From positions 124,001 to 188,000 of the forward strand of contig BCGQ01000009.1 of the NCBI GenBank assembly GCA_001599355.1: 64,000 bases of DNA. Reading direction: 5' to 3'. Positions within the stretch are counted from its first letter, which is position 1. Every line of letters begins with the position of its first letter. Under the pieces are notes generated by a model. That model was not told the DNA's origin. It did no database searches and saw only the letters and a program-made list of their open reading frames with translations. The position numbers and the translations under genes are program-made. This document shows, piece by piece, positions 1-64,000 of the stretch. The stretch comes from Nakazawaea peltata. Taxonomy: Eukaryota; Ascomycota; Pichiomycetes; Alaninales; Pachysolenaceae.

Positions 1-262
1 TCAATTTACAGATCTTTAATGTAGAGATTTTACCTCTCAGTAAATGGACCACAATTTACGAGAATCTATGAGTATAGCATGACGTATTTCACATCGGAAT
101 GGTAGCTTGTAGATTTTGAGACAACAATACAACAAAATACTGTGGACCTTTTGATCCCTTTATCACCCCTAGCCCACTTAAAGGGGTAACAAATAACCTC
201 TGTAATCATACTGAGCAAACTATCATTAACAAAAATCACACTGCAAAAAAAAAAAAAAAAAT

Positions 263-335
263 TGGACGAGTCCGGAGTCGAACCGGAGACCTTTCGCATG
301 CTAAGCGAACGCGCTACCAACTACGCCACACGCCC
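263..335 (-). tRNA. tRNA-Ala (anticodon AGC)
   Basis: This is a 73-nt intronless cloverleaf read on the minus strand. The anticodon loop is TTAGCAT and the T arm carries GGTTCGACTCC. The acceptor stem has the G3:U70 wobble that alanyl-tRNA synthetase recognises, and the discriminator base is A. Position 6:67 is a U-U mismatch. A run of 17 T on the transcribed strand (244-260 on +) is the Pol III terminator. The gene is identical to the copy at 6176-6248, which lies in the opposite orientation, and the identity extends a few bases into both flanks. Confidence 0.97.
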
Positions 336-647
336 CAATTGATGAGTGTTCTACCGGTAGTTTCTTACTTGACTCAATACCCTTGAAGTCTACCACCAAA
401 CAAAAGATAGATTCATTACAATTAAATATCTGACCAACAACCTTGAATTTCTTCTATTTGTCGAAAATCTCGTTTCTGATCCATTCTGGCCCTCAGATAT
501 CCACGTCCTCGAAACCTCCTCTCAGCTCCTCCCCCCGCTTACCCCACAATCCCGAGATTTCGCCAGAGGAAAAATCTTGACAGGCATAAAAATTCTCGAA
601 GACTCGAAGACTAGTTCATCAAGAGGGTCCGAAGAAGAATACAAGCC
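336..647. other. Intergenic region upstream of the PPR-like gene
   Basis: These 312 bases separate the minus-strand tRNA from the plus-strand PPR-like gene and must hold the promoter of the latter. The sequence is AT-rich with a pyrimidine-rich stretch around 500-545. No clear TATA box or other gene is seen. Confidence 0.6.
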
Positions 648-2276
648 ATGATTAGGCATATATTTTGCCGTAATGTGGCGAAAAGGCTACTTTCGGTGTA
701 TCATAGACAATATAGTGCTGTGCTGGCGTCCAGTTTTGCCAAGTTCGACACAGTGATACAGAAGTTGACTACGAAAGATGACTTGAATGAGGTACCGCGG
801 ACTATAGACGAGGCGTTATCGGTAATGGCTCACAAGTTCACGAAATTGAACCCTGGAATACTAGAAGAGGTCAAATCTAAAAGGACAGATGACTATCTTG
901 ATGTTTTTGAGACAGAGACGCCTGATCTCACTCCAGATATACTCCAACATCTCAGAGATCATCTTATATTTGCAGCGGATCATGAGATAATCGAGAAACG
1001 AAAGAGCATTGCTAGGGAAAGGGCTCCATTAGAGGCATACTCTGTGTTCATTAAGTACATTTATGAGACTGTGCCTGACATCAAGTTAATAGAACGATTC
1101 TACAATCGACTCCCATCTCCCGCTCCTAAGTACATAACAGCGGTTGATTTTGAACGATTTATGCATATATTATATAAAAGTGATGATACCAAATTGTTTG
1201 TCAAGGTCATGGCTGATATCAAGGAATCTAAAATGGATATAACACTGAATGAGAAGTCACAGATGATCAAAAACGTTTTCCAAGTGGCTCATTCCCCTCC
1301 AGATAACATCTATAGGTTCTTGAAATCGAAGATTGACTTGAATGATATTCGTTTATATAATTCTATTTTGAGAAGTTGGTTGAAAGTTGACTCTGACCAC
1401 TTCTTCAAAGAAGTGTTGCTAGATATGAGGGGTGCCAAGTTAGCTCCTAATACTGAGACTGTCACCTTAATGGTCCAGAACTATATAAAATTCCATGATG
1501 TAGATAGTTTGTGTGTCATCATAGAGCAGATATTGAACCCGCGGAACCATGTTTTCATTTCTATGCCAATTATTAACTCTTTATTGAGATTCTGCTTTCA
1601 AAACTCCAGACATGACTCAGCCATATTTTTGCTTCAATGGTTAAATCGCATGACAAAACTGAAACCGAAACTTGACTCAGTATCAGAATCAGAATCATTC
1701 TTACGCTCGCAATATCCTATATTGGAGTATCTTTCATCAGAATTAGAGGATGATTCCTCTATCCCCTACTTACTTAATTTCGATTCTGATACCCTGCATA
1801 TTTGTTTGGAATCTCTTCTCCAGAAAGCTGAAAATGGTGAGTCCTTCATAGAAGAGTTAATTCAGTTGCTCGAGTCAGTAGATAAATTCTCCATAACTTT
1901 GAGTGAAAACAGTTATAAGACGGTCTTTGGAAGACTACTGCAGATTCCAGATGATGAAAGCTATAATTATTCTCAACTTTGTGCTATAATTAGACATTTC
2001 ATGGATAGTAATCGCGGTAATTTACCAATGATATTATCTAATAGGAGACTTCGGAATCAAATTTACGATCTCCTTGCGACTAAATCGCCCTCAGAAGAGA
2101 ATTATTCCATGGTGATGGAACTGAAAGAATCATCGAAGAACTTGTTCGATGAGTTTTATAGAAAATACCCTCGAGGATTCAAAGGAAATGAGCTGCAAAA
2201 AGCTGGAACCTCGAGATTGCATGAGGTCATCACAGACTCTGTGATATCAGACCTTACTTCATTAGTAGAAAAATAA
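648..2276 (+). CDS. PPR-like mitochondrial RNA-binding or translation factor
   Basis: The predicted protein has 542 residues. The first 24 are rich in Arg, lack acidic residues and end near RQYS, as in a mitochondrial targeting peptide. The rest is helical, with spaced motifs such as LYNSILRSW (about 241-249) and APNTETVTLMV (about 271-281) that resemble pentatricopeptide repeat helices. Yeast proteins of this architecture bind organellar RNA and control maturation or translation of mitochondrial transcripts. The repeats are too degenerate to assign a named orthologue (Rmd9, Aep3 and Ccm1-type proteins were considered), so no symbol is given. The ATG at 648 is the first in frame. CTG codons here should be read as Ala. 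Confidence 0.7.
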   Translation: MIRHIFCRNVAKRLLSVYHRQYSAVLASSFAKFDTVIQKLTTKDDLNEVPRTIDEALSVMAHKFTKLNPGILEEVKSKRTDDYLDVFETETPDLTPDILQHLRDHLIFAADHEIIEKRKSIARERAPLEAYSVFIKYIYETVPDIKLIERFYNRLPSPAPKYITAVDFERFMHILYKSDDTKLFVKVMADIKESKMDITLNEKSQMIKNVFQVAHSPPDNIYRFLKSKIDLNDIRLYNSILRSWLKVDSDHFFKEVLLDMRGAKLAPNTETVTLMVQNYIKFHDVDSLCVIIEQILNPRNHVFISMPIINSLLRFCFQNSRHDSAIFLLQWLNRMTKLKPKLDSVSESESFLRSQYPILEYLSSELEDDSSIPYLLNFDSDTLHICLESLLQKAENGESFIEELIQLLESVDKFSITLSENSYKTVFGRLLQIPDDESYNYSQLCAIIRHFMDSNRGNLPMILSNRRLRNQIYDLLATKSPSEENYSMVMELKESSKNLFDEFYRKYPRGFKGNELQKAGTSRLHEVITDSVISDLTSLVEK

Positions 2277-3260
2277 GTAATTAATTACTTTATATAGATG
2301 CGTCCTGCGACCTCTATAAAGCAGAACAGCGAACTAAAAATGCAACCCCTAATGATAAATGTTTAGATATATGATAATACACTTCCTGAGTATTGAGAGA
2401 CCCTCTCATTGTATTCGATGTTTCTGGCAGCAGCATACGAGCCTATTCCGAAGAAACCAGAAGCAAGTGCCAGCTTCTCGGCAGTTATGAGTGCTCTAGA
2501 AGAGACTACCTTAAAAATAGCTTGAGCTCCGATGACGTTCATTATTGTAGATTGATAAGGATGAGATTATATCTGGGATCAATTGGAGTCGGATCCCGTT
2601 CTTTATATATGAATTAACCCCCTACTAATTTTAACCCCTTCCCTATGTCCGGTTCTGGTGACTAATCGCTTAAATTTCTAACCCCCCTAAGCGACATTCC
2701 ATCGGAAGACGTTCGCCTAGATCCTAAAGAGGGAAAAATTTTAGGGATGCCGCAGCGATTTGGAAGGGGAGACGGCGTTGAGGGGAGTAAAAATGGCAGG
2801 CCACCAGTCACCAAAAGAGGCTCCACGCGACTACAATAGCAACCTCAGTGTTATTTGAGGACCCTTGTTCCCTGTCAAAACCCAAATTCTTCTCAAAATC
2901 GTCCCATTTCAATTATCCCTCGGCTTCCGGCAATCGTTTATTATTTATCCGTGGCGTGAGGGTACCTAGAAACAATAGGGGAAAAAATATTTTGCTGCGA
3001 AGGGGGTGTCTAAATTAGTAATTTGCTCATGGTGGAATGACATCAGATGGGATCATTTGATGGGCTGAAAGGGTTTGATTGGCAGTTGAGTGCAGTAAGT
3101 GAGCACCAACTGACATGCTTAGGGTATTAGCCATAGTATACAGTCAATATTTTGATCTGTCAACTGATGTGGTTTCATATTTACTACTTACTTGTTCTTC
3201 TCACACTAAATAAAGAGGGTAATTCAGTTTATCGGTTATATATTCAATATTCTAAAGTAT
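2277..3260. other. Long convergent intergenic region, no gene recognised
   Basis: Almost 1 kb lies between the 3' ends of the PPR-like gene and APE2, unusually long for a convergent pair in this window. It contains a possible 35-codon ATG ORF at 2418-2525 with no recognised homology, and small inverted repeats: GGGATC/GATCCC around 2576-2596 and CCTCA/TGAGG around 2844-2861. A non-coding RNA is possible but nothing identifies one. Confidence 0.5.
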
Positions 3261-6023
3261 TTAAAAACCATTGTCGATCAACCATTGATTGACCAGATCA
3301 CCGTCACGAGCTAACCAATCGATCTTGGATTGAATCGACTCTAAAGCTTGAGATAAGGAACGGTCAAATGCCTCGGTGTCGACACTCTTGAAGAACTTCT
3401 CAACTTCTATTTTTTGCTCAGGTTTAGTGAATGAGGTCACGGCAGAGGTGGCTACTGAACCCAACATTGATAATCCTGGTGGTAAAATCTTTGTGATCAG
3501 ATCCCAATTTTCTTTTAACCATTTGAAGGACAGCTCAGCTCCTACCTTATGAGTACTCATAGTACGAAGAGGAATATAAATATCTTGAGCTCTAACGGTT
3601 CCATCTAAGAGAAGAGCAAACGTTTTGTCGAGCAATTTAGTATCTTCAAAGGCACCTAAAGCATATAAAGCCTCGACTTTTTGATCTGAAGATTTAGAAG
3701 TCTTATAAATGTTAACAATAGCTTCGTAATCAGCAATCTTCCCGTCTTTAGCAACAGCCTCATAAACTAAGACTCTCAAATTAGGATCAATAGCACTTTG
3801 ATTACCAGCGACGTATTCGTCAAACATTTTTCTACAATCTTTATGAACGACCTTGATTCCGGAAGAAATAGCATCAGAGAACAACAATGTCTTGAGACGT
3901 TGGTCAAGGTAAGAATCATCAGACTTAAATTCATAACCCAAATCATTCAATTTCCAATCTATGAGAGAAGCGGCAAAGTTTTCCAAACGTTGTTTAGCTT
4001 TGTCATCCTCAAACATCCAAGTCATTCTCAAAGCTTCAACCAGATTAGATATTTCGGACCACAGGGTGAAAGATTCCTCATGTTTCCAAGCATTCAAGAT
4101 CGATAATAAATTCAAAGTCGAGGCGTATCCAGAACGAGCCAAAGAAGAGGCATCTCCAATGAGACCAGCTCTGTCCTCAACAGAAAGCAATCCCTTACTT
4201 CCATCTTCGGCCAACTTAGTCCATCTACTATCAGGGTACAAAGTACGGTAGATTCCGGCCTGGTCGGCATTCAATTTGTAGAACTCAATGTCTTCTAAAT
4301 CAACTACAGTAGATCTGTCGTACAAAACAAGAGAACCATCTACACCTTCTTTAGTTCTCAAGGATAAAAAGACTGGGTACAATACCTTATCATCAGCAGG
4401 ATTAGCATCACCAGAACTCAAGAATCTATTCTGAGTGATCTTCAACTTGTTTCCGTCCTCAACTACAGTCAAAACAGGATACCCAGCCTTCTTGGTCCAG
4501 ATATCCATGACTCCAACGATATCTTCACCTGACTCTTGTGATAACAGTTCCCACAAATCCGAAGTCTTGGTGTTGGTCCAAGCATGTTCGTGTAAATATC
4601 TGGAAACACCTTTAATGAAAACATCCTCCCCGATCCAATTGGCAATCATTTTCAATACTGATGATCCCTTGGCGTAAGAGATGGAGTCAAAAATCTGGTT
4701 GATTTCAGAAGTCTTTCCTACAGGAACCTCAATAGGATGGGAAGATCTCATGGAATCCAAAGACATGGCTTGATGAAGAGTGGTGGAAACATATTGTTCC
4801 CATACCTTCCACTCTGGGTATTCATGGTTGATGAAGAACCACGACATCCAAGTAGCAAAACCTTCATTCAACCATAAACCTTCCCACCATTCCATAGTGA
4901 CCAAATCTCCAAACCATTGGTGAGCTAATTCATGAGCAACAACCTCAGAGACTCTCTCTTTATGAGAAGCTGTAGAAGTGGACTCATCAAGCAACAAATC
5001 AACTACTCTATAAGTGACCAAACCAAAGTTCTCCATAGCACCGGCAGTGAAATCGTGAATACCAATCATGTCCATTTTAGGTAATGGGAATTTGAAATCG
5101 AACTTGGAATCATAGAATGCCAATACTTTCAGAGCGAGATTCATCAGGTAAACACCTTGTTCTTTCAACCCAGGGGTAGTGTAGACTCTAATTGGAACAC
5201 GATAGTCGTTGGTCTCGACGTATTCCAACTCACCGACAACAAATGCTACTAAATAAGTCGACATTACAGGTGTGGAGTTGAAGACAACCTTCTTTTTATC
5301 ATCAGAAACCTCAATAGTTTCCTTGACATCCATGTTAGACAAACAAGTTAACTTCTTATCAGAAATCAAACTGATGTCGAACACGGCTTTAGCATCTGGC
5401 TGATCATACGATGGGAAAGCTCTCCGAGCATCTGTAGGCTCCATTTGAGTAGTTGCCAAGTATTTGGTCTCACCATCTTGTTCATAGGTGGATTTATAGA
5501 ACCCAGACATGTTATCATTCAAAATACCTGTGTAGTTCAAATATAAGTAGACGATATCGTACTTAAGAGAGGTCGAGAACTCGAAAGTGGTGGTACTTCC
5601 AGCACTGGAGGTCTTCTTTGGTGTATAAGAATGACCATTGGCGTATAAAACAACCTCATTGAACTTAATATCCAAGGCATTCAAAGAGATGAATTTGGAT
5701 TTCTTATCGAGCACGTCAAAAGTGATGTTCAAGGAGCCGTAGAAGTCGAAAGTGGAGAAGTCTGGCTCCAAAGTCAAGTCATATCTGGTTGGTTTGACAT
5801 TCCCAGGCAATATTTCCTTCTTTACCGGGGATTTTTTGTCGGAACTAGTTCAATTGTTAGAATCAAATAATGAAGCGCCGTTTGATAGAAGCAACACTTA
5901 CTCAAAGCCCGTGTCATTGAAGAGGTAGATCCCAATGAGGAGGAGTAGAGAGGCTAATAAGGTGAGGTAGAACCTCTTCTTCCTCTCTGTGAGGGAGGTA
6001 TACTGAGCGAATTCCAAGTTCAT
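3261..6023 (-). CDS. APE2: M1 zinc aminopeptidase with N-terminal membrane anchor (one intron)
   Basis: Gluzincin aminopeptidase of the Ape2/Aap1 (puromycin-sensitive) family, which removes N-terminal residues from peptides. The gene has two exons: 6023-5902 and 5844-3261. Splicing yields 901 residues. The GAMEN substrate motif is followed by HELAH at about residues 345-349 and the third zinc ligand in NEGF, 19 residues later, so the catalytic site is complete. Exon 1 encodes 40 residues containing a basic stretch (ERKKR) and then about 18 hydrophobic residues, predicting a type II signal anchor. Exon 2 has no ATG at the proper start, which supports the splice. S. cerevisiae APE2 also has an intron near its 5' end. 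AAP1 is the alternative name because the two are paralogues in S. cerevisiae. The gene is convergent with the PPR-like gene. Confidence 0.92.
5845..5901 (-). other. Spliceosomal intron in APE2
   Basis: This 57-nt intron begins GTAAGT on the minus strand, has the branch-point-like TTCTAAC and ends ACTAG. Removing it joins codon 40 (Phe) plus GA to TTCCGAC and keeps a single reading frame through the M1 domain. The first branch-site pyrimidine deviates from the usual TACTAAC. Confidence 0.9.
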
Positions 6024-6175
6024 TGGTCAATTGGGGTAGAGTCTTGTTGTGAACTGTGGATTTTGTGTCAAATAGCAATAAAATTAGAGTGAACGGCGCT
6101 AAGAAAAACTTAATTAGGAAATCGAGAAGTTGGATGTGAGTATGTATGTTTTAAGATAAAAATAAATATAAATTG

Positions 6176-6248
6176 GGGCGTGTGGCGTAGTTGGTAGCGC
6201 GTTCGCTTAGCATGCGAAAGGTCTCCGGTTCGACTCCGGACTCGTCCA
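6176..6248 (+). tRNA. tRNA-Ala (anticodon AGC)
   Basis: Identical 73-nt copy of the gene at 263-335 but on the plus strand. It shows the anticodon AGC, G3:U70, a canonical B box (GGTTCGACTCC) and an eight-T terminator directly downstream. It sits between the divergent promoters of APE2 and MET18, about 150 bases upstream of the APE2 start codon. Confidence 0.97.
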
Positions 6249-6680
6249 ATTTTTTTTGGAATGAAAAATAAGGAAGTTGTAAAATGCTAATTACGTGGGT
6301 TGGAGTAGTATCAAATGGGGGTTAAGATGAGCTGGGAAAAGATAAGCTTTAGTTAATAAGATGCTCTGGCATTACACTTGAATATACAATCGATAACCAT
6401 GATGGTCTTTGAGGATTAATTTCCATGTTTACCGTTTTTTTCTTACCTTCTTCACTCTATCCTTGTCTTCGCTGAGTTCCTCCTTCCCTTCCCTCCCTTT
6501 CCCCCTCTCTTTTCCCCTGCGTCTTTTCCCTTTGTCTCCCTGCCCCCCTTCTCCTCCTCCACCTTAGCTCTTTCTTAGAGCTCTCGCTCCCTCGCTCTCG
6601 CTAGCAAAATTTTCCCTCCCAAAGGCCTTGAAAAAATCCATCCAACTCCCGTCGAAGGCGCTTACTCATCAAGGTACAAC
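6249..6680. promoter_or_regulatory. MET18 upstream region with long polypyrimidine tract
   Basis: The region from the tRNA to MET18 has a GGGGGTTAA element at 6317-6325 and a strongly pyrimidine-biased plus strand from about 6435 to 6560, including runs of CCCTTT and CTCC. Such poly(dC-dT) tracts are common in yeast core promoters as nucleosome-disfavouring DNA. No TATA box is obvious. Confidence 0.55.
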
Positions 6681-9600
6681 ATGGCTGCCGAATTAAATAG
6701 ACTCTCCCAGCTGTATATGGCCAGTCCAGAACTGAGCCCTGAAATCATATCCCAATTAACTCAGCTGCTTTCCGGTAACAAGTACACCTTCCTTCAATTC
6801 ATCCAATCTTTGGGCGGCTATTTGACTGAAGAAAGCGACACCATCAGACTGAAGCTGATCATATGCATTTGTGATACTCTTCTGAGCTTGCCTGACAACA
6901 AATTGTCACTCAAGGACTGCTATTTCATGATGGAGTTCTTGGTCAGCCGTATGGACGACGACTTAAAGAACTCCGCCGCCGGTGTTATCTCCTTGATCCG
7001 GATGAGAAACTTCAAATCGACCGAACTCATCGACCAAATTTTGACTAAAATCCAAGAAAATTTCCAGTCCAGACAGTTGTTGGCCAAGTATAGATATCAG
7101 GTGTTCTCGATATTGGCCGAGTTACTCGATAAGTTCCCTAAATATTTGCTGACAATCAACGATTTGTTCATCCAGACTTTCATTAAGATAAGTACCGGTG
7201 AAAAAGACCCAAGAAACTTGTTGATTTCATTTGATTTGAACTATAAAATCTCCACCACAATGGATGTATCTAAATTCTCCGAGGATTTGTTCGATAACAG
7301 TTTCTGTTACTTCCCAATTTCTTTCAAGCCACCAGCTAATGACCCTTACAAGATCACTAGTGAACAATTGAAAAATGCTTTGAGAAAAGTGTTGGCATGT
7401 AATTCGTCATTTGCCAAAGATTGTATTCCTAATTTAGTGGAGAAGTTGTCTTCCACCTCTAGTGCTGTCAAAGTGGATTCCTTGCATACTTTGACCGACT
7501 GTATCACTAATTATAGTCTGTCTACCATCAAAGAGTACTCTATAACCATTTGGAATTCCTTGAAATATGAGGTATTGCATAATGAGATGCAAAATTTGTC
7601 CAATTATCAAGATTTGGATACCAAATATGCTCAGTCAGAGTTGGAAGAAGACACTGCATTGCCTGTTACATTGGAATTATTGAAAAAATTGTATCTCAAG
7701 ATCACTTTTGAAGAGCAAGAAGAACATATGACTGCCAATTTGATGTTGGATGAACTTTTGAAGAATTTAGAAACTTTAGATGACAAAAAACTGAAACAAT
7801 CTGCTTTGATTCTTTCTTATATTGGCTCTCTGTCAATTTCCAATTTCCAATCTATTGTCTCCAAGTCGTTCCCAGTATTGTTCAAAGACTCAGACTCTCT
7901 TTCAATTGCATCTCAGAGACTCTTGATCACATATCTAACCTTTTTCCTTGATTCTTACTTGATTATGGTCTCTACTTACGACGAGACCCCTAAATCTCCA
8001 TTATTAGACTACAAAGACGATATTTTGGTGCAATTGAGTAAATCTTTAATGTCATCGTCTCAGAATGAGGTCACTTTAAGATGTCTTGCGATCAAATCTT
8101 TAACAAAACTCATCCAAATACCTTTGTTTTTGGACCAACAAGAGTTAAATTTGGTCGTTCAATATTTCACCGACATTTTGACTTCCGATGAGAACCCAAA
8201 CACTTCACTGGAAATTTTGAAAAGTATCACAGAAGTTTCAAATAAATACTCAAGCTTGATTGTAGAGGTCACTTTACCGAGATTACTCATTTTATTACCT
8301 GAAGATCCGATTTCTCCAGCTCCTAGCAGCTTAAAAACGTTGAATACTAGAGAGAAAGTATTGGATATCATTGCAACGGTGGTTGAGAACAAGGAGTTGC
8401 TCAGTATCGTTTTAGTTAGATTACTTAACAAAATCCCTGTAGTTCTGTCTTCTGATAATGAGAAGGAAGCGGCAGATTATATAAAACTCATCCTTTCTAC
8501 TATGGTGAAAGTGATCCAGAAAGCCAAGTCAAAGTCAGAAGGAGAATCAACTTTGACTCTTGACAGTTATTGGGGCAATTTTGTTCCTCAATTCTTACAA
8601 TTGGTCTTAGAGAAGGAAGTGTTTGTCAAGCTGGACTCATTACTTGAACATGCTTCTAAATTGATCAAATTAATTGTCTTGAACACCTCTTCAGCCCATC
8701 ATCAGACAATTTTGAACTCAGTTTATGGGGTGTTTATTGAAGGAAATACTCGTTCAGAGTTATTAGCACAGGAATTATCTCATCCTTTGACCTTATTGAG
8801 TGCTCCTTCCAAATTTATTGTAGTTTTTGGCAAGATTTTATCAGCAGTGGATATTCAAAGTTGTAAATTACCTGTAAATCCAGAGATTTTGGTAGATAAA
8901 ATGTTGGAGATTTGTCAATGGGACTCCTTGCTGAGACTCAACTACACCAGGTTGGGATATTTGTCGACTATGGCATTAATTGTAAATAAATATATCAGTA
9001 GAGGAAGCAATTATCTTCAAGAGAGAACCCTGAAGTTGATGGAGCTGGTGGCTCCGCTGCCAACTTTAGCTTTCTTCAAGAATTTGGAAGCTTTGACTTG
9101 GATCACCAAGGCCTTAATTTTGAAAGATGATTCCGTCTTGATCTCGCCTTGTCAAGACTATTTATTTAGCTTGTTAGGTCATAATGATAATGTAGTATCG
9201 ACAGCAGCATCGAAATCTTTGGAGGTATTGATCGCCGAATGTGAAGTTTTCGATTGTTACAACAAACTGGTGACCGTATTTGGACGTGAAAAACAGGTAT
9301 GTTTCAACCTTGATGTACGTCTTCTTTACAAGCAAAAGTTCTTCAATTTTGCTATACCAAAAGTAGTCGACTTATTTGGTGAGTCCGATAATGTAGATAT
9401 GGATGGAGAGAATGTGATCGATAATCTGCAATTGAAGAAGAATTATTTGATCACATTGGCTCTTATTTTGAGATATGTAGATGACTCGATTATGCTGAGT
9501 CACATTGGCACAGTATTCCCATTAGTATTGAAATCGTTATTCTTTGATGTGATGCTGAATCTGCAAGTAGTCGAGTCTGCTGTTAGTATAGTTTCGATGG

Positions 9601-9881
9601 CTTTGAAGCAGGATCCGAAATTGGTGGGTCTGTCTTTAAGGCAAATTGTTCCTAGATTACTTGAATTAGTTTCGACAAAATCAGCATCTGAAAGTATTAA
9701 GATTGGATGCTTGCATCTCTTAATGGAGATGGCAAAATCTCCAATTGAAGATACTATTGAATATCGTGAGGGGGTTATCCGTAATTTGGGTTACGTGTTG
9801 GATGATAGAAAGAGACATGTAAGGAAATTGGCTGCTGATTGTAGACAGTTATTCTATGATATGGATCAAACAAAGGAATGA
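6681..9881 (+). CDS. MET18: MMS19/Met18, cytosolic Fe-S targeting adaptor
   Basis: A 1066-residue all-helical HEAT-repeat protein, close to the usual length of fungal Met18/MMS19. In known members it forms the CIA targeting complex that delivers 4Fe-4S clusters to DNA polymerases, primase, XPD/Rad3 and other apo-proteins in the cytosol and nucleus. The N-terminal block (LIRMRNFKSTE, about 105-115) and the C-terminal HEAT block, with DDRKRHVRKLAADCR near the end, match the MMS19 N and C domains. The start at 6681 gives MAAELNRL and no upstream in-frame ATG is needed. It is convergent with RRT14. Confidence 0.92.
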   Translation: MAAELNRLSQLYMASPELSPEIISQLTQLLSGNKYTFLQFIQSLGGYLTEESDTIRLKLIICICDTLLSLPDNKLSLKDCYFMMEFLVSRMDDDLKNSAAGVISLIRMRNFKSTELIDQILTKIQENFQSRQLLAKYRYQVFSILAELLDKFPKYLLTINDLFIQTFIKISTGEKDPRNLLISFDLNYKISTTMDVSKFSEDLFDNSFCYFPISFKPPANDPYKITSEQLKNALRKVLACNSSFAKDCIPNLVEKLSSTSSAVKVDSLHTLTDCITNYSLSTIKEYSITIWNSLKYEVLHNEMQNLSNYQDLDTKYAQSELEEDTALPVTLELLKKLYLKITFEEQEEHMTANLMLDELLKNLETLDDKKLKQSALILSYIGSLSISNFQSIVSKSFPVLFKDSDSLSIASQRLLITYLTFFLDSYLIMVSTYDETPKSPLLDYKDDILVQLSKSLMSSSQNEVTLRCLAIKSLTKLIQIPLFLDQQELNLVVQYFTDILTSDENPNTSLEILKSITEVSNKYSSLIVEVTLPRLLILLPEDPISPAPSSLKTLNTREKVLDIIATVVENKELLSIVLVRLLNKIPVVLSSDNEKEAADYIKLILSTMVKVIQKAKSKSEGESTLTLDSYWGNFVPQFLQLVLEKEVFVKLDSLLEHASKLIKLIVLNTSSAHHQTILNSVYGVFIEGNTRSELLAQELSHPLTLLSAPSKFIVVFGKILSAVDIQSCKLPVNPEILVDKMLEICQWDSLLRLNYTRLGYLSTMALIVNKYISRGSNYLQERTLKLMELVAPLPTLAFFKNLEALTWITKALILKDDSVLISPCQDYLFSLLGHNDNVVSTAASKSLEVLIAECEVFDCYNKLVTVFGREKQVCFNLDVRLLYKQKFFNFAIPKVVDLFGESDNVDMDGENVIDNLQLKKNYLITLALILRYVDDSIMLSHIGTVFPLVLKSLFFDVMLNLQVVESAVSIVSMALKQDPKLVGLSLRQIVPRLLELVSTKSASESIKIGCLHLLMEMAKSPIEDTIEYREGVIRNLGYVLDDRKRHVRKLAADCRQLFYDMDQTKE

Positions 9882-10172
9882 TGTATAGATTAATGGTTAT
9901 ATGTTATTAAGACCAGTTTTATTTAATGGTTTCGAGTCTGATGTAGAGCTTAGAGTGAACGTTAAGAATGGATATTATGAACTAAATGTAGAAATGAGCC
10001 TTAGGAATGAACTTGAATGAACTTTAAGAGTAAACTTTAGTGGAATTTTAGGGATAAATTGGGGGTTATCAAATGGTCGTGTACATCAAATATCACTAAT
10101 TAGGAAACCTTATAACACCCTTCCAGCTAACTACTTCAATAATTATCAGATCACCTATATGACTTTTATTAC

Positions 10173-10772
10173 CTAATCACTATCACTATCCTCATCGTCT
10201 GTCAGTCCAACTGGTGCTAAACCAGGAGTTAAACCAGGGTAAGCAACAATACCCTTCTGTAATTTCCGACTAAAGTCCAGTTTCTTTTGGTGCTTCAGTT
10301 TGACCTTCTTACGGTGACGTTGTTTATCTTCAGAGGTCATTAACAGTAATACCTCACTTTCCAAACTCTTCAACTCATCATTATGCATATTCTCCCACGA
10401 CTTCAATGTCTTCACCTTCTTAGAAATTATATCTTGTAATTCTTCGTTATCGAATCTCTTCTCGTCCTTCAATTTCTTCACTCTTACCATTCTGTTCAAG
10501 AGCTGTTCTTGCGCCACTTTATGTTTAACTTTTGTTCTTTGAAGACGCCTCAGTTTCAACTTCTCTTTACGGGCCAATTCAATCTTCAGTTCTATCTGAT
10601 TTTTGGTCTTAATCTTGTTATTGATGATCTGAGCTCCTCCTTCAGCCTTCTTCTTTTTGCTCTGCTCTTTATTCGAAGTTATCACCTCTGATCCTGGAAG
10701 GAAATTATTGAGAAGTTTATTGATGTTATCCAGCGCCTGCAGACGCGATGAGTCTGTTGAAAATGATCCCAT
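10173..10772 (-). CDS. RRT14: Rrt14, nucleolar ribosome-biogenesis protein
   Basis: A 199-residue, very basic, Lys-rich protein, close in length to S. cerevisiae Rrt14 (206 aa). The diagnostic C terminus YPGLTPGLAPVGL followed by an acidic DDEDSDSD tail is nearly identical to the yeast protein. The N-terminal block NKLLNNFLPG matches the family too. Rrt14 is implicated in rRNA transcription or ribosome assembly in the nucleolus. Its upstream DNA holds two RRPE-like AAAAATTTT elements, as expected for ribosome-biogenesis genes. Confidence 0.95.
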   Translation of the reverse strand: MGSFSTDSSRLQALDNINKLLNNFLPGSEVITSNKEQSKKKKAEGGAQIINNKIKTKNQIELKIELARKEKLKLRRLQRTKVKHKVAQEQLLNRMVRVKKLKDEKRFDNEELQDIISKKVKTLKSWENMHNDELKSLESEVLLLMTSEDKQRHRKKVKLKHQKKLDFSRKLQKGIVAYPGLTPGLAPVGLTDDEDSDSD

Positions 10773-10833
10773 ACTAGCTGGACTATGTCTATGAATATCT
10801 TTCAGCTGTCCTCCGATGACCTTTTTAAAACCT

Positions 10834-10877
10834 AAAAATTTTCTTGTAGATTTTTCCTATAGAAAAATTTTCTATAG
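10834..10877 (-). promoter_or_regulatory. Paired RRPE-like elements upstream of RRT14
   Basis: AAAAATTTT occurs at 10834-10842 and again at 10863-10871, about 62 and 91 bases upstream of the RRT14 ATG. The second copy lies at the centre of a perfect 21-bp palindrome at 10857-10877 (arms CTATAGAAAA and TTTTCTATAG). AAAAATTTT is the core of the ribosomal RNA processing element bound by Stb3 in S. cerevisiae. No good PAC motif is seen nearby. Confidence 0.6.
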
Positions 10878-10978
10878 AAGAGCGGAAAATAATGTCCGCG
10901 AAGACAAATGATGACGGAAATAGGGCGGATATCTACAAGTAAATTGATATAAATACATAGTATTAAATATATAGTTCA

Positions 10979-12310
10979 TTAGTTTACATGAGAGTTTGAT
11001 TTCCGTCTCTTTTTGGTAGGACGGTCGGTATAATCGGTTGCTACGACATCGACAACCTCGATATCCGAGTCAGAATCTTCTGTGTGTAATACTTCCACGT
11101 CTGAATCATCTGTGGAGGAAGATTTAGATGGAGAATTGGAAGAAGTCAACGCCTTTTTAAGCAAATCGACATTGATTTCTCCCAGACTAGGGAAAACAAT
11201 GAAAAATTTAATCAATAATGATCCGAATTTGGATGGTGTTTCTCCGTTTCTCTTCAATTTATATGGCATACCTTTGCCTTCTACTGTTCTGACATCACCT
11301 GGGCTAATCACTTTACCAGCAGGAAGTTTGACATTGAGGTAACTACCGTCCAAGAATTTCAACCGGACTGATCCTCCTGAGAGCAGAGTCACAAGATCTA
11401 TTTTCAGATGGTACTCCAAGTTGACACCATTTCTGCGGAAATATTCATGTGGCTGTTCTTTCAATGTGATGACTACATCACCTGGAATTGTATTTGGACC
11501 TTGATCTGCCATTCCTTTCAATACAAAAGTGTCTCCATTTTCACTCCCTGCCGGAATATCAACAGATAATATCTCTCTGGTCTGGTAATAACCTTCACCT
11601 TGACAGGTACCACATCTGTCCAGTGGTGCTATATATTCCAGTGATCCATTACATTTAGAGCAAGTTCTCTGGATTTGTTGTAACATAAACCCGGTGTTCC
11701 TCTGTATCACCTCTATACCTCTACCTCCACATTGACCACACATATGTATCTTATCAGCAGGAGCACCTTTACCATCACAATCATTACATTTAACACGCTT
11801 ACTCAAACCTAACTTCCGGTGCTCTCCCTTATATAACGATTCCAATGAACATTTCAAAGTATAATTGATATCCCTGCCGCGCCGCACTGTCCTATTGGCA
11901 CTGTATGGTCTGCTGGAAGTAGTGGAGAAGAAGGTGGTACCACCCCCGCCCGAGGATGAGAAAAAGCTAGATGATCGAGTGGTCCCAAACAGATCACCAA
12001 ACAGATCACCAAACATTTGTGAAAACAAGATATCAGGGTTCATAAATGACATCGGTTCACTTCCTCTTTGTACTCCCCCATTTAAACCAGCTTCTCCATA
12101 ATTATCGTAGGCTCTTTTCTTCTCAGGGTCAGATAGCACCTCATACAGACGTGTTACCAGCTTGAATTTCTCAGCAGCATCCTCTTTATTGCCCTGATTC
12201 TTATCTGGATGATACTTAAGCGCCTTAGCGCGGTACGCCTTCTTTATCAGGCCCGCGTCTGCGTCAGGACCCACTCCTAACAAGTCGTAATATTCTGTTT
12301 CTTTCAGCAT
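10979..12310 (-). CDS. APJ1: Apj1-type class A J-domain co-chaperone
   Basis: A 443-residue class A DnaJ. Residues 6-72 form the J domain with HPD at 34-36. A Gly/Phe/Ser-rich linker follows, containing MSFMNPDILFSQMFGDLFG, similar to the linker of yeast Apj1. Then comes a zinc-finger domain with four CxxC motifs (CNDC, CGQC, CSKC, CGTC) and the two C-terminal substrate-binding beta domains. The tail is acidic and Ser-rich and ends in KKRRK, a possible nuclear signal. The family stimulates Hsp70 ATPase, and Apj1 acts in nuclear protein quality control. Xdj1 is the alternative, but the linker and the order of motifs favour Apj1. Confidence 0.82.
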   Translation of the reverse strand: MLKETEYYDLLGVGPDADAGLIKKAYRAKALKYHPDKNQGNKEDAAEKFKLVTRLYEVLSDPEKKRAYDNYGEAGLNGGVQRGSEPMSFMNPDILFSQMFGDLFGDLFGTTRSSSFFSSSGGGGTTFFSTTSSRPYSANRTVRRGRDINYTLKCSLESLYKGEHRKLGLSKRVKCNDCDGKGAPADKIHMCGQCGGRGIEVIQRNTGFMLQQIQRTCSKCNGSLEYIAPLDRCGTCQGEGYYQTREILSVDIPAGSENGDTFVLKGMADQGPNTIPGDVVITLKEQPHEYFRRNGVNLEYHLKIDLVTLLSGGSVRLKFLDGSYLNVKLPAGKVISPGDVRTVEGKGMPYKLKRNGETPSKFGSLLIKFFIVFPSLGEINVDLLKKALTSSNSPSKSSSTDDSDVEVLHTEDSDSDIEVVDVVATDYTDRPTKKRRKSNSHVN

Positions 12311-12635
12311 TTCTCTCCTCGTGATCTCCTATCACTCTATCCACGAACAGTTCACTTGTTTTGAACCTCAGATCAGGCTTTATTCCGTCTCTGCTTCTTC
12401 CCTTCCGCCTTATATCCCCCCTTTTAATTGTCATTTTTGCTCCCGCCGTGGAAGATCACAGAAGTTTCCATTATGCAGAGCAAAATATTGATAAAGGATT
12501 GAGCAAATTACGAGATGAGCAAATGTCCGAAAACGGCAATAGCCGAGCCCGAGGTCGATGTGAAAAATCGGTGAAAAATTGGAGGGAGCTGAGATGGGGT
12601 AGGAAGAAGGAGGAGTATAGAAAGATAGAGTGATA
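12311..12635. promoter_or_regulatory. Divergent promoter APJ1/TMA108
   Basis: A 325-base bidirectional promoter with open antisense frames that are not credible genes. No TATA box or heat-shock element was recognised with confidence. Confidence 0.5.
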
Positions 12636-15437
12636 ATGAGTGAACCTTTGGTGATCCAGAACACCTTTTTGCCTGCTAAGTACAGCTTGCAGCTCGAAGT
12701 TGGGGCATCTAAGCCGAATTTTCAGGGTGACGCCGAGATTGAAGTGGTCAGGAACGTTAAGTCCGTTGGGGGAGATCAAGAACAGGGTCTTGAGTTGATT
12801 TTCAATGCTGCTAATCTTGTGATTGTTCTGGCGGAGTTTGTTGACGAATTAGATGGTGTCACCGAGAAGGCCAAAATCAGACTTGACCGCCTGAAAGAAT
12901 TGGTCTATTTCTCCACCGAGTCATCGCATTTCAATGGGTTGGCTGGGTTCAAGTTGAAATTGAAGTATATGGGTAGAGTTTCCGGCATTAAGACTTATAA
13001 GGACTTGACAGCTGGTGTCTTTAAGACTAACTATTTGAATGGAATCACCGGAAGAGCAGATAATTATATTGTATCTACTCATTGTCAGCCTAAATATGCC
13101 AGATGGATCTTCCCTTGCGTAGACGAACTTACATGTAAACCAAGATTTGAATTATCTATTAAGACCGATATCAAATTTACCTGTTTGAGTAATACAGAAG
13201 TAGTCGATACCCAGATTTTGGACGACACAAAGAAATTGGTCAAATTTGCTACTTCTCCTCCAATGGCTCCTTCAATTTTCGGATTTTGTGTTGGAGATTT
13301 TGAGTATGTTGAGCAGTTGGTAAAGATAAGCGATGTTACTTTGCCAGTTAGAGTATACACTCCTATTGGAGAATTGAGTAATCTGGCCTATGCCTTGAAT
13401 GTAGCTTCATTGTCTTTACCAGAGTTGAGCTCTCTGTTTGGTTCCAAATTCCCTTTGAACAAGGTCGATTTCGTAGCTCTTCCTTTCTTGACCGATTCTG
13501 CAATGGAAGACTGGGGGTTGATTCAAATACAACAATCTTATCTCTTAGTAGAGCCTGAATTGATACTGGCCAAAGAGTCGCTGGCTCATTTGAAGACTGT
13601 GCGTGAGGTCATCGTTCATGAGTTGGTCCATCAATGGATGGGAAATATGGTCACTTTCGACGACTGGACCCATTTGTGGGTCAATGAACTGTTTGCTACG
13701 TTCATGGCTCATGCAATTTTACTGAAATTGAACCTTAACCAAGCGGATGTCTCTATTTTCGTAGAAAAATGTCAAAGCGATTTACAAAGTTTGTTAGATC
13801 AAGACTCTTTACCGACTCTGAATCCAATTTTCGTCAGACATGCTTTGGATGTCAAGACTACACAAGACCTGTTGTCTCATGAACTGTATGTAAAAGGTAT
13901 TCCATTATTCAGATCAGTAGCCAATTTGTTCAACGATAGCTCCAATGACGATTTCAGCGTCTTTTTCTCGGTCATTGGAGATTTCTTGGAACTGTGGAAA
14001 TTCAAGTCTTTCAAACCTGTAGATTTATGGAACTTCATCACCGAGTCTTCAAAAAATACTTCGAAATACAATCTTTCTACTTTCATGCATTCTTGGACTA
14101 GAACCCCGGGGTATCCTATTTTGAGAGTTTCTACTACTGAAGACAACAAAGTAAAGGTTGTCCAGCATAGATACTTACATGGAATCAAGATAGAAGAGGA
14201 CCTGGAGTCTTTTGAAGATGTTCCATATCATTGTCCACTTACTTGCCGCGTCAAAGGAGTTGAAAAGACTCCAAGAAGTATTCTTACCGACAGATCTCAA
14301 AAGTTGGATCTCGATCTGAGCAACTTCATTTCTTGTAATGTTAACTACTCCAATATTGTCAGAGTTCAATATTGTTCAGAACTGATCTTTGACAATATTG
14401 CTAGTGCCATAAAAGACAATTCTATAACCCCCTTGGACTTATATCTGATCTTGTCTGATCTTTCTAAGTTCTTGGGCCAAATATATCAAACGGAGACTGA
14501 TATTGTTGGATTTATCAAGATCATGGATCTGTTGAGCTCTAAAACAGTCAAATACACTCTGTTTGAGCCTTTAGATTTACTGTTAGTCATCTTGCAGAAT
14601 ATTTGGTTCCTGTTTGAGCTGACATCGAAGGAGGCCAAGATTCAAAGATGGGTCAATGACATTTTAATCAAACTTTTGAACTCCAAATTCAAGTGGGAGA
14701 ATGTCAACTACGCAAAGATGTCTGATGCCGAGTTGAGATGTAGAAACTCTATCTTAACCATGCTGGCCAGAATCTGTTCTGCCCCAGAAGTCTCAGTAGT
14801 TATAAAGAAGTTATATAGAAATGTAGTTCATGGTCCAAAGGAGTCAGTTCCTGTTGAGATGTTGAACGGAATCTTGAGTGGTGCCATGAAGTTGAGTAAT
14901 CTGCAGAAGGAGTACAAGGAGATTTTAGGATTGGCCAAACTGCCTCTGTTGACTGTCAATAATATCATGGGTTCTCTGCAAGATGTCCGTGGGGCTTTAC
15001 AAACATCTGCTGTAATTGCCTTAGGATATGTCTCGAATCATGAGTTAGTTGTCAAGACTTTGAACTTCGTTATGACCAACATCGACTCCAAGTTGATCGA
15101 GTTGGCTTTAGTAGGATTGACTCAACAGAACCGTCAAGTACAAAGACAATTATGGGACTGGTTCAAGTTACATTTTAACACTTGGAATGTCAAGTCTTCC
15201 AGAGAGGGATCTGACTATCTGAAGCAATTGAGATCAACCTTAATCAATATCTGTAAAATCGTGTTCGGTATGATGATTGTCAATGGGTCAGACAAGGATT
15301 TGGTCGAAGATTTCGTGAAAAAGAATCATTCTACTGATAAGACCAACCTTGAAGATATTTTAGAAGCAGTTAAATACGAGACAGGGGAGAAATTGAAGTT
15401 AGTTGAACTTGAAGACACTGTCGTCAAGCATATTTAG
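12636..15437 (+). CDS. TMA108: Tma108, ribosome-associated M1-like aminopeptidase
   Basis: A 933-residue M1-family protein, near the length of S. cerevisiae Tma108 (946 aa), which binds translating ribosomes through the N termini of a subset of nascent chains. The zinc motif HELVH lies at residues 328-332, with the distal Glu in VNELFATF. The canonical GAMEN motif is replaced by SAMED, a feature that separates this family from APE2. The rest is an M1 N-domain and a helical C-domain. ATG at 12636 is chosen. The frame is open to a GTG two codons earlier, which is not a plausible yeast start. The stop lies only 23 bases from the convergent serine-rich gene. Confidence 0.9.
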   Translation: MSEPLVIQNTFLPAKYSLQLEVGASKPNFQGDAEIEVVRNVKSVGGDQEQGLELIFNAANLVIVLAEFVDELDGVTEKAKIRLDRLKELVYFSTESSHFNGLAGFKLKLKYMGRVSGIKTYKDLTAGVFKTNYLNGITGRADNYIVSTHCQPKYARWIFPCVDELTCKPRFELSIKTDIKFTCLSNTEVVDTQILDDTKKLVKFATSPPMAPSIFGFCVGDFEYVEQLVKISDVTLPVRVYTPIGELSNLAYALNVASLSLPELSSLFGSKFPLNKVDFVALPFLTDSAMEDWGLIQIQQSYLLVEPELILAKESLAHLKTVREVIVHELVHQWMGNMVTFDDWTHLWVNELFATFMAHAILLKLNLNQADVSIFVEKCQSDLQSLLDQDSLPTLNPIFVRHALDVKTTQDLLSHELYVKGIPLFRSVANLFNDSSNDDFSVFFSVIGDFLELWKFKSFKPVDLWNFITESSKNTSKYNLSTFMHSWTRTPGYPILRVSTTEDNKVKVVQHRYLHGIKIEEDLESFEDVPYHCPLTCRVKGVEKTPRSILTDRSQKLDLDLSNFISCNVNYSNIVRVQYCSELIFDNIASAIKDNSITPLDLYLILSDLSKFLGQIYQTETDIVGFIKIMDLLSSKTVKYTLFEPLDLLLVILQNIWFLFELTSKEAKIQRWVNDILIKLLNSKFKWENVNYAKMSDAELRCRNSILTMLARICSAPEVSVVIKKLYRNVVHGPKESVPVEMLNGILSGAMKLSNLQKEYKEILGLAKLPLLTVNNIMGSLQDVRGALQTSAVIALGYVSNHELVVKTLNFVMTNIDSKLIELALVGLTQQNRQVQRQLWDWFKLHFNTWNVKSSREGSDYLKQLRSTLINICKIVFGMMIVNGSDKDLVEDFVKKNHSTDKTNLEDILEAVKYETGEKLKLVELEDTVVKHI

Positions 15438-15460
15438 ATATCTATAAATACAATAATAGT

Positions 15461-17227
15461 CTATTTAATACTATGGAAAGTTAACTGTGAGTTAGACGAT
15501 GCTGGGAAGCTGACGTCGATCAAGCTATGGTTTCCTCCTTGAGTAAAACTGAGTAAAGAGTCTTGAGAATTCCCTAAATCGAGATTAGAGTCTCTGATTG
15601 TAGTTGGCAACGAGTACCGGTTGATATTAGTCTTGGAGATGAAATTGAAATCCTCATCATTGGCACTAGAGACTCTTTTATGCTCAGCATCCATATCAGG
15701 CAATCTCAAAGCTTCATCTGAGGTCTCAGCAGTATTTGCAGAGTCAAATAAAGACGATGAAGGGAATGAGGAGCGTTCAAGGTCAAGACGAAGTTTAATC
15801 TTCAGCAGCATAAGTCTACGGAGATATATAGTCATTGCCAAACGCTTGATATGATCTTCACGGGCATGGGAGACTTGGAAAAGGTATTTAGAAGAAGGTG
15901 TCTTTCTTGAGTAGACGTAGTCTTTCAAAGCTTGGTATTCTTTCTCAGATGCTGAAGAGTATGCAGTATCGGAACTTATTTGGGAAGAAGCATACACTGG
16001 ACCAAGATCTTTCTGATCTTTAGGCTGCTGAGAAGCTATGATACGACTTCTACGAAGGGTATTACCACGCTCGTTGGTACCACGAAGGGTCCTTTGACGT
16101 TTTATAGTGCTTTGACGCTTCAACATGCTCTGGCGTTTTGGAGTAGGAGGAATATCATAATTCTGAAAGTACATTTGTATGATCAGATCCGTAGGATTCT
16201 CTAATGATAATCTTTTAGATTCATCGATGCTTGCTCTTTTCAAATTATGTTTTAAGTGGGGGTGCAGTTTTAACCTCAGACCTGAGGGAAGCTCAAAAGT
16301 CTGTATTACCAATGGCTCACGTTTACTACGTTCTTGTAATTCGTCTAATTGGAATCTTTCTGAACCCTCGAACAAGTCCATAAGAGATTTCTCATGAGAA
16401 TATTTAGATTTTACCAGCAATTGACGAGAACGATAAGATTTACCAAAAGTGAAGACTTTACGTTTAGGAGCGTAGAAGCCGTATTCATTTCTCAGAGGAA
16501 TTGAAGAATGGTTAGAAGATGTTGCTTGAGGTTTGAAATGATCATCAGTTGGAGTGGACTGCAACAGACGTTCAGCTTTAGATCTGAAGTAGAAACGGCT
16601 GTTCCTCTTACTCTGAGGGTCTTCCTCTGTGATCATGGAGATTCTTTTTGTTTCTGATCTAATGGAAGGTGCTCTCTTAACGACAACTTTTCTTCCACTA
16701 GCTGTTCTTTTAATTAAACCTGGGGTTCCCAAATGAGGTGATATACCTGTGGTAAAACCTTGATGTTGGGAATGGGTATACAGGTGAGGATGCAGATATG
16801 GCGCGTTCAAAGACTCCTGATAACCTCTAGATGGTGGACGAGTTGACGATGATGATAAATGATATGAATTGTCAGGGATAGGTTCATAACTGATACTAGA
16901 CCCAGGGAAAGCTAAAGATACGTCAATGTTATTTGTGCTGTTGTTGACGGTGGTGGCGTTGTAGTGATGGCCTGAATCTCTATAGCTTCTTTGAGAGCTG
17001 ACAGTACTGATAGTTGAAGGTATCACTAGTTTTGGAGATTGACGTCTGCTTCGCACCGACTGTTGATAGAGCAGATCTGAATATATGGAGGAGCTGACTT
17101 CAAAATTGGATTGAGAAGATACAGAGTGGCGGCTGGTGGTTGGTTCAAGGAGTCTAATCTGAGAAGACCTGTTTGATAACAAGTCTCCTAAACTGGAAGA
17201 GGATATACTGGCGGTAGCAGCTGTCAT
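15461..17227 (-). CDS. Unidentified Ser/Arg-rich protein with clustered basophilic kinase sites
   Basis: A 588-residue protein I do not recognise. The first 190 residues are low-complexity Ser/Tyr/His-rich. The middle is basic and contains short blocks such as SGRKVVVKRAPS and KRKVFTFGKSYRSRQLLVKSKYS that look conserved. Residues about 365-400 carry a run of KRQS, KRQST, KRQRT and LRRS motifs, likely sites for PKA-type or Ypk-type kinases. A helical Leu/Arg-rich segment (KRLAMTIYLRRLMLLK) lies near residues 455-475. There is no transmembrane segment or signal peptide. A cortical, bud-neck or signalling scaffold is conceivable but this is speculation. Confidence 0.8.
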   Translation of the reverse strand: MTAATASISSSSLGDLLSNRSSQIRLLEPTTSRHSVSSQSNFEVSSSIYSDLLYQQSVRSRRQSPKLVIPSTISTVSSQRSYRDSGHHYNATTVNNSTNNIDVSLAFPGSSISYEPIPDNSYHLSSSSTRPPSRGYQESLNAPYLHPHLYTHSQHQGFTTGISPHLGTPGLIKRTASGRKVVVKRAPSIRSETKRISMITEEDPQSKRNSRFYFRSKAERLLQSTPTDDHFKPQATSSNHSSIPLRNEYGFYAPKRKVFTFGKSYRSRQLLVKSKYSHEKSLMDLFEGSERFQLDELQERSKREPLVIQTFELPSGLRLKLHPHLKHNLKRASIDESKRLSLENPTDLIIQMYFQNYDIPPTPKRQSMLKRQSTIKRQRTLRGTNERGNTLRRSRIIASQQPKDQKDLGPVYASSQISSDTAYSSASEKEYQALKDYVYSRKTPSSKYLFQVSHAREDHIKRLAMTIYLRRLMLLKIKLRLDLERSSFPSSSLFDSANTAETSDEALRLPDMDAEHKRVSSANDEDFNFISKTNINRYSLPTTIRDSNLDLGNSQDSLLSFTQGGNHSLIDVSFPASSNSQLTFHSIK

Positions 17228-17792
17228 TTCTCACTCCTTCAAATGTTTCAAAGAGATGGACTGAGACAATTGCCAAAAAAAAGTATCCCCAAATAGGTGA
17301 AATAGATGAGATGACCCTTGTAGATATATATATGCTGGAAGCAAGCTGATAAAATTATTATTATATTTGGGACCAGGAAGCAGCAATAACACCCAAGATA
17401 AGGCCGGTCAAAGTTCCGATGAGAGGATATCGAAGATCAGCGGTCTTGCAGCCCGAGAACCCCTTCTCGGGGGGCTAGTTTTCATTACATTTCCTAATAA
17501 GGAAATTATACACGTAAAAAAGATCCAATTTGACAGTCGCTCATCGTTATCCCCAAAAGGGTATTGACACGTGAAAAATTTTGAAAATTTTGGCATTGAC
17601 AGTTTGACTCCCCAATTAAGAAACTACCCCTTCGAGTAATAACACGCCCAGTGTCTCTCCTGCGCCAACAAAAAAGGCCAGATTTCCCTCCAACGAGGCA
17701 AAACCAAAACAAAACAAGATTGGAAAAAAGGCCTGAACCTAATTATAAAATTGATAGATCAAATTAATTGAATCGATTGAATTGAATAGAAG
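17228..17792. promoter_or_regulatory. Divergent promoter of the Ser-rich gene and TPM2, with strong hairpin
   Basis: The region holds an 8-bp perfect inverted repeat with a CCCC loop at 17452-17471 (arms CCCGAGAA and TTCTCGGG), followed by a G run. AAAATTTT-type elements lie near 17575-17595. No extra gene is seen; small ORFs here lack support. Confidence 0.5.
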
Positions 17793-18379
17793 ATGGACAA
17801 GTTAAAGGAAGTAAGTGAGATATAAGTGGGAGGAGATGGAATGGGATATGGATTGAGTGAAATGAGGGTGGATTTTAAAGGATAAAGCGGGTACTAACGC
17901 GGTATTTTTAGAAAATTAACAAGTTGAAGTTGGAGACCGAAGGGTGGCAAGAGAAGCACGACGACTTGGCCGAGAAGGTCAAGCTGTTGGAGCAAGAGAA
18001 CTTAGAGAAGGATCATGAGATTCAATCTTTGTCCAGAAAGAACCAAGTTTTGGAGGAGCAATTGGAGAAGACCGAGTCTGAGTTGGCTGAGAACAAGACT
18101 ACCGCCAATGAGTCTACCAACTTGAAGACTTCTAACGAGAACTACAACAAGAAGATCCAAACTTTGGAGGCTGAGTTGGAAGAGACCAGTGACAAATTGA
18201 AGGAGACTACCGATTTGCTTAGAGAGGCTGACTTGAAGAAGGAACAGGCTAACAAGAAGATCGAGTCTTTGGAGTCTGAGAGAGATGAATTGGAGAAGAA
18301 GTTGGAGGAGTTGGAGTCCAAGTATTCCGAGACCAAGACCGAGTTGGAGCAAATCACTGCCGAGTTGGAGAACTTGTAA
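17793..18379 (+). CDS. TPM2: Tropomyosin (Tpm2-size), one intron
   Basis: Exons 17793-17810 and 17912-18379 join to encode 161 residues, exactly the length of S. cerevisiae Tpm2. Exon 1 encodes MDKLKE and exon 2 continues KINKLKLETEGWQEK, matching the tropomyosin N terminus. The whole chain is a heptad coiled coil with almost no proline, ending in the family signature AELENL. Tropomyosin dimers polymerise end to end along actin cables and regulate formins and myosin. The length favours Tpm2 over Tpm1 (199 aa, with an internal duplication), but many yeasts have a single TPM, so the symbol reflects size. Confidence 0.93.
17811..17911 (+). other. Spliceosomal intron in TPM2
   Basis: This 101-nt intron starts GTAAGT, contains TACTAAC at 17892-17898 and ends TTTTTAG. 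It interrupts codon phase 0 after the sixth codon. Confidence 0.95.
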
Positions 18380-18479
18380 GATTTTTAAGATCGATAAGAT
18401 TTATAGTCGCATCCGTATATCGAGGTATAGCGTTAATTAATACCTAATAATATTAGATGTAGAGTAGGGAAATTTGGAT

Positions 18480-18557
18480 GATCCAGGGCAAATCCAGGGC
18501 AAATCCGGGGCCAATGAAAAGCTCATTCAAGCTCATCCAAGCTCATCCAAGCTCCAA
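18480..18557. repeat. Two small tandem repeats in the TPM2/SWS2 convergent region
   Basis: An 11-bp unit close to ATCCAGGGCAA is repeated about three times (18480-18512). It is followed by a 10-bp unit AAGCTCATCC repeated about four times with slight variation (18518-18556). The repeats lie in the shared 3' region of two convergent genes and do not encode anything recognisable. Confidence 0.8.
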
Positions 18558-18636
18558 CCTTTACTCCTTCTGCTAATTTACGATTTACCACTACTTTAGT
18601 TCAATATCTTTAATACTTCATTATATATACAAGTCC

Positions 18637-19053
18637 CTAACCACGTCTCTCCAATTTATTCAATTTTCTTGCAGTTCTGGCATTAGTTCTGGTGTTTTGA
18701 CCACGAACTGGTAATCCAATAGCATGTCTAAGACCAACATAAGAACCAGTAAGTCTCTTCAACAGAATATTCTCCCTCACTATCGATCTCAACTTGCCCT
18801 CTATAGTCATATCAGAAAGCTCTTTGGTGATGGACATGATTTGTTGCTCAGACAACTGATGCATACGCATCTTTGGATACAAATTCATCTTGGAGCAAAT
18901 CTCGGTAGCGGTCTTCTCTCCAATACCGTAGAATTTGGATGACAAACCGATCTAAAAATGTTAGTATATTGGATGAAAAGGAGGGTATTGGCTCAGACTT
19001 ACCTTCACAAGAGTTTTCCCTGGAAAACCTTTACCTAAAATGTGCACAACCAT
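18637..19053 (-). CDS. SWS2: Mitochondrial small-subunit ribosomal protein uS13m (one intron)
   Basis: Exons 19053-19003 and 18951-18637 encode 121 residues of a bacterial-type S13. The start [10 protein letters not shown] matches yeast Sws2, and the second exon continues [11 protein letters not shown]. The conserved blocks [25 protein letters not shown] and [13 protein letters not shown] are all present. uS13 sits in the head of the small subunit and contacts the P-site tRNA and the large subunit. S. cerevisiae Sws2 is 143 aa and carries a longer C-terminal tail that is missing here. TPM2 is convergent. Confidence 0.95.
18952..19002 (-). other. Spliceosomal intron in SWS2
   Basis: This 51-nt intron reads GTAAGT at its 5' end, has TACTAAC a few bases from the end and closes with TTTTTAG on the minus strand. 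It splits the gene between codons 17 (Lys) and 18 (Ile). Confidence 0.95.
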
Positions 19054-19573
19054 CGTGATTTACAGTCTCCTTATCAAGTTAAAGACGTCGTCGGTCATGG
19101 GAAAATTTTTTATACGATTTTTAGTAGGGGTTGCTATGGAAATACGAAAATAGGAGGGGAAAGGGGGCATAAGGAGGGAGGTAAAGGGGTAGAGGAGATG
19201 GGGGAGCATAAGGGGGAATAGGGGGAGGGGTAGCGAAGCAGAGGAAGAGGGGGAACAAGCGGGGAGCGGAGGGGTGCATAAAGGGATAAAGAGGGGTAAA
19301 TAAGTAAATAAGAAAATAGTTAAAGGGGTAAATAAGTAGGTAAGTAAATAGCCAAAGGGGTAAAGATAAAGGGAAAGGTAAAGGGGCGAGAAGGTGAAGT
19401 GAGGGGAAGGTATTTATGTGACCAAGGTCATACTAAGACTTACTAAAGGAATATCCAACACATACTATGGTCATCCTGAATGCTATAATAACCATCCCAT
19501 AAAATATGAATACAACTCCTATACATTATTCTCCTCTCATTAATTATACATATACACGAATTGAAGTGGGCAA
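19054..19573. repeat. Purine-rich, G-run-dense intergenic tract
   Basis: From about 19145 to 19400 the plus strand is almost all purine, with a dozen or more runs of four or five G separated by short A/T/C spacers. It also carries degenerate repeats of AAGGGGTAAATAAGTA in the second half. It lies upstream of SWS2 and downstream of EOS1, both minus strand. The spacing of G runs would permit G-quadruplex formation on the plus strand. Confidence 0.75.
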
Positions 19574-20575
19574 TTACGTCCCATATCCCTGAAGTAGATT
19601 CTCGACATCAAGCTTCAAAATAAGTAAATTCCTAATTAGCACCACCATAGTGATAAAACTAGCTACCCCAATGGGTACGACAGCGAAAACAGCCAAATTA
19701 TATAAATCAATAAACCGCTTGTTTTTGCTACGTTTAGAAGCCTGTGAATCATGGAAGTAATTATCGATACTCAAGTCCGAGGTCACAAAGCTTTGGAATA
19801 TATAGATACCCACAAGAGCACAACTGATCAATATCCATACATGTAGATAGTAGTGACCATCTGAGTTGAACAGAGTAGTAAGAAGATGAATGATCATAAT
19901 GATGAACATAGACATTGAGATCATTCTCATGATGACCGCAGATGGAGAGTAAATGATAATCCAACGTAACATAAGAGAATCAAGAATCTGATATGTGAAG
20001 TATCCACTCACACAACACCACAACAGAGCCATCAAATATTCGGAAGACCGTGTACTCATCAACTGAGTCATCACCGAAGTTCCAGGCTGCTCTTCGGCAA
20101 CCAGGTACCATTTCTTAAGAACTACATATAAATCTCGCACAATAACCAGTAAACTAAGGTCTCTACCAAAAGCCAAACCAAAGAGTTGTCTCGCATTGAG
20201 GAATTTCAATCCCACTCGCTTCAAATTACGTCTCTCCTCATTCAGGATCTTAGTGAATTCTATACCTGATTCTCCGTTATTAGACCCGGTACCTGACCCA
20301 CCATTACCGTTCCCAGACCCTCCTCCTATACTGCGAAATGAACGAGCAGAAGTATTACGAGGAATCCTACTTCGCACCCCATTCCCACCACTACTACTCC
20401 TCTGAGTATTATCTATATGCTGTAACTGTGACGTCTCATAAGAAGGTACCTGCTCCTCAGCCGCATCATCCACTATCTCGATATAACTAGAATCGACCAA
20501 ATCAAAATCGGCCGACAGTACACTACGTTGTCTCGCCATAGATGCAGCCCTGGGTGACTGTTCTTCCATTGTCAT
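19574..20575 (-). CDS. EOS1: Eos1, ER membrane N-glycosylation protein
   Basis: A 333-residue multi-pass membrane protein. After a Ser/Gly-rich N-terminal 130 residues, four or five hydrophobic segments carry close matches to yeast Eos1: SSEYLMALLWC, ILDSLMLRWII, LHVWILISCALVGIYI, SFVTSDL and GVASFITM with RNLLI. Eos1 lies in the ER and its loss impairs N-glycosylation and oxidative-stress tolerance. The frame extends upstream to a GTG, but the first ATG is at 20575, with a second two codons later, so the start is placed there. A tandem of GTGATTCTTC-like repeats just upstream is non-coding. Confidence 0.93.
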   Translation of the reverse strand: MTMEEQSPRAASMARQRSVLSADFDLVDSSYIEIVDDAAEEQVPSYETSQLQHIDNTQRSSSGGNGVRSRIPRNTSARSFRSIGGGSGNGNGGSGTGSNNGESGIEFTKILNEERRNLKRVGLKFLNARQLFGLAFGRDLSLLVIVRDLYVVLKKWYLVAEEQPGTSVMTQLMSTRSSEYLMALLWCCVSGYFTYQILDSLMLRWIIIYSPSAVIMRMISMSMFIIMIIHLLTTLFNSDGHYYLHVWILISCALVGIYIFQSFVTSDLSIDNYFHDSQASKRSKNKRFIDLYNLAVFAVVPIGVASFITMVVLIRNLLILKLDVENLLQGYGT

Positions 20576-20888
20576 TTTCCGACGTGATTCTTCTGACGTG
20601 ATTCTTCCGACCTGGTTCTTCCGACCTCCTCTGCCCACTCGTCGATTTATCCGCCCTTCTCACGCTCAGCCCATTTCATTTTCCGCTCTTCTTTTTTCTT
20701 CTCCCATTTTCAGCCCAATTTTCTCCTTTGTTTAGCCACATTTTCCCTGCCTCGAATCATAACAAGACAAGATCAGACCCGTACTCGAGGAATATTAGTG
20801 GGGGAACACTCAATTAAGACAACCCAGATATCATCTAGTGACCCTAAAAACATCTAGTAACCTCAAAAGTGCGAAAAAACCCACCCTC
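20576..20888. promoter_or_regulatory. Divergent promoter EOS1/TAO3
   Basis: About 313 bases with a pyrimidine-rich plus-strand stretch around 20690-20750 and a short tandem ATTCTTCCGACCTGG-like repeat near 20585-20630. No TATA box or other gene was recognised. Confidence 0.5.
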
Positions 20889-23800
20889 ATGGTGCTAGAA
20901 GACCGCATTGAACGACAAGAAGTCGTGTACAGTGGCAGATCAGATCAGACTCGAGATGGATCCGAGCTTTTACTGCCAGAAACGTACTACCAAGCACCTC
21001 AATTGGCGTCAGCTGATAGCGTTAGCAGTATGGTGACACCGGTGACCACGAGTTCACCCCAATTTCACAGTATCGTGACCCCTCAGCTCCCTCCTCCTCC
21101 TCTCATGACACCAAATCAAAGAGTCGAGATGAGAACCGTGCCAGAACATAGCCAGGAGGTGCCATTTGTGCCCCGTTCAAACGTCGACGTACTGCAAGAT
21201 AACCAAAATATCGCATTGACCCAGAATTTGGACCTCCAAAGTGCCCATAACCAACCCGATTCTCAACAGATCCAGCCAGTGGAAAATTCTTCTCATCAGA
21301 TCGGCTTGAACGGTACTCAGACCTCAAATGGAACCACTTCGCTCGAAGGAAGACGTCTTACACTCATAACAGGTCAAGAACTCAATGACATGCGTAGAGA
21401 TTTAGCCACCGACCAGAAGACCCCCGCCGAGTATACCCTTCATATTCTTTTCACGCAGTTTGTTCGTCATGCTGAACGTAAGCTCAATTTATGCCTCAAT
21501 AACTACTCTTTAGAGACGGAACCACCTCTCGTGGAGTTGCTCTCTGAAGGAGCCGACCCCGAGTTCGATAAGATTATCGAGTCCTTAGGTCATATCGCCA
21601 AAAGAAAGCCCAAATCGGTCATCGATTCCGTCATGTTCTGGAGGAAAAGTAAATCGGAAGTGTCTATGCTTGCGGCCTCAGCTGTGGAACGGAATTTGAA
21701 GATATTGAGACTGGAACAACGTAGAGTCCAACAGCAGCATCAACAGCAACATCAAAATCAACAGTTGCTGCTTCAATCTCTGACTCAAAAATCCCTGCAT
21801 TCTCACCAAAGAAGTCTTACTCGTCAGGCATCTCTCTCGTTCCTCAAAGGACATAAAAACTCGGCCAGTTCGACGTCTACCAACTCCGGAGCAGCTAGCC
21901 ATGCCTCCTCCGTGCCTAAAATCCAACTAGATCCTACAACTAAAGCCCTCATCCACTCACTCGAGGTCAAATTAGAAGAATCTCGAGTCACTGCGATCCA
22001 AGGCGAACGTAAATCACTTATTTCTATATATATTCTCTGTCGAGTGCTCATAGCCGTCGTGAGACAGACCCCAATCGAGGTCTTGGGAGACGACTTGGGT
22101 GACAAACTCGAAGAAATCATTTATACTCAGTTAAAAACGACGAACCCGCTCCTGCTCAGTGAGAGTTCGATCCGGTCGGCTAATTGGAACTTATTCGCCG
22201 AGCTCTTGGGCCATATGTCCGAGAGAAGGTTCCTCAATGTCTCGGATCGGTTTATCGCTGACTTGGAGAAGGTTCCTCCTCTTGTAACTAATGGCCAGCA
22301 ATGTTTCATGCTCAAAACTGAGCCGGCTACTCCTCTAGAGTACATTTTCAACGAGACTGGACACTCTGATTACATAATGGAGAGTCTCAGCTTGCTCATT
22401 CATGGAATGAGATACTTGAAACTCACCCATTATCCTCTTGAGCAATTTGAAGAAAGTGCAGACTTCCTTCAAAGTGTAGGCAAGTTCTATTCCAAGTCCG
22501 GGACCGAACTGGTGATCGTACTGTTCTCTGAGGTTCTCAATTTGCTTCTTCTTCCTCTAGCAGGTATAATAACAGCCGAAGTGAACCATCCCCAATGGAG
22601 AGATGCTCTAGATCTTATATATACTAAACTGTTCCGTATCTTAAAACAAGAGCCTGAGAAGTACTGGGAATGTGGACTCAATTTGATCACCACAGTTCTT
22701 ACGGTGTCTCCACCGGAGGTCTTTTTGGAGAATTGGCTTCAAATTGTCGAACTGAACACCGCAGTATTGAAGCCAAAGGTTCCAGCCGAGGACAAGATCA
22801 TTTACGTCACATGTATGTCCCGTCTTTTATGGGTCTACTTGAACCGTTGCACTGAGTCGTTGAATACGACTCACCGTACTTTAGAGCATGTCTTTGGGTT
22901 ACTTTTCTTCGGTAATGGAGGAATTGGAGGGGCTAATGGAGCTACCACCCTCGCTGCCACTCGTAAACTGTCATGGTTGACCCTGGAACATGCTTTAGTC
23001 GAGGTATTGGTATATATGATCCGTATTGTAGGCCACTCTTCTTTAAATTATACTCTTGAGAACATTTTACTCCCATTGGTCAAGTTGGGATACGGTGGAG
23101 GGGCTAATTTGGACTCCGTTTCTCCTCTGTACTTGACCTTGGGTATTAAATCTTATATAAGTATCTTACAGGACTACGAGACCAAACTGAAACCTTGTTT
23201 CCCTAGCAATGAGATCATCGGCAACATGCAACAGGCTCAAATTACCCGTTCGCAGGAACAATTGTCGTCGTTGATGCATCAGAGACCGGTTTTCCAGAAA
23301 GAATCTTCGAACGCGGCTGTATCGGAGGAGATTAGTCTGGTATTCCAACAGGTATTCACATTGTTGGACGAACAGGTTGGTCTGCCGACTTGGATGGGAG
23401 AAGGAATTGGGGGTGTTGGGGCTGGTTCGGGCTCCGGAACCGGCGCCGGTACCGGCTCTTCCTTCAAATCTCCCCTCTACTCTTTTCTTCATGGTAAAGA
23501 TCATACAGTCCATAATTCTCGTCCTGTTAACCTCGAACTCTTCGCCTCTATGATCGACTCAACTCCCTTCGCCGCCGATCATATGCCTTTGAAACGTTTA
23601 GTCGAGGTTCTCGTCCGTAATGCTGTTCATCATGACTCTAAAGTGGCTACTGCCGCTTTAGCAGCACTTAAAGTACTCGTAGTTCGTAAAAATCCTAAGA
23701 TATTGGTGTCCGTGTTTGCCAAATACGCATTCCAGTTGGATGACACTCCGAAACAGACCACTAGTCTCGAATTTTTGACCTCTTCCGAGTATTTACAGCT

Positions 23801-26800
23801 TCTTAAAATATATGTGGAGTTACTTGGATGTTGGTTAGAGTCTCTTAAGGTGACTTTGACGAGTCTTGAGAAACTGAGAGACGAGACTGTGGCTCTGCCT
23901 ATCGCTGGTCATCCATTGCAACTGCTCGCAGCCACGTTATCACCCCAAGATGATCCCCAACTGTCCCAACAACTCATCAGTGATGAGTTAGAGTTGAAAA
24001 ATATCATCACAATCGTCGAAGAAGTAGAAGGAAACGGGCTTTTCTTCTTATGTTCGCAGGATACGACTATCAGAGGATTGGGATTGCAGATATTGAGGAT
24101 CATCTCCGAGTTTGATAAGGTGATTGGGGGAATAAGCGAGGTTAAGAGGGGAAAATCGACCAGTGGAAGCTCTGGTTCAGCCAATGGACCAATTTCTGGT
24201 CCGATTTCTGGCCCAGCTGCTACTTCTTCTGGTCACATGCCTAAACATACCCGTACTCCCTCGAAGTTCGCAGCAGAAGCCGGCACAAGACTCATTCATG
24301 TACTTGAATCTATAGATTTCTTCGATCTCATCGCCCCGATGGAAGACTCAGTCAGTCTTGCCGAACGTTCTCGCTTAAAAGAACTCAGATCCAAACGTAA
24401 AAAGAGTATTTTAGTGTATTTGGCCCGTTCGGACTACGGCATCGACTCCACTCTTTGGTTCAAAATCTTCCCCCAGATCCTCACGGTTATTTTCCAAAGA
24501 TGTGTTATGCCTGTAGCCCTTTGTCGGAGTGTAGTATGTATAAGATTAGTTCAGATGTATGATAGAGTATTTGAGTTTGGATCTAGTGGATCCGGGGCTG
24601 TAGTTTCCCCCAATGGGTCCACATCCAACTCACTCAATTCTTCCCTGGTGTCTGGTCGTCGTTCTAGAGCTGCTTCTCATGTCACAGACCCTCAAAAGCC
24701 GCTTGGATCTCACTCCAAGCTTGTCATGACCCATTATTCACCTCCAGAATTACTCGTAGAACAATGGAGAATCTACCTTGTGTTTGCATGCTCGACTTTA
24801 ACAGCCACCTATGACCAAAGAATGCACATTCCAAGCTCATCGGTATCATCACTTGGAAGTTCTTCCAACGGCACGGGAACAACCTCAGGGTTCACCAAAT
24901 CCCATTCCCGTAAGAGATCCCAGCAAGTGTTCACCGTACAACATCAGAAGATCACCAGTGCAAGGTCGATCTTCAAAATGGTGATCCCACTTCTTGGAAC
25001 TCCGCAAGCCATTGTAAGAGATGCTGTGGTGGCTTGTTTGTCGTCGATTAACATCAATATTCTCCGTAGTTTTATAGAAAGCGTTCTCCCGATCATGGAA
25101 TCTTGGATGGACGAACAAAGAAGCAAAGATCCATGGCATGACAGAGTCAAAGTCGAAGTTGCAAGGGTTTTGAATAACGTCACGGCTACTTTCCTTACCC
25201 AGAAGGACGCTTATGGTGACGACTGGATCTTAGCTAACCTCGTGACCATCGTCAAGTATCTCAAGACCTTCTTATCCAATCCAAAAGTCCAGTCAGGCCT
25301 AGAATATCAACGTCTCCGTAGATATTTCGCCGGAATCTTGGAAAACGTCTACTCTGGAGTCTTATTGACCGAGGAACCTGAAAAATGGTTCCCATTTGAG
25401 GCCCGGATAAGTTGTTTCCAATTCTTGGAGGAGTGGTGTGGTCATGGTCCAGGAAGTCTGACTGCTGACCGTCGTTATAGAGAGATGGCTAAAACTAACG
25501 GTAGTTCTTCCCGTCGTCCTTCGGCTCCAGTTGCCAAGGAAGCTCTCCAAGTGTCTACTGCGGTCGAATTAGAACGTCCACTGCTCGAAGTAGCAGCTTC
25601 CAGTTGTATGGCCACGATCTGTGCTAGTAGTATCTCCAAGCTTGTTCATGACGAGTCTGGATCTGTAGTTATGTCATTTGACGTTCCAGGTTTGCTCCTG
25701 TGGGTTCATTCCATGTTCGAATCGTCCAATGAGCGTATATTTTCTATAGCCAAGAGGGCTTTGAGTAATATTCTCGATTGTAATGGTGATATGAAGGAGA
25801 TTTACTTGGATGTGATTCATCAATGCTACGTTCTGGAGACACCAGAGGTGATGGAACTGTATTTCTTTGGCTTAACAGAATGTTTGACAGGGAAATTGGA
25901 GAAACAACAGCAGAAACAGGTCGAAACCAGCCTGGATCAACTGCCAATTCTCCCCATCGAAGGTCATCATGTCCTCTCTCTTTGTTTCCTCGCTGTTGGT
26001 AATGATTCTCATCCAATTAGAGTCGCAGCTGCTCGTCTTCTCAAATTGACCGAGCTCCAACTCTATGGAACCACCAATACCGAGCTGATCACCGAGAGAA
26101 TTTGCTCTAAATCCAAATCCGTATATAAATCCGGTCTGTTCCATGCGGCAGCTATCTTCTCCCATGATATTCAGGTGATTTCCGAGCTCACCAGAGTCTT
26201 CCATATAGTAAACACCAGTGCTAGACGTCAAATATTGTCGGCATTGCTCCCATTCTTCAATAGAGTCGAGCTTAAATGCAATGAGCCTCTGTCTATGGAT
26301 AATTCTACAGAGATGGTGTTACATAATTTGTTTGAAATCACTATCAAGTACAGTGATTTAATGCCAAACGAAGTAGAACTGTTATGGGTAGCTCTAGGGA
26401 ATGGAAATGGGGCTCAAAATGTCCGTCAGATCATGAATTTCATCACCTATTACTGTCTACATAAACGTTCTCCATTATTTGTCCAATATTGCAGACAAAT
26501 AGTGGTATATTTATATAGTACTGCTGCTGGAAGTTCTATTTTAGGCGAAATGATTACCAATTTGGAACCAAAGAACATGGTTCCTCAACTGACCGACCCT
26601 TCTCAGCCACAAACTGCCTCAAAACCACCTTCTAACCTTTATATTGCACCTCTTTGGGATGTTCTTGCTAATCCAAAAGAGTCGATATTCTCATTAGGTC
26701 AACTCTCGGTGATTTTCTCGGCAGATTTACTCATTTCACCTCCAGAATCTCTGGTTTCAAAGCTTCCGCTTCTTCTCCACGTCTCCATGGTGCTTTTAGA

Positions 26801-29315
26801 CCACTACCTGGTAGCTGTTCAGGACGTGGCCTTGGAGACCTTACTGCATTTGGTCCATGGACTCGCTGGAGATGATCCGAAACTGTTAGATATCGTAGAT
26901 AAACTTCGTAAACGTGACCTGTCAAGTCTTTGGGTCTATGACGACCTTAGCAGTGCCAGAACTCCAGCTAATATGGATGCTTTGATCCGCAGCGTATTAG
27001 AGGTGCTTCTGCCGCATTATCCAGGGTTGCAAGACGAATGGAGTAGAGTTTCTCTTACTTGGGCCACTACTTGTGCTGTCAGACACATCGCCTGTCGTTC
27101 TTTCCAAGTATTCCGGTCTCTTTTGTCCTTCTTGGACCAAGGAATGTTAAGAGATATGCTCCATAGACTCTCCAATACTATTTCCGATGAAACCCCGGAT
27201 ATCCAAGGCTTTGCCATGCAAATCTTGATGACCTTGAATGCCGTCACAGCCGAACTCGATGCCCTGCAATTGATAGACTTCCCTCAATTGTTCTGGTCAT
27301 CTGTGGCATGTTTAAGTTCGGTCCACGAACAAGAATATGTAGAAGTCCTCTCGACTTTAAGTAAATTTGTATCTAAGATCGACCTCGACTCTGAAGTCAC
27401 CGTCTCTTGTCTCACTTCTACCTTCCCTCCTAAATGGGAAGGTAAATTTGATGGTCTTCAGCAGATAGTTATGATCGGATTACGTTCTTCGTTCTCCTGG
27501 GATCATTCTTTACTGCTTTTGGACCGCTTGAACAAGTTACATGACTCTCAGATCATTGGTTCGGGTGATTCGAGGTTGCTTTTGGCTTTGTTATCGAATT
27601 TACCTCGGTATCTTCATGCTTTCTCCACTGGGGAGTATTCTGAGAGTGTCATTGACTCTGCCGAGACTATTTGTCAAATGGTGGATAGAATAATCCCAGA
27701 CAATGAGACTCAGCAACTCTCAGAACAATCTTTAGTAGATCGTATTGCCCTTAAAAAGATCCTCCAATCGTTCATTAAAGCCCGTTTCCGTACCAAAGAA
27801 GATTTCTTGAACGAAATCGTTAACAAAGTCGTTCAATGCTTCTTCCCGGCCTTCCAAGCCCAGACCTTGGTCTTTTTACTTGGAATTCTCTCGAATTCCA
27901 CTAGATGGGTCAAGCTTGAGACCATGGCCATCTTAGAGAAAGTAGTTCCCCGTGTAGATTTACAAAGTGAAGAGTTTATAGGTGTAGGAGCCGACTTGAT
28001 CTCGCCGTTATTACGTTTGTTACTTACAGACTACGCCGAGGAGGCTTTAAAAGTATTAGACGAAGCCGTAAGCATTTCAGGTTCTCAGCTCGATAAGGAC
28101 GTCTTAAGAATGTCCCTTGGTAATAAAAGTATCCGTAAAGAGTATGAAAAGACTGCCACTTTGTTCGGTATTCCCGATGAAAGTGGTTGGGCTATTCCTA
28201 TGCCTGCTGTTACTGCTGCAACGACTCGTAATAATGTTCATGCCGTGTTCTCTACATGTTCTGCACCTTCGAGTTCTGCCGACCAGCTGCCTACTACTGC
28301 CAATGTCGAGTTCCATAGGGATGAATATTGGTATGGTCAGACCTCAGCCGATATGGGTGATACTCTTTCGGCTGTCGAGTCTTATCAACAGTATTCAGGC
28401 CAGGCTGAGTTCCAGCTGGGTCAACCTATGTTACAACAGGGTCAAGAGCAACAGTCGGTGTTGGCTTTCCCACAACCTCAACTGCTGACTGTACTGGAAC
28501 TGCAAGACCCTTCGTTGAGTCATATTTATGCAGCTTTAGTCAATTTGGATTCCTTCTTTGCTGATGATACAGACACAAGAACGACTCCAACAGCTGCAGC
28601 TGCCTCTTTCGACACTCGTGATTCGAATCCTGAGCCAATAATTCCATTCGAGTCTGCTCCTCAGGTCTACGACAAGAAGGTGTCTGCCATTTTGAACCGT
28701 AGTTTGGCCCGTACTCCATCTAATACGTCGTTCAAGACCTCTCTTGCCGACTCTTTTGGAAGCACTCCTACTGGTATCACTGAACAGTACATGGCCCGCG
28801 ACTCCTTGTCCCAAAGAGCATCTGCCATGTCGTTCCGTAGTAACAGGAACTCAGGTCGTCGTCTGGGTTTGGACTCCTCCCATATAAATAGTTCTGTAGC
28901 CAGCTTGTCAAGAGCCGAGGAGAGATCTCCACATAAGACTCCACCTCTCATTTCGCCTTCGATGCGCGATTTGAATTCTCCTTTCCATTTCAACAGCCAG
29001 GAGCTGCAGCAGCTGCCTCAATCACCCACAGCTTTCTCTACTCCTCAGCTGCAACAGGAAAGTACCTTCAAATTCGAAGGTATTCTTAGAGGCTCTAATA
29101 AGGCACGGAGAAGATCTGGAAAACTGTATACTCCTTCGAGTAATTTGAGCACAACATCTCCACAAGAGTTGGCTTCACCACAAACACAGCAACAAGAACA
29201 TTCACCCGGCTCTCAAAGCTCGCTGGCCCCATCCGGCACAAGATCAAAAGACCGGTCCTCTGTTTTCAGTAGGGCCAATAAAAAGAGTCAGCCTCGAACT
29301 GGCGCTAAGAGTTAA
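20889..29315 (+). CDS. TAO3: Tao3/Pag1, Furry-family RAM-network scaffold
   Basis: A 2808-residue protein of the Furry/Tao3 family (S. cerevisiae Tao3 is 2376 aa). Furry proteins are HEAT/ARM scaffolds that bind NDR kinase (Cbk1) and Mob2 in the RAM pathway, controlling Ace2, cell separation and polarised growth at the cortex. The N-terminal Furry domain starts around residue 185 (AEYTLHILFTQFVRHAERKLNLCL) and includes the conserved MSERRFLNVSDRFI. Long HEAT blocks follow, interrupted by Ser- and Gly-rich loops, and the last 450 residues are Gln/Ser-rich and basic. An HQQQHQ polyglutamine patch lies near residue 285. The frame extends upstream only through a GTG, so the first ATG at 20889 is used. 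Confidence 0.95.
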   Translation: MVLEDRIERQEVVYSGRSDQTRDGSELLLPETYYQAPQLASADSVSSMVTPVTTSSPQFHSIVTPQLPPPPLMTPNQRVEMRTVPEHSQEVPFVPRSNVDVLQDNQNIALTQNLDLQSAHNQPDSQQIQPVENSSHQIGLNGTQTSNGTTSLEGRRLTLITGQELNDMRRDLATDQKTPAEYTLHILFTQFVRHAERKLNLCLNNYSLETEPPLVELLSEGADPEFDKIIESLGHIAKRKPKSVIDSVMFWRKSKSEVSMLAASAVERNLKILRLEQRRVQQQHQQQHQNQQLLLQSLTQKSLHSHQRSLTRQASLSFLKGHKNSASSTSTNSGAASHASSVPKIQLDPTTKALIHSLEVKLEESRVTAIQGERKSLISIYILCRVLIAVVRQTPIEVLGDDLGDKLEEIIYTQLKTTNPLLLSESSIRSANWNLFAELLGHMSERRFLNVSDRFIADLEKVPPLVTNGQQCFMLKTEPATPLEYIFNETGHSDYIMESLSLLIHGMRYLKLTHYPLEQFEESADFLQSVGKFYSKSGTELVIVLFSEVLNLLLLPLAGIITAEVNHPQWRDALDLIYTKLFRILKQEPEKYWECGLNLITTVLTVSPPEVFLENWLQIVELNTAVLKPKVPAEDKIIYVTCMSRLLWVYLNRCTESLNTTHRTLEHVFGLLFFGNGGIGGANGATTLAATRKLSWLTLEHALVEVLVYMIRIVGHSSLNYTLENILLPLVKLGYGGGANLDSVSPLYLTLGIKSYISILQDYETKLKPCFPSNEIIGNMQQAQITRSQEQLSSLMHQRPVFQKESSNAAVSEEISLVFQQVFTLLDEQVGLPTWMGEGIGGVGAGSGSGTGAGTGSSFKSPLYSFLHGKDHTVHNSRPVNLELFASMIDSTPFAADHMPLKRLVEVLVRNAVHHDSKVATAALAALKVLVVRKNPKILVSVFAKYAFQLDDTPKQTTSLEFLTSSEYLQLLKIYVELLGCWLESLKVTLTSLEKLRDETVALPIAGHPLQLLAATLSPQDDPQLSQQLISDELELKNIITIVEEVEGNGLFFLCSQDTTIRGLGLQILRIISEFDKVIGGISEVKRGKSTSGSSGSANGPISGPISGPAATSSGHMPKHTRTPSKFAAEAGTRLIHVLESIDFFDLIAPMEDSVSLAERSRLKELRSKRKKSILVYLARSDYGIDSTLWFKIFPQILTVIFQRCVMPVALCRSVVCIRLVQMYDRVFEFGSSGSGAVVSPNGSTSNSLNSSLVSGRRSRAASHVTDPQKPLGSHSKLVMTHYSPPELLVEQWRIYLVFACSTLTATYDQRMHIPSSSVSSLGSSSNGTGTTSGFTKSHSRKRSQQVFTVQHQKITSARSIFKMVIPLLGTPQAIVRDAVVACLSSININILRSFIESVLPIMESWMDEQRSKDPWHDRVKVEVARVLNNVTATFLTQKDAYGDDWILANLVTIVKYLKTFLSNPKVQSGLEYQRLRRYFAGILENVYSGVLLTEEPEKWFPFEARISCFQFLEEWCGHGPGSLTADRRYREMAKTNGSSSRRPSAPVAKEALQVSTAVELERPLLEVAASSCMATICASSISKLVHDESGSVVMSFDVPGLLLWVHSMFESSNERIFSIAKRALSNILDCNGDMKEIYLDVIHQCYVLETPEVMELYFFGLTECLTGKLEKQQQKQVETSLDQLPILPIEGHHVLSLCFLAVGNDSHPIRVAAARLLKLTELQLYGTTNTELITERICSKSKSVYKSGLFHAAAIFSHDIQVISELTRVFHIVNTSARRQILSALLPFFNRVELKCNEPLSMDNSTEMVLHNLFEITIKYSDLMPNEVELLWVALGNGNGAQNVRQIMNFITYYCLHKRSPLFVQYCRQIVVYLYSTAAGSSILGEMITNLEPKNMVPQLTDPSQPQTASKPPSNLYIAPLWDVLANPKESIFSLGQLSVIFSADLLISPPESLVSKLPLLLHVSMVLLDHYLVAVQDVALETLLHLVHGLAGDDPKLLDIVDKLRKRDLSSLWVYDDLSSARTPANMDALIRSVLEVLLPHYPGLQDEWSRVSLTWATTCAVRHIACRSFQVFRSLLSFLDQGMLRDMLHRLSNTISDETPDIQGFAMQILMTLNAVTAELDALQLIDFPQLFWSSVACLSSVHEQEYVEVLSTLSKFVSKIDLDSEVTVSCLTSTFPPKWEGKFDGLQQIVMIGLRSSFSWDHSLLLLDRLNKLHDSQIIGSGDSRLLLALLSNLPRYLHAFSTGEYSESVIDSAETICQMVDRIIPDNETQQLSEQSLVDRIALKKILQSFIKARFRTKEDFLNEIVNKVVQCFFPAFQAQTLVFLLGILSNSTRWVKLETMAILEKVVPRVDLQSEEFIGVGADLISPLLRLLLTDYAEEALKVLDEAVSISGSQLDKDVLRMSLGNKSIRKEYEKTATLFGIPDESGWAIPMPAVTAATTRNNVHAVFSTCSAPSSSADQLPTTANVEFHRDEYWYGQTSADMGDTLSAVESYQQYSGQAEFQLGQPMLQQGQEQQSVLAFPQPQLLTVLELQDPSLSHIYAALVNLDSFFADDTDTRTTPTAAAASFDTRDSNPEPIIPFESAPQVYDKKVSAILNRSLARTPSNTSFKTSLADSFGSTPTGITEQYMARDSLSQRASAMSFRSNRNSGRRLGLDSSHINSSVASLSRAEERSPHKTPPLISPSMRDLNSPFHFNSQELQQLPQSPTAFSTPQLQQESTFKFEGILRGSNKARRRSGKLYTPSSNLSTTSPQELASPQTQQQEHSPGSQSSLAPSGTRSKDRSSVFSRANKKSQPRTGAKS

Positions 29316-29656
29316 TTAAGCATAATGAGATAATGTATATGATATATTAGCATAGATTGTAGAACTTTAGATGTAAACATGTGCCAGCTCAATAATGGAA
29401 GGGCTACTCATGAAACTGATAAAATCGGTTCATCGGAATTAAATTGGGGGTAATTTCGAGAGAAAATTGGGGGTTATTTTGACATAGAAGCATTTCTACA
29501 ATTGATAATTAAAATTCAAGGAGTTGGTGGGGCTATTATTAGTCAAGATACTGGCAAGATAAACAAAGTGAACATCCCAGCCCTTCCCACACATCTATAC
29601 TCCCAATATTATTGCAGTTAATCCAAAAATAAAAGCTACCAAATTTAAAAAAAAAA
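29316..29656. other. TAO3 3' region with two GGGGGT elements
   Basis: Two close copies of AAATTGGGGGT(T)A lie at 29441-29453 and 29464-29476. The rest is AT-rich and ends in the T-run terminator of the minus-strand tRNA gene. Confidence 0.5.
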
Positions 29657-29729
29657 TGGACGAGAACGGAGTCGAACCATTGACCTTCTGCTTGCAAGGC
29701 AGACGCGCTACCAACTACGCCACACGCCC
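29657..29729 (-). tRNA. tRNA-Ala (anticodon UGC)
   Basis: A 73-nt intronless gene on the minus strand with anticodon loop TTTGCAA-type context (TGC anticodon), G3:U70 and discriminator A. The acceptor stem and D arm are identical to the two AGC genes, while the anticodon and T stems differ. The B box is GGTTCGACTCC and a run of about ten T follows. It decodes GCA/GCG Ala codons. It is not the CUG-decoding tRNA, which would need anticodon CAG. Confidence 0.96.
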
Positions 29730-30402
29730 GGGTTTATAGAAAAAGTATGGGAAGAATTAGTACACTACTAGAGGAGCCGAAAAACATACAAAGGGTGGAG
29801 AATGGAACATTTGAGGGTAGAAATGATGGATAATCAAGGACTATGACAGGCGACATTAGTAATTGAGTGTATGAAGACTGGACAGACGAGTTACTGTTCT
29901 ACGTTTGACTTCAAATTTCCATCGGTGTCCTCATGTTTCTGCTGACATATTACAGTGACGTAATAAGCAGGGAAGAGCAATCAAGTAAGGGTAGGATCAT
30001 TACGAGCAACATAATAGGTGGGTCAAGTTTGATAGAAATGATTCCAGGCAGAGCTACCCATCTCAACTCCGACGATCCTCTACATCCTGGCCCTTTTCAT
30101 ATCCACTACCCCTCGCACGGTTCCCCTCCCCCTCCCTACTTACGTCTCCTATTACAAACAGTAAAAAGAAAAGAATCGGGAGGCGCAAAATCCCATTTTC
30201 AAAGAGCTCTCTCTCACACATAAGACCCCCTTCCCTCATTATTTCTGTACCAAAAATCCCACTTTCATAGCCTCGACACGTTAGTCCAAAGAGGGAAAAT
30301 TTTTTCCACGCCTGCCTCTTTTTCGTGATTTGAAATTAATCTAATACTTGATGAAGAGGTGAGGAATCAAGGGAGCAGAATCATCGAGATCCAAAGTAAT
30401 CA
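29730..30402. promoter_or_regulatory. NAP1 upstream region
   Basis: About 670 bases between the tRNA and NAP1. A 96-codon frame at 29933-30223 lacks an ATG-supported family match and is not called. A GGGAAAATTTTTTCC near-palindrome lies at about 30293-30307. Confidence 0.45.
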
Positions 30403-31746
30403 ATGTCTGAACCTATCAAGAAGAAGCTCGGCCAAATGGCAGCAGCACCTACGCCACAAAACACCCCAGCCTCAGTCGCTGGTTCGTACATGAGCAAGTC
30501 GCAACAGCCGGACATCCCTAACACGATCAGTGAGGAAAGGGAGGAGTTGAAGAAGAAGTTGTTGAGCAATCCTGCCTTGTTGTCGATGATCGAGGGCAAG
30601 TTGGGTGATTTGGTGGGCCAGGACTCGGGTTATGTCCACAGTTTGCCAAAGAGCGTCAAGAACAGAGTCTGTGGATTGAAGTCTATTCAAAAGAAGCAAT
30701 TTGATTTGGAGGCTGAATTCCAACAAGAGTTGTTGGAGTTGGAACGTAAATTCCATGGCAAATACAAGCCTCTCTTTGAGAGAAGATCTCTGATTGTCAC
30801 CGGTGCTGTCCAACCTACTCTGCTGGAAATTGAGGAAGGTGAGCAACTCTTGGAAGAAGAAGAGGAAGAGGAAGAAGATGAAGACAAGATTGATGAAGAG
30901 GATGAGGAAGAAGAAGAGGACGCCAAGGCCGAATCTGCTAAGGATAAGAACACAAAGGATAAGAAGGCATCTGATGAAGATGAGGAAGATGATATCGAAG
31001 GCATTCCTTCATTCTGGTTGACTGCTTTGAGTAACTTGACTATTGTTCAAGACACAATCACGGAGCGTGACACCGAAGTTTTGGAACATTTAATTGATAT
31101 CAGATTGGAATATTTGGATGTTCCAGGTTTCAGATTGATCTTTGAGTTCTCCGAGAATGAATTCTTCACCAATAAGACCTTGACTAAGACCTATTACTAC
31201 CAAAAGGAATTGGGTTACACCGGAGACTTCATTTATGACCATGCCGAAGGTTGTACCGTCAACTGGGTCTCAAACGATGTTAATGCCACATTGATCGTCG
31301 AGAGAAGAAAACAAAGAAACAAACACACCAACCAAGTAAGAACCATCGAGAAGCTCTCCCCTCTGGAATCGTTCTTCAACTTCTTTGACCCTCCAAAGGC
31401 TCCAAAGGCCACCGGAGAAGACGACGAAAGTCCAGATGTTGAAGGTACTGCCCAAGACGAAGACTCCGAAGAAGAACTCGACGAAGAATTAGAGCAAAGA
31501 TTGGAGTTGGACTACCAAATCGGAGAACTTTTGAAAGACAAGTTGATCCCAAGACTGATCGATTGGTTCACCGGTGAAGCTTTACAATACGAATTCGGAG
31601 AAGAAGATTTGGATGAAGAAGATGAGGATTATGAGGATGACGAGGACGAGTTCGATGAGGATGATGATATAGATGAGGACGACTCCGACGAAGATGACGA
31701 AGGTGCCAACACCAAGACTCAACCTCCTGAATGTAAGCAATCATGA
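30403..31746 (+). CDS. NAP1: Nucleosome assembly protein 1
   Basis: A 447-residue histone chaperone (417 aa in S. cerevisiae). The long dimerisation helix is seen around residues 90-130 (GLKSIQKKQFDLEAEFQQELLELERKF, given here only as its conserved core LELERKFHGKY). The NAP fold follows from residue about 205 (GIPSFWLTAL), with YYQKELGYTGDFIYDHAEG and CTVNW characteristic of the family. Two very acidic segments occur, one within the N-terminal half (about 150-190) and one C-terminal (about 400-435), as expected for H2A-H2B binding. It shuttles histones and, in yeast, also binds Clb2 and Gin4. The start at 30403 is the first in-frame ATG. Confidence 0.96.
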   Translation: MSEPIKKKLGQMAAAPTPQNTPASVAGSYMSKSQQPDIPNTISEEREELKKKLLSNPALLSMIEGKLGDLVGQDSGYVHSLPKSVKNRVCGLKSIQKKQFDLEAEFQQELLELERKFHGKYKPLFERRSLIVTGAVQPTLLEIEEGEQLLEEEEEEEEDEDKIDEEDEEEEEDAKAESAKDKNTKDKKASDEDEEDDIEGIPSFWLTALSNLTIVQDTITERDTEVLEHLIDIRLEYLDVPGFRLIFEFSENEFFTNKTLTKTYYYQKELGYTGDFIYDHAEGCTVNWVSNDVNATLIVERRKQRNKHTNQVRTIEKLSPLESFFNFFDPPKAPKATGEDDESPDVEGTAQDEDSEEELDEELEQRLELDYQIGELLKDKLIPRLIDWFTGEALQYEFGEEDLDEEDEDYEDDEDEFDEDDDIDEDDSDEDDEGANTKTQPPECKQS

Positions 31747-32169
31747 AAGTATAAAACCCAAAAAAATATTGAGATCTATATATTGTAGAGAGCAAATTAC
31801 GAATAAATATTTTGGTGTCACGATGCGTAGCAAATTACAAATAAAGTTATGTTGTTATGAGGTGTGGCACACCCCTTAAATTAGCCCGCGCACGACTCCC
31901 ACATTCCTTCCATCGAAGCTTTTGTCCGCCTTTAAAGTTAAGCGCGGAATCGAAATTAAAGAACTGAATTACAAGATTATTGAGACGATTAGAATCGATT
32001 ATTCATACAACAAATAGCCTTTAGCTTTATTAAAACTTTATCCAGAAGAACTTCGAGAAGACATCTTCAATTTGAATCCAGTAAGTTACCCCCTGTCGCA
32101 CCCTCTCGACCACCAGCTGGCCTCCCTCGTGTCTAATTTTTACTAACTTTTGGCCGTTTCAGGAACTAT
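31747..32169 (+). promoter_or_regulatory. MAM3 promoter and 5' leader
   Basis: Region between NAP1 and MAM3. It holds the MAM3 5'-UTR intron at 32081-32162 and otherwise AT-rich sequence with no other gene. Confidence 0.6.
32081..32162 (+). other. Spliceosomal intron in the MAM3 5' UTR
   Basis: GTAAGT at 32081, TACTAAC at 32141-32147 and a terminal TTTCAG at 32162 define an 82-nt intron ending 7 bases before the MAM3 ATG. No in-frame ATG is seen in the preceding exon, so the intron lies wholly within the leader. Confidence 0.88.
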
Positions 32170-34143
32170 ATGTCAAAGATACCAGCGCCCAGACCCTCCA
32201 ATTTTAATCGTAATGTACGCCTGAATTATTCGAACCCGTTGTTGGGTCGATTGGCGCTTTTGGTGTCGCTTTTACCGCGGCTTGTTCAAGGTTTGCCACT
32301 TGCCGTTGTCCAAACCTTGATGAAACGTGATGATGATGATGACGATGACTATGAAGAGCATGAAAATGCAGAAGATTTCATGCTGTATTTGATTTCCTCC
32401 GCTTTCCTTGTCATCCTCGGTGGTGTATTTGCCGGTTTGACTTTAGGTTTGATGGGCCAGGACGAGATTTATTTGAAGGTCATTGCCAATTCTGGAACTC
32501 CAACTGAGCAACGCCATGCCAATAAAGTTTTGAAATTATTGGGCCGTGGTAAACATTGGGTTCTTGTTACATTGTTGTTGTCCAATGTTATCACTAATGA
32601 GACCTTGCCGGTCGTTTTAGATAGATGCCTTGGTGGTGGGTTTATTGCCGTGTTCGCTTCCACCGTGTCTATTGTTATTTTTGGTGAAATTATCCCACAA
32701 TCTCTTTGTGTTAGATACGGATTAGAGATTGGTGCTTACTTCTCACCATTCGTCTTGACATTGATGTATGTCATGTACCCAATTGCTTATCCTATTGCCA
32801 TGTTATTGGACTTTATTTTGGGAGAAGACCATGGAACCATTTATAAGAAGAGTGGTTTAAAGACTTTGGTGACTTTGCATCGTACTATGGGTGTAGAAAG
32901 ATTGAACCAAGATGAGGTCACCATCATCAGTGCTGTTTTGGATTTGAAAGAGAAGCCTGTTGGCTCTATTATGACTCCTTTGAAGAAGGTATTTACTATG
33001 AGTGCCGATACTATTTTGGATGGTAAACTGGTTGATGAAATTTTCAATTCTGGGTTCTCTAGAATTCCTATTCATTTGCCTAATGAACCAACTAACTTCA
33101 TCGGAATGTTGTTGGTTCGTGTTTTGATCAGTTATGATCCAGAAGATGCCTTGCCTGTCTTATCTTTCCCATTAGCAACCTTACCAGAGACTTCTGAAGA
33201 TACTTCTTGTTTGAATATTTTGAATTATTTCCAAGAAGGTAAGTCCCATATGGTCATTGTCAGTGAGACCCCTGGTATGCCATCTGGGGCCAAGGGTGTA
33301 TTGACCTTGGAAGATGTCATTGAAGAATTGATTGGTGAAGAAATTGTCGACGAGTCGGATGTTTACATTGATTTGAACAAAAATATCAAGAGAAATGATC
33401 CTGGACCGTTGTCTAAGCGCAATTTATCCACTTATTTACACAATCTTTACTCAACTCCAGCTTCCCAGAGAAATTCTATTGATCAACCACTCATTGAATC
33501 AGGATCTCCATTCGGAGAGGGCCATTTACTGTATATCACCAAGAACACTGTGCCGTCTAACTTACTGTCTAACCCTATTGAGACTAACAAGTCATTTGTT
33601 ACCATCAAGAAGCAATCCGAGGACACAATGGATACCATTCTGAAATTGTCAGGCTCAAGACATGTCAGCCAACTGTCGAAAATGCAGCCAAAGAGGGCAG
33701 TTTCGCAACGTGAGGGAAGTCCAAGCTACGGAGCCACTACTTCTGACAAAAAGTTCATGCTTCCTCACGAAAGAGATCGGGAGGCAGACATCGGTCTGAT
33801 TTCTATCTCTACCAATGGTAATAATCACCATGATGACTCTTATGAGGCTAAGAAAGATGATGGAGATGAGAATTTGTTGGATGTTCCAGTTGGAAATGGA
33901 GCTATGGCCACTGTGACCGTTGCTCCGTCGTCTTACAAATTGATTAGTCATAATCATAAGACGATTATTTGTGCTGTAGATGATGAGGATGATATGGCTC
34001 ATGCCGCACATGCTAATGGATCTACGGTTGCTACTTCATCTGATGATGAAAGTGATGCTAATCTTATTGATGGTTCTAAGAGAGCTCATAAGACACGATC
34101 ACAATCGATCATTAACTATATCACTGGAAATAAGAGTGATTGA
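32170..34143 (+). CDS. MAM3: Mam3, CNNM-type vacuolar membrane protein
   Basis: A 657-residue protein of the CNNM/CorC family. A hydrophobic N-terminal segment (about 25-45) precedes the DUF21 transmembrane domain (about 65-240) with GLTLGLMG and the conserved NETLPVVLD. Paired CBS domains follow (about 255-395), including [18 protein letters not shown] and [23 protein letters not shown]. The C-terminal 260 residues are Ser/Asp-rich and likely disordered. S. cerevisiae Mam3 (706 aa) is a vacuolar protein affecting Mn, Co and Zn handling; the family is linked to Mg transport. A 5'-UTR intron lies immediately upstream. Confidence 0.94.
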
Positions 34144-34773
34144 GGCCTTGAGACTTTGTTTGGTCGATAGGTTTAGATAAGGATTTTATAATCAAGACTT
34201 TATTATGGAGAAAGTGTAGGAACTAGAGAGTAGGATAGTAGGAAAGCAGGATAGTGAAATATCAGGATGGAGAAATATCAGGATGGAGAGATAGCAGGGA
34301 AAATGTATTGTAGGTGCTCCCCCACTGCTCCCCCACATTTAAAAGAGACCACCAGAATTTTGCCTGGTGTGTGCTCAGCTTGCGCCTGTGCGCCCGATGC
34401 CCCCTTACGTGCGCCCAAAATCCGCCCACGGGCTCTCCAATTTCCACCAAATTTCCCTCCATCGCAACCCCCCAGAATAATACGCCTCCCCTCACCTGGC
34501 TCCACCAGATTCCCCTTGTTTGCTCCGCCTCACCTCCGCCCATCTCCCGCCTAAACCCAGCTGCTCTCCCTGCGCGACTTGCGCGCGCGTGCTTCTGCTT
34601 CTGCTCTGTTCCCCACCTCGTTTAGTCCGCGCGCTGAGCGAAAAATTGCGGCCGAGCCCTAAGGCGGCGGGTCCCGGCTGATGCGAAAACGCCAGCGAAG
34701 ACTCACATTTCAAACAGATCCATTGGCCCAAGATTTAACCAAGTGAGCCAACTCCAAGCCTCACATTACACTC
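34144..34773. promoter_or_regulatory. SAT4-type kinase upstream region, GC-rich
   Basis: A tandem repeat of GAAATATCAGGATGGA (two full copies and flanking partials) lies near 34254-34290. The remainder is unusually C-rich on the plus strand, with a GCGCGCG alternating stretch around 34575-34590. Overlapping small frames occur on both strands but none has homology. Confidence 0.5.
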
Positions 34774-36642
34774 ATGTCATTGAAGGGCAAGTTGGCGAAG
34801 TTGCGGAATACGCCCTCGCCTCAAGTGACCATCACACCAGCCGATAATGGTCCGGAAAATAGCCCACTCCAGCAAGCATCTTCCGGTGGAATTTACGGTG
34901 CTTCAGGAATGGGCCCGAATAGCGCATTGACTGCGGCTGTAGCACCTTCGCTTGTCCCACAAACTTCCTCGTCATCCTTGGCAAAGTTTTTCAACCGCTC
35001 CAGGACCAGCTCGTCGACCTCGTTGAACAAAGATTTCAACAAGGGCTCGCTTTTGTCTCCTAAGATGTCGCAGCTGTCGTCGTCATCTACGGGAAGCTCG
35101 CGGGTACGTCCGGAGGGTGGGGAGTATCTCAAGGAGAATAAACGTAATTCATCCAAATTAGAGTTGAGGAGATTCTTCAAGAACGTCTTGAAGCCTACAT
35201 CGTCTACATCCGACTCTCCTCATGGACTATCTCATTTGAAAGACAGTGTCGCTTCGCATCATAAGAAACATCATCATGGTCATCATATATTCGGACACGG
35301 GCATGGACACGGGCATGGACAGAGCCACACCGGTCAATCACATGCATCTTCAGGCACAGCTTCCCCCAAGAAAGGCTCTCTGTTCCATAATAACACCACC
35401 CCTACAGAATTGAACTCTGCAGGGTCAATGTCAAACAAAGAAATACAACAACTGCTGAAAATAGTACAAGAGAGAATGTTATTTGGGGCTGAGACATCAC
35501 AGGAGTTGATACGCAAGTATGGAGTACCGGGAAAGATCCTCGGTGAAGGTGCTGGTGGATCAGTGCTGATCGTTGAAAGGCCATCTGACGGTAAGATTTT
35601 TGCAGTGAAGAAGTTCCGTGAGAAGAATGCCAAAGAATCAGATTACGACTACAAGAAGAAAGTACAGAGTGAATTCTTTGTTGGGTCTACGTTACATCAT
35701 CAGAATGTAATTGAAACTATCGATATGTTAGAGGAGGGGTTGAAATTTTTGATTGTCATGGAGTACTGTCCGTTTGATTTCTTCACTTTGGTGATGAGTG
35801 GGCTCCTCCAGAAACACGAGATAGCATGTTATTTCAAACAGATCGTCTGGGGGGTCGACTATTTACACTCAATGGGATTACTGCACCGTGATTTAAAGTT
35901 GGACAACTGTGTGGTGACGGGTAACGGTATTTTAAAGTTGATCGATTTCGGATCTACTGTTGTATTTAAGTACCCATTTGAAGAGGAGACTATTAAACTG
36001 AAGGGGGTGGTGGGATCAGACCCATATTTACTGCCTGAAGTGTTAGATCTCGCAGTTTATGACCCGAGACCAGTGGATGTTTGGTCGATTGCGATCATAT
36101 TTTGTTGTATGACCTTGCGTCGGTTCCCTTGGAAAGTGCCCAAGTTATCTGACCCATCTTATCGACTGTTTACTCAGCTGCCCACTAGTGTTGCTGCCGA
36201 AGTGGCTTCTGCGCCAGAACATTTGGACATTGAATCGTTGAAAAATCCTGATCATGAGCTCAGTACCACGGAATTGCACGAATTGCAATTGAAGACCAAT
36301 ATGATCTCCAACCGTACAACTGTGCTGTATGCTCCTAGATCCAAATCTAAGGGTCCTTACAGATTACTCCGGTTACTTCCTCACTCATCTCGTCCATTGA
36401 TTGGGGCGATGCTTGAATTGGATCCCCACAAGCGTATCCCCATGGACCAAGTGCTTCAAGACGAATGGTTTGTCGGAATTAAAGAATGCCAAATCAAGGA
36501 CAAACAATTCTGCCCTCTGGACAACCATCAACATCATTTGGTCACTGAGGATGAGGTGAATAAAATGCAAGAAGAGAAGAAAAGACTAAAGCTGCAGGAG
36601 GAAAAACTGCGTGCCGAACAGGAAAAGATCTTACCGGGCTAA
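34774..36642 (+). CDS. SAT4: Sat4/Hal4-type Ser/Thr kinase (fungal halotolerance/NPR group)
   Basis: A 622-residue kinase, close to S. cerevisiae Sat4/Hal4 (603 aa), which stabilises plasma-membrane transporters such as Trk1 and affects cation tolerance. The first 245 residues are Ser-rich and disordered and hold a His/Gly-rich stretch (about 163-190). The kinase domain spans about 250-570 with Gly loop GEGAGGSV, Lys279 in FAVKK, HRD at 371-373, DFG at 391-393 and the APE position at 420-422. The residue before HRD and the Ala of APE are both encoded by CTG, which reads LPE and LLHRD in the standard code but A in an Ala code. Hal5 is the alternative but is usually longer. Confidence 0.85.
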   Translation: MSLKGKLAKLRNTPSPQVTITPADNGPENSPLQQASSGGIYGASGMGPNSALTAAVAPSLVPQTSSSSLAKFFNRSRTSSSTSLNKDFNKGSLLSPKMSQLSSSSTGSSRVRPEGGEYLKENKRNSSKLELRRFFKNVLKPTSSTSDSPHGLSHLKDSVASHHKKHHHGHHIFGHGHGHGHGQSHTGQSHASSGTASPKKGSLFHNNTTPTELNSAGSMSNKEIQQLLKIVQERMLFGAETSQELIRKYGVPGKILGEGAGGSVLIVERPSDGKIFAVKKFREKNAKESDYDYKKKVQSEFFVGSTLHHQNVIETIDMLEEGLKFLIVMEYCPFDFFTLVMSGLLQKHEIACYFKQIVWGVDYLHSMGLLHRDLKLDNCVVTGNGILKLIDFGSTVVFKYPFEEETIKLKGVVGSDPYLLPEVLDLAVYDPRPVDVWSIAIIFCCMTLRRFPWKVPKLSDPSYRLFTQLPTSVAAEVASAPEHLDIESLKNPDHELSTTELHELQLKTNMISNRTTVLYAPRSKSKGPYRLLRLLPHSSRPLIGAMLELDPHKRIPMDQVLQDEWFVGIKECQIKDKQFCPLDNHQHHLVTEDEVNKMQEEKKRLKLQEEKLRAEQEKILPG

Positions 36643-37278
36643 TAATACCGAAGATTAGCCGGACCGTAAAGATAACAGCCCGACGAAGGCTGAATATGGG
36701 CAAGATATTAGGAATGTTAGAGCCAATAAAAAGGCGAAAAACGCTAAATATAAAAATTTCCCCAATGTAGTCACATCAGTATCCCGACAAAAAAACCCTG
36801 GAGCCCTGTAACCCCCACATCTTCCCCCTCTATCCCCCTCGCACCTCCGCAAAATTACCCCCGATCTGCATTTATATGCACCGATTCCGATTTTTCAGGC
36901 ATCGATTTCCCTATTGGGGAATTTTTACCCCGGATTTCGAGCACGGATTTCCCGATTGGGAAACATTAGCCTGCAGCACCGTTTCGAAGGCCGGACAATA
37001 GAGAGACGCCCCTGTCCGACCCCACGATTTAGACTATGACAGGTCATTGATAGATTTTCTGTTGAGGATGGGGATGAGGAGGTACTCAGGTGCGGGTGGG
37101 ACAAAGGTATTCCGATATAGACTATTTTTGGCTGTGAGATGGGGTCAAGGCTGGGCTAAGCGATGATTTTTTGGGGGGTTAATCACGATATAAATAGAGG
37201 TGGAACTTCCTTGAAATTGAGGGTTATGATAGTAATTGTTGTTTAATATCACAAACTAATACTACAACAGTTCTAAAA
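36643..37278 (+). promoter_or_regulatory. Promoter of the transketolase-like gene
   Basis: TATAAATA at 37189-37196 lies 90 bases upstream of the ATG. Further upstream are two dyads of the form TTTCCC-nATT-GGG(G)AA at about 36906-36921 and 36948-36962, a TGCAT-TTAT-ATGCA palindrome at 36867-36880, and a GGGGGGTTAA element at 37173-37182. Together these suggest a TATA-driven, regulated and probably strong promoter. Confidence 0.6.
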
Positions 37279-39396
37279 ATGACTATTTCCCCAACAGTTT
37301 CTATCAAGCAAGACCTGGAACTCAGCGACTTGACTATCAAGGCATTCAGATGCTACATTGCCGACCTTGTCCAACAGTTTAACGGTGGACACCCAGGTTC
37401 TGCCATGGGAATGGCTGCTATTGGTGTTGCTTTGTACAAGTACCAAATGTTGTACAACCCAAAGAAAGACAAGTGGTTCAACAGAGACAGATTTATCTTG
37501 TCTAACGGTCACGTTTGTTTATGGCAATACTTGTTCCAACATTTGGCTGGATACCCTCACATGACCCCAGAACAATTGAAGATGTACCATGCTGACAAGC
37601 CATCTTACTCTCCTGGTCACCCTGAGATCGAAAACCCAGGTGTTGAAGTTACCACTGGTCCTTTGGGTCAAGGTATTGCTAACGGTGTTGGTATGGCCAT
37701 GGCTATCAAGAACTTGCAACTGACTTACAACAAGCCAGGTTACGATGTCGTCTCCAGTACCGTCTACGTCACCATTGGAGATGCTTGTATGCAAGAGGGT
37801 GTTGCTCTTGAGGCTATCTCACTTGCTGGTCATTTGAGATTGAACAACTTGATCGTCATCTACGATGACAACAACATCACCGTCGACGGTTCTGCCGATT
37901 TGTACAACGATGAGGATGTCAATGCCAAATTCGCTGCTCAAAACTATAACATCATCGATGTTTGGGAAGGTGACAACAACGTTGAGGAGATCTTGAGTGC
38001 TTTGGTTCAAGCTAAGGCCAGCACCGACAAGCCAACCTTCATCCACGTCCGCACCACCATTGCCAAGGACTCTGCAATTGAGGGAACTTGTCTGGCTCAC
38101 TGTGCTCCTCTTGGTGATGCCGATATCAAGTCCATGAAGTCCCGTTACGGTTTCGACCCTAACGTTCCATTCCAAATTCCAAAGGAAGTCTACAGCTACT
38201 TTGCTGACCTCACCACCAAAGGTCTGCAATTGGAGCAAGAATGGAACTCCCTCGTAGAAGAGTACAGCTCTAAATTCCCAGAATTGGGCCGCGAGTTCAA
38301 GTTGAGAGTCGACGGTAAGTTACCATCTGACTGGACTAAATTGTTGCCAAAGGAGAATGCCAGTCCAATCTCCTCTAGAATGGCTTTCAGTGAAGCCACT
38401 AGACCGCTTTCTGCTGCTATTCCAACCTTTGTTGCAGGTTCTGGTGATTTAGAAGCCTCTATTAAGTTGAGATGGGACGGAGCCGTCGACTTCCAAAGTC
38501 CAAAGGTCCGTTCCGCTTGTGGAGTCAACGGTGACTACAGTGGTCGTTACATTCGTTACGGTATCCGTGAGCATGGTATGGCTGCCATTGCCAACGGTTT
38601 CGCTGCTTTCAATGAGGGTACTTTCATCCCATTGTCCCACACCTTCTTGATGTTCTGGTTGTACGCTGCTCCAGCCGTTCGTATGGCAGCTTTGCAAAAC
38701 TTGAAGGTCATTTGTGTCGCTTCTCACGATTCCATTGGTGTCGGTGAAGATGGTCCAACTCACCAACCTATTGCTGTAGCTCAATTGTTCAGAGCCATTC
38801 CAAACACCTACTTCTTCAGACCAGCTGATCGTGCTGAAGTTGCCGGTTTATTGGAATTCTACTTGAATGCCGAGAGTATCGGTCCTTCCATCTTCTCTCT
38901 TTCCAGACAAAGTTTACCTCAATTTGTCGGTAAGTCTACCCGTGAGAAGGCCCAGAAGGGTGGTTACGTTCTTGAGGATGTCCTGAACCCAGACTTGCAA
39001 TTGCTTGGTACTGGTTCCGAGGTCACTTTCCTGGTCGAGCTGGCTAAGGAATTGACCAAGAAGGGATTGAAGGTTAGAGTCTTGAGTTTCCCATGTCAGA
39101 AGTTGTTCGATGAGCAAGACGAGAAGTACCAAGAATCTGTCTTGTTACGTGGAAAGGTTCCAACTGTTGCTATTGAGACTTACTCTCCAAACGGTTGGGA
39201 AAGATATGCTACTGCTGGTTACAACATGAATGGTTTCGGTAAATCCTTGCCAGGTGATGTTAACTACAAGTACTTCCACTTCACCGTTCCAGAAATCACT
39301 GAGAAGGTTTACAAGTACTACCAAGATTACCAAAAGAGTGACAGTGTTAAGTATTACTTCAAGGATTTGAACTTGGAGAGTGCTATTCACCAATAG
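37279..39396 (+). CDS. Transketolase of the dihydroxyacetone synthase (DAS) type, without PTS1
   Basis: A 705-residue thiamine-diphosphate enzyme. Within the family it resembles methylotrophic-yeast DAS more than Tkl1: the N terminus reads FRCYIADL, then GGHPGSAMGM, and LSNGHVCLWQYLFQHLAGY, where DAS has GHVCLFQYLFQHLTGY. ThDP/Mg residues (GDACMQEG around 172-179) and the pyrimidine-domain IREHGMAAI and GEDGPTHQP motifs are present. DAS transfers a two-carbon unit from xylulose 5-phosphate to formaldehyde in peroxisomes; transketolases use sugar phosphates. The C terminus is SAIHQ, with no SKL/NKL-type peroxisomal signal, so a cytosolic enzyme is inferred and methanol use is not implied. Three CTG codons fall on alanines conserved in Tkl1. 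PRS5 is convergent 121 bases away. Confidence 0.88.
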   Translation: MTISPTVSIKQDLELSDLTIKAFRCYIADLVQQFNGGHPGSAMGMAAIGVALYKYQMLYNPKKDKWFNRDRFILSNGHVCLWQYLFQHLAGYPHMTPEQLKMYHADKPSYSPGHPEIENPGVEVTTGPLGQGIANGVGMAMAIKNLQLTYNKPGYDVVSSTVYVTIGDACMQEGVALEAISLAGHLRLNNLIVIYDDNNITVDGSADLYNDEDVNAKFAAQNYNIIDVWEGDNNVEEILSALVQAKASTDKPTFIHVRTTIAKDSAIEGTCLAHCAPLGDADIKSMKSRYGFDPNVPFQIPKEVYSYFADLTTKGLQLEQEWNSLVEEYSSKFPELGREFKLRVDGKLPSDWTKLLPKENASPISSRMAFSEATRPLSAAIPTFVAGSGDLEASIKLRWDGAVDFQSPKVRSACGVNGDYSGRYIRYGIREHGMAAIANGFAAFNEGTFIPLSHTFLMFWLYAAPAVRMAALQNLKVICVASHDSIGVGEDGPTHQPIAVAQLFRAIPNTYFFRPADRAEVAGLLEFYLNAESIGPSIFSLSRQSLPQFVGKSTREKAQKGGYVLEDVLNPDLQLLGTGSEVTFLVELAKELTKKGLKVRVLSFPCQKLFDEQDEKYQESVLLRGKVPTVAIETYSPNGWERYATAGYNMNGFGKSLPGDVNYKYFHFTVPEITEKVYKYYQDYQKSDSVKYYFKDLNLESAIHQ

Positions 39397-39517
39397 TTAG
39401 TTTAATTGATAATTGATATTGAGAGGTGTAGGGTGTAAATGAAGATGTAGACAGTAGCTTAGGCTTACCATTAACGTTATAGACTTATACTTAATATTAT
39501 ATTAATCAATATCTAAT

Positions 39518-40789
39518 CTACCATCCATGATCAAATAACATACTAACACTTTCACCATTGTGAATTCTACGGATCAGTTCTGCAAATACTCTAGAGATAT
39601 CCAATACCTCCATTCTATCACCCAATTCCATCACATGTTGCTCTTGCGGCACAGAATTAGTGGTGATAATCTTATCTATACCTGATTGTCTGACTCTACG
39701 GATAGCTTCACCTGAAAAGACACCATGGGTGATGATGGCATAGACATAACGAGCTCCTTGATCTTTGAGTAACTTCAGAGCTCTAGTAATAGTATAAGAA
39801 GTGTCTACTAAATCGTCAATCAAGATACATACTTTATCTTGGACATCTCCTACCAACATAGTAGTTGCGATGACTTTTTGAGTTGGCTCGGTGAGTGGTT
39901 GAGCTAATAAAGCCGAGTCAGAAGAACTTGGTACCAGATCAATTTTATGACGACGTTCCTTGTGGATCAAGGCGAAGGACATTCCCAAATGATCGGCAAT
40001 ACTGGTGGCCCTCTTAGCACCTCCGGAATCGGGACTCACAATCACAGCTTTTTGGTACTCAGGAATTGACTGGACAATGTAATGTTGGAGCAATGGTTTA
40101 GAGTATAAATTATCGACAGGCATATCAAAGAAGCCTTGGAATTGCGGGTCGTGTAAGTCCATGGTGATGATATGGTCAGCACCGGCAGTGGTGATCAAAT
40201 TCAGGATCAAAGTCCCCGATTGAGCTACCCATTTTTTATAACCAGATGAGCTGGAAGTTGGTTTAGGGGCTATTCCTACTGAGGAAGAGTTAGTAGGAAT
40301 CAGTTTGGGCAGGTAGACAGGGGTCAGGGCCAAACTGGATCCATGAGCAGAAACAGACCCAGATCCCATCCCAGGACCTTCACTATCCAGTCTTGACATT
40401 GGACGAGGAGTTGGAGGTCCGCTATCAAACAAATACTCTCCCCTGCCCTTCGAACTCACACTCAAAGGCGTGCCCTTCTTAGTATAAGGCACATCTGATT
40501 GTCTGGAGTAAGGGAAAAGGGGCATGACCAGAGTGACCCTCTTAGCCGATGAAGATTTGCAAGCACTGATCAAAATTAACATCTGGATGAAATTATCATT
40601 GACATGTCCACAACCCGATTGAACAATGAAGACGTCTTTCTCTCTGACCGAGTCCTTCACTGTGACGGCGGTCTCTCCATTACTGAATTTTCGGAGATCC
40701 ACTTGACCCAAATCGAGCGAGAGGTTCCTACAGATCCTCTCAGTGAGATTTGGATGCGATAAACCTGAAAATACTACGATATCCTTCAT
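39518..40789 (-). CDS. PRS5: Ribose-phosphate pyrophosphokinase subunit Prs5
   Basis: A 423-residue PRPP synthetase-family subunit that converts ribose 5-phosphate and ATP to PRPP in heteromeric yeast complexes. It matches S. cerevisiae Prs5: SRQSDVPYTKKGTPL, an inserted Ser/Pro-rich non-homologous region (about 115-190), YKKWVAQSGTLI, ITMDLHDPQFQGFFD, DDLVDTSYTITRA and the C terminus RRIHNGESVSMLF. The insert is shorter than in S. cerevisiae (496 aa). The first ATG is at 40789 (MKDIVVFSG); the longer frame begins only with GTG. CTG at 39576-39578 and 39575-39577-region codons encode positions that are Ala in Prs5 (TRAAKLL and EAIRR). Confidence 0.94.
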   Translation of the reverse strand: MKDIVVFSGLSHPNLTERICRNLSLDLGQVDLRKFSNGETAVTVKDSVREKDVFIVQSGCGHVNDNFIQMLILISACKSSSAKRVTLVMPLFPYSRQSDVPYTKKGTPLSVSSKGRGEYLFDSGPPTPRPMSRLDSEGPGMGSGSVSAHGSSLALTPVYLPKLIPTNSSSVGIAPKPTSSSSGYKKWVAQSGTLILNLITTAGADHIITMDLHDPQFQGFFDMPVDNLYSKPLLQHYIVQSIPEYQKAVIVSPDSGGAKRATSIADHLGMSFALIHKERRHKIDLVPSSSDSALLAQPLTEPTQKVIATTMLVGDVQDKVCILIDDLVDTSYTITRALKLLKDQGARYVYAIITHGVFSGEAIRRVRQSGIDKIITTNSVPQEQHVMELGDRMEVLDISRVFAELIRRIHNGESVSMLFDHGW

Positions 40790-41087
40790 GGTTAGTTTGG
40801 TCGGTGAAGGGGTTGAGATGAGTTTTGCAAAAATTTTAATTGAATTTGGAGAAAATTTTATGGTGCGCGCGGGCACGGGGCATGGGGCAGAAAAGAGGGT
40901 TAGTTAGAGGGGGAGCGTAGTCAGCCACATTAGGGCGATTCGGTTAGCCCCCATTCGGATAGCCACATTTAATACCACATCTACATACCCATACTACATA
41001 CCACCTAACGTACGTCTCAATGTAGGTTTCTTAATATGATCTCTTATACCTCTCATACTCTCTTAATACTATACCGCTATGTAGTCC

Positions 41088-42422
41088 CTAATACCGTATC
41101 TCATAAGACCCCAGTCTAGATACATACTTAACCCATTTAATCAGCTTCTCACTATCCCCCTCAATCTTCAAAAATCTCACATTAAGTCCACTACAAGAAT
41201 ACATCTTGATTGCAAATTTCATCAACATCGGACTTCTAGTCCAATTCGCCAAGCTGCTGCTATTATTTAACTCCACCGAACATTTGATCGACGCATCGCT
41301 TGAGCCTAAAAATTTGGTGATTTTCCACACGACCGCATTCAATGATGGATCAAACTTCAGTTTCCCCAATGTGGTATCACATTCTGCCTTGATGGTTCCT
41401 TGAGGCACGGGAATCACCAATTCTGTGTCTGTAGCAAACAATTTCTTACTGAAAGTAGATTGAACCAGGATCGATATCTCCAAATTGGAGCTCCCACGAT
41501 GTTCCTTAATACTAGGGACCACATTGAATGGAAGACTAACTTTTTCGTTGGATCTATAACTCATTAACTCGAATTCTCCATCCGGAGGGACAAATGAAAC
41601 CACATTATCGTAATCATAAGCCTTAAGATCTACACATTGATGGAATTTGAAGTCATCCAAGGTCTTTTCTTCGCCATTTTCGCCTAATCCGATCTTACAA
41701 TGAGGCATCCCACTCAATTTCACATTCATTTTGATCTTCCCATCTACATAAGACCTCAATCTGGTCCCGTTGGCAGACATCAATAAATTGATATTTTCAT
41801 AAACGTCCAAGTAGATCTCATTTTTACGATATTTGATACCTGGTTTACGCCATGGGACTTCATCTGATCCTCCAGACATCCCTGACCCTTTCGAAACTCC
41901 CATCGATCCCGGTTGTACCGAGCTTTTCCGACGAAGAATGGTCCTGCTTCTTCCAATCAATTTACTAGCACTGTTATTACCATTGGAGATCCCATAAATC
42001 GATTGCTGAGATTGCCCCGTAACAAATTCACTTGTCAACCGTGTTTGACCCATATCTGAGACTTGTGGGTACCCAAATTCATACATCTCGTCTAAGAGTT
42101 CCAAAATCAGCACGAAATTCAACTTGATCTCATCCTCCTCAACTACCATTTTGGACCCCAACACCAGTACAAACTTGTATAAACTCTCGAGCACCACCGA
42201 TGCATCCACATTGGACCTCAAAACGGCCACAAACCACAAGTTTCCCACCTTGATATGAAGGAACGTTGTCGATCCCAACGTCAAAATTGGAGACCTCACG
42301 TCATTATTGGCGATCACTTGGATTCTGAACACATCCGACACGCTCCGTTTCACCAGGTCCCGGAACAACTTCGATACAAGCACGTCTCCTTTCGAATTGA
42401 AGATGAAAAAGGCACTCAACAT
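41088..42422 (-). CDS. APM4: AP-2 adaptor complex mu subunit
   Basis: A 444-residue clathrin adaptor medium chain. The N-terminal longin-type domain starts MLSAFFIFNSKGDVL and contains VRSPILTLG, TTFLHIK and LELLDEMYEFGYPQ, closer to AP-2 mu than AP-1 mu. A Ser/Arg-rich linker (about 165-215) joins the mu homology domain (VPWRKPGIKYRKNEIYLDVYE, shown here by its core GIKYRKNE, and LSGMPHCKIGL). AP-2 selects cargo for endocytosis at the plasma membrane. The start at 42422 is set by homology; the frame continues upstream but family members begin here. Apm1 is the main alternative. Confidence 0.88.
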   Translation of the reverse strand: MLSAFFIFNSKGDVLVSKLFRDLVKRSVSDVFRIQVIANNDVRSPILTLGSTTFLHIKVGNLWFVAVLRSNVDASVVLESLYKFVLVLGSKMVVEEDEIKLNFVLILELLDEMYEFGYPQVSDMGQTRLTSEFVTGQSQQSIYGISNGNNSASKLIGRSRTILRRKSSVQPGSMGVSKGSGMSGGSDEVPWRKPGIKYRKNEIYLDVYENINLLMSANGTRLRSYVDGKIKMNVKLSGMPHCKIGLGENGEEKTLDDFKFHQCVDLKAYDYDNVVSFVPPDGEFELMSYRSNEKVSLPFNVVPSIKEHRGSSNLEISILVQSTFSKKLFATDTELVIPVPQGTIKAECDTTLGKLKFDPSLNAVVWKITKFLGSSDASIKCSVELNNSSSLANWTRSPMLMKFAIKMYSCSGLNVRFLKIEGDSEKLIKWVKYVSRLGSYEIRY

Positions 42423-42782
42423 CGTGATACGTTCGATTGAATTAGGTTGGTGAATCCAGATTTGGGTTGAAAATTTGTGTGATTTTTTTAGGCGTGTGTT
42501 TTGGCTGGTGAGTTTTGTGGCTATTTTCCCGCACCGCACTAGCCACAGGAACATCAAATTGGGGGTTAGCTAGATAGGGGGGACAACAACTAGTTGAGAC
42601 AGTTCCGGGGGAGCACTACAGTGCTACTACACCGTATTATGGTACCACTATTCCTTCTTACAGTACTAAACCCACGACTCTAATTCGACTAAAAACTACT
42701 CTACTACTACACTACCACACTGCCATACTACACTACTACACTACCATACTACACTCCTCAATCTCTTATCCATTCATTAATA
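42423..42782. repeat. APM4 upstream region with CTACACTAC microsatellite
   Basis: A degenerate repeat of CTACACTAC/CATACTACACTAC runs from about 42690 to 42757. A perfect dyad AGCACT-AC-AGTGCT lies at 42612-42625 and an AAATTGGGGGTTA element at 42556-42568. The region is upstream of APM4 and downstream of the Cdc14-like gene. Confidence 0.7.
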
Positions 42783-43748
42783 TCACCATTCAATATTTCT
42801 AGATTTCCCAAATGGTCTTACCTCCTCAAATTGTTTCACCAACTCATCAACATTCGGTAAATATTGTCCTAAAATCAGCAGTTTTTGTTCCATAGTTTTC
42901 CTCTCTGCCAATGCCTCCCTTGGCAGCATCGAAAGAACCTCTTGACTACTATTAACCGAAGTCTGAGGTGTTCCATCTTTATAACTTGAACCCGAAGAAC
43001 ATGAAGAACCCGAAGAAACAGTCGACCCAGCAGAACTGGATTTCTTTTTAGGAGAAAGTTCCCGGAATAAATTCAGATTCTGCTTCTCAATCTCAGCTGA
43101 TGCACTTTGAACTTCAGGAATGAGGTAGAACATCAAGAATTCCAACGACTTATGCCTGACTGATTTATCTACATTAGAAGAATTAAATAATTCACAAATC
43201 AACTTGGGTCCCTTCAAAGATTCAAACATCCTCAATCCTCCAACATTTCTTACTAAACCACTAACAAGAGTTTGAATTACCGTCATGGCCACTAAGGGAG
43301 AGGTCCCATTTCCTTCTAAGAATTTCAATAAGTATGACAAATGCAGTTTCCGTCTCAAAAGCAGACGAGACGGAGGATGTAATAAGAAACAACCTTGTAA
43401 CACATTAAGCAGAAGTACTAATGCTTTTTCTTCTTCACCCAGATCACCACTCATCAAATACCTAACAACTCCACTCAGAACATTGTATTGGAAGCTGTCC
43501 TGCAACTCCACAAAATGCCCGAAAACAGAATCATCAGTCCCAGGGACCCGCCATACCTTCACTATAGGATTCTGTGTCTTCGAAATAAATGTCTTATGAG
43601 TAGTCGTCTGTACATTTATACTGTTAGACTCGACACATAAGCGTCCCATCATCAGATGGAGATCCTTCAAGGAGTCATCGACGCCTTCTCTGGCAGCCAA
43701 TTTCTCCAAATTTTGATCTAAAAACACCTTTAAATCAATATCTTCCAT
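42783..43748 (-). CDS. Cdc14-like SIN component (Sid1-binding family)
   Basis: A 321-residue protein of the fungal family named after S. pombe Cdc14, the SIN component that binds the kinase Sid1. It is unrelated to the Cdc14 phosphatase. Diagnostic blocks are LLNVLQGCFLLHPPSRLLL (about 115-133), TLVSGLVRNVGGLRMFES, VRHKSLEFLMFYLIPE and the C-terminal LGQYLPNVDELVKQF with RPFG. A Ser-rich insert lies around 230-270. In fission yeast the complex promotes septation. The first ATG is at 43748; an earlier TTG is not accepted. I am not aware of an orthologue in S. cerevisiae. Confidence 0.85.
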   Translation of the reverse strand: MEDIDLKVFLDQNLEKLAAREGVDDSLKDLHLMMGRLCVESNSINVQTTTHKTFISKTQNPIVKVWRVPGTDDSVFGHFVELQDSFQYNVLSGVVRYLMSGDLGEEEKALVLLLNVLQGCFLLHPPSRLLLRRKLHLSYLLKFLEGNGTSPLVAMTVIQTLVSGLVRNVGGLRMFESLKGPKLICELFNSSNVDKSVRHKSLEFLMFYLIPEVQSASAEIEKQNLNLFRELSPKKKSSSAGSTVSSGSSCSSGSSYKDGTPQTSVNSSQEVLSMLPREALAERKTMEQKLLILGQYLPNVDELVKQFEEVRPFGKSRNIEW

Positions 43749-44545
43749 TCTGATTTCGTTAAAACCCAACTAGCAAGACCTTACACTTCTTTTTATCTCA
43801 TCTCATCTACTGAACTAATGAGACATTTCATTTTAGGGGAGAATTTCCGGAATCGAGACGATGTCAACAAATTTCCTAATATGGAGGGGTGTATAAATAG
43901 GGGCTGTGGAGAATTCCCAATAAGGAAATCACTAGTCTGGATGAAACAGTGAGGAGGTTGAGAGGGTGAGAATGGATAGGGTATAATAGGGAGATGAGGT
44001 ATATGAGTTAGAGAAAACCAAAGCATATAGCACCAATATTAGAGGGAATCCCAATTAAAGCAAGTGGATAATTTTAATATATAATCTAGTCTGGGTCCCC
44101 CATCTCCCCATCTCCCTATCCCCTTCCCCTTCCCCTTCCCCTTCCATTTCCTGCTCACAATTTACGAATTATATATAGTACTGAGCTACAGCCGTTCGTA
44201 TACCGCGCTGATTTGCCCTTCATATAAGGGCAGAAGAGCAATTAATGTGTATAGATTTTATTTCAAAATAGTGACTTGCAAGGTCCCATTTTCTGGAATA
44301 CCCATCCCACCATCATTATCTTCACCCTCCCTAATTATCATGTCCATGTCTTCCACCCACTCGTATTTCCACCCCCTCTCATTTCCATCCCTCTCATTTC
44401 CCCAGTAACTTCCCTCCCTCCATTTGTCCCATTTCTGCCCTTTCTGCCCTTTCTGCCCTCCGCGCAAGTCAAAAATGACACGCCCAATTCATCTTCAACT
44501 CCCTTTATACTCCCTCTCTTTATACACGCCCGCCACCATCAGTAC
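43749..44545. promoter_or_regulatory. Divergent promoter with polypyrimidine repeats
   Basis: The 800-base region between the Cdc14-like gene and the NIPA-type gene contains four tandem CCCCTT units at about 44120-44145 and three CTGCCCTTT units at about 44435-44460. The reading frame of the downstream gene stays open back to 44276, but without an ATG, and the residues it would encode are low-complexity. Confidence 0.6.
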
Positions 44546-46696
44546 ATGCTCCGATTCATCGACATTGCCACGTCTGGAAGCTCCGGCAGTGGATTATCCA
44601 TCACCGTGGGTATAATCTCCGCCGTGCTATCCTCCATGTGTCAATCCGTCGGCCTCATCTTACAAAGAAAGTCCCATCTCCATTACCAGGCGAAGGGCCA
44701 TCGATTGTACAAACCTCCTTATAAGAGGTCGGTCTGGCGTATTGGATTCGCTTTATTCTTGATCTCAAACATATTCGGGAGCTCCATTCAAATCACTACG
44801 CTCCCGTTGATCATATTATCCCCCCTTCAAAGTGTCGGTTTGGTGTTCAATTCCATTTTCAGTTCGTTGATTTTGAACGAGGTGTTCACGTTGAACTCAT
44901 TCTGGGGGACGGTTTTGATATGTATTGGTGCATTCTTAATAGCGATGTTCGGTCAATTACCCGAACCCAACTATAATTTAGACCAATTTGAGCTTTTCTT
45001 GAAGCAGAGTAAATTTATCACTTGGTGTTCTATCAATTTGGTCGTCGTTCTCGCCTTATTGACATGGTTGGTCTTTAGTTTGAATGGGATAATGGTGCTA
45101 CATCATTCTCCGGACTATGAATTACTTAATTGTGACCAATTGGAGAGTCCATCACACCAACAATCGACCCCAATTAATGAAGACGATTCTTTAATCCTCG
45201 ATAATGATGATTCTATCCTCAATGCCACGGCCTCCAATGAATATGAGCATTTCCAACTGGGTGTCTTCTCGGAGCTGGATCCTCACTACAAAAAAGTCAT
45301 CAAAGATTTCATGGGGACAGTGAGACGAGGCTGGGCAAAATTCTCATGTCTGATTTATCAACGATTTGTCCAGCTAACAATGGTCAGTCATAGCTCCAAT
45401 TTAGTTCAAGGAGTCTTCTTCGGCTGGATTAGTGGGACATTATCAGGATTCTCGTTGCTTTTACTGAAATCTACCATTGAAATCTTCATCAATTGCTTCA
45501 CATCCAAATCGAAATTCGACCTGATATTAAAACAGCCAATGATTTGGGTCATTGTCGTCACTTTCTTCACCCTTTGTCTCTCACAATTATGGTTTTTGAA
45601 CCAGGGACTTAAATTGATCTCCACTAGTATCTTATATCCATTGGTTTTCTGTGTTTATAACATCATTAACATTGGAAATGAGTTGATATTCTTCAATCAA
45701 TGGGCTGTGGTCACTCCAACGCAGTTGATCAACATCTTCATCGGTACTAATTTGGTTTTCGTTGGAGTTCTGTTCCTTAGTTGGAGATTGGATGATGAAT
45801 ATTATTCGGATTCTCCCAAACCATCGGCAGATAGAGCTTCTTCGGTAGATCTGACATTATCCTCACCTCGTCAAGCTTCGAAACTGAGTCGATTTGATAT
45901 CGAATCGAGACACCTGCATCAACATCATCGTCATCAACGTAATTTCAGCTTGGAAAGTAATCATAATACGGGCAAAAGAGTCGGACTTAGTAGTATTTTA
46001 CACCTCCGAGCACCTTCAACCACTCAAAATGAACGAGAAACAGAGAGGTCGTCATTGAAAACTACACCAATTTTTAAGAACTACTTCACTTTCAGTAATA
46101 ATAACAATAATATGGCATCAAATGGCTCGGTGATGACTTCTACTCCACAAAAGACGCCTTCAAAATCAAACAGACTCACATTGAATACGTCTCTTGATAA
46201 TGATACAGAAAATCACTCTGAATATATCTCGTTCGGGTCACCAAATCATCAATTTTCTCCTTCTACGTTAGAATATCTGGACAGAGAACAGATGTTGTCA
46301 CCATCAAAGATGACTCCCGGTGTGTTTGAGACCCCAACTAAGACTAAGTATGAGATAAATGGGTTCCACACGACCGATATCGATCAAAATTCAAATATAT
46401 CGGCCTCCAGTGACCTTGCAGCACCTCATGGATTGTCTATTTTGAGCGATAATACGCTTGGATCTCTTTTGACATCACCAAATACAAGTAGAATAGTGGG
46501 CAACAATTCTGAATCACAAGTTGAACCAACCGCAGGCGGAGCTTCTAATACCACTCCTCAAAGGACGACCCGTTTTGATTCCATTGGGAACTTCTTCGTC
46601 CCACAGACTTCACATCATAATAATCACCGTAGGAATACGAAACGGATTCTCAGCTTTGAGCAGAATGAATTACTTAACCAGTTAAGAAACGGGTAA
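44546..46696 (+). CDS. NIPA-family (DUF803) membrane transporter
   Basis: A 716-residue protein starting MLRFIDIA. The N-terminal half has about nine hydrophobic segments, including GIISAVLSSMCQSVGLILQRKSH, of which LQRKSH and the following PLQSVGLVFNSIFSSLILNE stretch (core SPLQSVGLVF) are typical of NIPA-like Mg2+ transporters and related EamA/DMT permeases. The last 250 residues are Ser/Thr/Asn-rich and probably cytosolic. Function in Mg2+ or other cation transport is a family inference. ATG at 44546 is selected because the upstream extension starts only with TTG and is pyrimidine-repeat encoded. It is convergent with SHB17 at 39 bases. Confidence 0.8.
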   Translation: MLRFIDIATSGSSGSGLSITVGIISAVLSSMCQSVGLILQRKSHLHYQAKGHRLYKPPYKRSVWRIGFALFLISNIFGSSIQITTLPLIILSPLQSVGLVFNSIFSSLILNEVFTLNSFWGTVLICIGAFLIAMFGQLPEPNYNLDQFELFLKQSKFITWCSINLVVVLALLTWLVFSLNGIMVLHHSPDYELLNCDQLESPSHQQSTPINEDDSLILDNDDSILNATASNEYEHFQLGVFSELDPHYKKVIKDFMGTVRRGWAKFSCLIYQRFVQLTMVSHSSNLVQGVFFGWISGTLSGFSLLLLKSTIEIFINCFTSKSKFDLILKQPMIWVIVVTFFTLCLSQLWFLNQGLKLISTSILYPLVFCVYNIINIGNELIFFNQWAVVTPTQLINIFIGTNLVFVGVLFLSWRLDDEYYSDSPKPSADRASSVDLTLSSPRQASKLSRFDIESRHLHQHHRHQRNFSLESNHNTGKRVGLSSILHLRAPSTTQNERETERSSLKTTPIFKNYFTFSNNNNNMASNGSVMTSTPQKTPSKSNRLTLNTSLDNDTENHSEYISFGSPNHQFSPSTLEYLDREQMLSPSKMTPGVFETPTKTKYEINGFHTTDIDQNSNISASSDLAAPHGLSILSDNTLGSLLTSPNTSRIVGNNSESQVEPTAGGASNTTPQRTTRFDSIGNFFVPQTSHHNNHRRNTKRILSFEQNELLNQLRNG

Positions 46697-46735
46697 ATAT
46701 AGATAAAGTTCATTGTTTAGTTTATATATGTAGAT

Positions 46736-47458
46736 TTATAAAGCACCTCCAGTCTCTTCTACAGGAACATAGAAAGCCCCGGTCAAGAACATGGCAGGTT
46801 CGTCGATGTTGTGATGTTGGTAGCTCAATACTCCAACTCCACCAGCATCTAACATGAATTTAGGGTTCTTATTTATAGGTAACCCGATCCATCTGGCAGC
46901 TAAACATCTTAAAATATGACCATGCGCAACGACCAAGATGTCACATGGCTCATCGGCTTCCATGGCCTTTCTATGAATGGCTTGAATCTCTAAAATGAAC
47001 AGATCCAATCTCTCGGTGACTTGTTCGGCTTTCTCACCATTCTCACAGCCATGTTCCCAGATATTCCAGTCATCAGCATGTTCCAAACCTCTTTGACGTC
47101 TCAAGTCCAAGATCTGCTTGGTCAATAACCCCTCATAATCTCCATACTCCCATTCTCTGATATCTTCACGGTGCTCCACGTGGAATTGAGCCTGAACATC
47201 CTCTGGTAACGACTCTGTTAACAACTTGATAGTTTGCTTGGCACGCAAACGAGGAGAAGAAATCATTTTCTTGATCGTGGCTGGTTTGACCAAACAGGTA
47301 GGTCCATCCCCAATCAACTGCTTACCGGTCGCCAACATTTGGCGGGTTCCGAATTCTGTCAAAGGCAAGTCAGTGATGGAGGTGTGTTGGCCGCTTTTGG
47401 ACCATTCGGTCTGTCCATGACGGACGAAAATCAATCTAGGAGTTGCTGCTTTAGGCAT
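46736..47458 (-). CDS. SHB17: Sedoheptulose-1,7-bisphosphatase
   Basis: A 240-residue histidine-phosphatase-superfamily enzyme. RHGQTEW near residues 13-19 holds the catalytic His, SSPRLRA near 69-75 the second phosphate pocket, REWEYGDYEGLLT the conserved acid region, and VVAHGHILR the distal His. Shb17 hydrolyses sedoheptulose 1,7-bisphosphate and drives carbon into ribose 5-phosphate (riboneogenesis). S. cerevisiae Shb17 is 271 aa. The C terminus GGAL is not a PTS1. Its product pathway connects to PRS5 and the transketolase-like gene a few kilobases away. Confidence 0.93.
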   Translation of the reverse strand: MPKAATPRLIFVRHGQTEWSKSGQHTSITDLPLTEFGTRQMLATGKQLIGDGPTCLVKPATIKKMISSPRLRAKQTIKLLTESLPEDVQAQFHVEHREDIREWEYGDYEGLLTKQILDLRRQRGLEHADDWNIWEHGCENGEKAEQVTERLDLFILEIQAIHRKAMEADEPCDILVVAHGHILRCLAARWIGLPINKNPKFMLDAGGVGVLSYQHHNIDEPAMFLTGAFYVPVEETGGAL

Positions 47459-48459
47459 TGTATAGTATCTTGAAGATGGTGTCTTGATGTAGAGATTCTG
47501 CTCTGGTGTTCCTTAACAGCTATGCGAGGTCTTCGGAAGGTTCGTTTTTTTTCAGGCTTTGCGTGCACCTCAGATGGTTAACGTATTAAACGAGGGGAAC
47601 GAAGAAAAAGGGCAAGAAGAGAGGGGGGAAAAAAGGAAAGGGCAAATAAATCACTCAAGGGATGAGAAGAGGCAGGAACAAAAGATAAATTGTGGGGAAG
47701 AGTTAAGGGCATACCGGAAACAATAGAGTAAAACAATACGCTTGCAGTTGATCATATCGTTCGAGAATAAGAGGCAAGCTATGACCGGAAAGGCTTGGCT
47801 ATTTCAAGATTTCAGCCGTTCAAACCCCTCACCAATATTTCGTTGTATATAATAATTATAATAGTTTTTACGGACATACGCCAATCTCCCGTGAGATTTC
47901 AGTTGTAGACCCTTGATATCCCCTTGGTGATGTCTTGGCAATAAAGATATGAAATTTATTCAGATGATCAATTCGGGGAACAGAGTTAAAAAAAAAAATT
48001 CTCTCTTTTACTCTAAATCTGAATGTAGATAATTCTATGTGCATCAGTACTTACCAATGTCCGTGCACCAATACTCGTGCTCCAAACATGGGACCTTACT
48101 ACTTGCGATGCGGGATAGACGAGTTCAAATTCGGGGATCCAACTCCCAACGTACCACTTTTCAAGATCGCCAATTTTACTCCCCCCCCGATTCTTTCTCG
48201 TTCAATTTCTGCCCCTGCCCCTATATTACATCCCCGCGCATCATGGCCATTCCTTATGTCCGAGATGTTACGAGATCTTTGTTTCATCTCGCTACCAAAG
48301 ACCCTTGGATCGACAACCTGACTACACTACCCTTAGACTACATGCTGCATTTGAAAAATCACTCGTAGAGGCATAAATTAAAAACAAACATAAACCATTA
48401 CCTTTATGTAAACAAGCCCCAAAGAGGGGAAGCAAGTAAAAAAAAGGGATACAATACGA
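47459..48459. other. SHB17 upstream / maltose permease downstream region
   Basis: One kilobase without a convincing gene. It has an A11 run near 47989, a C8-9 run near 48182 and overlapping plus-strand frames at 48037-48368 that lack family features. The SHB17 promoter must lie near 47460-47800. Confidence 0.5.
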
Positions 48460-50232
48460 TTAGGCCGAATCTTCCTCAGTATCTTCCAGTTTTTTGGCGT
48501 CAACAATGTTGGTGATTTGTTCCTTGTTCAACTTGTTGATCAAGTGAGTTGGGTCATAAGGATCAACCTCAGTAGAAGCGAACTTTCTGGCCTTGACACC
48601 TTGAGCAAACAATTCATCCATTTCACCAGCGGTACGACCTTTGGTTTCTGGCAAATCAAAGTACATCCAAGTAAGGAAGATAAGACAGAAACCAGCCCAG
48701 AAGAAACCGGTCTTGGCACCCCAATTCCATTGAGTAGTGTTCAACATGTATGGAGTCCAAATGGCGTTAACAATACCCATGATATTGTAGAAGTTTCTGG
48801 CCAAAACGACAGTCTTTGCACGTAATCTAATAGATGGTATTTCAGAGACAAGACAGTAACAAACTGGTCCAACACCGATATCGTAGACAAAGACGTAGAT
48901 CAATAATAAACTACCAATACCCCAAGAAGCACCAGTACTGTTGGCACAACCCAAACCACCAATAATAAGCAACAAGATCAATTGTACCAATAAACCGTTG
49001 AAGTAAATAGTGTAACGACCGAACTTTCTAGAAAGACCCCAAGAACTAAGAGTTCCGATAACACCAAGACAGTATTGGATAATACTGAAGTCGAAAGCAT
49101 AGTTTGTAGATAAACCGGCCTTTTCGTAGAAATAAGTGGAGTAACCCATAAGAGAGTTACCACAAGCATTTTGAGTAACCCAAACCAAGGAAGCGATTCT
49201 AGTTCTTCTACCATCGACACCCTTGAAACAGTCCCAGAAGGAGGCACCTCTGGTAAGGTTCAGTTCTTCCTCAGTGGTAATCTTCATCTTAGCCAAGACA
49301 GCGTTAATGAAAACGTCACGGTTTGGCAAGTTCTCGTTGACAGAGATTAATCTCTCCAAAGATTTCTTCAGATCACTGAATCTGTTCTTCTTAACCAACC
49401 ACCATGGGGAGTCAGGAGCAAAGAAAATACCAATGATAAGAGGAGTTGGCCAGATCCATTGGATAGCGAAAGGAACCTTGTAACCGGCTTGAGTAGTCGA
49501 GTCCAGATACAGTCTAAGAACACCACTGGCAATAAGTTGACCAAAGACCCAACAGACATTGGCATAACTGGTCATGAAGAATCTCAAAACCAAAGGACAA
49601 ACTTCAGAAGCATAAGTAACGGTCAAAGTTTGGAAAGCACCCCAAGGAATACCCAATAAGATCTCACCCACAGCCAAGACAGCAGTACTTTCAGCAAAGA
49701 ACAAAATAAAGATGAAACAGTTAACAAGCATCAAAGAAATGATCAAAGTCCAACGGTAACCGATTCTATCAGCGACATGACCGGCGAATTGCAAACCAAT
49801 AACCTCACCAACGTTGGTACACATACTCAAAGATGTTTGCCATTTAGCTGGGATCTCATAAGTTCCGGTTGCTGGGTCAGCTAATTCACCAAACTTCTTA
49901 GCAAAAGCTGGTAACAGGTAAAGAGAACTTAAAAGAGCAGTATCGTAACCTTCCATGACCAAAGCAGTGGATAAAACGACAGACCACAGCAGGGCCTTAG
50001 GGTACATCTTAATACCTTCAAGCACGGACATTTGTTTCTCTTGAGAGTCATTCTCCTTAGCATCTTCGGACATACCCAAGAACTTCAGAATATATTCCTC
50101 CATTTCTGGGTCATTACCAGCAAGGTCGAAACCTTCAGCGTTGGCCGACTTGTCAACGTACAATTCGGTAGTCTTGGACTCATCCAGAATATCTTCAGCA
50201 TGAGCAGACCCAAACTTGTCTTCTTTACTCAT
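48460..50232 (-). CDS. Maltose/alpha-glucoside H+ symporter (Mal11/Mal31 family)
   Basis: A 590-residue major-facilitator sugar porter. A 95-residue hydrophilic N terminus precedes 12 membrane spans; motifs include MEGYDTALLSSLYLLPAF in span 1, GHVADRIGYRW between spans 2 and 3, PDSPWWLVKKNR in the central loop and DLPETKGRTAGEMDELF at the C-terminal end. The MEGYDT and PDSPWWLV signatures are those of yeast maltose permeases rather than hexose transporters. It would import maltose with protons across the plasma membrane. It diverges from the maltase gene, the classical MALT-MALS arrangement. TATATATA lies about 80 bases upstream of the ATG. Confidence 0.93.
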   Translation of the reverse strand: MSKEDKFGSAHAEDILDESKTTELYVDKSANAEGFDLAGNDPEMEEYILKFLGMSEDAKENDSQEKQMSVLEGIKMYPKALLWSVVLSTALVMEGYDTALLSSLYLLPAFAKKFGELADPATGTYEIPAKWQTSLSMCTNVGEVIGLQFAGHVADRIGYRWTLIISLMLVNCFIFILFFAESTAVLAVGEILLGIPWGAFQTLTVTYASEVCPLVLRFFMTSYANVCWVFGQLIASGVLRLYLDSTTQAGYKVPFAIQWIWPTPLIIGIFFAPDSPWWLVKKNRFSDLKKSLERLISVNENLPNRDVFINAVLAKMKITTEEELNLTRGASFWDCFKGVDGRRTRIASLVWVTQNACGNSLMGYSTYFYEKAGLSTNYAFDFSIIQYCLGVIGTLSSWGLSRKFGRYTIYFNGLLVQLILLLIIGGLGCANSTGASWGIGSLLLIYVFVYDIGVGPVCYCLVSEIPSIRLRAKTVVLARNFYNIMGIVNAIWTPYMLNTTQWNWGAKTGFFWAGFCLIFLTWMYFDLPETKGRTAGEMDELFAQGVKARKFASTEVDPYDPTHLINKLNKEQITNIVDAKKLEDTEEDSA

Positions 50233-51833
50233 GTCTATTTAAGTAAATATATTTAATTAATTATCGATACTAAGATATTTACGATTGACAATTGGGGGTA
50301 ATTAGGTCCTATATATAATGATGAAAAATAAGCCCCAAGCCCAAAACATCAGATTCAAATGATCACGAATATGAACTGGAGCAAAGTTAGCTACCAAGGC
50401 CAAGTCATTTGGCAAAAGAAATTCGGAGAAATATCTGGAATTAAGGCCAGCAGCATAAAAAAAAGGGGATGCCTGGGCAAGACGGGGAAGCTGCACTCGT
50501 TACAATCTTATTCTTGAAGCAAGAAAAAAAACATACAGAGGGCATTTTCTGTTGATCTGTATGCATGAGTTTGGTGTGTCATTAATTCTTTTAATCTGGG
50601 GTAAAGCTGCAAGTCTCGTAGAAAACAGGGGCTTGAAACTCGCCCCCAACTCCAGAAAATAGCTTGAGTGTGTGACCAAATTTTTTCCCTTGCTTTTCAG
50701 ATTCTGCGAATTCCTAATTCGTCGATTTAGAGAGCAGAAAACCCCGATGCGCATGGAAACTTGTAGAAATTTAGCCCCGTTAGCAACAACCGGGGTATGT
50801 CGAGTTTATCCTGATGCATGAGGAGTTAACAAGTTAGACCGAACGAGGGGAGAAGCGGGGAGTAAGAGGGGCTGATCGTCTATTCGGGGGCTTACAATGC
50901 GGGGCAGAGTGTCGATGTTTATGTTTTGAGCACTCTCCTCGGGCACTCTGTTTGCACGCTAATATACTGCTTTGAGATATTTTCTGGGGTAACAATGCAC
51001 AGGAAAAAAAAAGATGACGCCGCGTCTTAATAATTGCTTGACAGGTACGCTTTTATAAGGTATTACACTCAATAGAAGGCTTCCCGATACACCCGCAAAA
51101 AGATGTCGATTGAGGCGTCCAGATAAGCAGATGTAATAATCCGGGACTCGTTGTCCATCCAGTATAGTACCAGTTGTAGATCTTGAAGCCATTCGTTGAA
51201 ACTTGCCCCTAACTAACAAACTTGCCCCATGCAGCTACAGTGCATGCAAGAATTCTGACGCCTATTTTTTTGGAATTGCACATGAAGAACCCGAAAGGTT
51301 TGAGAATGCTTAGTGACTGCGTCAGCGCTGATCGTGTTATTTCTGAGGTGGGGAAATATGGAAGGTAGAAACCACTGCCCCGCTACTCATCAGTTTGGTC
51401 TTCGGCCAAGGATATTTCCCCACAATTCGCATAAAAAACGGGAAGGAATTTCCCCATTCAAGACCCTAGCCTCGTTCTCATGCAGCTAACGAAATCTCTG
51501 AGTAGATGCAAACCGCCTTGTATCCAATCAGCTCCTGAGAGAACACCTTCTGATGACCGTTTCTGCATTCCAACCAATGATCTCTTATTGTTGGGGGTTA
51601 GGAGCCTATCCCAAACCTCAGTGTCCCTCAAATTATTGTTTTATCTGAGAAAATAAATCCTAGATGAATGATCATTCGTACGTGGACCTAAAATTCCAAA
51701 AATAACTCAGATATCTCCCGTATAAGAAGTCCCTTAATTTCTCCCAATTTCCTTTTAATCTCTGTACTTGCAAACCATTGCTGATATTGAGATAAACTTG
51801 AAGAAGCAATTTTTACACTACTAAAAAAGCAAG
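50233..51833. promoter_or_regulatory. Bidirectional MAL promoter region
   Basis: The 1.6-kb region between divergent permease and maltase holds TATATATA at 50310-50317 (for the permease) and TATAAGA at 51721-51727 (113 bases before the maltase ATG). CTGGGG preceded by an AT-rich run, a Mig1-like site, occurs near 50984, and other GGGG boxes near 50291 and 51593. No Zn2Cys6 activator gene (MALR) lies within the window. Small frames here have no homology. Confidence 0.65.
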
Positions 51834-53585
51834 ATGACTATCGGAACTGTTATGAGCAAAATTGAGCCTAAATGGTGGAAGGAGGCCACTGTTTACCAAA
51901 TCTGGCCAGCTTCTTACAAAGACTCCAACGGAGACGGTTTTGGTGACTTGAAGGGTATTGCCTCCAAATTGGACTACATCAAGTCTCTTGGTGTCGATGT
52001 TATTTGGCTTTCCCCAATGTACGACTCTCCTCAGTACGATATGGGTTACGATATCTCCAACTACGAAGGTATCTATCCTAAATACGGTACTATGGAGGAC
52101 ATGGACAACTTGATCAAGGGTATCCATGATCGTGGTATGAAGATTTTGGTCGATTTGGTTATCAACCATTGTTCTTCTGAGCACGAGTGGTTCAAAGAAT
52201 CCAGATCCTCTAAGACCAACCCAAAGAGAGACTGGTTCTGGTGGAGACCTGCTAAATACGATCTGGATGGTAACAGACACCCACCAAACAACTGGAGATC
52301 TTTCTTTGGTGGTAGTGCCTGGACCTGGGATGAGACCACTCAAGAATACTACTTGAGATTGTTCCTGGAGCAACAACCAGATTTCAACTGGGAGAACCCA
52401 GAGACTAGACAGCTGATTTACAAGTCTGCTGTTACTTACTGGTTAGAGAAGGGTTGTGACGGTTTCAGAATCGACACTGCCGGTTTGTACTCCAAGGTTG
52501 AAGGTTTACCAGACCTGCCAGTTGTAGACCCAGAGAACGAGTTCCAAGACCCAGGACCATGCACTCACAATGGTCCAAGAATCCACGAATTCATCAAGGA
52601 AATGAACAGAGAGTGCTTCAGCAAGTACGACTGTATGACTGTTGGTGAGGTTGGTAGCGGTCAAATCGACCAAGTCTTGAAGTACACCAGTGCTCTGCTG
52701 CACGAGATCGATGAGATGTTCATTTTCGACATTACCGACTTGGGTACTTCTCCAATCTTCAAGTACGACTTGGTTCCATTCACTTTGGCTGACTTCAAGG
52801 AGAAGCTTGTCGGATGTTTCAAGTTCGTTGAGACTTCTGATGCTTGGTCCACTATCTACTTGGAAAACCACGATCAACCTCGTAGTATCACCAGATTTGG
52901 TGACGACTCCACTACCGAGTCTTGGTTACACAGTGGTAAATTGTTGTCTTTGATGGAATCCACTTTGACTGGTACTTTGTACGTTTACCAAGGTCAAGAA
53001 TTTGGTATGACCAACTTCAAGAACTGGACCATCGAGCAATACGAAGATGTTGACCTGTTGAACAACTATAAGATCTTGAAGGCTAAGAACGATCCAAAGA
53101 TCATTGAAAAATTCATGGAAGGTTTGCTGTTGGTTTCCAGAGACCATGCCAGAACTCCAGTCCAATGGGATGACTCTGCCAATGCCGGATTCACCACTCT
53201 GGACAAGACCTGGTTCGGTGTTAACGAGAACTACAAGCAAATCAACTGTGCCTCTCAATTGGACGACCCTCACTCGATCTTGTCCTTCTACAAGAAGCTG
53301 CTCAAGTTCAGAAAGGACAACAAGGACATTACTGTTTACGGTACCAACTTTACCGTTTACGACGAGCTGGACCTCAAGACTTTCTCTTACTCCAAGACTA
53401 CCGCTGACGGATCCAAGACTTTGTACCTGTTCTTGAACTTCAGCAACGACAGTGTCAAGTTCATTAACCACCTTGGTGAGGATACTAAGCTTAAGTTGAT
53501 CTTGAGCAACTACACTGAAGCCGAACCTTCCGACATTACAAGCGATCTTAGACCTTGGGAGGGACGTGTTTTCTATGCTGAGTAA
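51834..53585 (+). CDS. Maltase, GH13 alpha-glucosidase
   Basis: A 583-residue cytosolic alpha-glucosidase, the same length class as S. cerevisiae Mal12 (584 aa), opening EPKWWKEATVYQIWPAS. GFRIDTAGLYSK contains the nucleophile Asp214. The next residue is Thr215 followed by Ala-Gly, as in maltases, whereas yeast isomaltases have Val-Gly-Ser. The acid Glu lies in MTVGEV and the third carboxylate in ENHDQPR. No signal peptide is present, consistent with hydrolysis of imported maltose. Seven CTG codons lie at positions that are Ala in Mal12 (codons 144, 178, 194, 432, 489, 532 and one at the TSA-A site). Confidence 0.95.
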   Translation: MTIGTVMSKIEPKWWKEATVYQIWPASYKDSNGDGFGDLKGIASKLDYIKSLGVDVIWLSPMYDSPQYDMGYDISNYEGIYPKYGTMEDMDNLIKGIHDRGMKILVDLVINHCSSEHEWFKESRSSKTNPKRDWFWWRPAKYDLDGNRHPPNNWRSFFGGSAWTWDETTQEYYLRLFLEQQPDFNWENPETRQLIYKSAVTYWLEKGCDGFRIDTAGLYSKVEGLPDLPVVDPENEFQDPGPCTHNGPRIHEFIKEMNRECFSKYDCMTVGEVGSGQIDQVLKYTSALLHEIDEMFIFDITDLGTSPIFKYDLVPFTLADFKEKLVGCFKFVETSDAWSTIYLENHDQPRSITRFGDDSTTESWLHSGKLLSLMESTLTGTLYVYQGQEFGMTNFKNWTIEQYEDVDLLNNYKILKAKNDPKIIEKFMEGLLLVSRDHARTPVQWDDSANAGFTTLDKTWFGVNENYKQINCASQLDDPHSILSFYKKLLKFRKDNKDITVYGTNFTVYDELDLKTFSYSKTTADGSKTLYLFLNFSNDSVKFINHLGEDTKLKLILSNYTEAEPSDITSDLRPWEGRVFYAE

Positions 53586-53670
53586 TTATAGGGTTTATAT
53601 ATAAATAGATTAGAGAATGTTCCCCTGCATAAAGGGGAAGCATTTACTATGGTTTAATAGAATTTTTATA

Positions 53671-53905
53671 TTTACACTACCTCTCAATTTTCCCGATAGT
53701 AGAGGTTATATTACAATTAGTTTTTCCATGTAGTAAGGGCGTTATGTAGTACAGGTTACACTACCTTCAAGTTTCTCTTGATAGATGTTACACTACCTTT
53801 CAGTTCCTCCTAGCAGAAGTCGCCGTACCTTTCAGTTTCCGTATAGTAGAGGATACACTACCTTTTATTTTCTCCTGATAGGAGAGGTTACACGACTTTT
53901 TTGTT
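53671..53905. repeat. Degenerate tandem repeat, about 34-bp unit
   Basis: About seven imperfect units follow the pattern TTACACTACCTTTCAGTTT, then TCTCCTGATAGNAGAGG. Clear unit starts are near 53671, 53709, 53756, 53788, 53855 and 53888, with two more diverged units between. Unit length varies from about 32 to 38 bases. There is no open reading frame and no resemblance to a known transposon end. Confidence 0.75.
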
Positions 53906-54637
53906 CCTGATTTTACAAACATTCTAGGTGATATCACTGCGTCACCAACGTTGCATAAAGGAAAAAGTTGACATCACCCCCTTTGCAATCAATAAACCTC
54001 TCTAAAAGGGAAAATATCATACTTAACACACCCGTCATATCAGGCAATGACGTTACCCCCTTTGCATAACTCTCTGATTACTCAACAATTTTTTTTAAAA
54101 GCATCTCCTTATTAACCTTGAGTTTCCACACATCCAAGCAATTCCTGACACCTTATACACAGTTACACACGTACGTCTAGTGAACCGTTAGAGCGTTGAA
54201 TGTCCAATCGATTATATCATCGATTACGCAATTTGTAAAGTGTGATAGCACGAGATTGAAGAAAAAAAATTACTCCAGAGTAAAACAATTCCACTCTTTT
54301 TCTTTAATTTCTGAACACCTGAAACCTTATTTGCACCAGGAACAATTAACACAATCGACTGCTGCGCCATAGTGTTCACTTCCGACTACATCCTGATTCA
54401 TTTGACTTCGTTTATTCCCGGCAGCACGGTGTCTGATTAATTAAAAAAAAAAAGAAAAACCACCACAATCTTAGCCCCCGGCCATAGAAAAAAATATTTT
54501 TTTACCTGCTTAGTGAGCAATTGTTGACATCATCGCTCCCACAATCACAAGATAATCATCGCCCTTACATCAAAATTATTGTTCGGTATTAGTATAAATA
54601 TTGATGCGAACCCTCCTGGACAGTTTAGAAATTTTTT

Positions 54638-54646
54638 ATGAAATAG
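54638..54646 (+). promoter_or_regulatory. Two-codon upstream ORF abutting NCE103
   Basis: ATG AAA TAG immediately precedes, in frame and without spacing, the first NCE103 ATG. If included in the mRNA, such a start-stop element would hinder the long form or force reinitiation at a downstream ATG. Confidence 0.5.
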
Positions 54647-55474
54647 ATGATAAGAGGGGTTTCAAGAATATTCAGACCATCATCATACTATACACCTATT
54701 AAGATGTGCGCCGCTACATTAACCACTTCTCTGCCAGTTCCACAATCTGAGTCTATGAAGCCAAGTGCTTCTCACCATTCGATGACCGAGAAACTGACTC
54801 CATTTGTTTTAAGCAAATCTTCCTCGTTGGCTGATTTCCTTGCTCAAAATGAGTTGTATGTTGAAAAGATGAATGAGCATCACCCGGAGATTTTCCCTTC
54901 CAACCTGCAAGGGCAAAGTCCTCATACTTTATATATTGGATGTTCCGACTCGAGATACAGTGAGCTGTGTATGAATGTTTTACCGGGAGAAGTATTTGTT
55001 CACCGTAACATTCTGAATGTGATACTGTCTCATGATGTCAGTTCTCTGGGTCTGATCCAATTTGCTGTTGAAGTTTTGAAAGTAAAGAAAATCATTGTTT
55101 GTGGTCACACCGACTGTGGAGGTGTTTGGGCTTCCTTGTCTTCGAAGAAGGTTGGAGGTGTCTTGGACCAATGGCTTTACCCAGTCCGTCAGGTTAGACT
55201 GCATCATTTAAAAGAATTGGCTGAGATTAAGGATCCTCGTGCCAAGTGTCTGCTGTTGAGTGAGTTCAACGTTGTAAGCTCAGTTCAACTGGTCCGTAGA
55301 CATCCATCCCTGTTGAAGCTGTTGAAGAGAGGTGACATTGAAGTTTACGGTTTGATTTACGACGTAGCTACCGGACATTTACGTGAAGTTGACGTTCCAG
55401 AAATTAATGACGCCGACTCCCTGTTCCATGTCAGCGACGAAGAGGAGGATCTGGAATTCAACCCTCACGATTAG
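54647..55474 (+). CDS. NCE103: Beta-carbonic anhydrase Nce103
   Basis: A 275-residue beta-class carbonic anhydrase (221 aa in S. cerevisiae) that interconverts CO2 and bicarbonate for carboxylation reactions. Zinc ligands are Cys99 (GCSDSR), His154 and Cys157 (CGHTDCGG), and the Asp101-Arg103 dyad is present. GQSPHTLYIG and VLPGEVFVHRN match Nce103. The first 19 residues (MIRGVSRIFRPSSYY...) are basic and may target mitochondria. A second ATG at codon 20 (54704) gives a 256-residue form aligned with the usual start. TATAAATA is only about 47-54 bases upstream of the first ATG but 104-111 upstream of the second, so the shorter form may dominate. Confidence 0.93.
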   Translation: MIRGVSRIFRPSSYYTPIKMCAATLTTSLPVPQSESMKPSASHHSMTEKLTPFVLSKSSSLADFLAQNELYVEKMNEHHPEIFPSNLQGQSPHTLYIGCSDSRYSELCMNVLPGEVFVHRNILNVILSHDVSSLGLIQFAVEVLKVKKIIVCGHTDCGGVWASLSSKKVGGVLDQWLYPVRQVRLHHLKELAEIKDPRAKCLLLSEFNVVSSVQLVRRHPSLLKLLKRGDIEVYGLIYDVATGHLREVDVPEINDADSLFHVSDEEEDLEFNPHD

Positions 55475-55551
55475 CATATTTATAAAAAATAATACACTAC
55501 CTAATGAACTTGAATATAGATTTATGATATATATATATATTGTAGTGTGTT

Positions 55552-57039
55552 CTAATTGCTCGTATCATCTGTTTCGGTTACAATGAGTCTCCATCTAACT
55601 GCGTTCCAGAAAGAACTGTAACTCCAAGTTAAATCGGAGGCTCCTTGCATGTAGCCTGAATATCTGTTAAACTGTTCCGACATGGATCCTTTACTGTCTA
55701 CATGAGCTTGGATCACTTTGAGGAATGAGTCCAGGTATTCAATTAATGACACCAGCGTTAATTCCAGGTTCTCAGGTAGTTCTAACATGTTCAGGATCGC
55801 AATTCCAGTTTCTTTGCTAACTCCGTTGAACCGGAGGTGATAGGCCAATTTATAAAGTAACTCTGCCAGTGACAGGGTCAGTAAAAACCATGGATTTCCC
55901 TCAGAAACTCCATTACCATTGTATCTGTCTTCTGGATATCTTCCAAGGCCAATACCAGAAGTACTAATTGGTGATCTATTCAACGGATATCTATATTTCA
56001 TATCTTGAACCAACAGTGTCAACGTATTCAACACTTTCGGATCAGTGACATCAAAAGGTACCTCAAAAAGCGAGGCCTGGTTCGGATCTAAAGGTGAATG
56101 GACAGTGATAGACAGGATGATCGTTGCAATATCTAAACCACAACGGGAATTCTTTAATACTAAGGCAGGTGTCTCGATCAAATATGGAACCTGAGAAGTC
56201 TTAAAGCCATATATCTCTATAAAAGATCTAAGGGCGAAGAACAGTTGCTCTAGTTCAGATTTAAATGACTGATCTTCGTCGTCTACGCAATATGTATCAC
56301 AGAGCTGGATTCCAAGCTGCAACAGTTTCAACTGAGTGACAGCGGTGAAAAGATGTTTCAGATATACTTCTTCCCATAAATCGAAACCGTCAGCACCCCA
56401 ATACTTTGTTATATAATTTAAATCATATTTAACTATCTCATTGAAGATCCAACTGGGGTCCAAAGTGGCAGAAGATCCAAATAAATTCAAGTATTTCAGA
56501 ATAGCGATGACTCTAAGACCAGGACCATCCCTTTGCGGACGACCCCAGTTAGCAGTGAAAGGAGTATTATCAGTCATAAATTTAGGTTCTCCCAAACCCG
56601 ACAAGTCGTCGAATGTGCCACTTGGATTGGCAACACGCTGGATCTGATGAGCATTCTTGATGTAACTCTCTACAACAGGTTGTAAAATTGGAACACTAGA
56701 GGTATTCCCATCCATATACTGGATCAAAGTACTCATCGTTAAAGCAGCATCACGAACCCACTGATAAAAATAGTCAGGGTTCAGTTTAGAAGGTGACAGG
56801 ATCACAGCACCTTCAGCAACAACCCCCTTCAAATTCTCATTCAACCCCCCAATATTTGCCAAGACGCGGTCGATAGAAAACTGTCTTTGCTCAAAGATCC
56901 AGGAGTCAAATAAATCCCGGGACTCTTCATCTGAAAGAACCTTTTGTGACCCCCAACCCCACCAACTTCCCCAAACTGGAACCGCCTCCAGTACCCGCGT
57001 TATCAGCACAGTAACTGCGATGACCTTGACTAACTTCAT
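55552..57039 (-). CDS. Secreted glucoamylase, GH15
   Basis: A 495-residue glucan 1,4-alpha-glucosidase that releases glucose from non-reducing ends of starch and maltooligosaccharides. The N terminus MKLVKVIAVTVLITRVLEAV is a signal peptide, so the enzyme is predicted to be secreted or cell-surface. The catalytic (alpha/alpha)6 domain shows NPDYFYQWVRDAALT, WGRPQRDGPGLRV, GFDLWEEV with the general acid Glu, GLGRYPEDRYNG, GNPWFLLT and SMSEQF with the general base Glu. No starch-binding domain is present. It resembles Gla1 of other yeasts and the vacuolar/sporulation Sga1 of S. cerevisiae. It is convergent with NCE103 (77 bases). Confidence 0.93.
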   Translation of the reverse strand: MKLVKVIAVTVLITRVLEAVPVWGSWWGWGSQKVLSDEESRDLFDSWIFEQRQFSIDRVLANIGGLNENLKGVVAEGAVILSPSKLNPDYFYQWVRDAALTMSTLIQYMDGNTSSVPILQPVVESYIKNAHQIQRVANPSGTFDDLSGLGEPKFMTDNTPFTANWGRPQRDGPGLRVIAILKYLNLFGSSATLDPSWIFNEIVKYDLNYITKYWGADGFDLWEEVYLKHLFTAVTQLKLLQLGIQLCDTYCVDDEDQSFKSELEQLFFALRSFIEIYGFKTSQVPYLIETPALVLKNSRCGLDIATIILSITVHSPLDPNQASLFEVPFDVTDPKVLNTLTLLVQDMKYRYPLNRSPISTSGIGLGRYPEDRYNGNGVSEGNPWFLLTLSLAELLYKLAYHLRFNGVSKETGIAILNMLELPENLELTLVSLIEYLDSFLKVIQAHVDSKGSMSEQFNRYSGYMQGASDLTWSYSSFWNAVRWRLIVTETDDTSN

Positions 57040-58812
57040 TTAATACTCTCTAAAAATGCAGAATAAACTCAAAACAAACCCAAACTAAAAACCTTGCCAA
57101 AAACACAAACTAAATAACACCTAATGTTGATCTGTGTCCAAAAATCTCTGTTCAAGTACCAGAAACCGCTGCCATGTGAACTCCAACCCCTGCCACTCTT
57201 AGTTGCTGATGCGATGATTACACAAACAGAGCAAAAAAGAAACTTAGCGCAGACTTCCACAGTACTAGCGCTCGTTTCTTTTTGCTTATCTAAGGAGCGT
57301 GACGGTAGTCATGAGAGTGTCTGGGAAAGTTTGGGAAAGGCCGGGAAAGATAGCGAGGGTTAAGGTAAGTGGAAGATGAGAATATGAACATGAGGGAATG
57401 GTAAGGTTCTCCCGGAGTGTCATAGGTAAGCAGAGCAGAGGTCATCTAGAGCAATCATAGAGAGGTTCCCCGGAATCGATAGGGCTATTGAAGAAGCGAT
57501 GAGGGGTCGTGCAAAAACAAATAAAATATCACCTGCAAAGAGTGTATTGGGACTATTTCCTTCAAGAGTCGTGTATTGCTAACCATATATTTAAAGGTCG
57601 TGTTATAAATACAAAATAAATAATAGTAGTGTATTTAGTTATCATTTTTGAATATTCTGTAGCTTAGATTCTGTCAAATGGCCTAAGGCCAGGCTTTAGA
57701 GGCCCAGAAATTTCTTGAGGCTATTTATTCCGGATAAGGGATTTAACAGACTGACTATTATTGGCGATTTGTTTAATTTTTTCTTTCTTTATCGCAACTC
57801 CACAAAAGTGTCCGTATTTGGAAGCTTCAAGTATTATCTTAGTGTTACCCCGTGCGTACTTAACTGCATGAGAAATCGGGCTATCAGATTGTAATTGCAG
57901 GGTAAAAAAAAGGGTAAATACCGAGGGATCGTGGGCTAGAGGCTTATCGGTTCAATCGTACCATTGATGGAATACCACCAAAACATCTTAGAACCATCAT
58001 CCCATGATCCTTATCTCCCAACACTTTTCTATTATCCAAACAATCAACATCGATACTTGTTCTTAACCCGCTTTTCTAGACTTTTAGAGAATTTCTGAGA
58101 AAAATCCCAACTTTTTGCGCATCTTTCGCTCGGAAGTCCTTTGAAAAAATACTCTTTTTTTGTACAAGGCCGGGTATTTTGTGTAGCCCCACACAAAAGA
58201 GCCTAGGAAAAATCAAAGTTATAGGGAAAAATTGCAAAATTGCAGAAAAAAGAGGCATTTTTTTAAAAAAATTCTGTGATCGCCTGTGCCTAGACCAAAT
58301 GCCTGGGAATGATCAAAAATTTAAACTCTGGCCCGGAGTTGAAAGTGAAGGGTGGGTAAGCAACCTTGAACCTCGGGAGTCTGAATTACCCCGAAATGAA
58401 TCATATACCATTAATCATACTTTACTAAGTAACTAGCTCTTAGAACTTCCATCATTAACCGTCATTACTCATCAATGACCAAAACCCAGCACCCACAGTC
58501 ATCGCTTCTAAAAAAAGCCTGCCACTCACTCTATTACCCCAGATTTGGCTCTTTTCTTTTTTCCGCGACTGAATTCCATCGCTGGTTAAAGTGAAGACAG
58601 CGCACTTCGGGCGCGAAAAAAAGAAAAGAGAAAGAAGTTTTTCCTTTGTTTTGATCTTTTCTTTTTGTATGTGGGCGATGGTGGATGGTCTGAGGCCGGG
58701 AAATACAGAAACGATATAAATATCGCAGAATCTGGAGAATTATCTGTGGATCTAAGAGATCATAGTCTATCATAGTCTACTCACGAATAAATAACATTCA
58801 AATATATTTACA
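57040..58812. promoter_or_regulatory. Glucoamylase/arabinitol dehydrogenase divergent region
   Basis: At 1.8 kb this is the longest intergenic region. TATAAATA at 58715-58722 serves the dehydrogenase (91 bases to ATG). A perfect 8-bp-stem hairpin lies at 58177-58198 (TTTTGTGT, AGCCCC loop, ACACAAAA), an AACTC/GAGTT stem-loop near 58325-58341, and GGCCTAAGGCC at 57680-57690. No protein gene is convincing; a structured non-coding RNA cannot be excluded. Confidence 0.5.
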
Positions 58813-59661
58813 ATGAACACTGAACAAATGATTGCCGGTGCCGTTCCAAACTTCAGATTGGACGGAAAGGTCACTATTATCACTGGCGGTTCTGGTGGTT
58901 TGGGTACCGCCATTGCCCAAGGTCTTTTGTACCAAGGATCTCAAGTTGCTCTTGTCGACATGAACTTGGACAGAACCAAGCAAGCTGCTCAAGCTTTGAC
59001 TAAGTGGGGTGAGGAAAACATTCCAGGTGTCAAGACCGCCGAAGATGTTCCAAAGGTCACTTTCTGGGCTTGTGACGTTTCTAACGCCAAAAGCGTCGAT
59101 GAGACTTTTGCCGCTATTAACGAGGCTCACGGACAGTTAGCCGACCGTTTGGTTCACACTGCTGGTTACTGTGAGAACTTCCCAGCTCACGAGTACCCAG
59201 CCGCTAATCTGGAGAGATTGACCAAGGTTAACTTATTGGGTTCTCTTTACGCCCTGCAAGCTATTTCTAGACCATTAATTGCTGCTGGCCAGAGAGGTGG
59301 TTCTATTGTTATGATTGGTTCCATGTCTGGATCCATCGTTAACACCCCACAACCTCAAGTTGCCTACAACATGTCCAAGGCCGGTGTTATTCACATGGTT
59401 AAGACTTTGGCCTGTGAATGGGCTTCTTACGGTATTAGAATTAACACCATTTCCCCAGGTTACATTTTGACCCCATTGACTAGAAATGTTATTGCTGGTT
59501 CTGACGCTTTGAAGAACGAGTGGGAGGGAAGAATTCCACAAAAGAGAATGGCCGAGCCAAACGAATTTGTCGGTTCTTGTTTGTACTTGTTATCCAACAC
59601 TGCCTCTTCTTACACCACTGGTCATGACTTGGTTGTCGATGGTGGTTACAGCTTATGGTGA
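58813..59661 (+). CDS. ARD1: D-arabinitol 2-dehydrogenase, SDR family
   Basis: A 282-residue classical short-chain dehydrogenase, close to Candida D-arabinitol 2-dehydrogenase (ribulose-forming). The nucleotide-binding motif TGGSGGLG is at residues 24-31, the catalytic YNMSK at 185-189, and the C-terminal TTGHDLVVDGGYSLW matches the family almost exactly. The enzyme oxidises D-arabinitol to D-ribulose with NAD+, or runs in reverse for polyol production. The related Sou1-type sorbose reductases and mannitol dehydrogenases are alternatives. The CTG codon at 59209-59211 lies where the Candida enzyme has Ala (NAENL). Confidence 0.88.
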   Translation: MNTEQMIAGAVPNFRLDGKVTIITGGSGGLGTAIAQGLLYQGSQVALVDMNLDRTKQAAQALTKWGEENIPGVKTAEDVPKVTFWACDVSNAKSVDETFAAINEAHGQLADRLVHTAGYCENFPAHEYPAANLERLTKVNLLGSLYALQAISRPLIAAGQRGGSIVMIGSMSGSIVNTPQPQVAYNMSKAGVIHMVKTLACEWASYGIRINTISPGYILTPLTRNVIAGSDALKNEWEGRIPQKRMAEPNEFVGSCLYLLSNTASSYTTGHDLVVDGGYSLW

Positions 59662-60073
59662 TTTGTTTTTGACTTTGCACACTTGCGTTAATAGATTTAT
59701 ATAAAGTGAAACCTCCTATAATGAACTCTAGGAGATGAAAATAAAAGCAGTTAATATAGATGTGATGTAGAGCAGAGATTCAGATCAAGGATGTAGAGAA
59801 GGATCATACTGATCCAATGACGCTTTTCTATGCCCTGCATCCACCGCTGCCGCCTGTCTCCTGCCTCCATTTCAATGGCATCGACCCTCAGCAGTTTATC
59901 AATTTACATATCACCCAGCAATTTATCAATTTACACCCTAATGATTTCGGAACTCGAGGCGGGTCGTGTATTATGTACAGAAGACAGTTGAACAACGTAT
60001 AGGTCGACTGTAAACCTATATATAAAGCCATTAGAGCCACCAAAGTGACTCTACAAGGTTATAACTTGCCAAG
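59662..60073. other. Intergenic region, no gene seen
   Basis: Contains a short direct repeat of CAATTTATCAATTTACA-like sequence near 59892-59935 and AT-rich promoter-like sequence with TATATATAAA at about 60016-60025, some 50 bases before the next ATG. Confidence 0.5.
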
Positions 60074-61174
60074 ATGATGAAACTTGCCTCAAGAAAGAAA
60101 TACACTTGCGATGTGTCCCTCAAAATTGATGAGATCACTAACATTCCGCAAGTGTCCGGGGTACTGTACTGTAAGTTACTGTTGATGAACCACCGCCGGT
60201 CGGTCAAATTTCAGGATTATACACATAGAGTGGAGATCCGGAACCATAGAGCTCAATTTGACTACAAATTGGATGCCAAAGCATGTAAATTGTACTATGA
60301 CTCCAGGTCCAATCAGTATTATGACTATCATTTCCAGATGGAGTTCTTCTCTGAGTCTAAACCTGGGCATAAGAAGACCAAATTGGGTAGTCTTCGGATT
60401 AATTTGAGTGATTATCTTGGAGAGACGGGAGAACCGGAGTCAATCAGATATTTGCTCCAAGAAAGTAAGATCAATTCTATAGTTAGATTATCTGTTTCTT
60501 GGGATATGAAATCTGCTCCTCTTCCGACTGGGCCTCGTAAGACGGGCTCAAATCTGGCAAACACTCCTATTGTTCCTCCTAATGGTTCTTCACTGTCTGC
60601 AGGAGCTCATAACACTATAATGGGATCGATACCCACGCCAAATAATAGTTTCTCGCATTCTAAAAACAACTCAGCATCGTTCATCGTCCCTCCAACTTCG
60701 ACCGAGATTCATAAGGAAATTAAAGAGAAGAAGCATACTGAAAATGGAGTGATAGACGAAGAGGAGTCAAATGATGTGATCAAGGATCCTCGTTTAATAG
60801 AATTGATCAACCAATCATTCGAGATCCCTTGGAATGATAACTACGATGAGTTTTCTCCAACGGAATCTGTAGATGATATTTTAAAGAACAATGCAGGCAT
60901 TGGATTCAAGAAGAATGAAGAAGGAGTCTTGTTAGTTGATTTGTATTCTGCCGGGAAAGTGTCTCAACTGCAACAACAACGCACTCGTGGCTCAAAATTA
61001 AGAGCCTATGACTTCAATACTTCGTCATCTTCTGACGATTCTTATTCAGATGACAACGAAGAACAAACTTCGGATAGTTGGGCAAGAAAACATACAAAGG
61101 CATCTACAAAATACGGATCTACAGGTACCGATGAGAAATCAGTCAGGACCGACTTGAAAAGTTGGGATATATAA
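60074..61174 (+). CDS. NT-C2 domain protein (YBL086C-like)
   Basis: A 366-residue protein whose first 145 residues fit the N-terminal C2 (EEIG1/EHBP1) domain: YTCDVSLKIDEITNIPQVSG, of which LKIDEITNIP is the key core, RVEIRNHRAQFDYKL, and KTKLGSLRINLSDYLGE. The remainder is Ser/Asn-rich with a conserved-looking acidic/Trp block (EIPWNDNYDEF) and ends in KSWDI. NT-C2 domains bind membranes or small-GTPase regulators, and the S. cerevisiae counterpart is uncharacterised. The stop is only 17 bases from the convergent YND1 stop. Confidence 0.82.
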   Translation: MMKLASRKKYTCDVSLKIDEITNIPQVSGVLYCKLLLMNHRRSVKFQDYTHRVEIRNHRAQFDYKLDAKACKLYYDSRSNQYYDYHFQMEFFSESKPGHKKTKLGSLRINLSDYLGETGEPESIRYLLQESKINSIVRLSVSWDMKSAPLPTGPRKTGSNLANTPIVPPNGSSLSAGAHNTIMGSIPTPNNSFSHSKNNSASFIVPPTSTEIHKEIKEKKHTENGVIDEEESNDVIKDPRLIELINQSFEIPWNDNYDEFSPTESVDDILKNNAGIGFKKNEEGVLLVDLYSAGKVSQLQQQRTRGSKLRAYDFNTSSSSDDSYSDDNEEQTSDSWARKHTKASTKYGSTGTDEKSVRTDLKSWDI

Positions 61175-61191
61175 AGTTTGAATTCTATTAA

Positions 61192-63159
61192 TTATTTCAG
61201 ATCATCCTCACTAATACGGAAAGTGTCTTCAATTTCATCTCTTTGTCTGTCTAAATTGACCACCGAGCTACCTGGAGTGTTACTTGAGAAGTCACCGAGC
61301 TCAAGGTCGAGCTCCTGGTCAACGGACATGTAGTTAACACCACCTCTGAATCTTCTATAGAGACGTCTTATTCTTTTGATCAACAATGCACGACCTTTTG
61401 TTCCCAATAAGAAGTAGAGGATGATTGAGAAGATGATCAAGACAAAGAGGGGACTATAAGTGTGATGGACGTCATCCCAATCGAAGTCGTGGTCATGGTC
61501 ATCATCGTGGTCATCATGATCATGATCATCATGGTGTGGTTTGCCTTTATGATCAGGTTTATAGTCAGGTTTACGGTCAGGTTTGTCGTCCGGTTTATCG
61601 TCGGGTCTACCACCGTGCATATCTTCACTGGTGATAGACGGTCTAGCATCGATACCGTCCATCTCACCTCCATATTGATACAAATTAGGTGAGGATTCAT
61701 GATAAAATCCAACATGAATGGCATCATTAACCTTCTCAATCTCCAGATAATAATGAGCAGACTCCCAAACACTGTATAAAACGGCTCTTCCTAAAGTCCA
61801 TGAGAATTCTGAACCATTGATCAGTTCCAGAACTCTGAATGGAGAGATATCAGCCGAAGTAGCCGACTCCAATTTAGGGAAACCTAAACCACGATGCAAA
61901 ACGTTCAAGATCCAAGAAGATTTGAAACATAATTCTGACAATTCATCATCTGAAAGTAATCCAAAGCTGGTGGTCGTTTCATCATCGTTATAATGATCCA
62001 ACTCGGACCATGGGGTCTCACACAACTTCTCAGTCTCCAGATAGAAAGATTTATAACTATAAGCATTTCCAAATTTGGAGATATCATCGATACCCAACAT
62101 ATTGGAGACCAGATCCCAATAACCCGAGACACCAATGAACTTATCAACTTCGAAATCCAAAGAAGGTAAAGAATTCCCAAGAAGACATGACGAAATATCA
62201 TTAGGATTGGAAATTGAAGTGGAGCACTCGGAAGTCTCAGATTCTAATAATAACGGATAGATCAAATCCATGCATTTGGTGAAATTTCCAACACCCATGA
62301 CACCCTTCTCTTCTAAACCTTTTGGAAGACAAGGATCGGTGGGCATATCACCGTCTAAACTCTTGATATAATTCTCATGCAGTTGATAAATACCGAACCC
62401 TAAGAAAGAGGAACTGAAAACGTTATAATTCAAGTCAGGAATGTACTTACCTGTGGTCAGTAACTCCACTTTGAATAACAGAGTGTTATGTTCCAGTTGT
62501 TCTGTGGAATTGGGTTGGAAACTGATCTGAGCAGATGCTCCTCCCATATCTAAAAGACCATAAGTGGAATGGTTTTTACCATGATGATGTTCCAGGGGCA
62601 GATCAAACAGACCCATAAGATAGTTGGTCAGGATCCAGCCATAAAGTCCCTCGACATCACCATCGATAATATTGATATGAGAAGAACAATCAGGAAGATA
62701 GAAGTCATAATTCTCTTGGATATATTCACAAGCATTAGCCAAGATCAGATCCTTCTCCTTTGGTTTCAATAATCTCATCCCCAGAGTAGCATGTAAAAAC
62801 ACAGGAGTACGATGGTGCTGTGATTCGGGGATGATCTTCATCACACTTTTCATCAACTTCTTGATATGCTCTTTACCCACCAGGCCGGGTCTTTCGTTGA
62901 ATGAGGAGATCCCGGGCTTGATTTTCTTATGCCATGAAGGGTCTGTTCTCACTTTAGGAAGTTTTCCATAGTTGGATTTCAGCATTTCTGGGTCCTTCTT
63001 AACCTCATATTCATACAAAGCTTCCGGGTTTAACCAGTTATAGACGTAGGCTCTAGAGCCGGTGGAGCCGGAATCGATGATCACAATGTAGTCGTAAGGT
63101 ATGCCATTGGGGTCAGTGACGGGACCTTTCTTCTTTGATTTCCGAGGACTTAATTCCAT
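61192..63159 (-). CDS. YND1: Golgi apyrase Ynd1
   Basis: A 655-residue GDA1/CD39 nucleoside di-/triphosphatase (630 aa in S. cerevisiae). Apyrase conserved regions are visible: ACR1 IDSGSTGSRAYVY (about 28-40), ACR2 LHATLGMRLL, ACR3 GDVEGLYGWI and ACR4 GLLDMGGASAQISF. A single membrane span (FVLIIFSIILYFLLG) lies around 588-602 with a basic cytosolic tail. Ynd1 hydrolyses GDP/UDP left after Golgi glycosylation. Just before the span is an unusual charged segment with five K/R-P-D repeats followed by a His/Asp-rich stretch. CTG codons should be read as Ala. Confidence 0.95.
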   Translation of the reverse strand: MELSPRKSKKKGPVTDPNGIPYDYIVIIDSGSTGSRAYVYNWLNPEALYEYEVKKDPEMLKSNYGKLPKVRTDPSWHKKIKPGISSFNERPGLVGKEHIKKLMKSVMKIIPESQHHRTPVFLHATLGMRLLKPKEKDLILANACEYIQENYDFYLPDCSSHINIIDGDVEGLYGWILTNYLMGLFDLPLEHHHGKNHSTYGLLDMGGASAQISFQPNSTEQLEHNTLLFKVELLTTGKYIPDLNYNVFSSSFLGFGIYQLHENYIKSLDGDMPTDPCLPKGLEEKGVMGVGNFTKCMDLIYPLLLESETSECSTSISNPNDISSCLLGNSLPSLDFEVDKFIGVSGYWDLVSNMLGIDDISKFGNAYSYKSFYLETEKLCETPWSELDHYNDDETTTSFGLLSDDELSELCFKSSWILNVLHRGLGFPKLESATSADISPFRVLELINGSEFSWTLGRAVLYSVWESAHYYLEIEKVNDAIHVGFYHESSPNLYQYGGEMDGIDARPSITSEDMHGGRPDDKPDDKPDRKPDYKPDHKGKPHHDDHDHDDHDDDHDHDFDWDDVHHTYSPLFVLIIFSIILYFLLGTKGRALLIKRIRRLYRRFRGGVNYMSVDQELDLELGDFSSNTPGSSVVNLDRQRDEIEDTFRISEDDLK

Positions 63160-63592
63160 GGTGGTTTGATGGACTGAGAACAGAGTTATTGGTTAAGTAA
63201 TTGATCAATTAAGCGCTGAAGGATAATTTTGGGTGGTGAGGGGTGCACGACTAAATAAATCACGAGGGACGTGCATGAAAACCTAATATCCGATTTAGGA
63301 AATTTAATACAACATATCAAATGTGGCAACTGCGTAACTGCGCAACTGCGCAACTGCGTGGAACTGCCAGAGATGCGTGACTCTGCTTGTGTATTGCTGC
63401 GCAGCCCCAGTTTACCCTTGCGCTTCCACTGAGACAACCGAGACGCGTCTTCTAACCCATTGAGGTGGTGCGTCAAGCAGATTTTTTTACCCATTTCGGA
63501 TATTGTAGGGGTCTATTTTTTCAATAGAAACCTCATTTAAAATACTTAGTGGGAGATAGTTACTGGGGTGTTAGTACCAAGAGGTATCGATA
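63160..63592. promoter_or_regulatory. Divergent promoter with AACTGCGCA tandem repeat
   Basis: Four to five tandem units of AACTGCG(C/T)A/G occur at about 63326-63368 between YND1 and the terminal gene. GC is higher than the surroundings. No TATA box was recognised. Confidence 0.65.
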
Positions 63593-64000
63593 ATGAACGT
63601 TATACCGGAGGATTATGATAGTGAAGACTATCAGCAATATGGGGGGTCATTAGCGGAGACGATATATGAGGGGAAGTCCAAGATTCAACTGGCTGGATTA
63701 CGACAGACTTCTTTGGCTCAAATAGGAGAGAAGAAGCGCTATAGACCACCTACTATGATTGCGGCTACTCAGATACCGGCGGGTCAGGGACCTGGTCAAC
63801 GTAATGTTAGAAGTAGTAGTAATTCGAGTTTTTATACAACTGGATCTAATGGGTCTGGTGGTAATGGGAGTGGTACTTCGTTGTATCGCCAACCTATGGG
63901 CCAACCAATGGGCCAACCAATGGGTCATATGGGACCGCCAATGGGACAACCAATGGGACAACCAATGGGACAACCTATGGGACAACCTATGGGGCATATG
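63593..64000 (+). CDS. 5' part of an unidentified gene with Met-Gly-Gln-Pro repeats
   Basis: An open frame of 136 codons from ATG 63593 to the window edge. It starts MNVIPEDYDSEDYQQYGG, followed by a basic stretch (GEKKRYRPPTMI) and a Ser/Gly/Asn linker. From about residue 100 it enters a repeat of QPMG, with GHM variants, that continues beyond the window. The CTG at codon 34 should be Ala. I do not recognise the family; proline/glutamine-rich repeats of this kind occur in many cytoskeletal and RNA-binding yeast proteins, so function is left open. Confidence 0.75.
   Translation, partial: MNVIPEDYDSEDYQQYGGSLAETIYEGKSKIQLAGLRQTSLAQIGEKKRYRPPTMIAATQIPAGQGPGQRNVRSSSNSSFYTTGSNGSGGNGSGTSLYRQPMGQPMGQPMGHMGPPMGQPMGQPMGQPMGQPMGHM

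What the first reader, a model, noticed from the sequence alone, without database searches (positions are those of the whole stretch)
1..64000. CUG codons appear to encode alanine across the window
At least 15 CTG codons in six unrelated genes fall where closely related yeast proteins have Ala. The genes are the maltase, the transketolase-like gene, PRS5, the SAT4-type kinase, the arabinitol dehydrogenase and, less clearly, NCE103. Conserved Leu positions in the same genes mostly use TTG, TTA, CTC or CTT. This matches the CUG-Ala nuclear code known from Pachysolen and relatives and rules against a standard code. It also means every standard-code translation of this contig is wrong at CTG codons.
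Basis: partly seen in the sequence, partly recalled or inferred. Interest (0 to 1): 0.92.

Follow-up and report, generated by a model that had tools for sequence, protein, structure and literature searches.

The report
Yeast reading CUG as alanine
In this yeast genome (probably a Nakazawaea) CTG codons line up with alanine, not leucine, in related proteins, and the genome carries a gene for a CUG-reading transfer RNA that is predicted to be charged with alanine, so CUG is likely read as alanine, a code change already known for this yeast group.

Summary
In seven window genes, 64 of 77 CTG codons could be aligned to solved structures: 28 face Ala, 7 Ser, 2 Leu, like true Ala codons (54, 16, 10 of 142) and unlike Leu codons (108 of 220 face Leu). 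In three family alignments CTG fills 0 of 193 Leu-encoded conserved-Leu columns (26.6 expected); of 11 CTG columns with a dominant residue, 7 are Ala, none Ser. One CAG-anticodon tRNA gene was found: short variable arm, G3:U70, A73. A TAO3 tree groups the window with Pachysolen. Weak points: summed over all columns Ala beats Ser only narrowly, two of three families alone lean to Ser, and the arabinitol dehydrogenase sites do not support Ala. Leads: CUG is common here (about 20 per 1000 codons), and the only tRNA-Leu(UAG) found carries a 120-base folded intron.

The parts
51834..53585 (+). maltase-like alpha-glucosidase; CTG codons 178 (52365-52367), 194 (52413-52415), 228 (52515-52517), 489 (53298-53300) in Ala-dominated columns
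   Evidence: 120 homologues; Ala 0.93, 0.92, 0.78, 0.54 of column weight; PF00128
39518..40789 (-). PRS5-like phosphoribosyl pyrophosphate synthetase; CTG codons 87 (40529-40531), 196 (40202-40204), 338 (39776-39778), 405 (39575-39577) face Ala
   Evidence: aligned to ribose-phosphate pyrophosphokinase 2
37279..39396 (+). transketolase-like; CTG codons 148 (37720-37722) and 588 (39040-39042) face Ala in both transketolases that I tabulated
54647..55474 (+). NCE103-like carbonic anhydrase; CTG codons 123, 185, 215, 222, 225 face Ala in 9s4g
55552..57039 (-). glucoamylase (GH15); CTG codons 81, 239, 387, 389, 391, 429 face Ala in the best structure (6 of 13 alignable, of 17)
3261..5510 (-). M1 aminopeptidase; CTG codons 122, 127, 660 face Ala in the best structure (3 of 8)
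12636..15437 (+). TMA108-like M1 aminopeptidase; CTG codons 250 (13383-13385) and 352 (13689-13691) in Ala-dominated columns
   Evidence: Ala in 31 and 26 of 39 homologues
20889..29315 (+). TAO3/PAG1-like cell-morphogenesis protein; CTG codons 545 (22521-22523), 581 and 1831 (26379-26381) in Ala-dominated columns; codon 747 (23127-23129) is a counter-example (Glu 0.94)
61192..63159 (-). GDA1/CD39-family nucleoside phosphatase; 7 of 16 alignable CTG codons (of 18) face Ala
34774..36642 (+).
   Evidence: PF00069; no structure at the cut-offs set
263..335 (-). tRNA-Ala(AGC), ordinary; shares G3:U70 and the T6.T67 mismatch with the genome's CAG tRNA
6176..6248 (+). tRNA-Ala(AGC)
29657..29729 (-). 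tRNA-Ala(TGC)

Best explanation
CUG codons in this yeast nuclear genome are likely translated as alanine by a tRNA with anticodon CAG that is predicted to be charged by alanyl-tRNA synthetase. Shown: CTG sites behave like Ala codons and not like Leu codons in alignments, and the one CAG tRNA gene found (G000:C4:81426-81498, outside the window) has a short variable arm, a G3:U70 pair and A73. From established knowledge: alanyl-tRNA synthetase reads G3:U70 and not the anticodon, so such a tRNA would insert Ala at CUG. Inferred: with no tRNA-Leu(CAG) found, Leu is served by the other five codons. The organism is probably Nakazawaea peltata or a close relative.
For: Seven genes against solved structures: CTG faces Ala 28, Ser 7, Leu 2 of 64; Ala codons 54, 16, 10 of 142; Ser codons 29, 74, 6 of 197; Leu codons 9, 4, 108 of 220. 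Three family alignments, 3666 columns, CTG masked: of 61 codons 59 recover their standard meaning, AGC is a tie of N and S, and CTG is the one clear misfit, Ala 28.9 bits, Ser 25.1, Leu -64.8. At columns with one residue at 0.6 or more, CTG gives Ala 7, Ser 0, Leu 1, others 3 of 11. CTG fills 0 of 193 Leu-encoded conserved-Leu columns at the 0.7 level, 26.6 expected, and 1 of 222 at the 0.6 level, 30.6 expected. CAG tRNA with G3:U70, A73 and no long variable arm; one match by BLAST. No match for a Leu- or Ser-type CAG tRNA pattern. TAO3 tree of 18 rows: window, an unnamed relative and Pachysolen form one clade, SH-aLRT 100. NCBI places Nakazawaea and Pachysolen in the order Alaninales.
Against: Ala against Ser is close when all columns are summed (28.9 to 25.1 bits), and two of the three families taken alone lean to Ser: TMA108-like 12.6 to 12.1, TAO3 11.0 to 3.2. 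Against the Pachysolen orthologues Ala leads Ser by only 4.2 bits over 60 sites, with 13 Ser and 12 Ala. At the 0.4 threshold CTG has 9 Ala to 6 Ser, lower than true Ala codons at 87 to 13 (P 0.018). Some CTG codons sit in columns where Ala is odd, such as TAO3 codon 747 (Glu 0.94). The arabinitol dehydrogenase gives 0 of 2. Six of the seven structure alignments used a query translated with CUG as Ala, which could tilt the pairing slightly to Ala; transketolase used the standard code. In the tree the window row was flagged for unusual letter make-up. No peptide data.
Confidence: 0.95

Rival explanations
1. CUG is read as Ser, as in the Candida (Ser1) or Ascoidea (Ser2) clades.
For: Two of three family alignments taken alone score Ser a little above Ala.
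Against: No conserved-Ser column at 0.6 or more holds CTG: 0, against 98 true Ser codons, while 7 conserved-Ala columns do. Structure alignments give A:S 28:7. The CAG tRNA lacks the long variable arm of tRNA-Ser. The gene tree puts the window outside the Candida clade.
Confidence: 0.02
2. CUG is ambiguous: mainly Ala with a real share of Ser or Leu, for example by wobble reading of CUG by tRNA-Leu(UAG).
For: The CTG columns are a blend, Ala leading Ser only narrowly; a tRNA-Leu(UAG) gene exists; the CAG tRNA has G37, a base tied to Leu mischarging of Candida tRNA-Ser(CAG) in PMC5951914. One earlier study is said to have suggested 10% Leu at CUG in Pachysolen (passage).
Against: In TAO3, CTG codons lie more often in poorly conserved stretches, which alone could give a blend: 31 of 54 are alignable against 2221 of 2808 codons overall; in the other two families 22 of 27 (880 of 933) and 11 of 12 (565 of 583). 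Leu is rare at CTG sites. The same passage calls the 10% mistaken and gives over 99% Ala in Pachysolen.
Confidence: 0.04
3. Standard code, with the pattern due to chance or misalignment.
For: Isolated sites only: 2 of 64 CTG codons face Leu in structures, 1 of 11 dominant-residue columns is Leu.
Against: 0 of 193 conserved Leu columns (P 4e-13); Leu 2 of 64 against 108 of 220 for true Leu codons.
Confidence: 0.005

Closest known systems
CUG-Ala nuclear code of Pachysolen, Nakazawaea and Peterozyma (NCBI table 26, number recalled; Krassowski et al. 2018, PMC5951914)
   Same: CUG at Ala positions; CAG tRNA with Ala marks; no tRNA-Leu(CAG) found; same clade by gene tree.
   Different: That paper says CUG is relatively rare in clades that changed code; here it is about 20 per 1000 codons. 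It says the tRNA came from tRNA-Ala; here, outside the anticodon loop, the body is as close to tRNA-Val(TAC), 49 of 66, as to tRNA-Ala(AGC), 46 of 66, among 16 tRNAs compared.
CUG-Ser codes (Ser1 Candida clade, Ser2 Ascoidea and Saccharomycopsis)
   Same: Same codon reassigned, with a new CAG tRNA.
   Different: Amino acid and tRNA class differ.
Long-intron tRNA-Leu(CAG) of some Leu1 yeasts (134-318 bases, PMC5951914)
   Same: A leucine tRNA of the CUN box with an unusually long, folded intron.
   Different: Here it is tRNA-Leu(UAG), intron 120 bases, in a CUG-Ala yeast.

Membership tests
CUG-Ala nuclear code | CTG codons align with Ala in relatives | tested here: met
   28 of 64 Ala, like true Ala codons 54 of 142
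CUG-Ala nuclear code | CTG codons do not align with Leu | tested here: met
   0 of 193 conserved Leu columns; 2 of 64 sites
CUG-Ala nuclear code | CAG-anticodon tRNA with G3:U70 and A73 | tested here: met
   G000:C4:81426-81498, one match
CUG-Ala nuclear code | no tRNA-Leu(CAG) competing | tested here: inconclusive
   0 matches to one Leu/Ser-type pattern; the same pattern without the anticodon has 24 matches, many of them Leu and Ser tRNAs, but a deviant gene could be missed
CUG-Ala nuclear code | phylogenetic place with Pachysolen, Nakazawaea, Peterozyma | tested here: met
   TAO3 tree; one gene, and of the named genera only Pachysolen was present
CUG-Ala nuclear code | Ala at CUG in peptides | not testable with these tools
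   needs mass spectrometry
CUG-Ser code | CTG at conserved Ser positions | tested here: not met
   0 CTG in conserved-Ser columns at 0.6 or more; 2 at 0.5
CUG-Ser code | CAG tRNA of Ser type (long variable arm) | tested here: not met
   variable region of 5 bases; no Ser-type match

The most novel reading that the evidence does not exclude
CUG has become one of the main alanine codons here (about 30% of all Ala codons), and the yeast keeps it clean by throttling its only competitor: the one tRNA-Leu(UAG) found, which could wobble-read CUG as Leu, is held back by a 120-base folded intron, and its own codon CUA has nearly been abandoned. The CAG tRNA may itself be a Val-type tRNA body refitted with an alanine acceptor stem.
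Probability: 0.15. Interest if true: 0.55.

Novelty: already known. Interest (0 to 1): 0.27.

Why it matters
Sense-codon reassignment in nuclear genomes is rare, and a standard-code translation of this contig puts Leu at about 2% of residues where Ala is likely. The code of this clade is published, so the main value is a confirmed case with a high CUG load and a testable lead on how Leu misreading could be held down.

Tried and rejected
Rejected: a standard code and a Ser code (see rivals). The first tRNA pattern was swamped by chance: 70 and 64 matches on the two strands against 64 and 66 for the control, and its list was cut. Among those listed, one pair of identical matches read by eye as tRNA-Tyr, and one match was a tRNA-Leu(AAG) (ARAGORN). 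The Rfam tRNA search scored 63 of 608 candidates, so the tRNA inventory is incomplete. A Val(CAC) origin for the CAG tRNA was looked for and left open: three patterns showed no Val(CAC) gene that I could recognise by eye, but they are not exhaustive. Searching viral contigs with a window protein gave nothing.

Rows and sites dropped: the TMA108-like profile used 37 of 91 homologues (P0003-P0039; P0001 and P0002 left out as likely same-code kin); TAO3 used 118 of the 120 listed of 209 (P0092, P0093 left out); maltase the 120 listed of 7998. Columns with under 70% of weight filled were dropped. The TAO3 tree used 17 of the 120 homologues, picked by hand for spread. In the structure comparison I pasted mainly the alignment blocks that hold CTG sites and counted the best match per gene, so the Ala, Ser and Leu yardsticks come from the same blocks; 13 of 77 CTG codons in the seven genes had no aligned partner. 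Labels such as S. cerevisiae TKL1, S. stipitis TKT, PSA and Sf_GLU1 are recalled; the calls name only the molecule.

Full report
What was checked. The window is 64 kb of a eukaryotic genome of 11.63 Mb in 11 contigs, at G000:C9:124001-188000. It holds 25 ORFs of at least 150 aa with 307 CTG codons, 19.8 per 1000.

Codon evidence from solved structures. I aligned window proteins to their structural relatives and read the residue facing each CTG in the best match. Over seven genes, 64 of 77 CTG codons had a partner: Ala 28, Ser 7, Leu 2. In the same pasted blocks, true Ala codons give Ala 54, Ser 16, Leu 10 of 142; Ser codons Ala 29, Ser 74, Leu 6 of 197; Leu codons Ala 9, Ser 4, Leu 108 of 220. 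CTG does not differ from Ala codons (A:S, P 0.81) and differs from Ser (P 9e-8) and Leu (P 2e-13). Six of the seven queries were translated with CUG as Ala, a possible slight tilt. The arabinitol dehydrogenase gives 0 of 2, and the SAT4-type kinase was not testable at the cut-offs used.

Codon evidence from family alignments. For the TMA108-like aminopeptidase, TAO3 and the maltase I built profiles from 37, 118 and 120 homologues, with CTG masked, and scored each codon against 20 amino acids. Of 61 codons, 59 recover the standard meaning, AGC is a tie (N 15.5, S 15.5), and CTG is the one clear misfit with Ala 28.9, Ser 25.1, Leu -64.8 bits. The Ala lead over Ser is small: the aminopeptidase (12.6 Ser, 12.1 Ala) and TAO3 (11.0 Ser, 3.2 Ala) lean to Ser alone, the maltase is clear (13.6 Ala, 1.5 Ser). 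At conserved columns the question resolves: with one residue at 0.6 or more, CTG gives Ala 7, Ser 0, Leu 1, others 3 of 11; 98 true Ser codons but no CTG lie in conserved Ser columns. At 0.5 it is Ala 9, Ser 2, Leu 2 of 23; at 0.4 Ala 9, Ser 6, Leu 2 of 32. CTG fills 0 of 193 Leu-encoded columns at the 0.7 level, 26.6 expected, and 1 of 222 at 0.6.

The tRNA. A pattern for Ala-like CAG tRNAs (19 matches against 13 for the control) included G000:C4:81426-81498, which ARAGORN folds as a tRNA with anticodon CAG, printed as 74 bases with one base beyond A73 and labelled Leu from the standard code. Base 3 is G, base 70 is U, base 73 is A, and the variable region is 5 bases, so it is not of Leu or Ser type. 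It shares the T6.T67 mismatch with the genome's tRNA-Ala. BLAST finds one match, itself. A pattern for Leu- or Ser-type CAG tRNAs finds none. That alanyl-tRNA synthetase does not need particular anticodon bases is stated in PMC5951914; that it reads G3:U70 is established knowledge, recalled.

Where it belongs. A TAO3 tree of 18 rows groups the window with an unnamed relative and then Pachysolen tannophilus, SH-aLRT 100 each, next to Kuraishia and Komagataella; the window row was flagged for unusual letter make-up. A table row in PMC5499181 lists Nakazawaea peltata JCM9829 with 11.7 and 11, which fits 11.63 Mb in 11 contigs. The next row, Pichia membranifaciens, with 11.6 and 11, fits the numbers as well, but Pichia belongs to the Leu2 clade, against the tree and the codon data. 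The column meanings are my reading, so the species is probable, not shown. NCBI puts Nakazawaea and Pachysolen in the order Alaninales.

Papers. Of PMC5951914 I read parts 1-3 of 5 and passages; it defines the Ala clade as Nakazawaea, Peterozyma and Pachysolen. Of PMC8645108 I saw passages: CUG is Ala in Pachysolen and Nakazawaea. Of PMC6692504 and PMC5499181 I saw passages. So the finding is right and already known.

What may be new. First, CUG is abundant: 19.8 per 1000 in the window and 21.2 per 1000 in 42,058 codons of 98 open stretches of at least 250 codons from 69 loci elsewhere; these loci lie around tRNA and pattern matches and some frames may be spurious. That is close to GCT (21.7) and 28 to 32% of Ala codons if CUG is Ala. 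PMC5951914 says CUG is relatively rare in such clades. Second, the only tRNA-Leu(UAG) found (G000:C4:804518-804725, minus strand) carries a 120-base intron that folds into a long hairpin; precursor z-score -6.25, 0 of 200 shuffles as stable. CTA is rare (1.7 and 2.2 per 1000). Since this tRNA could wobble-read CUG as Leu, slow maturation could protect the Ala meaning; this is inference. The listings and the passages showed no report of a long tRNA-Leu(UAG) intron in this clade, but I did not open every listed paper (PMC5304391 and PMC8178436 not opened), and supplements could not be read. Third, outside the anticodon loop the CAG tRNA matches tRNA-Val(TAC) at 49 of 66 bases and tRNA-Ala(AGC) at 46 of 66, the best two of 16 tRNAs compared; the Val likeness is in the D and anticodon arms, the Ala likeness in the T arm, variable region, 3' acceptor strand and A73.

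Verdict. Observation confirmed, interpretation supported, novelty low.

Noticed in passing
L109:69-276 (-), G000:C4:804518-804725: The only tRNA-Leu(UAG) gene found has a 120-base intron after base 37 that folds into a long hairpin (precursor z-score -6.25).
   Followed up: partly
window ORFs and 69 other loci: CUA is nearly avoided (1.7 and 2.2 per 1000) while CUG is common (19.8 and 21.2 per 1000).
   Followed up: partly
G000 contig C9, including window 263-335, 6176-6248, 29657-29729: The six tRNA-Ala(GCN) genes found all lie on one contig of about 0.6 Mb (size inferred from the other contigs); the CAG tRNA is on C4.
   Followed up: no
L096:1500-1572 (+), G000:C4:81426-81498: The CAG tRNA has a D arm matching tRNA-Gln at 15 of 16 bases, Val-like D and anticodon arms, an Ala-like 3' end, and a G at position 37.
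   Followed up: partly
whole genome G000: No tRNA-Val(CAC) was recognised with three patterns although GTG is used 12.7 per 1000 in the window.
   Followed up: partly
window 39518-40789: The PRS5-like protein carries an insert of about 90 residues (roughly codons 100-190) that the structures lack, with four CTG codons.
   Followed up: no
G000:C6:161560-161820 and G000:C5:373521-373778: Two mitochondrial-carrier domain matches contain an in-frame stop (TAA, TAG), perhaps introns.
   Followed up: no
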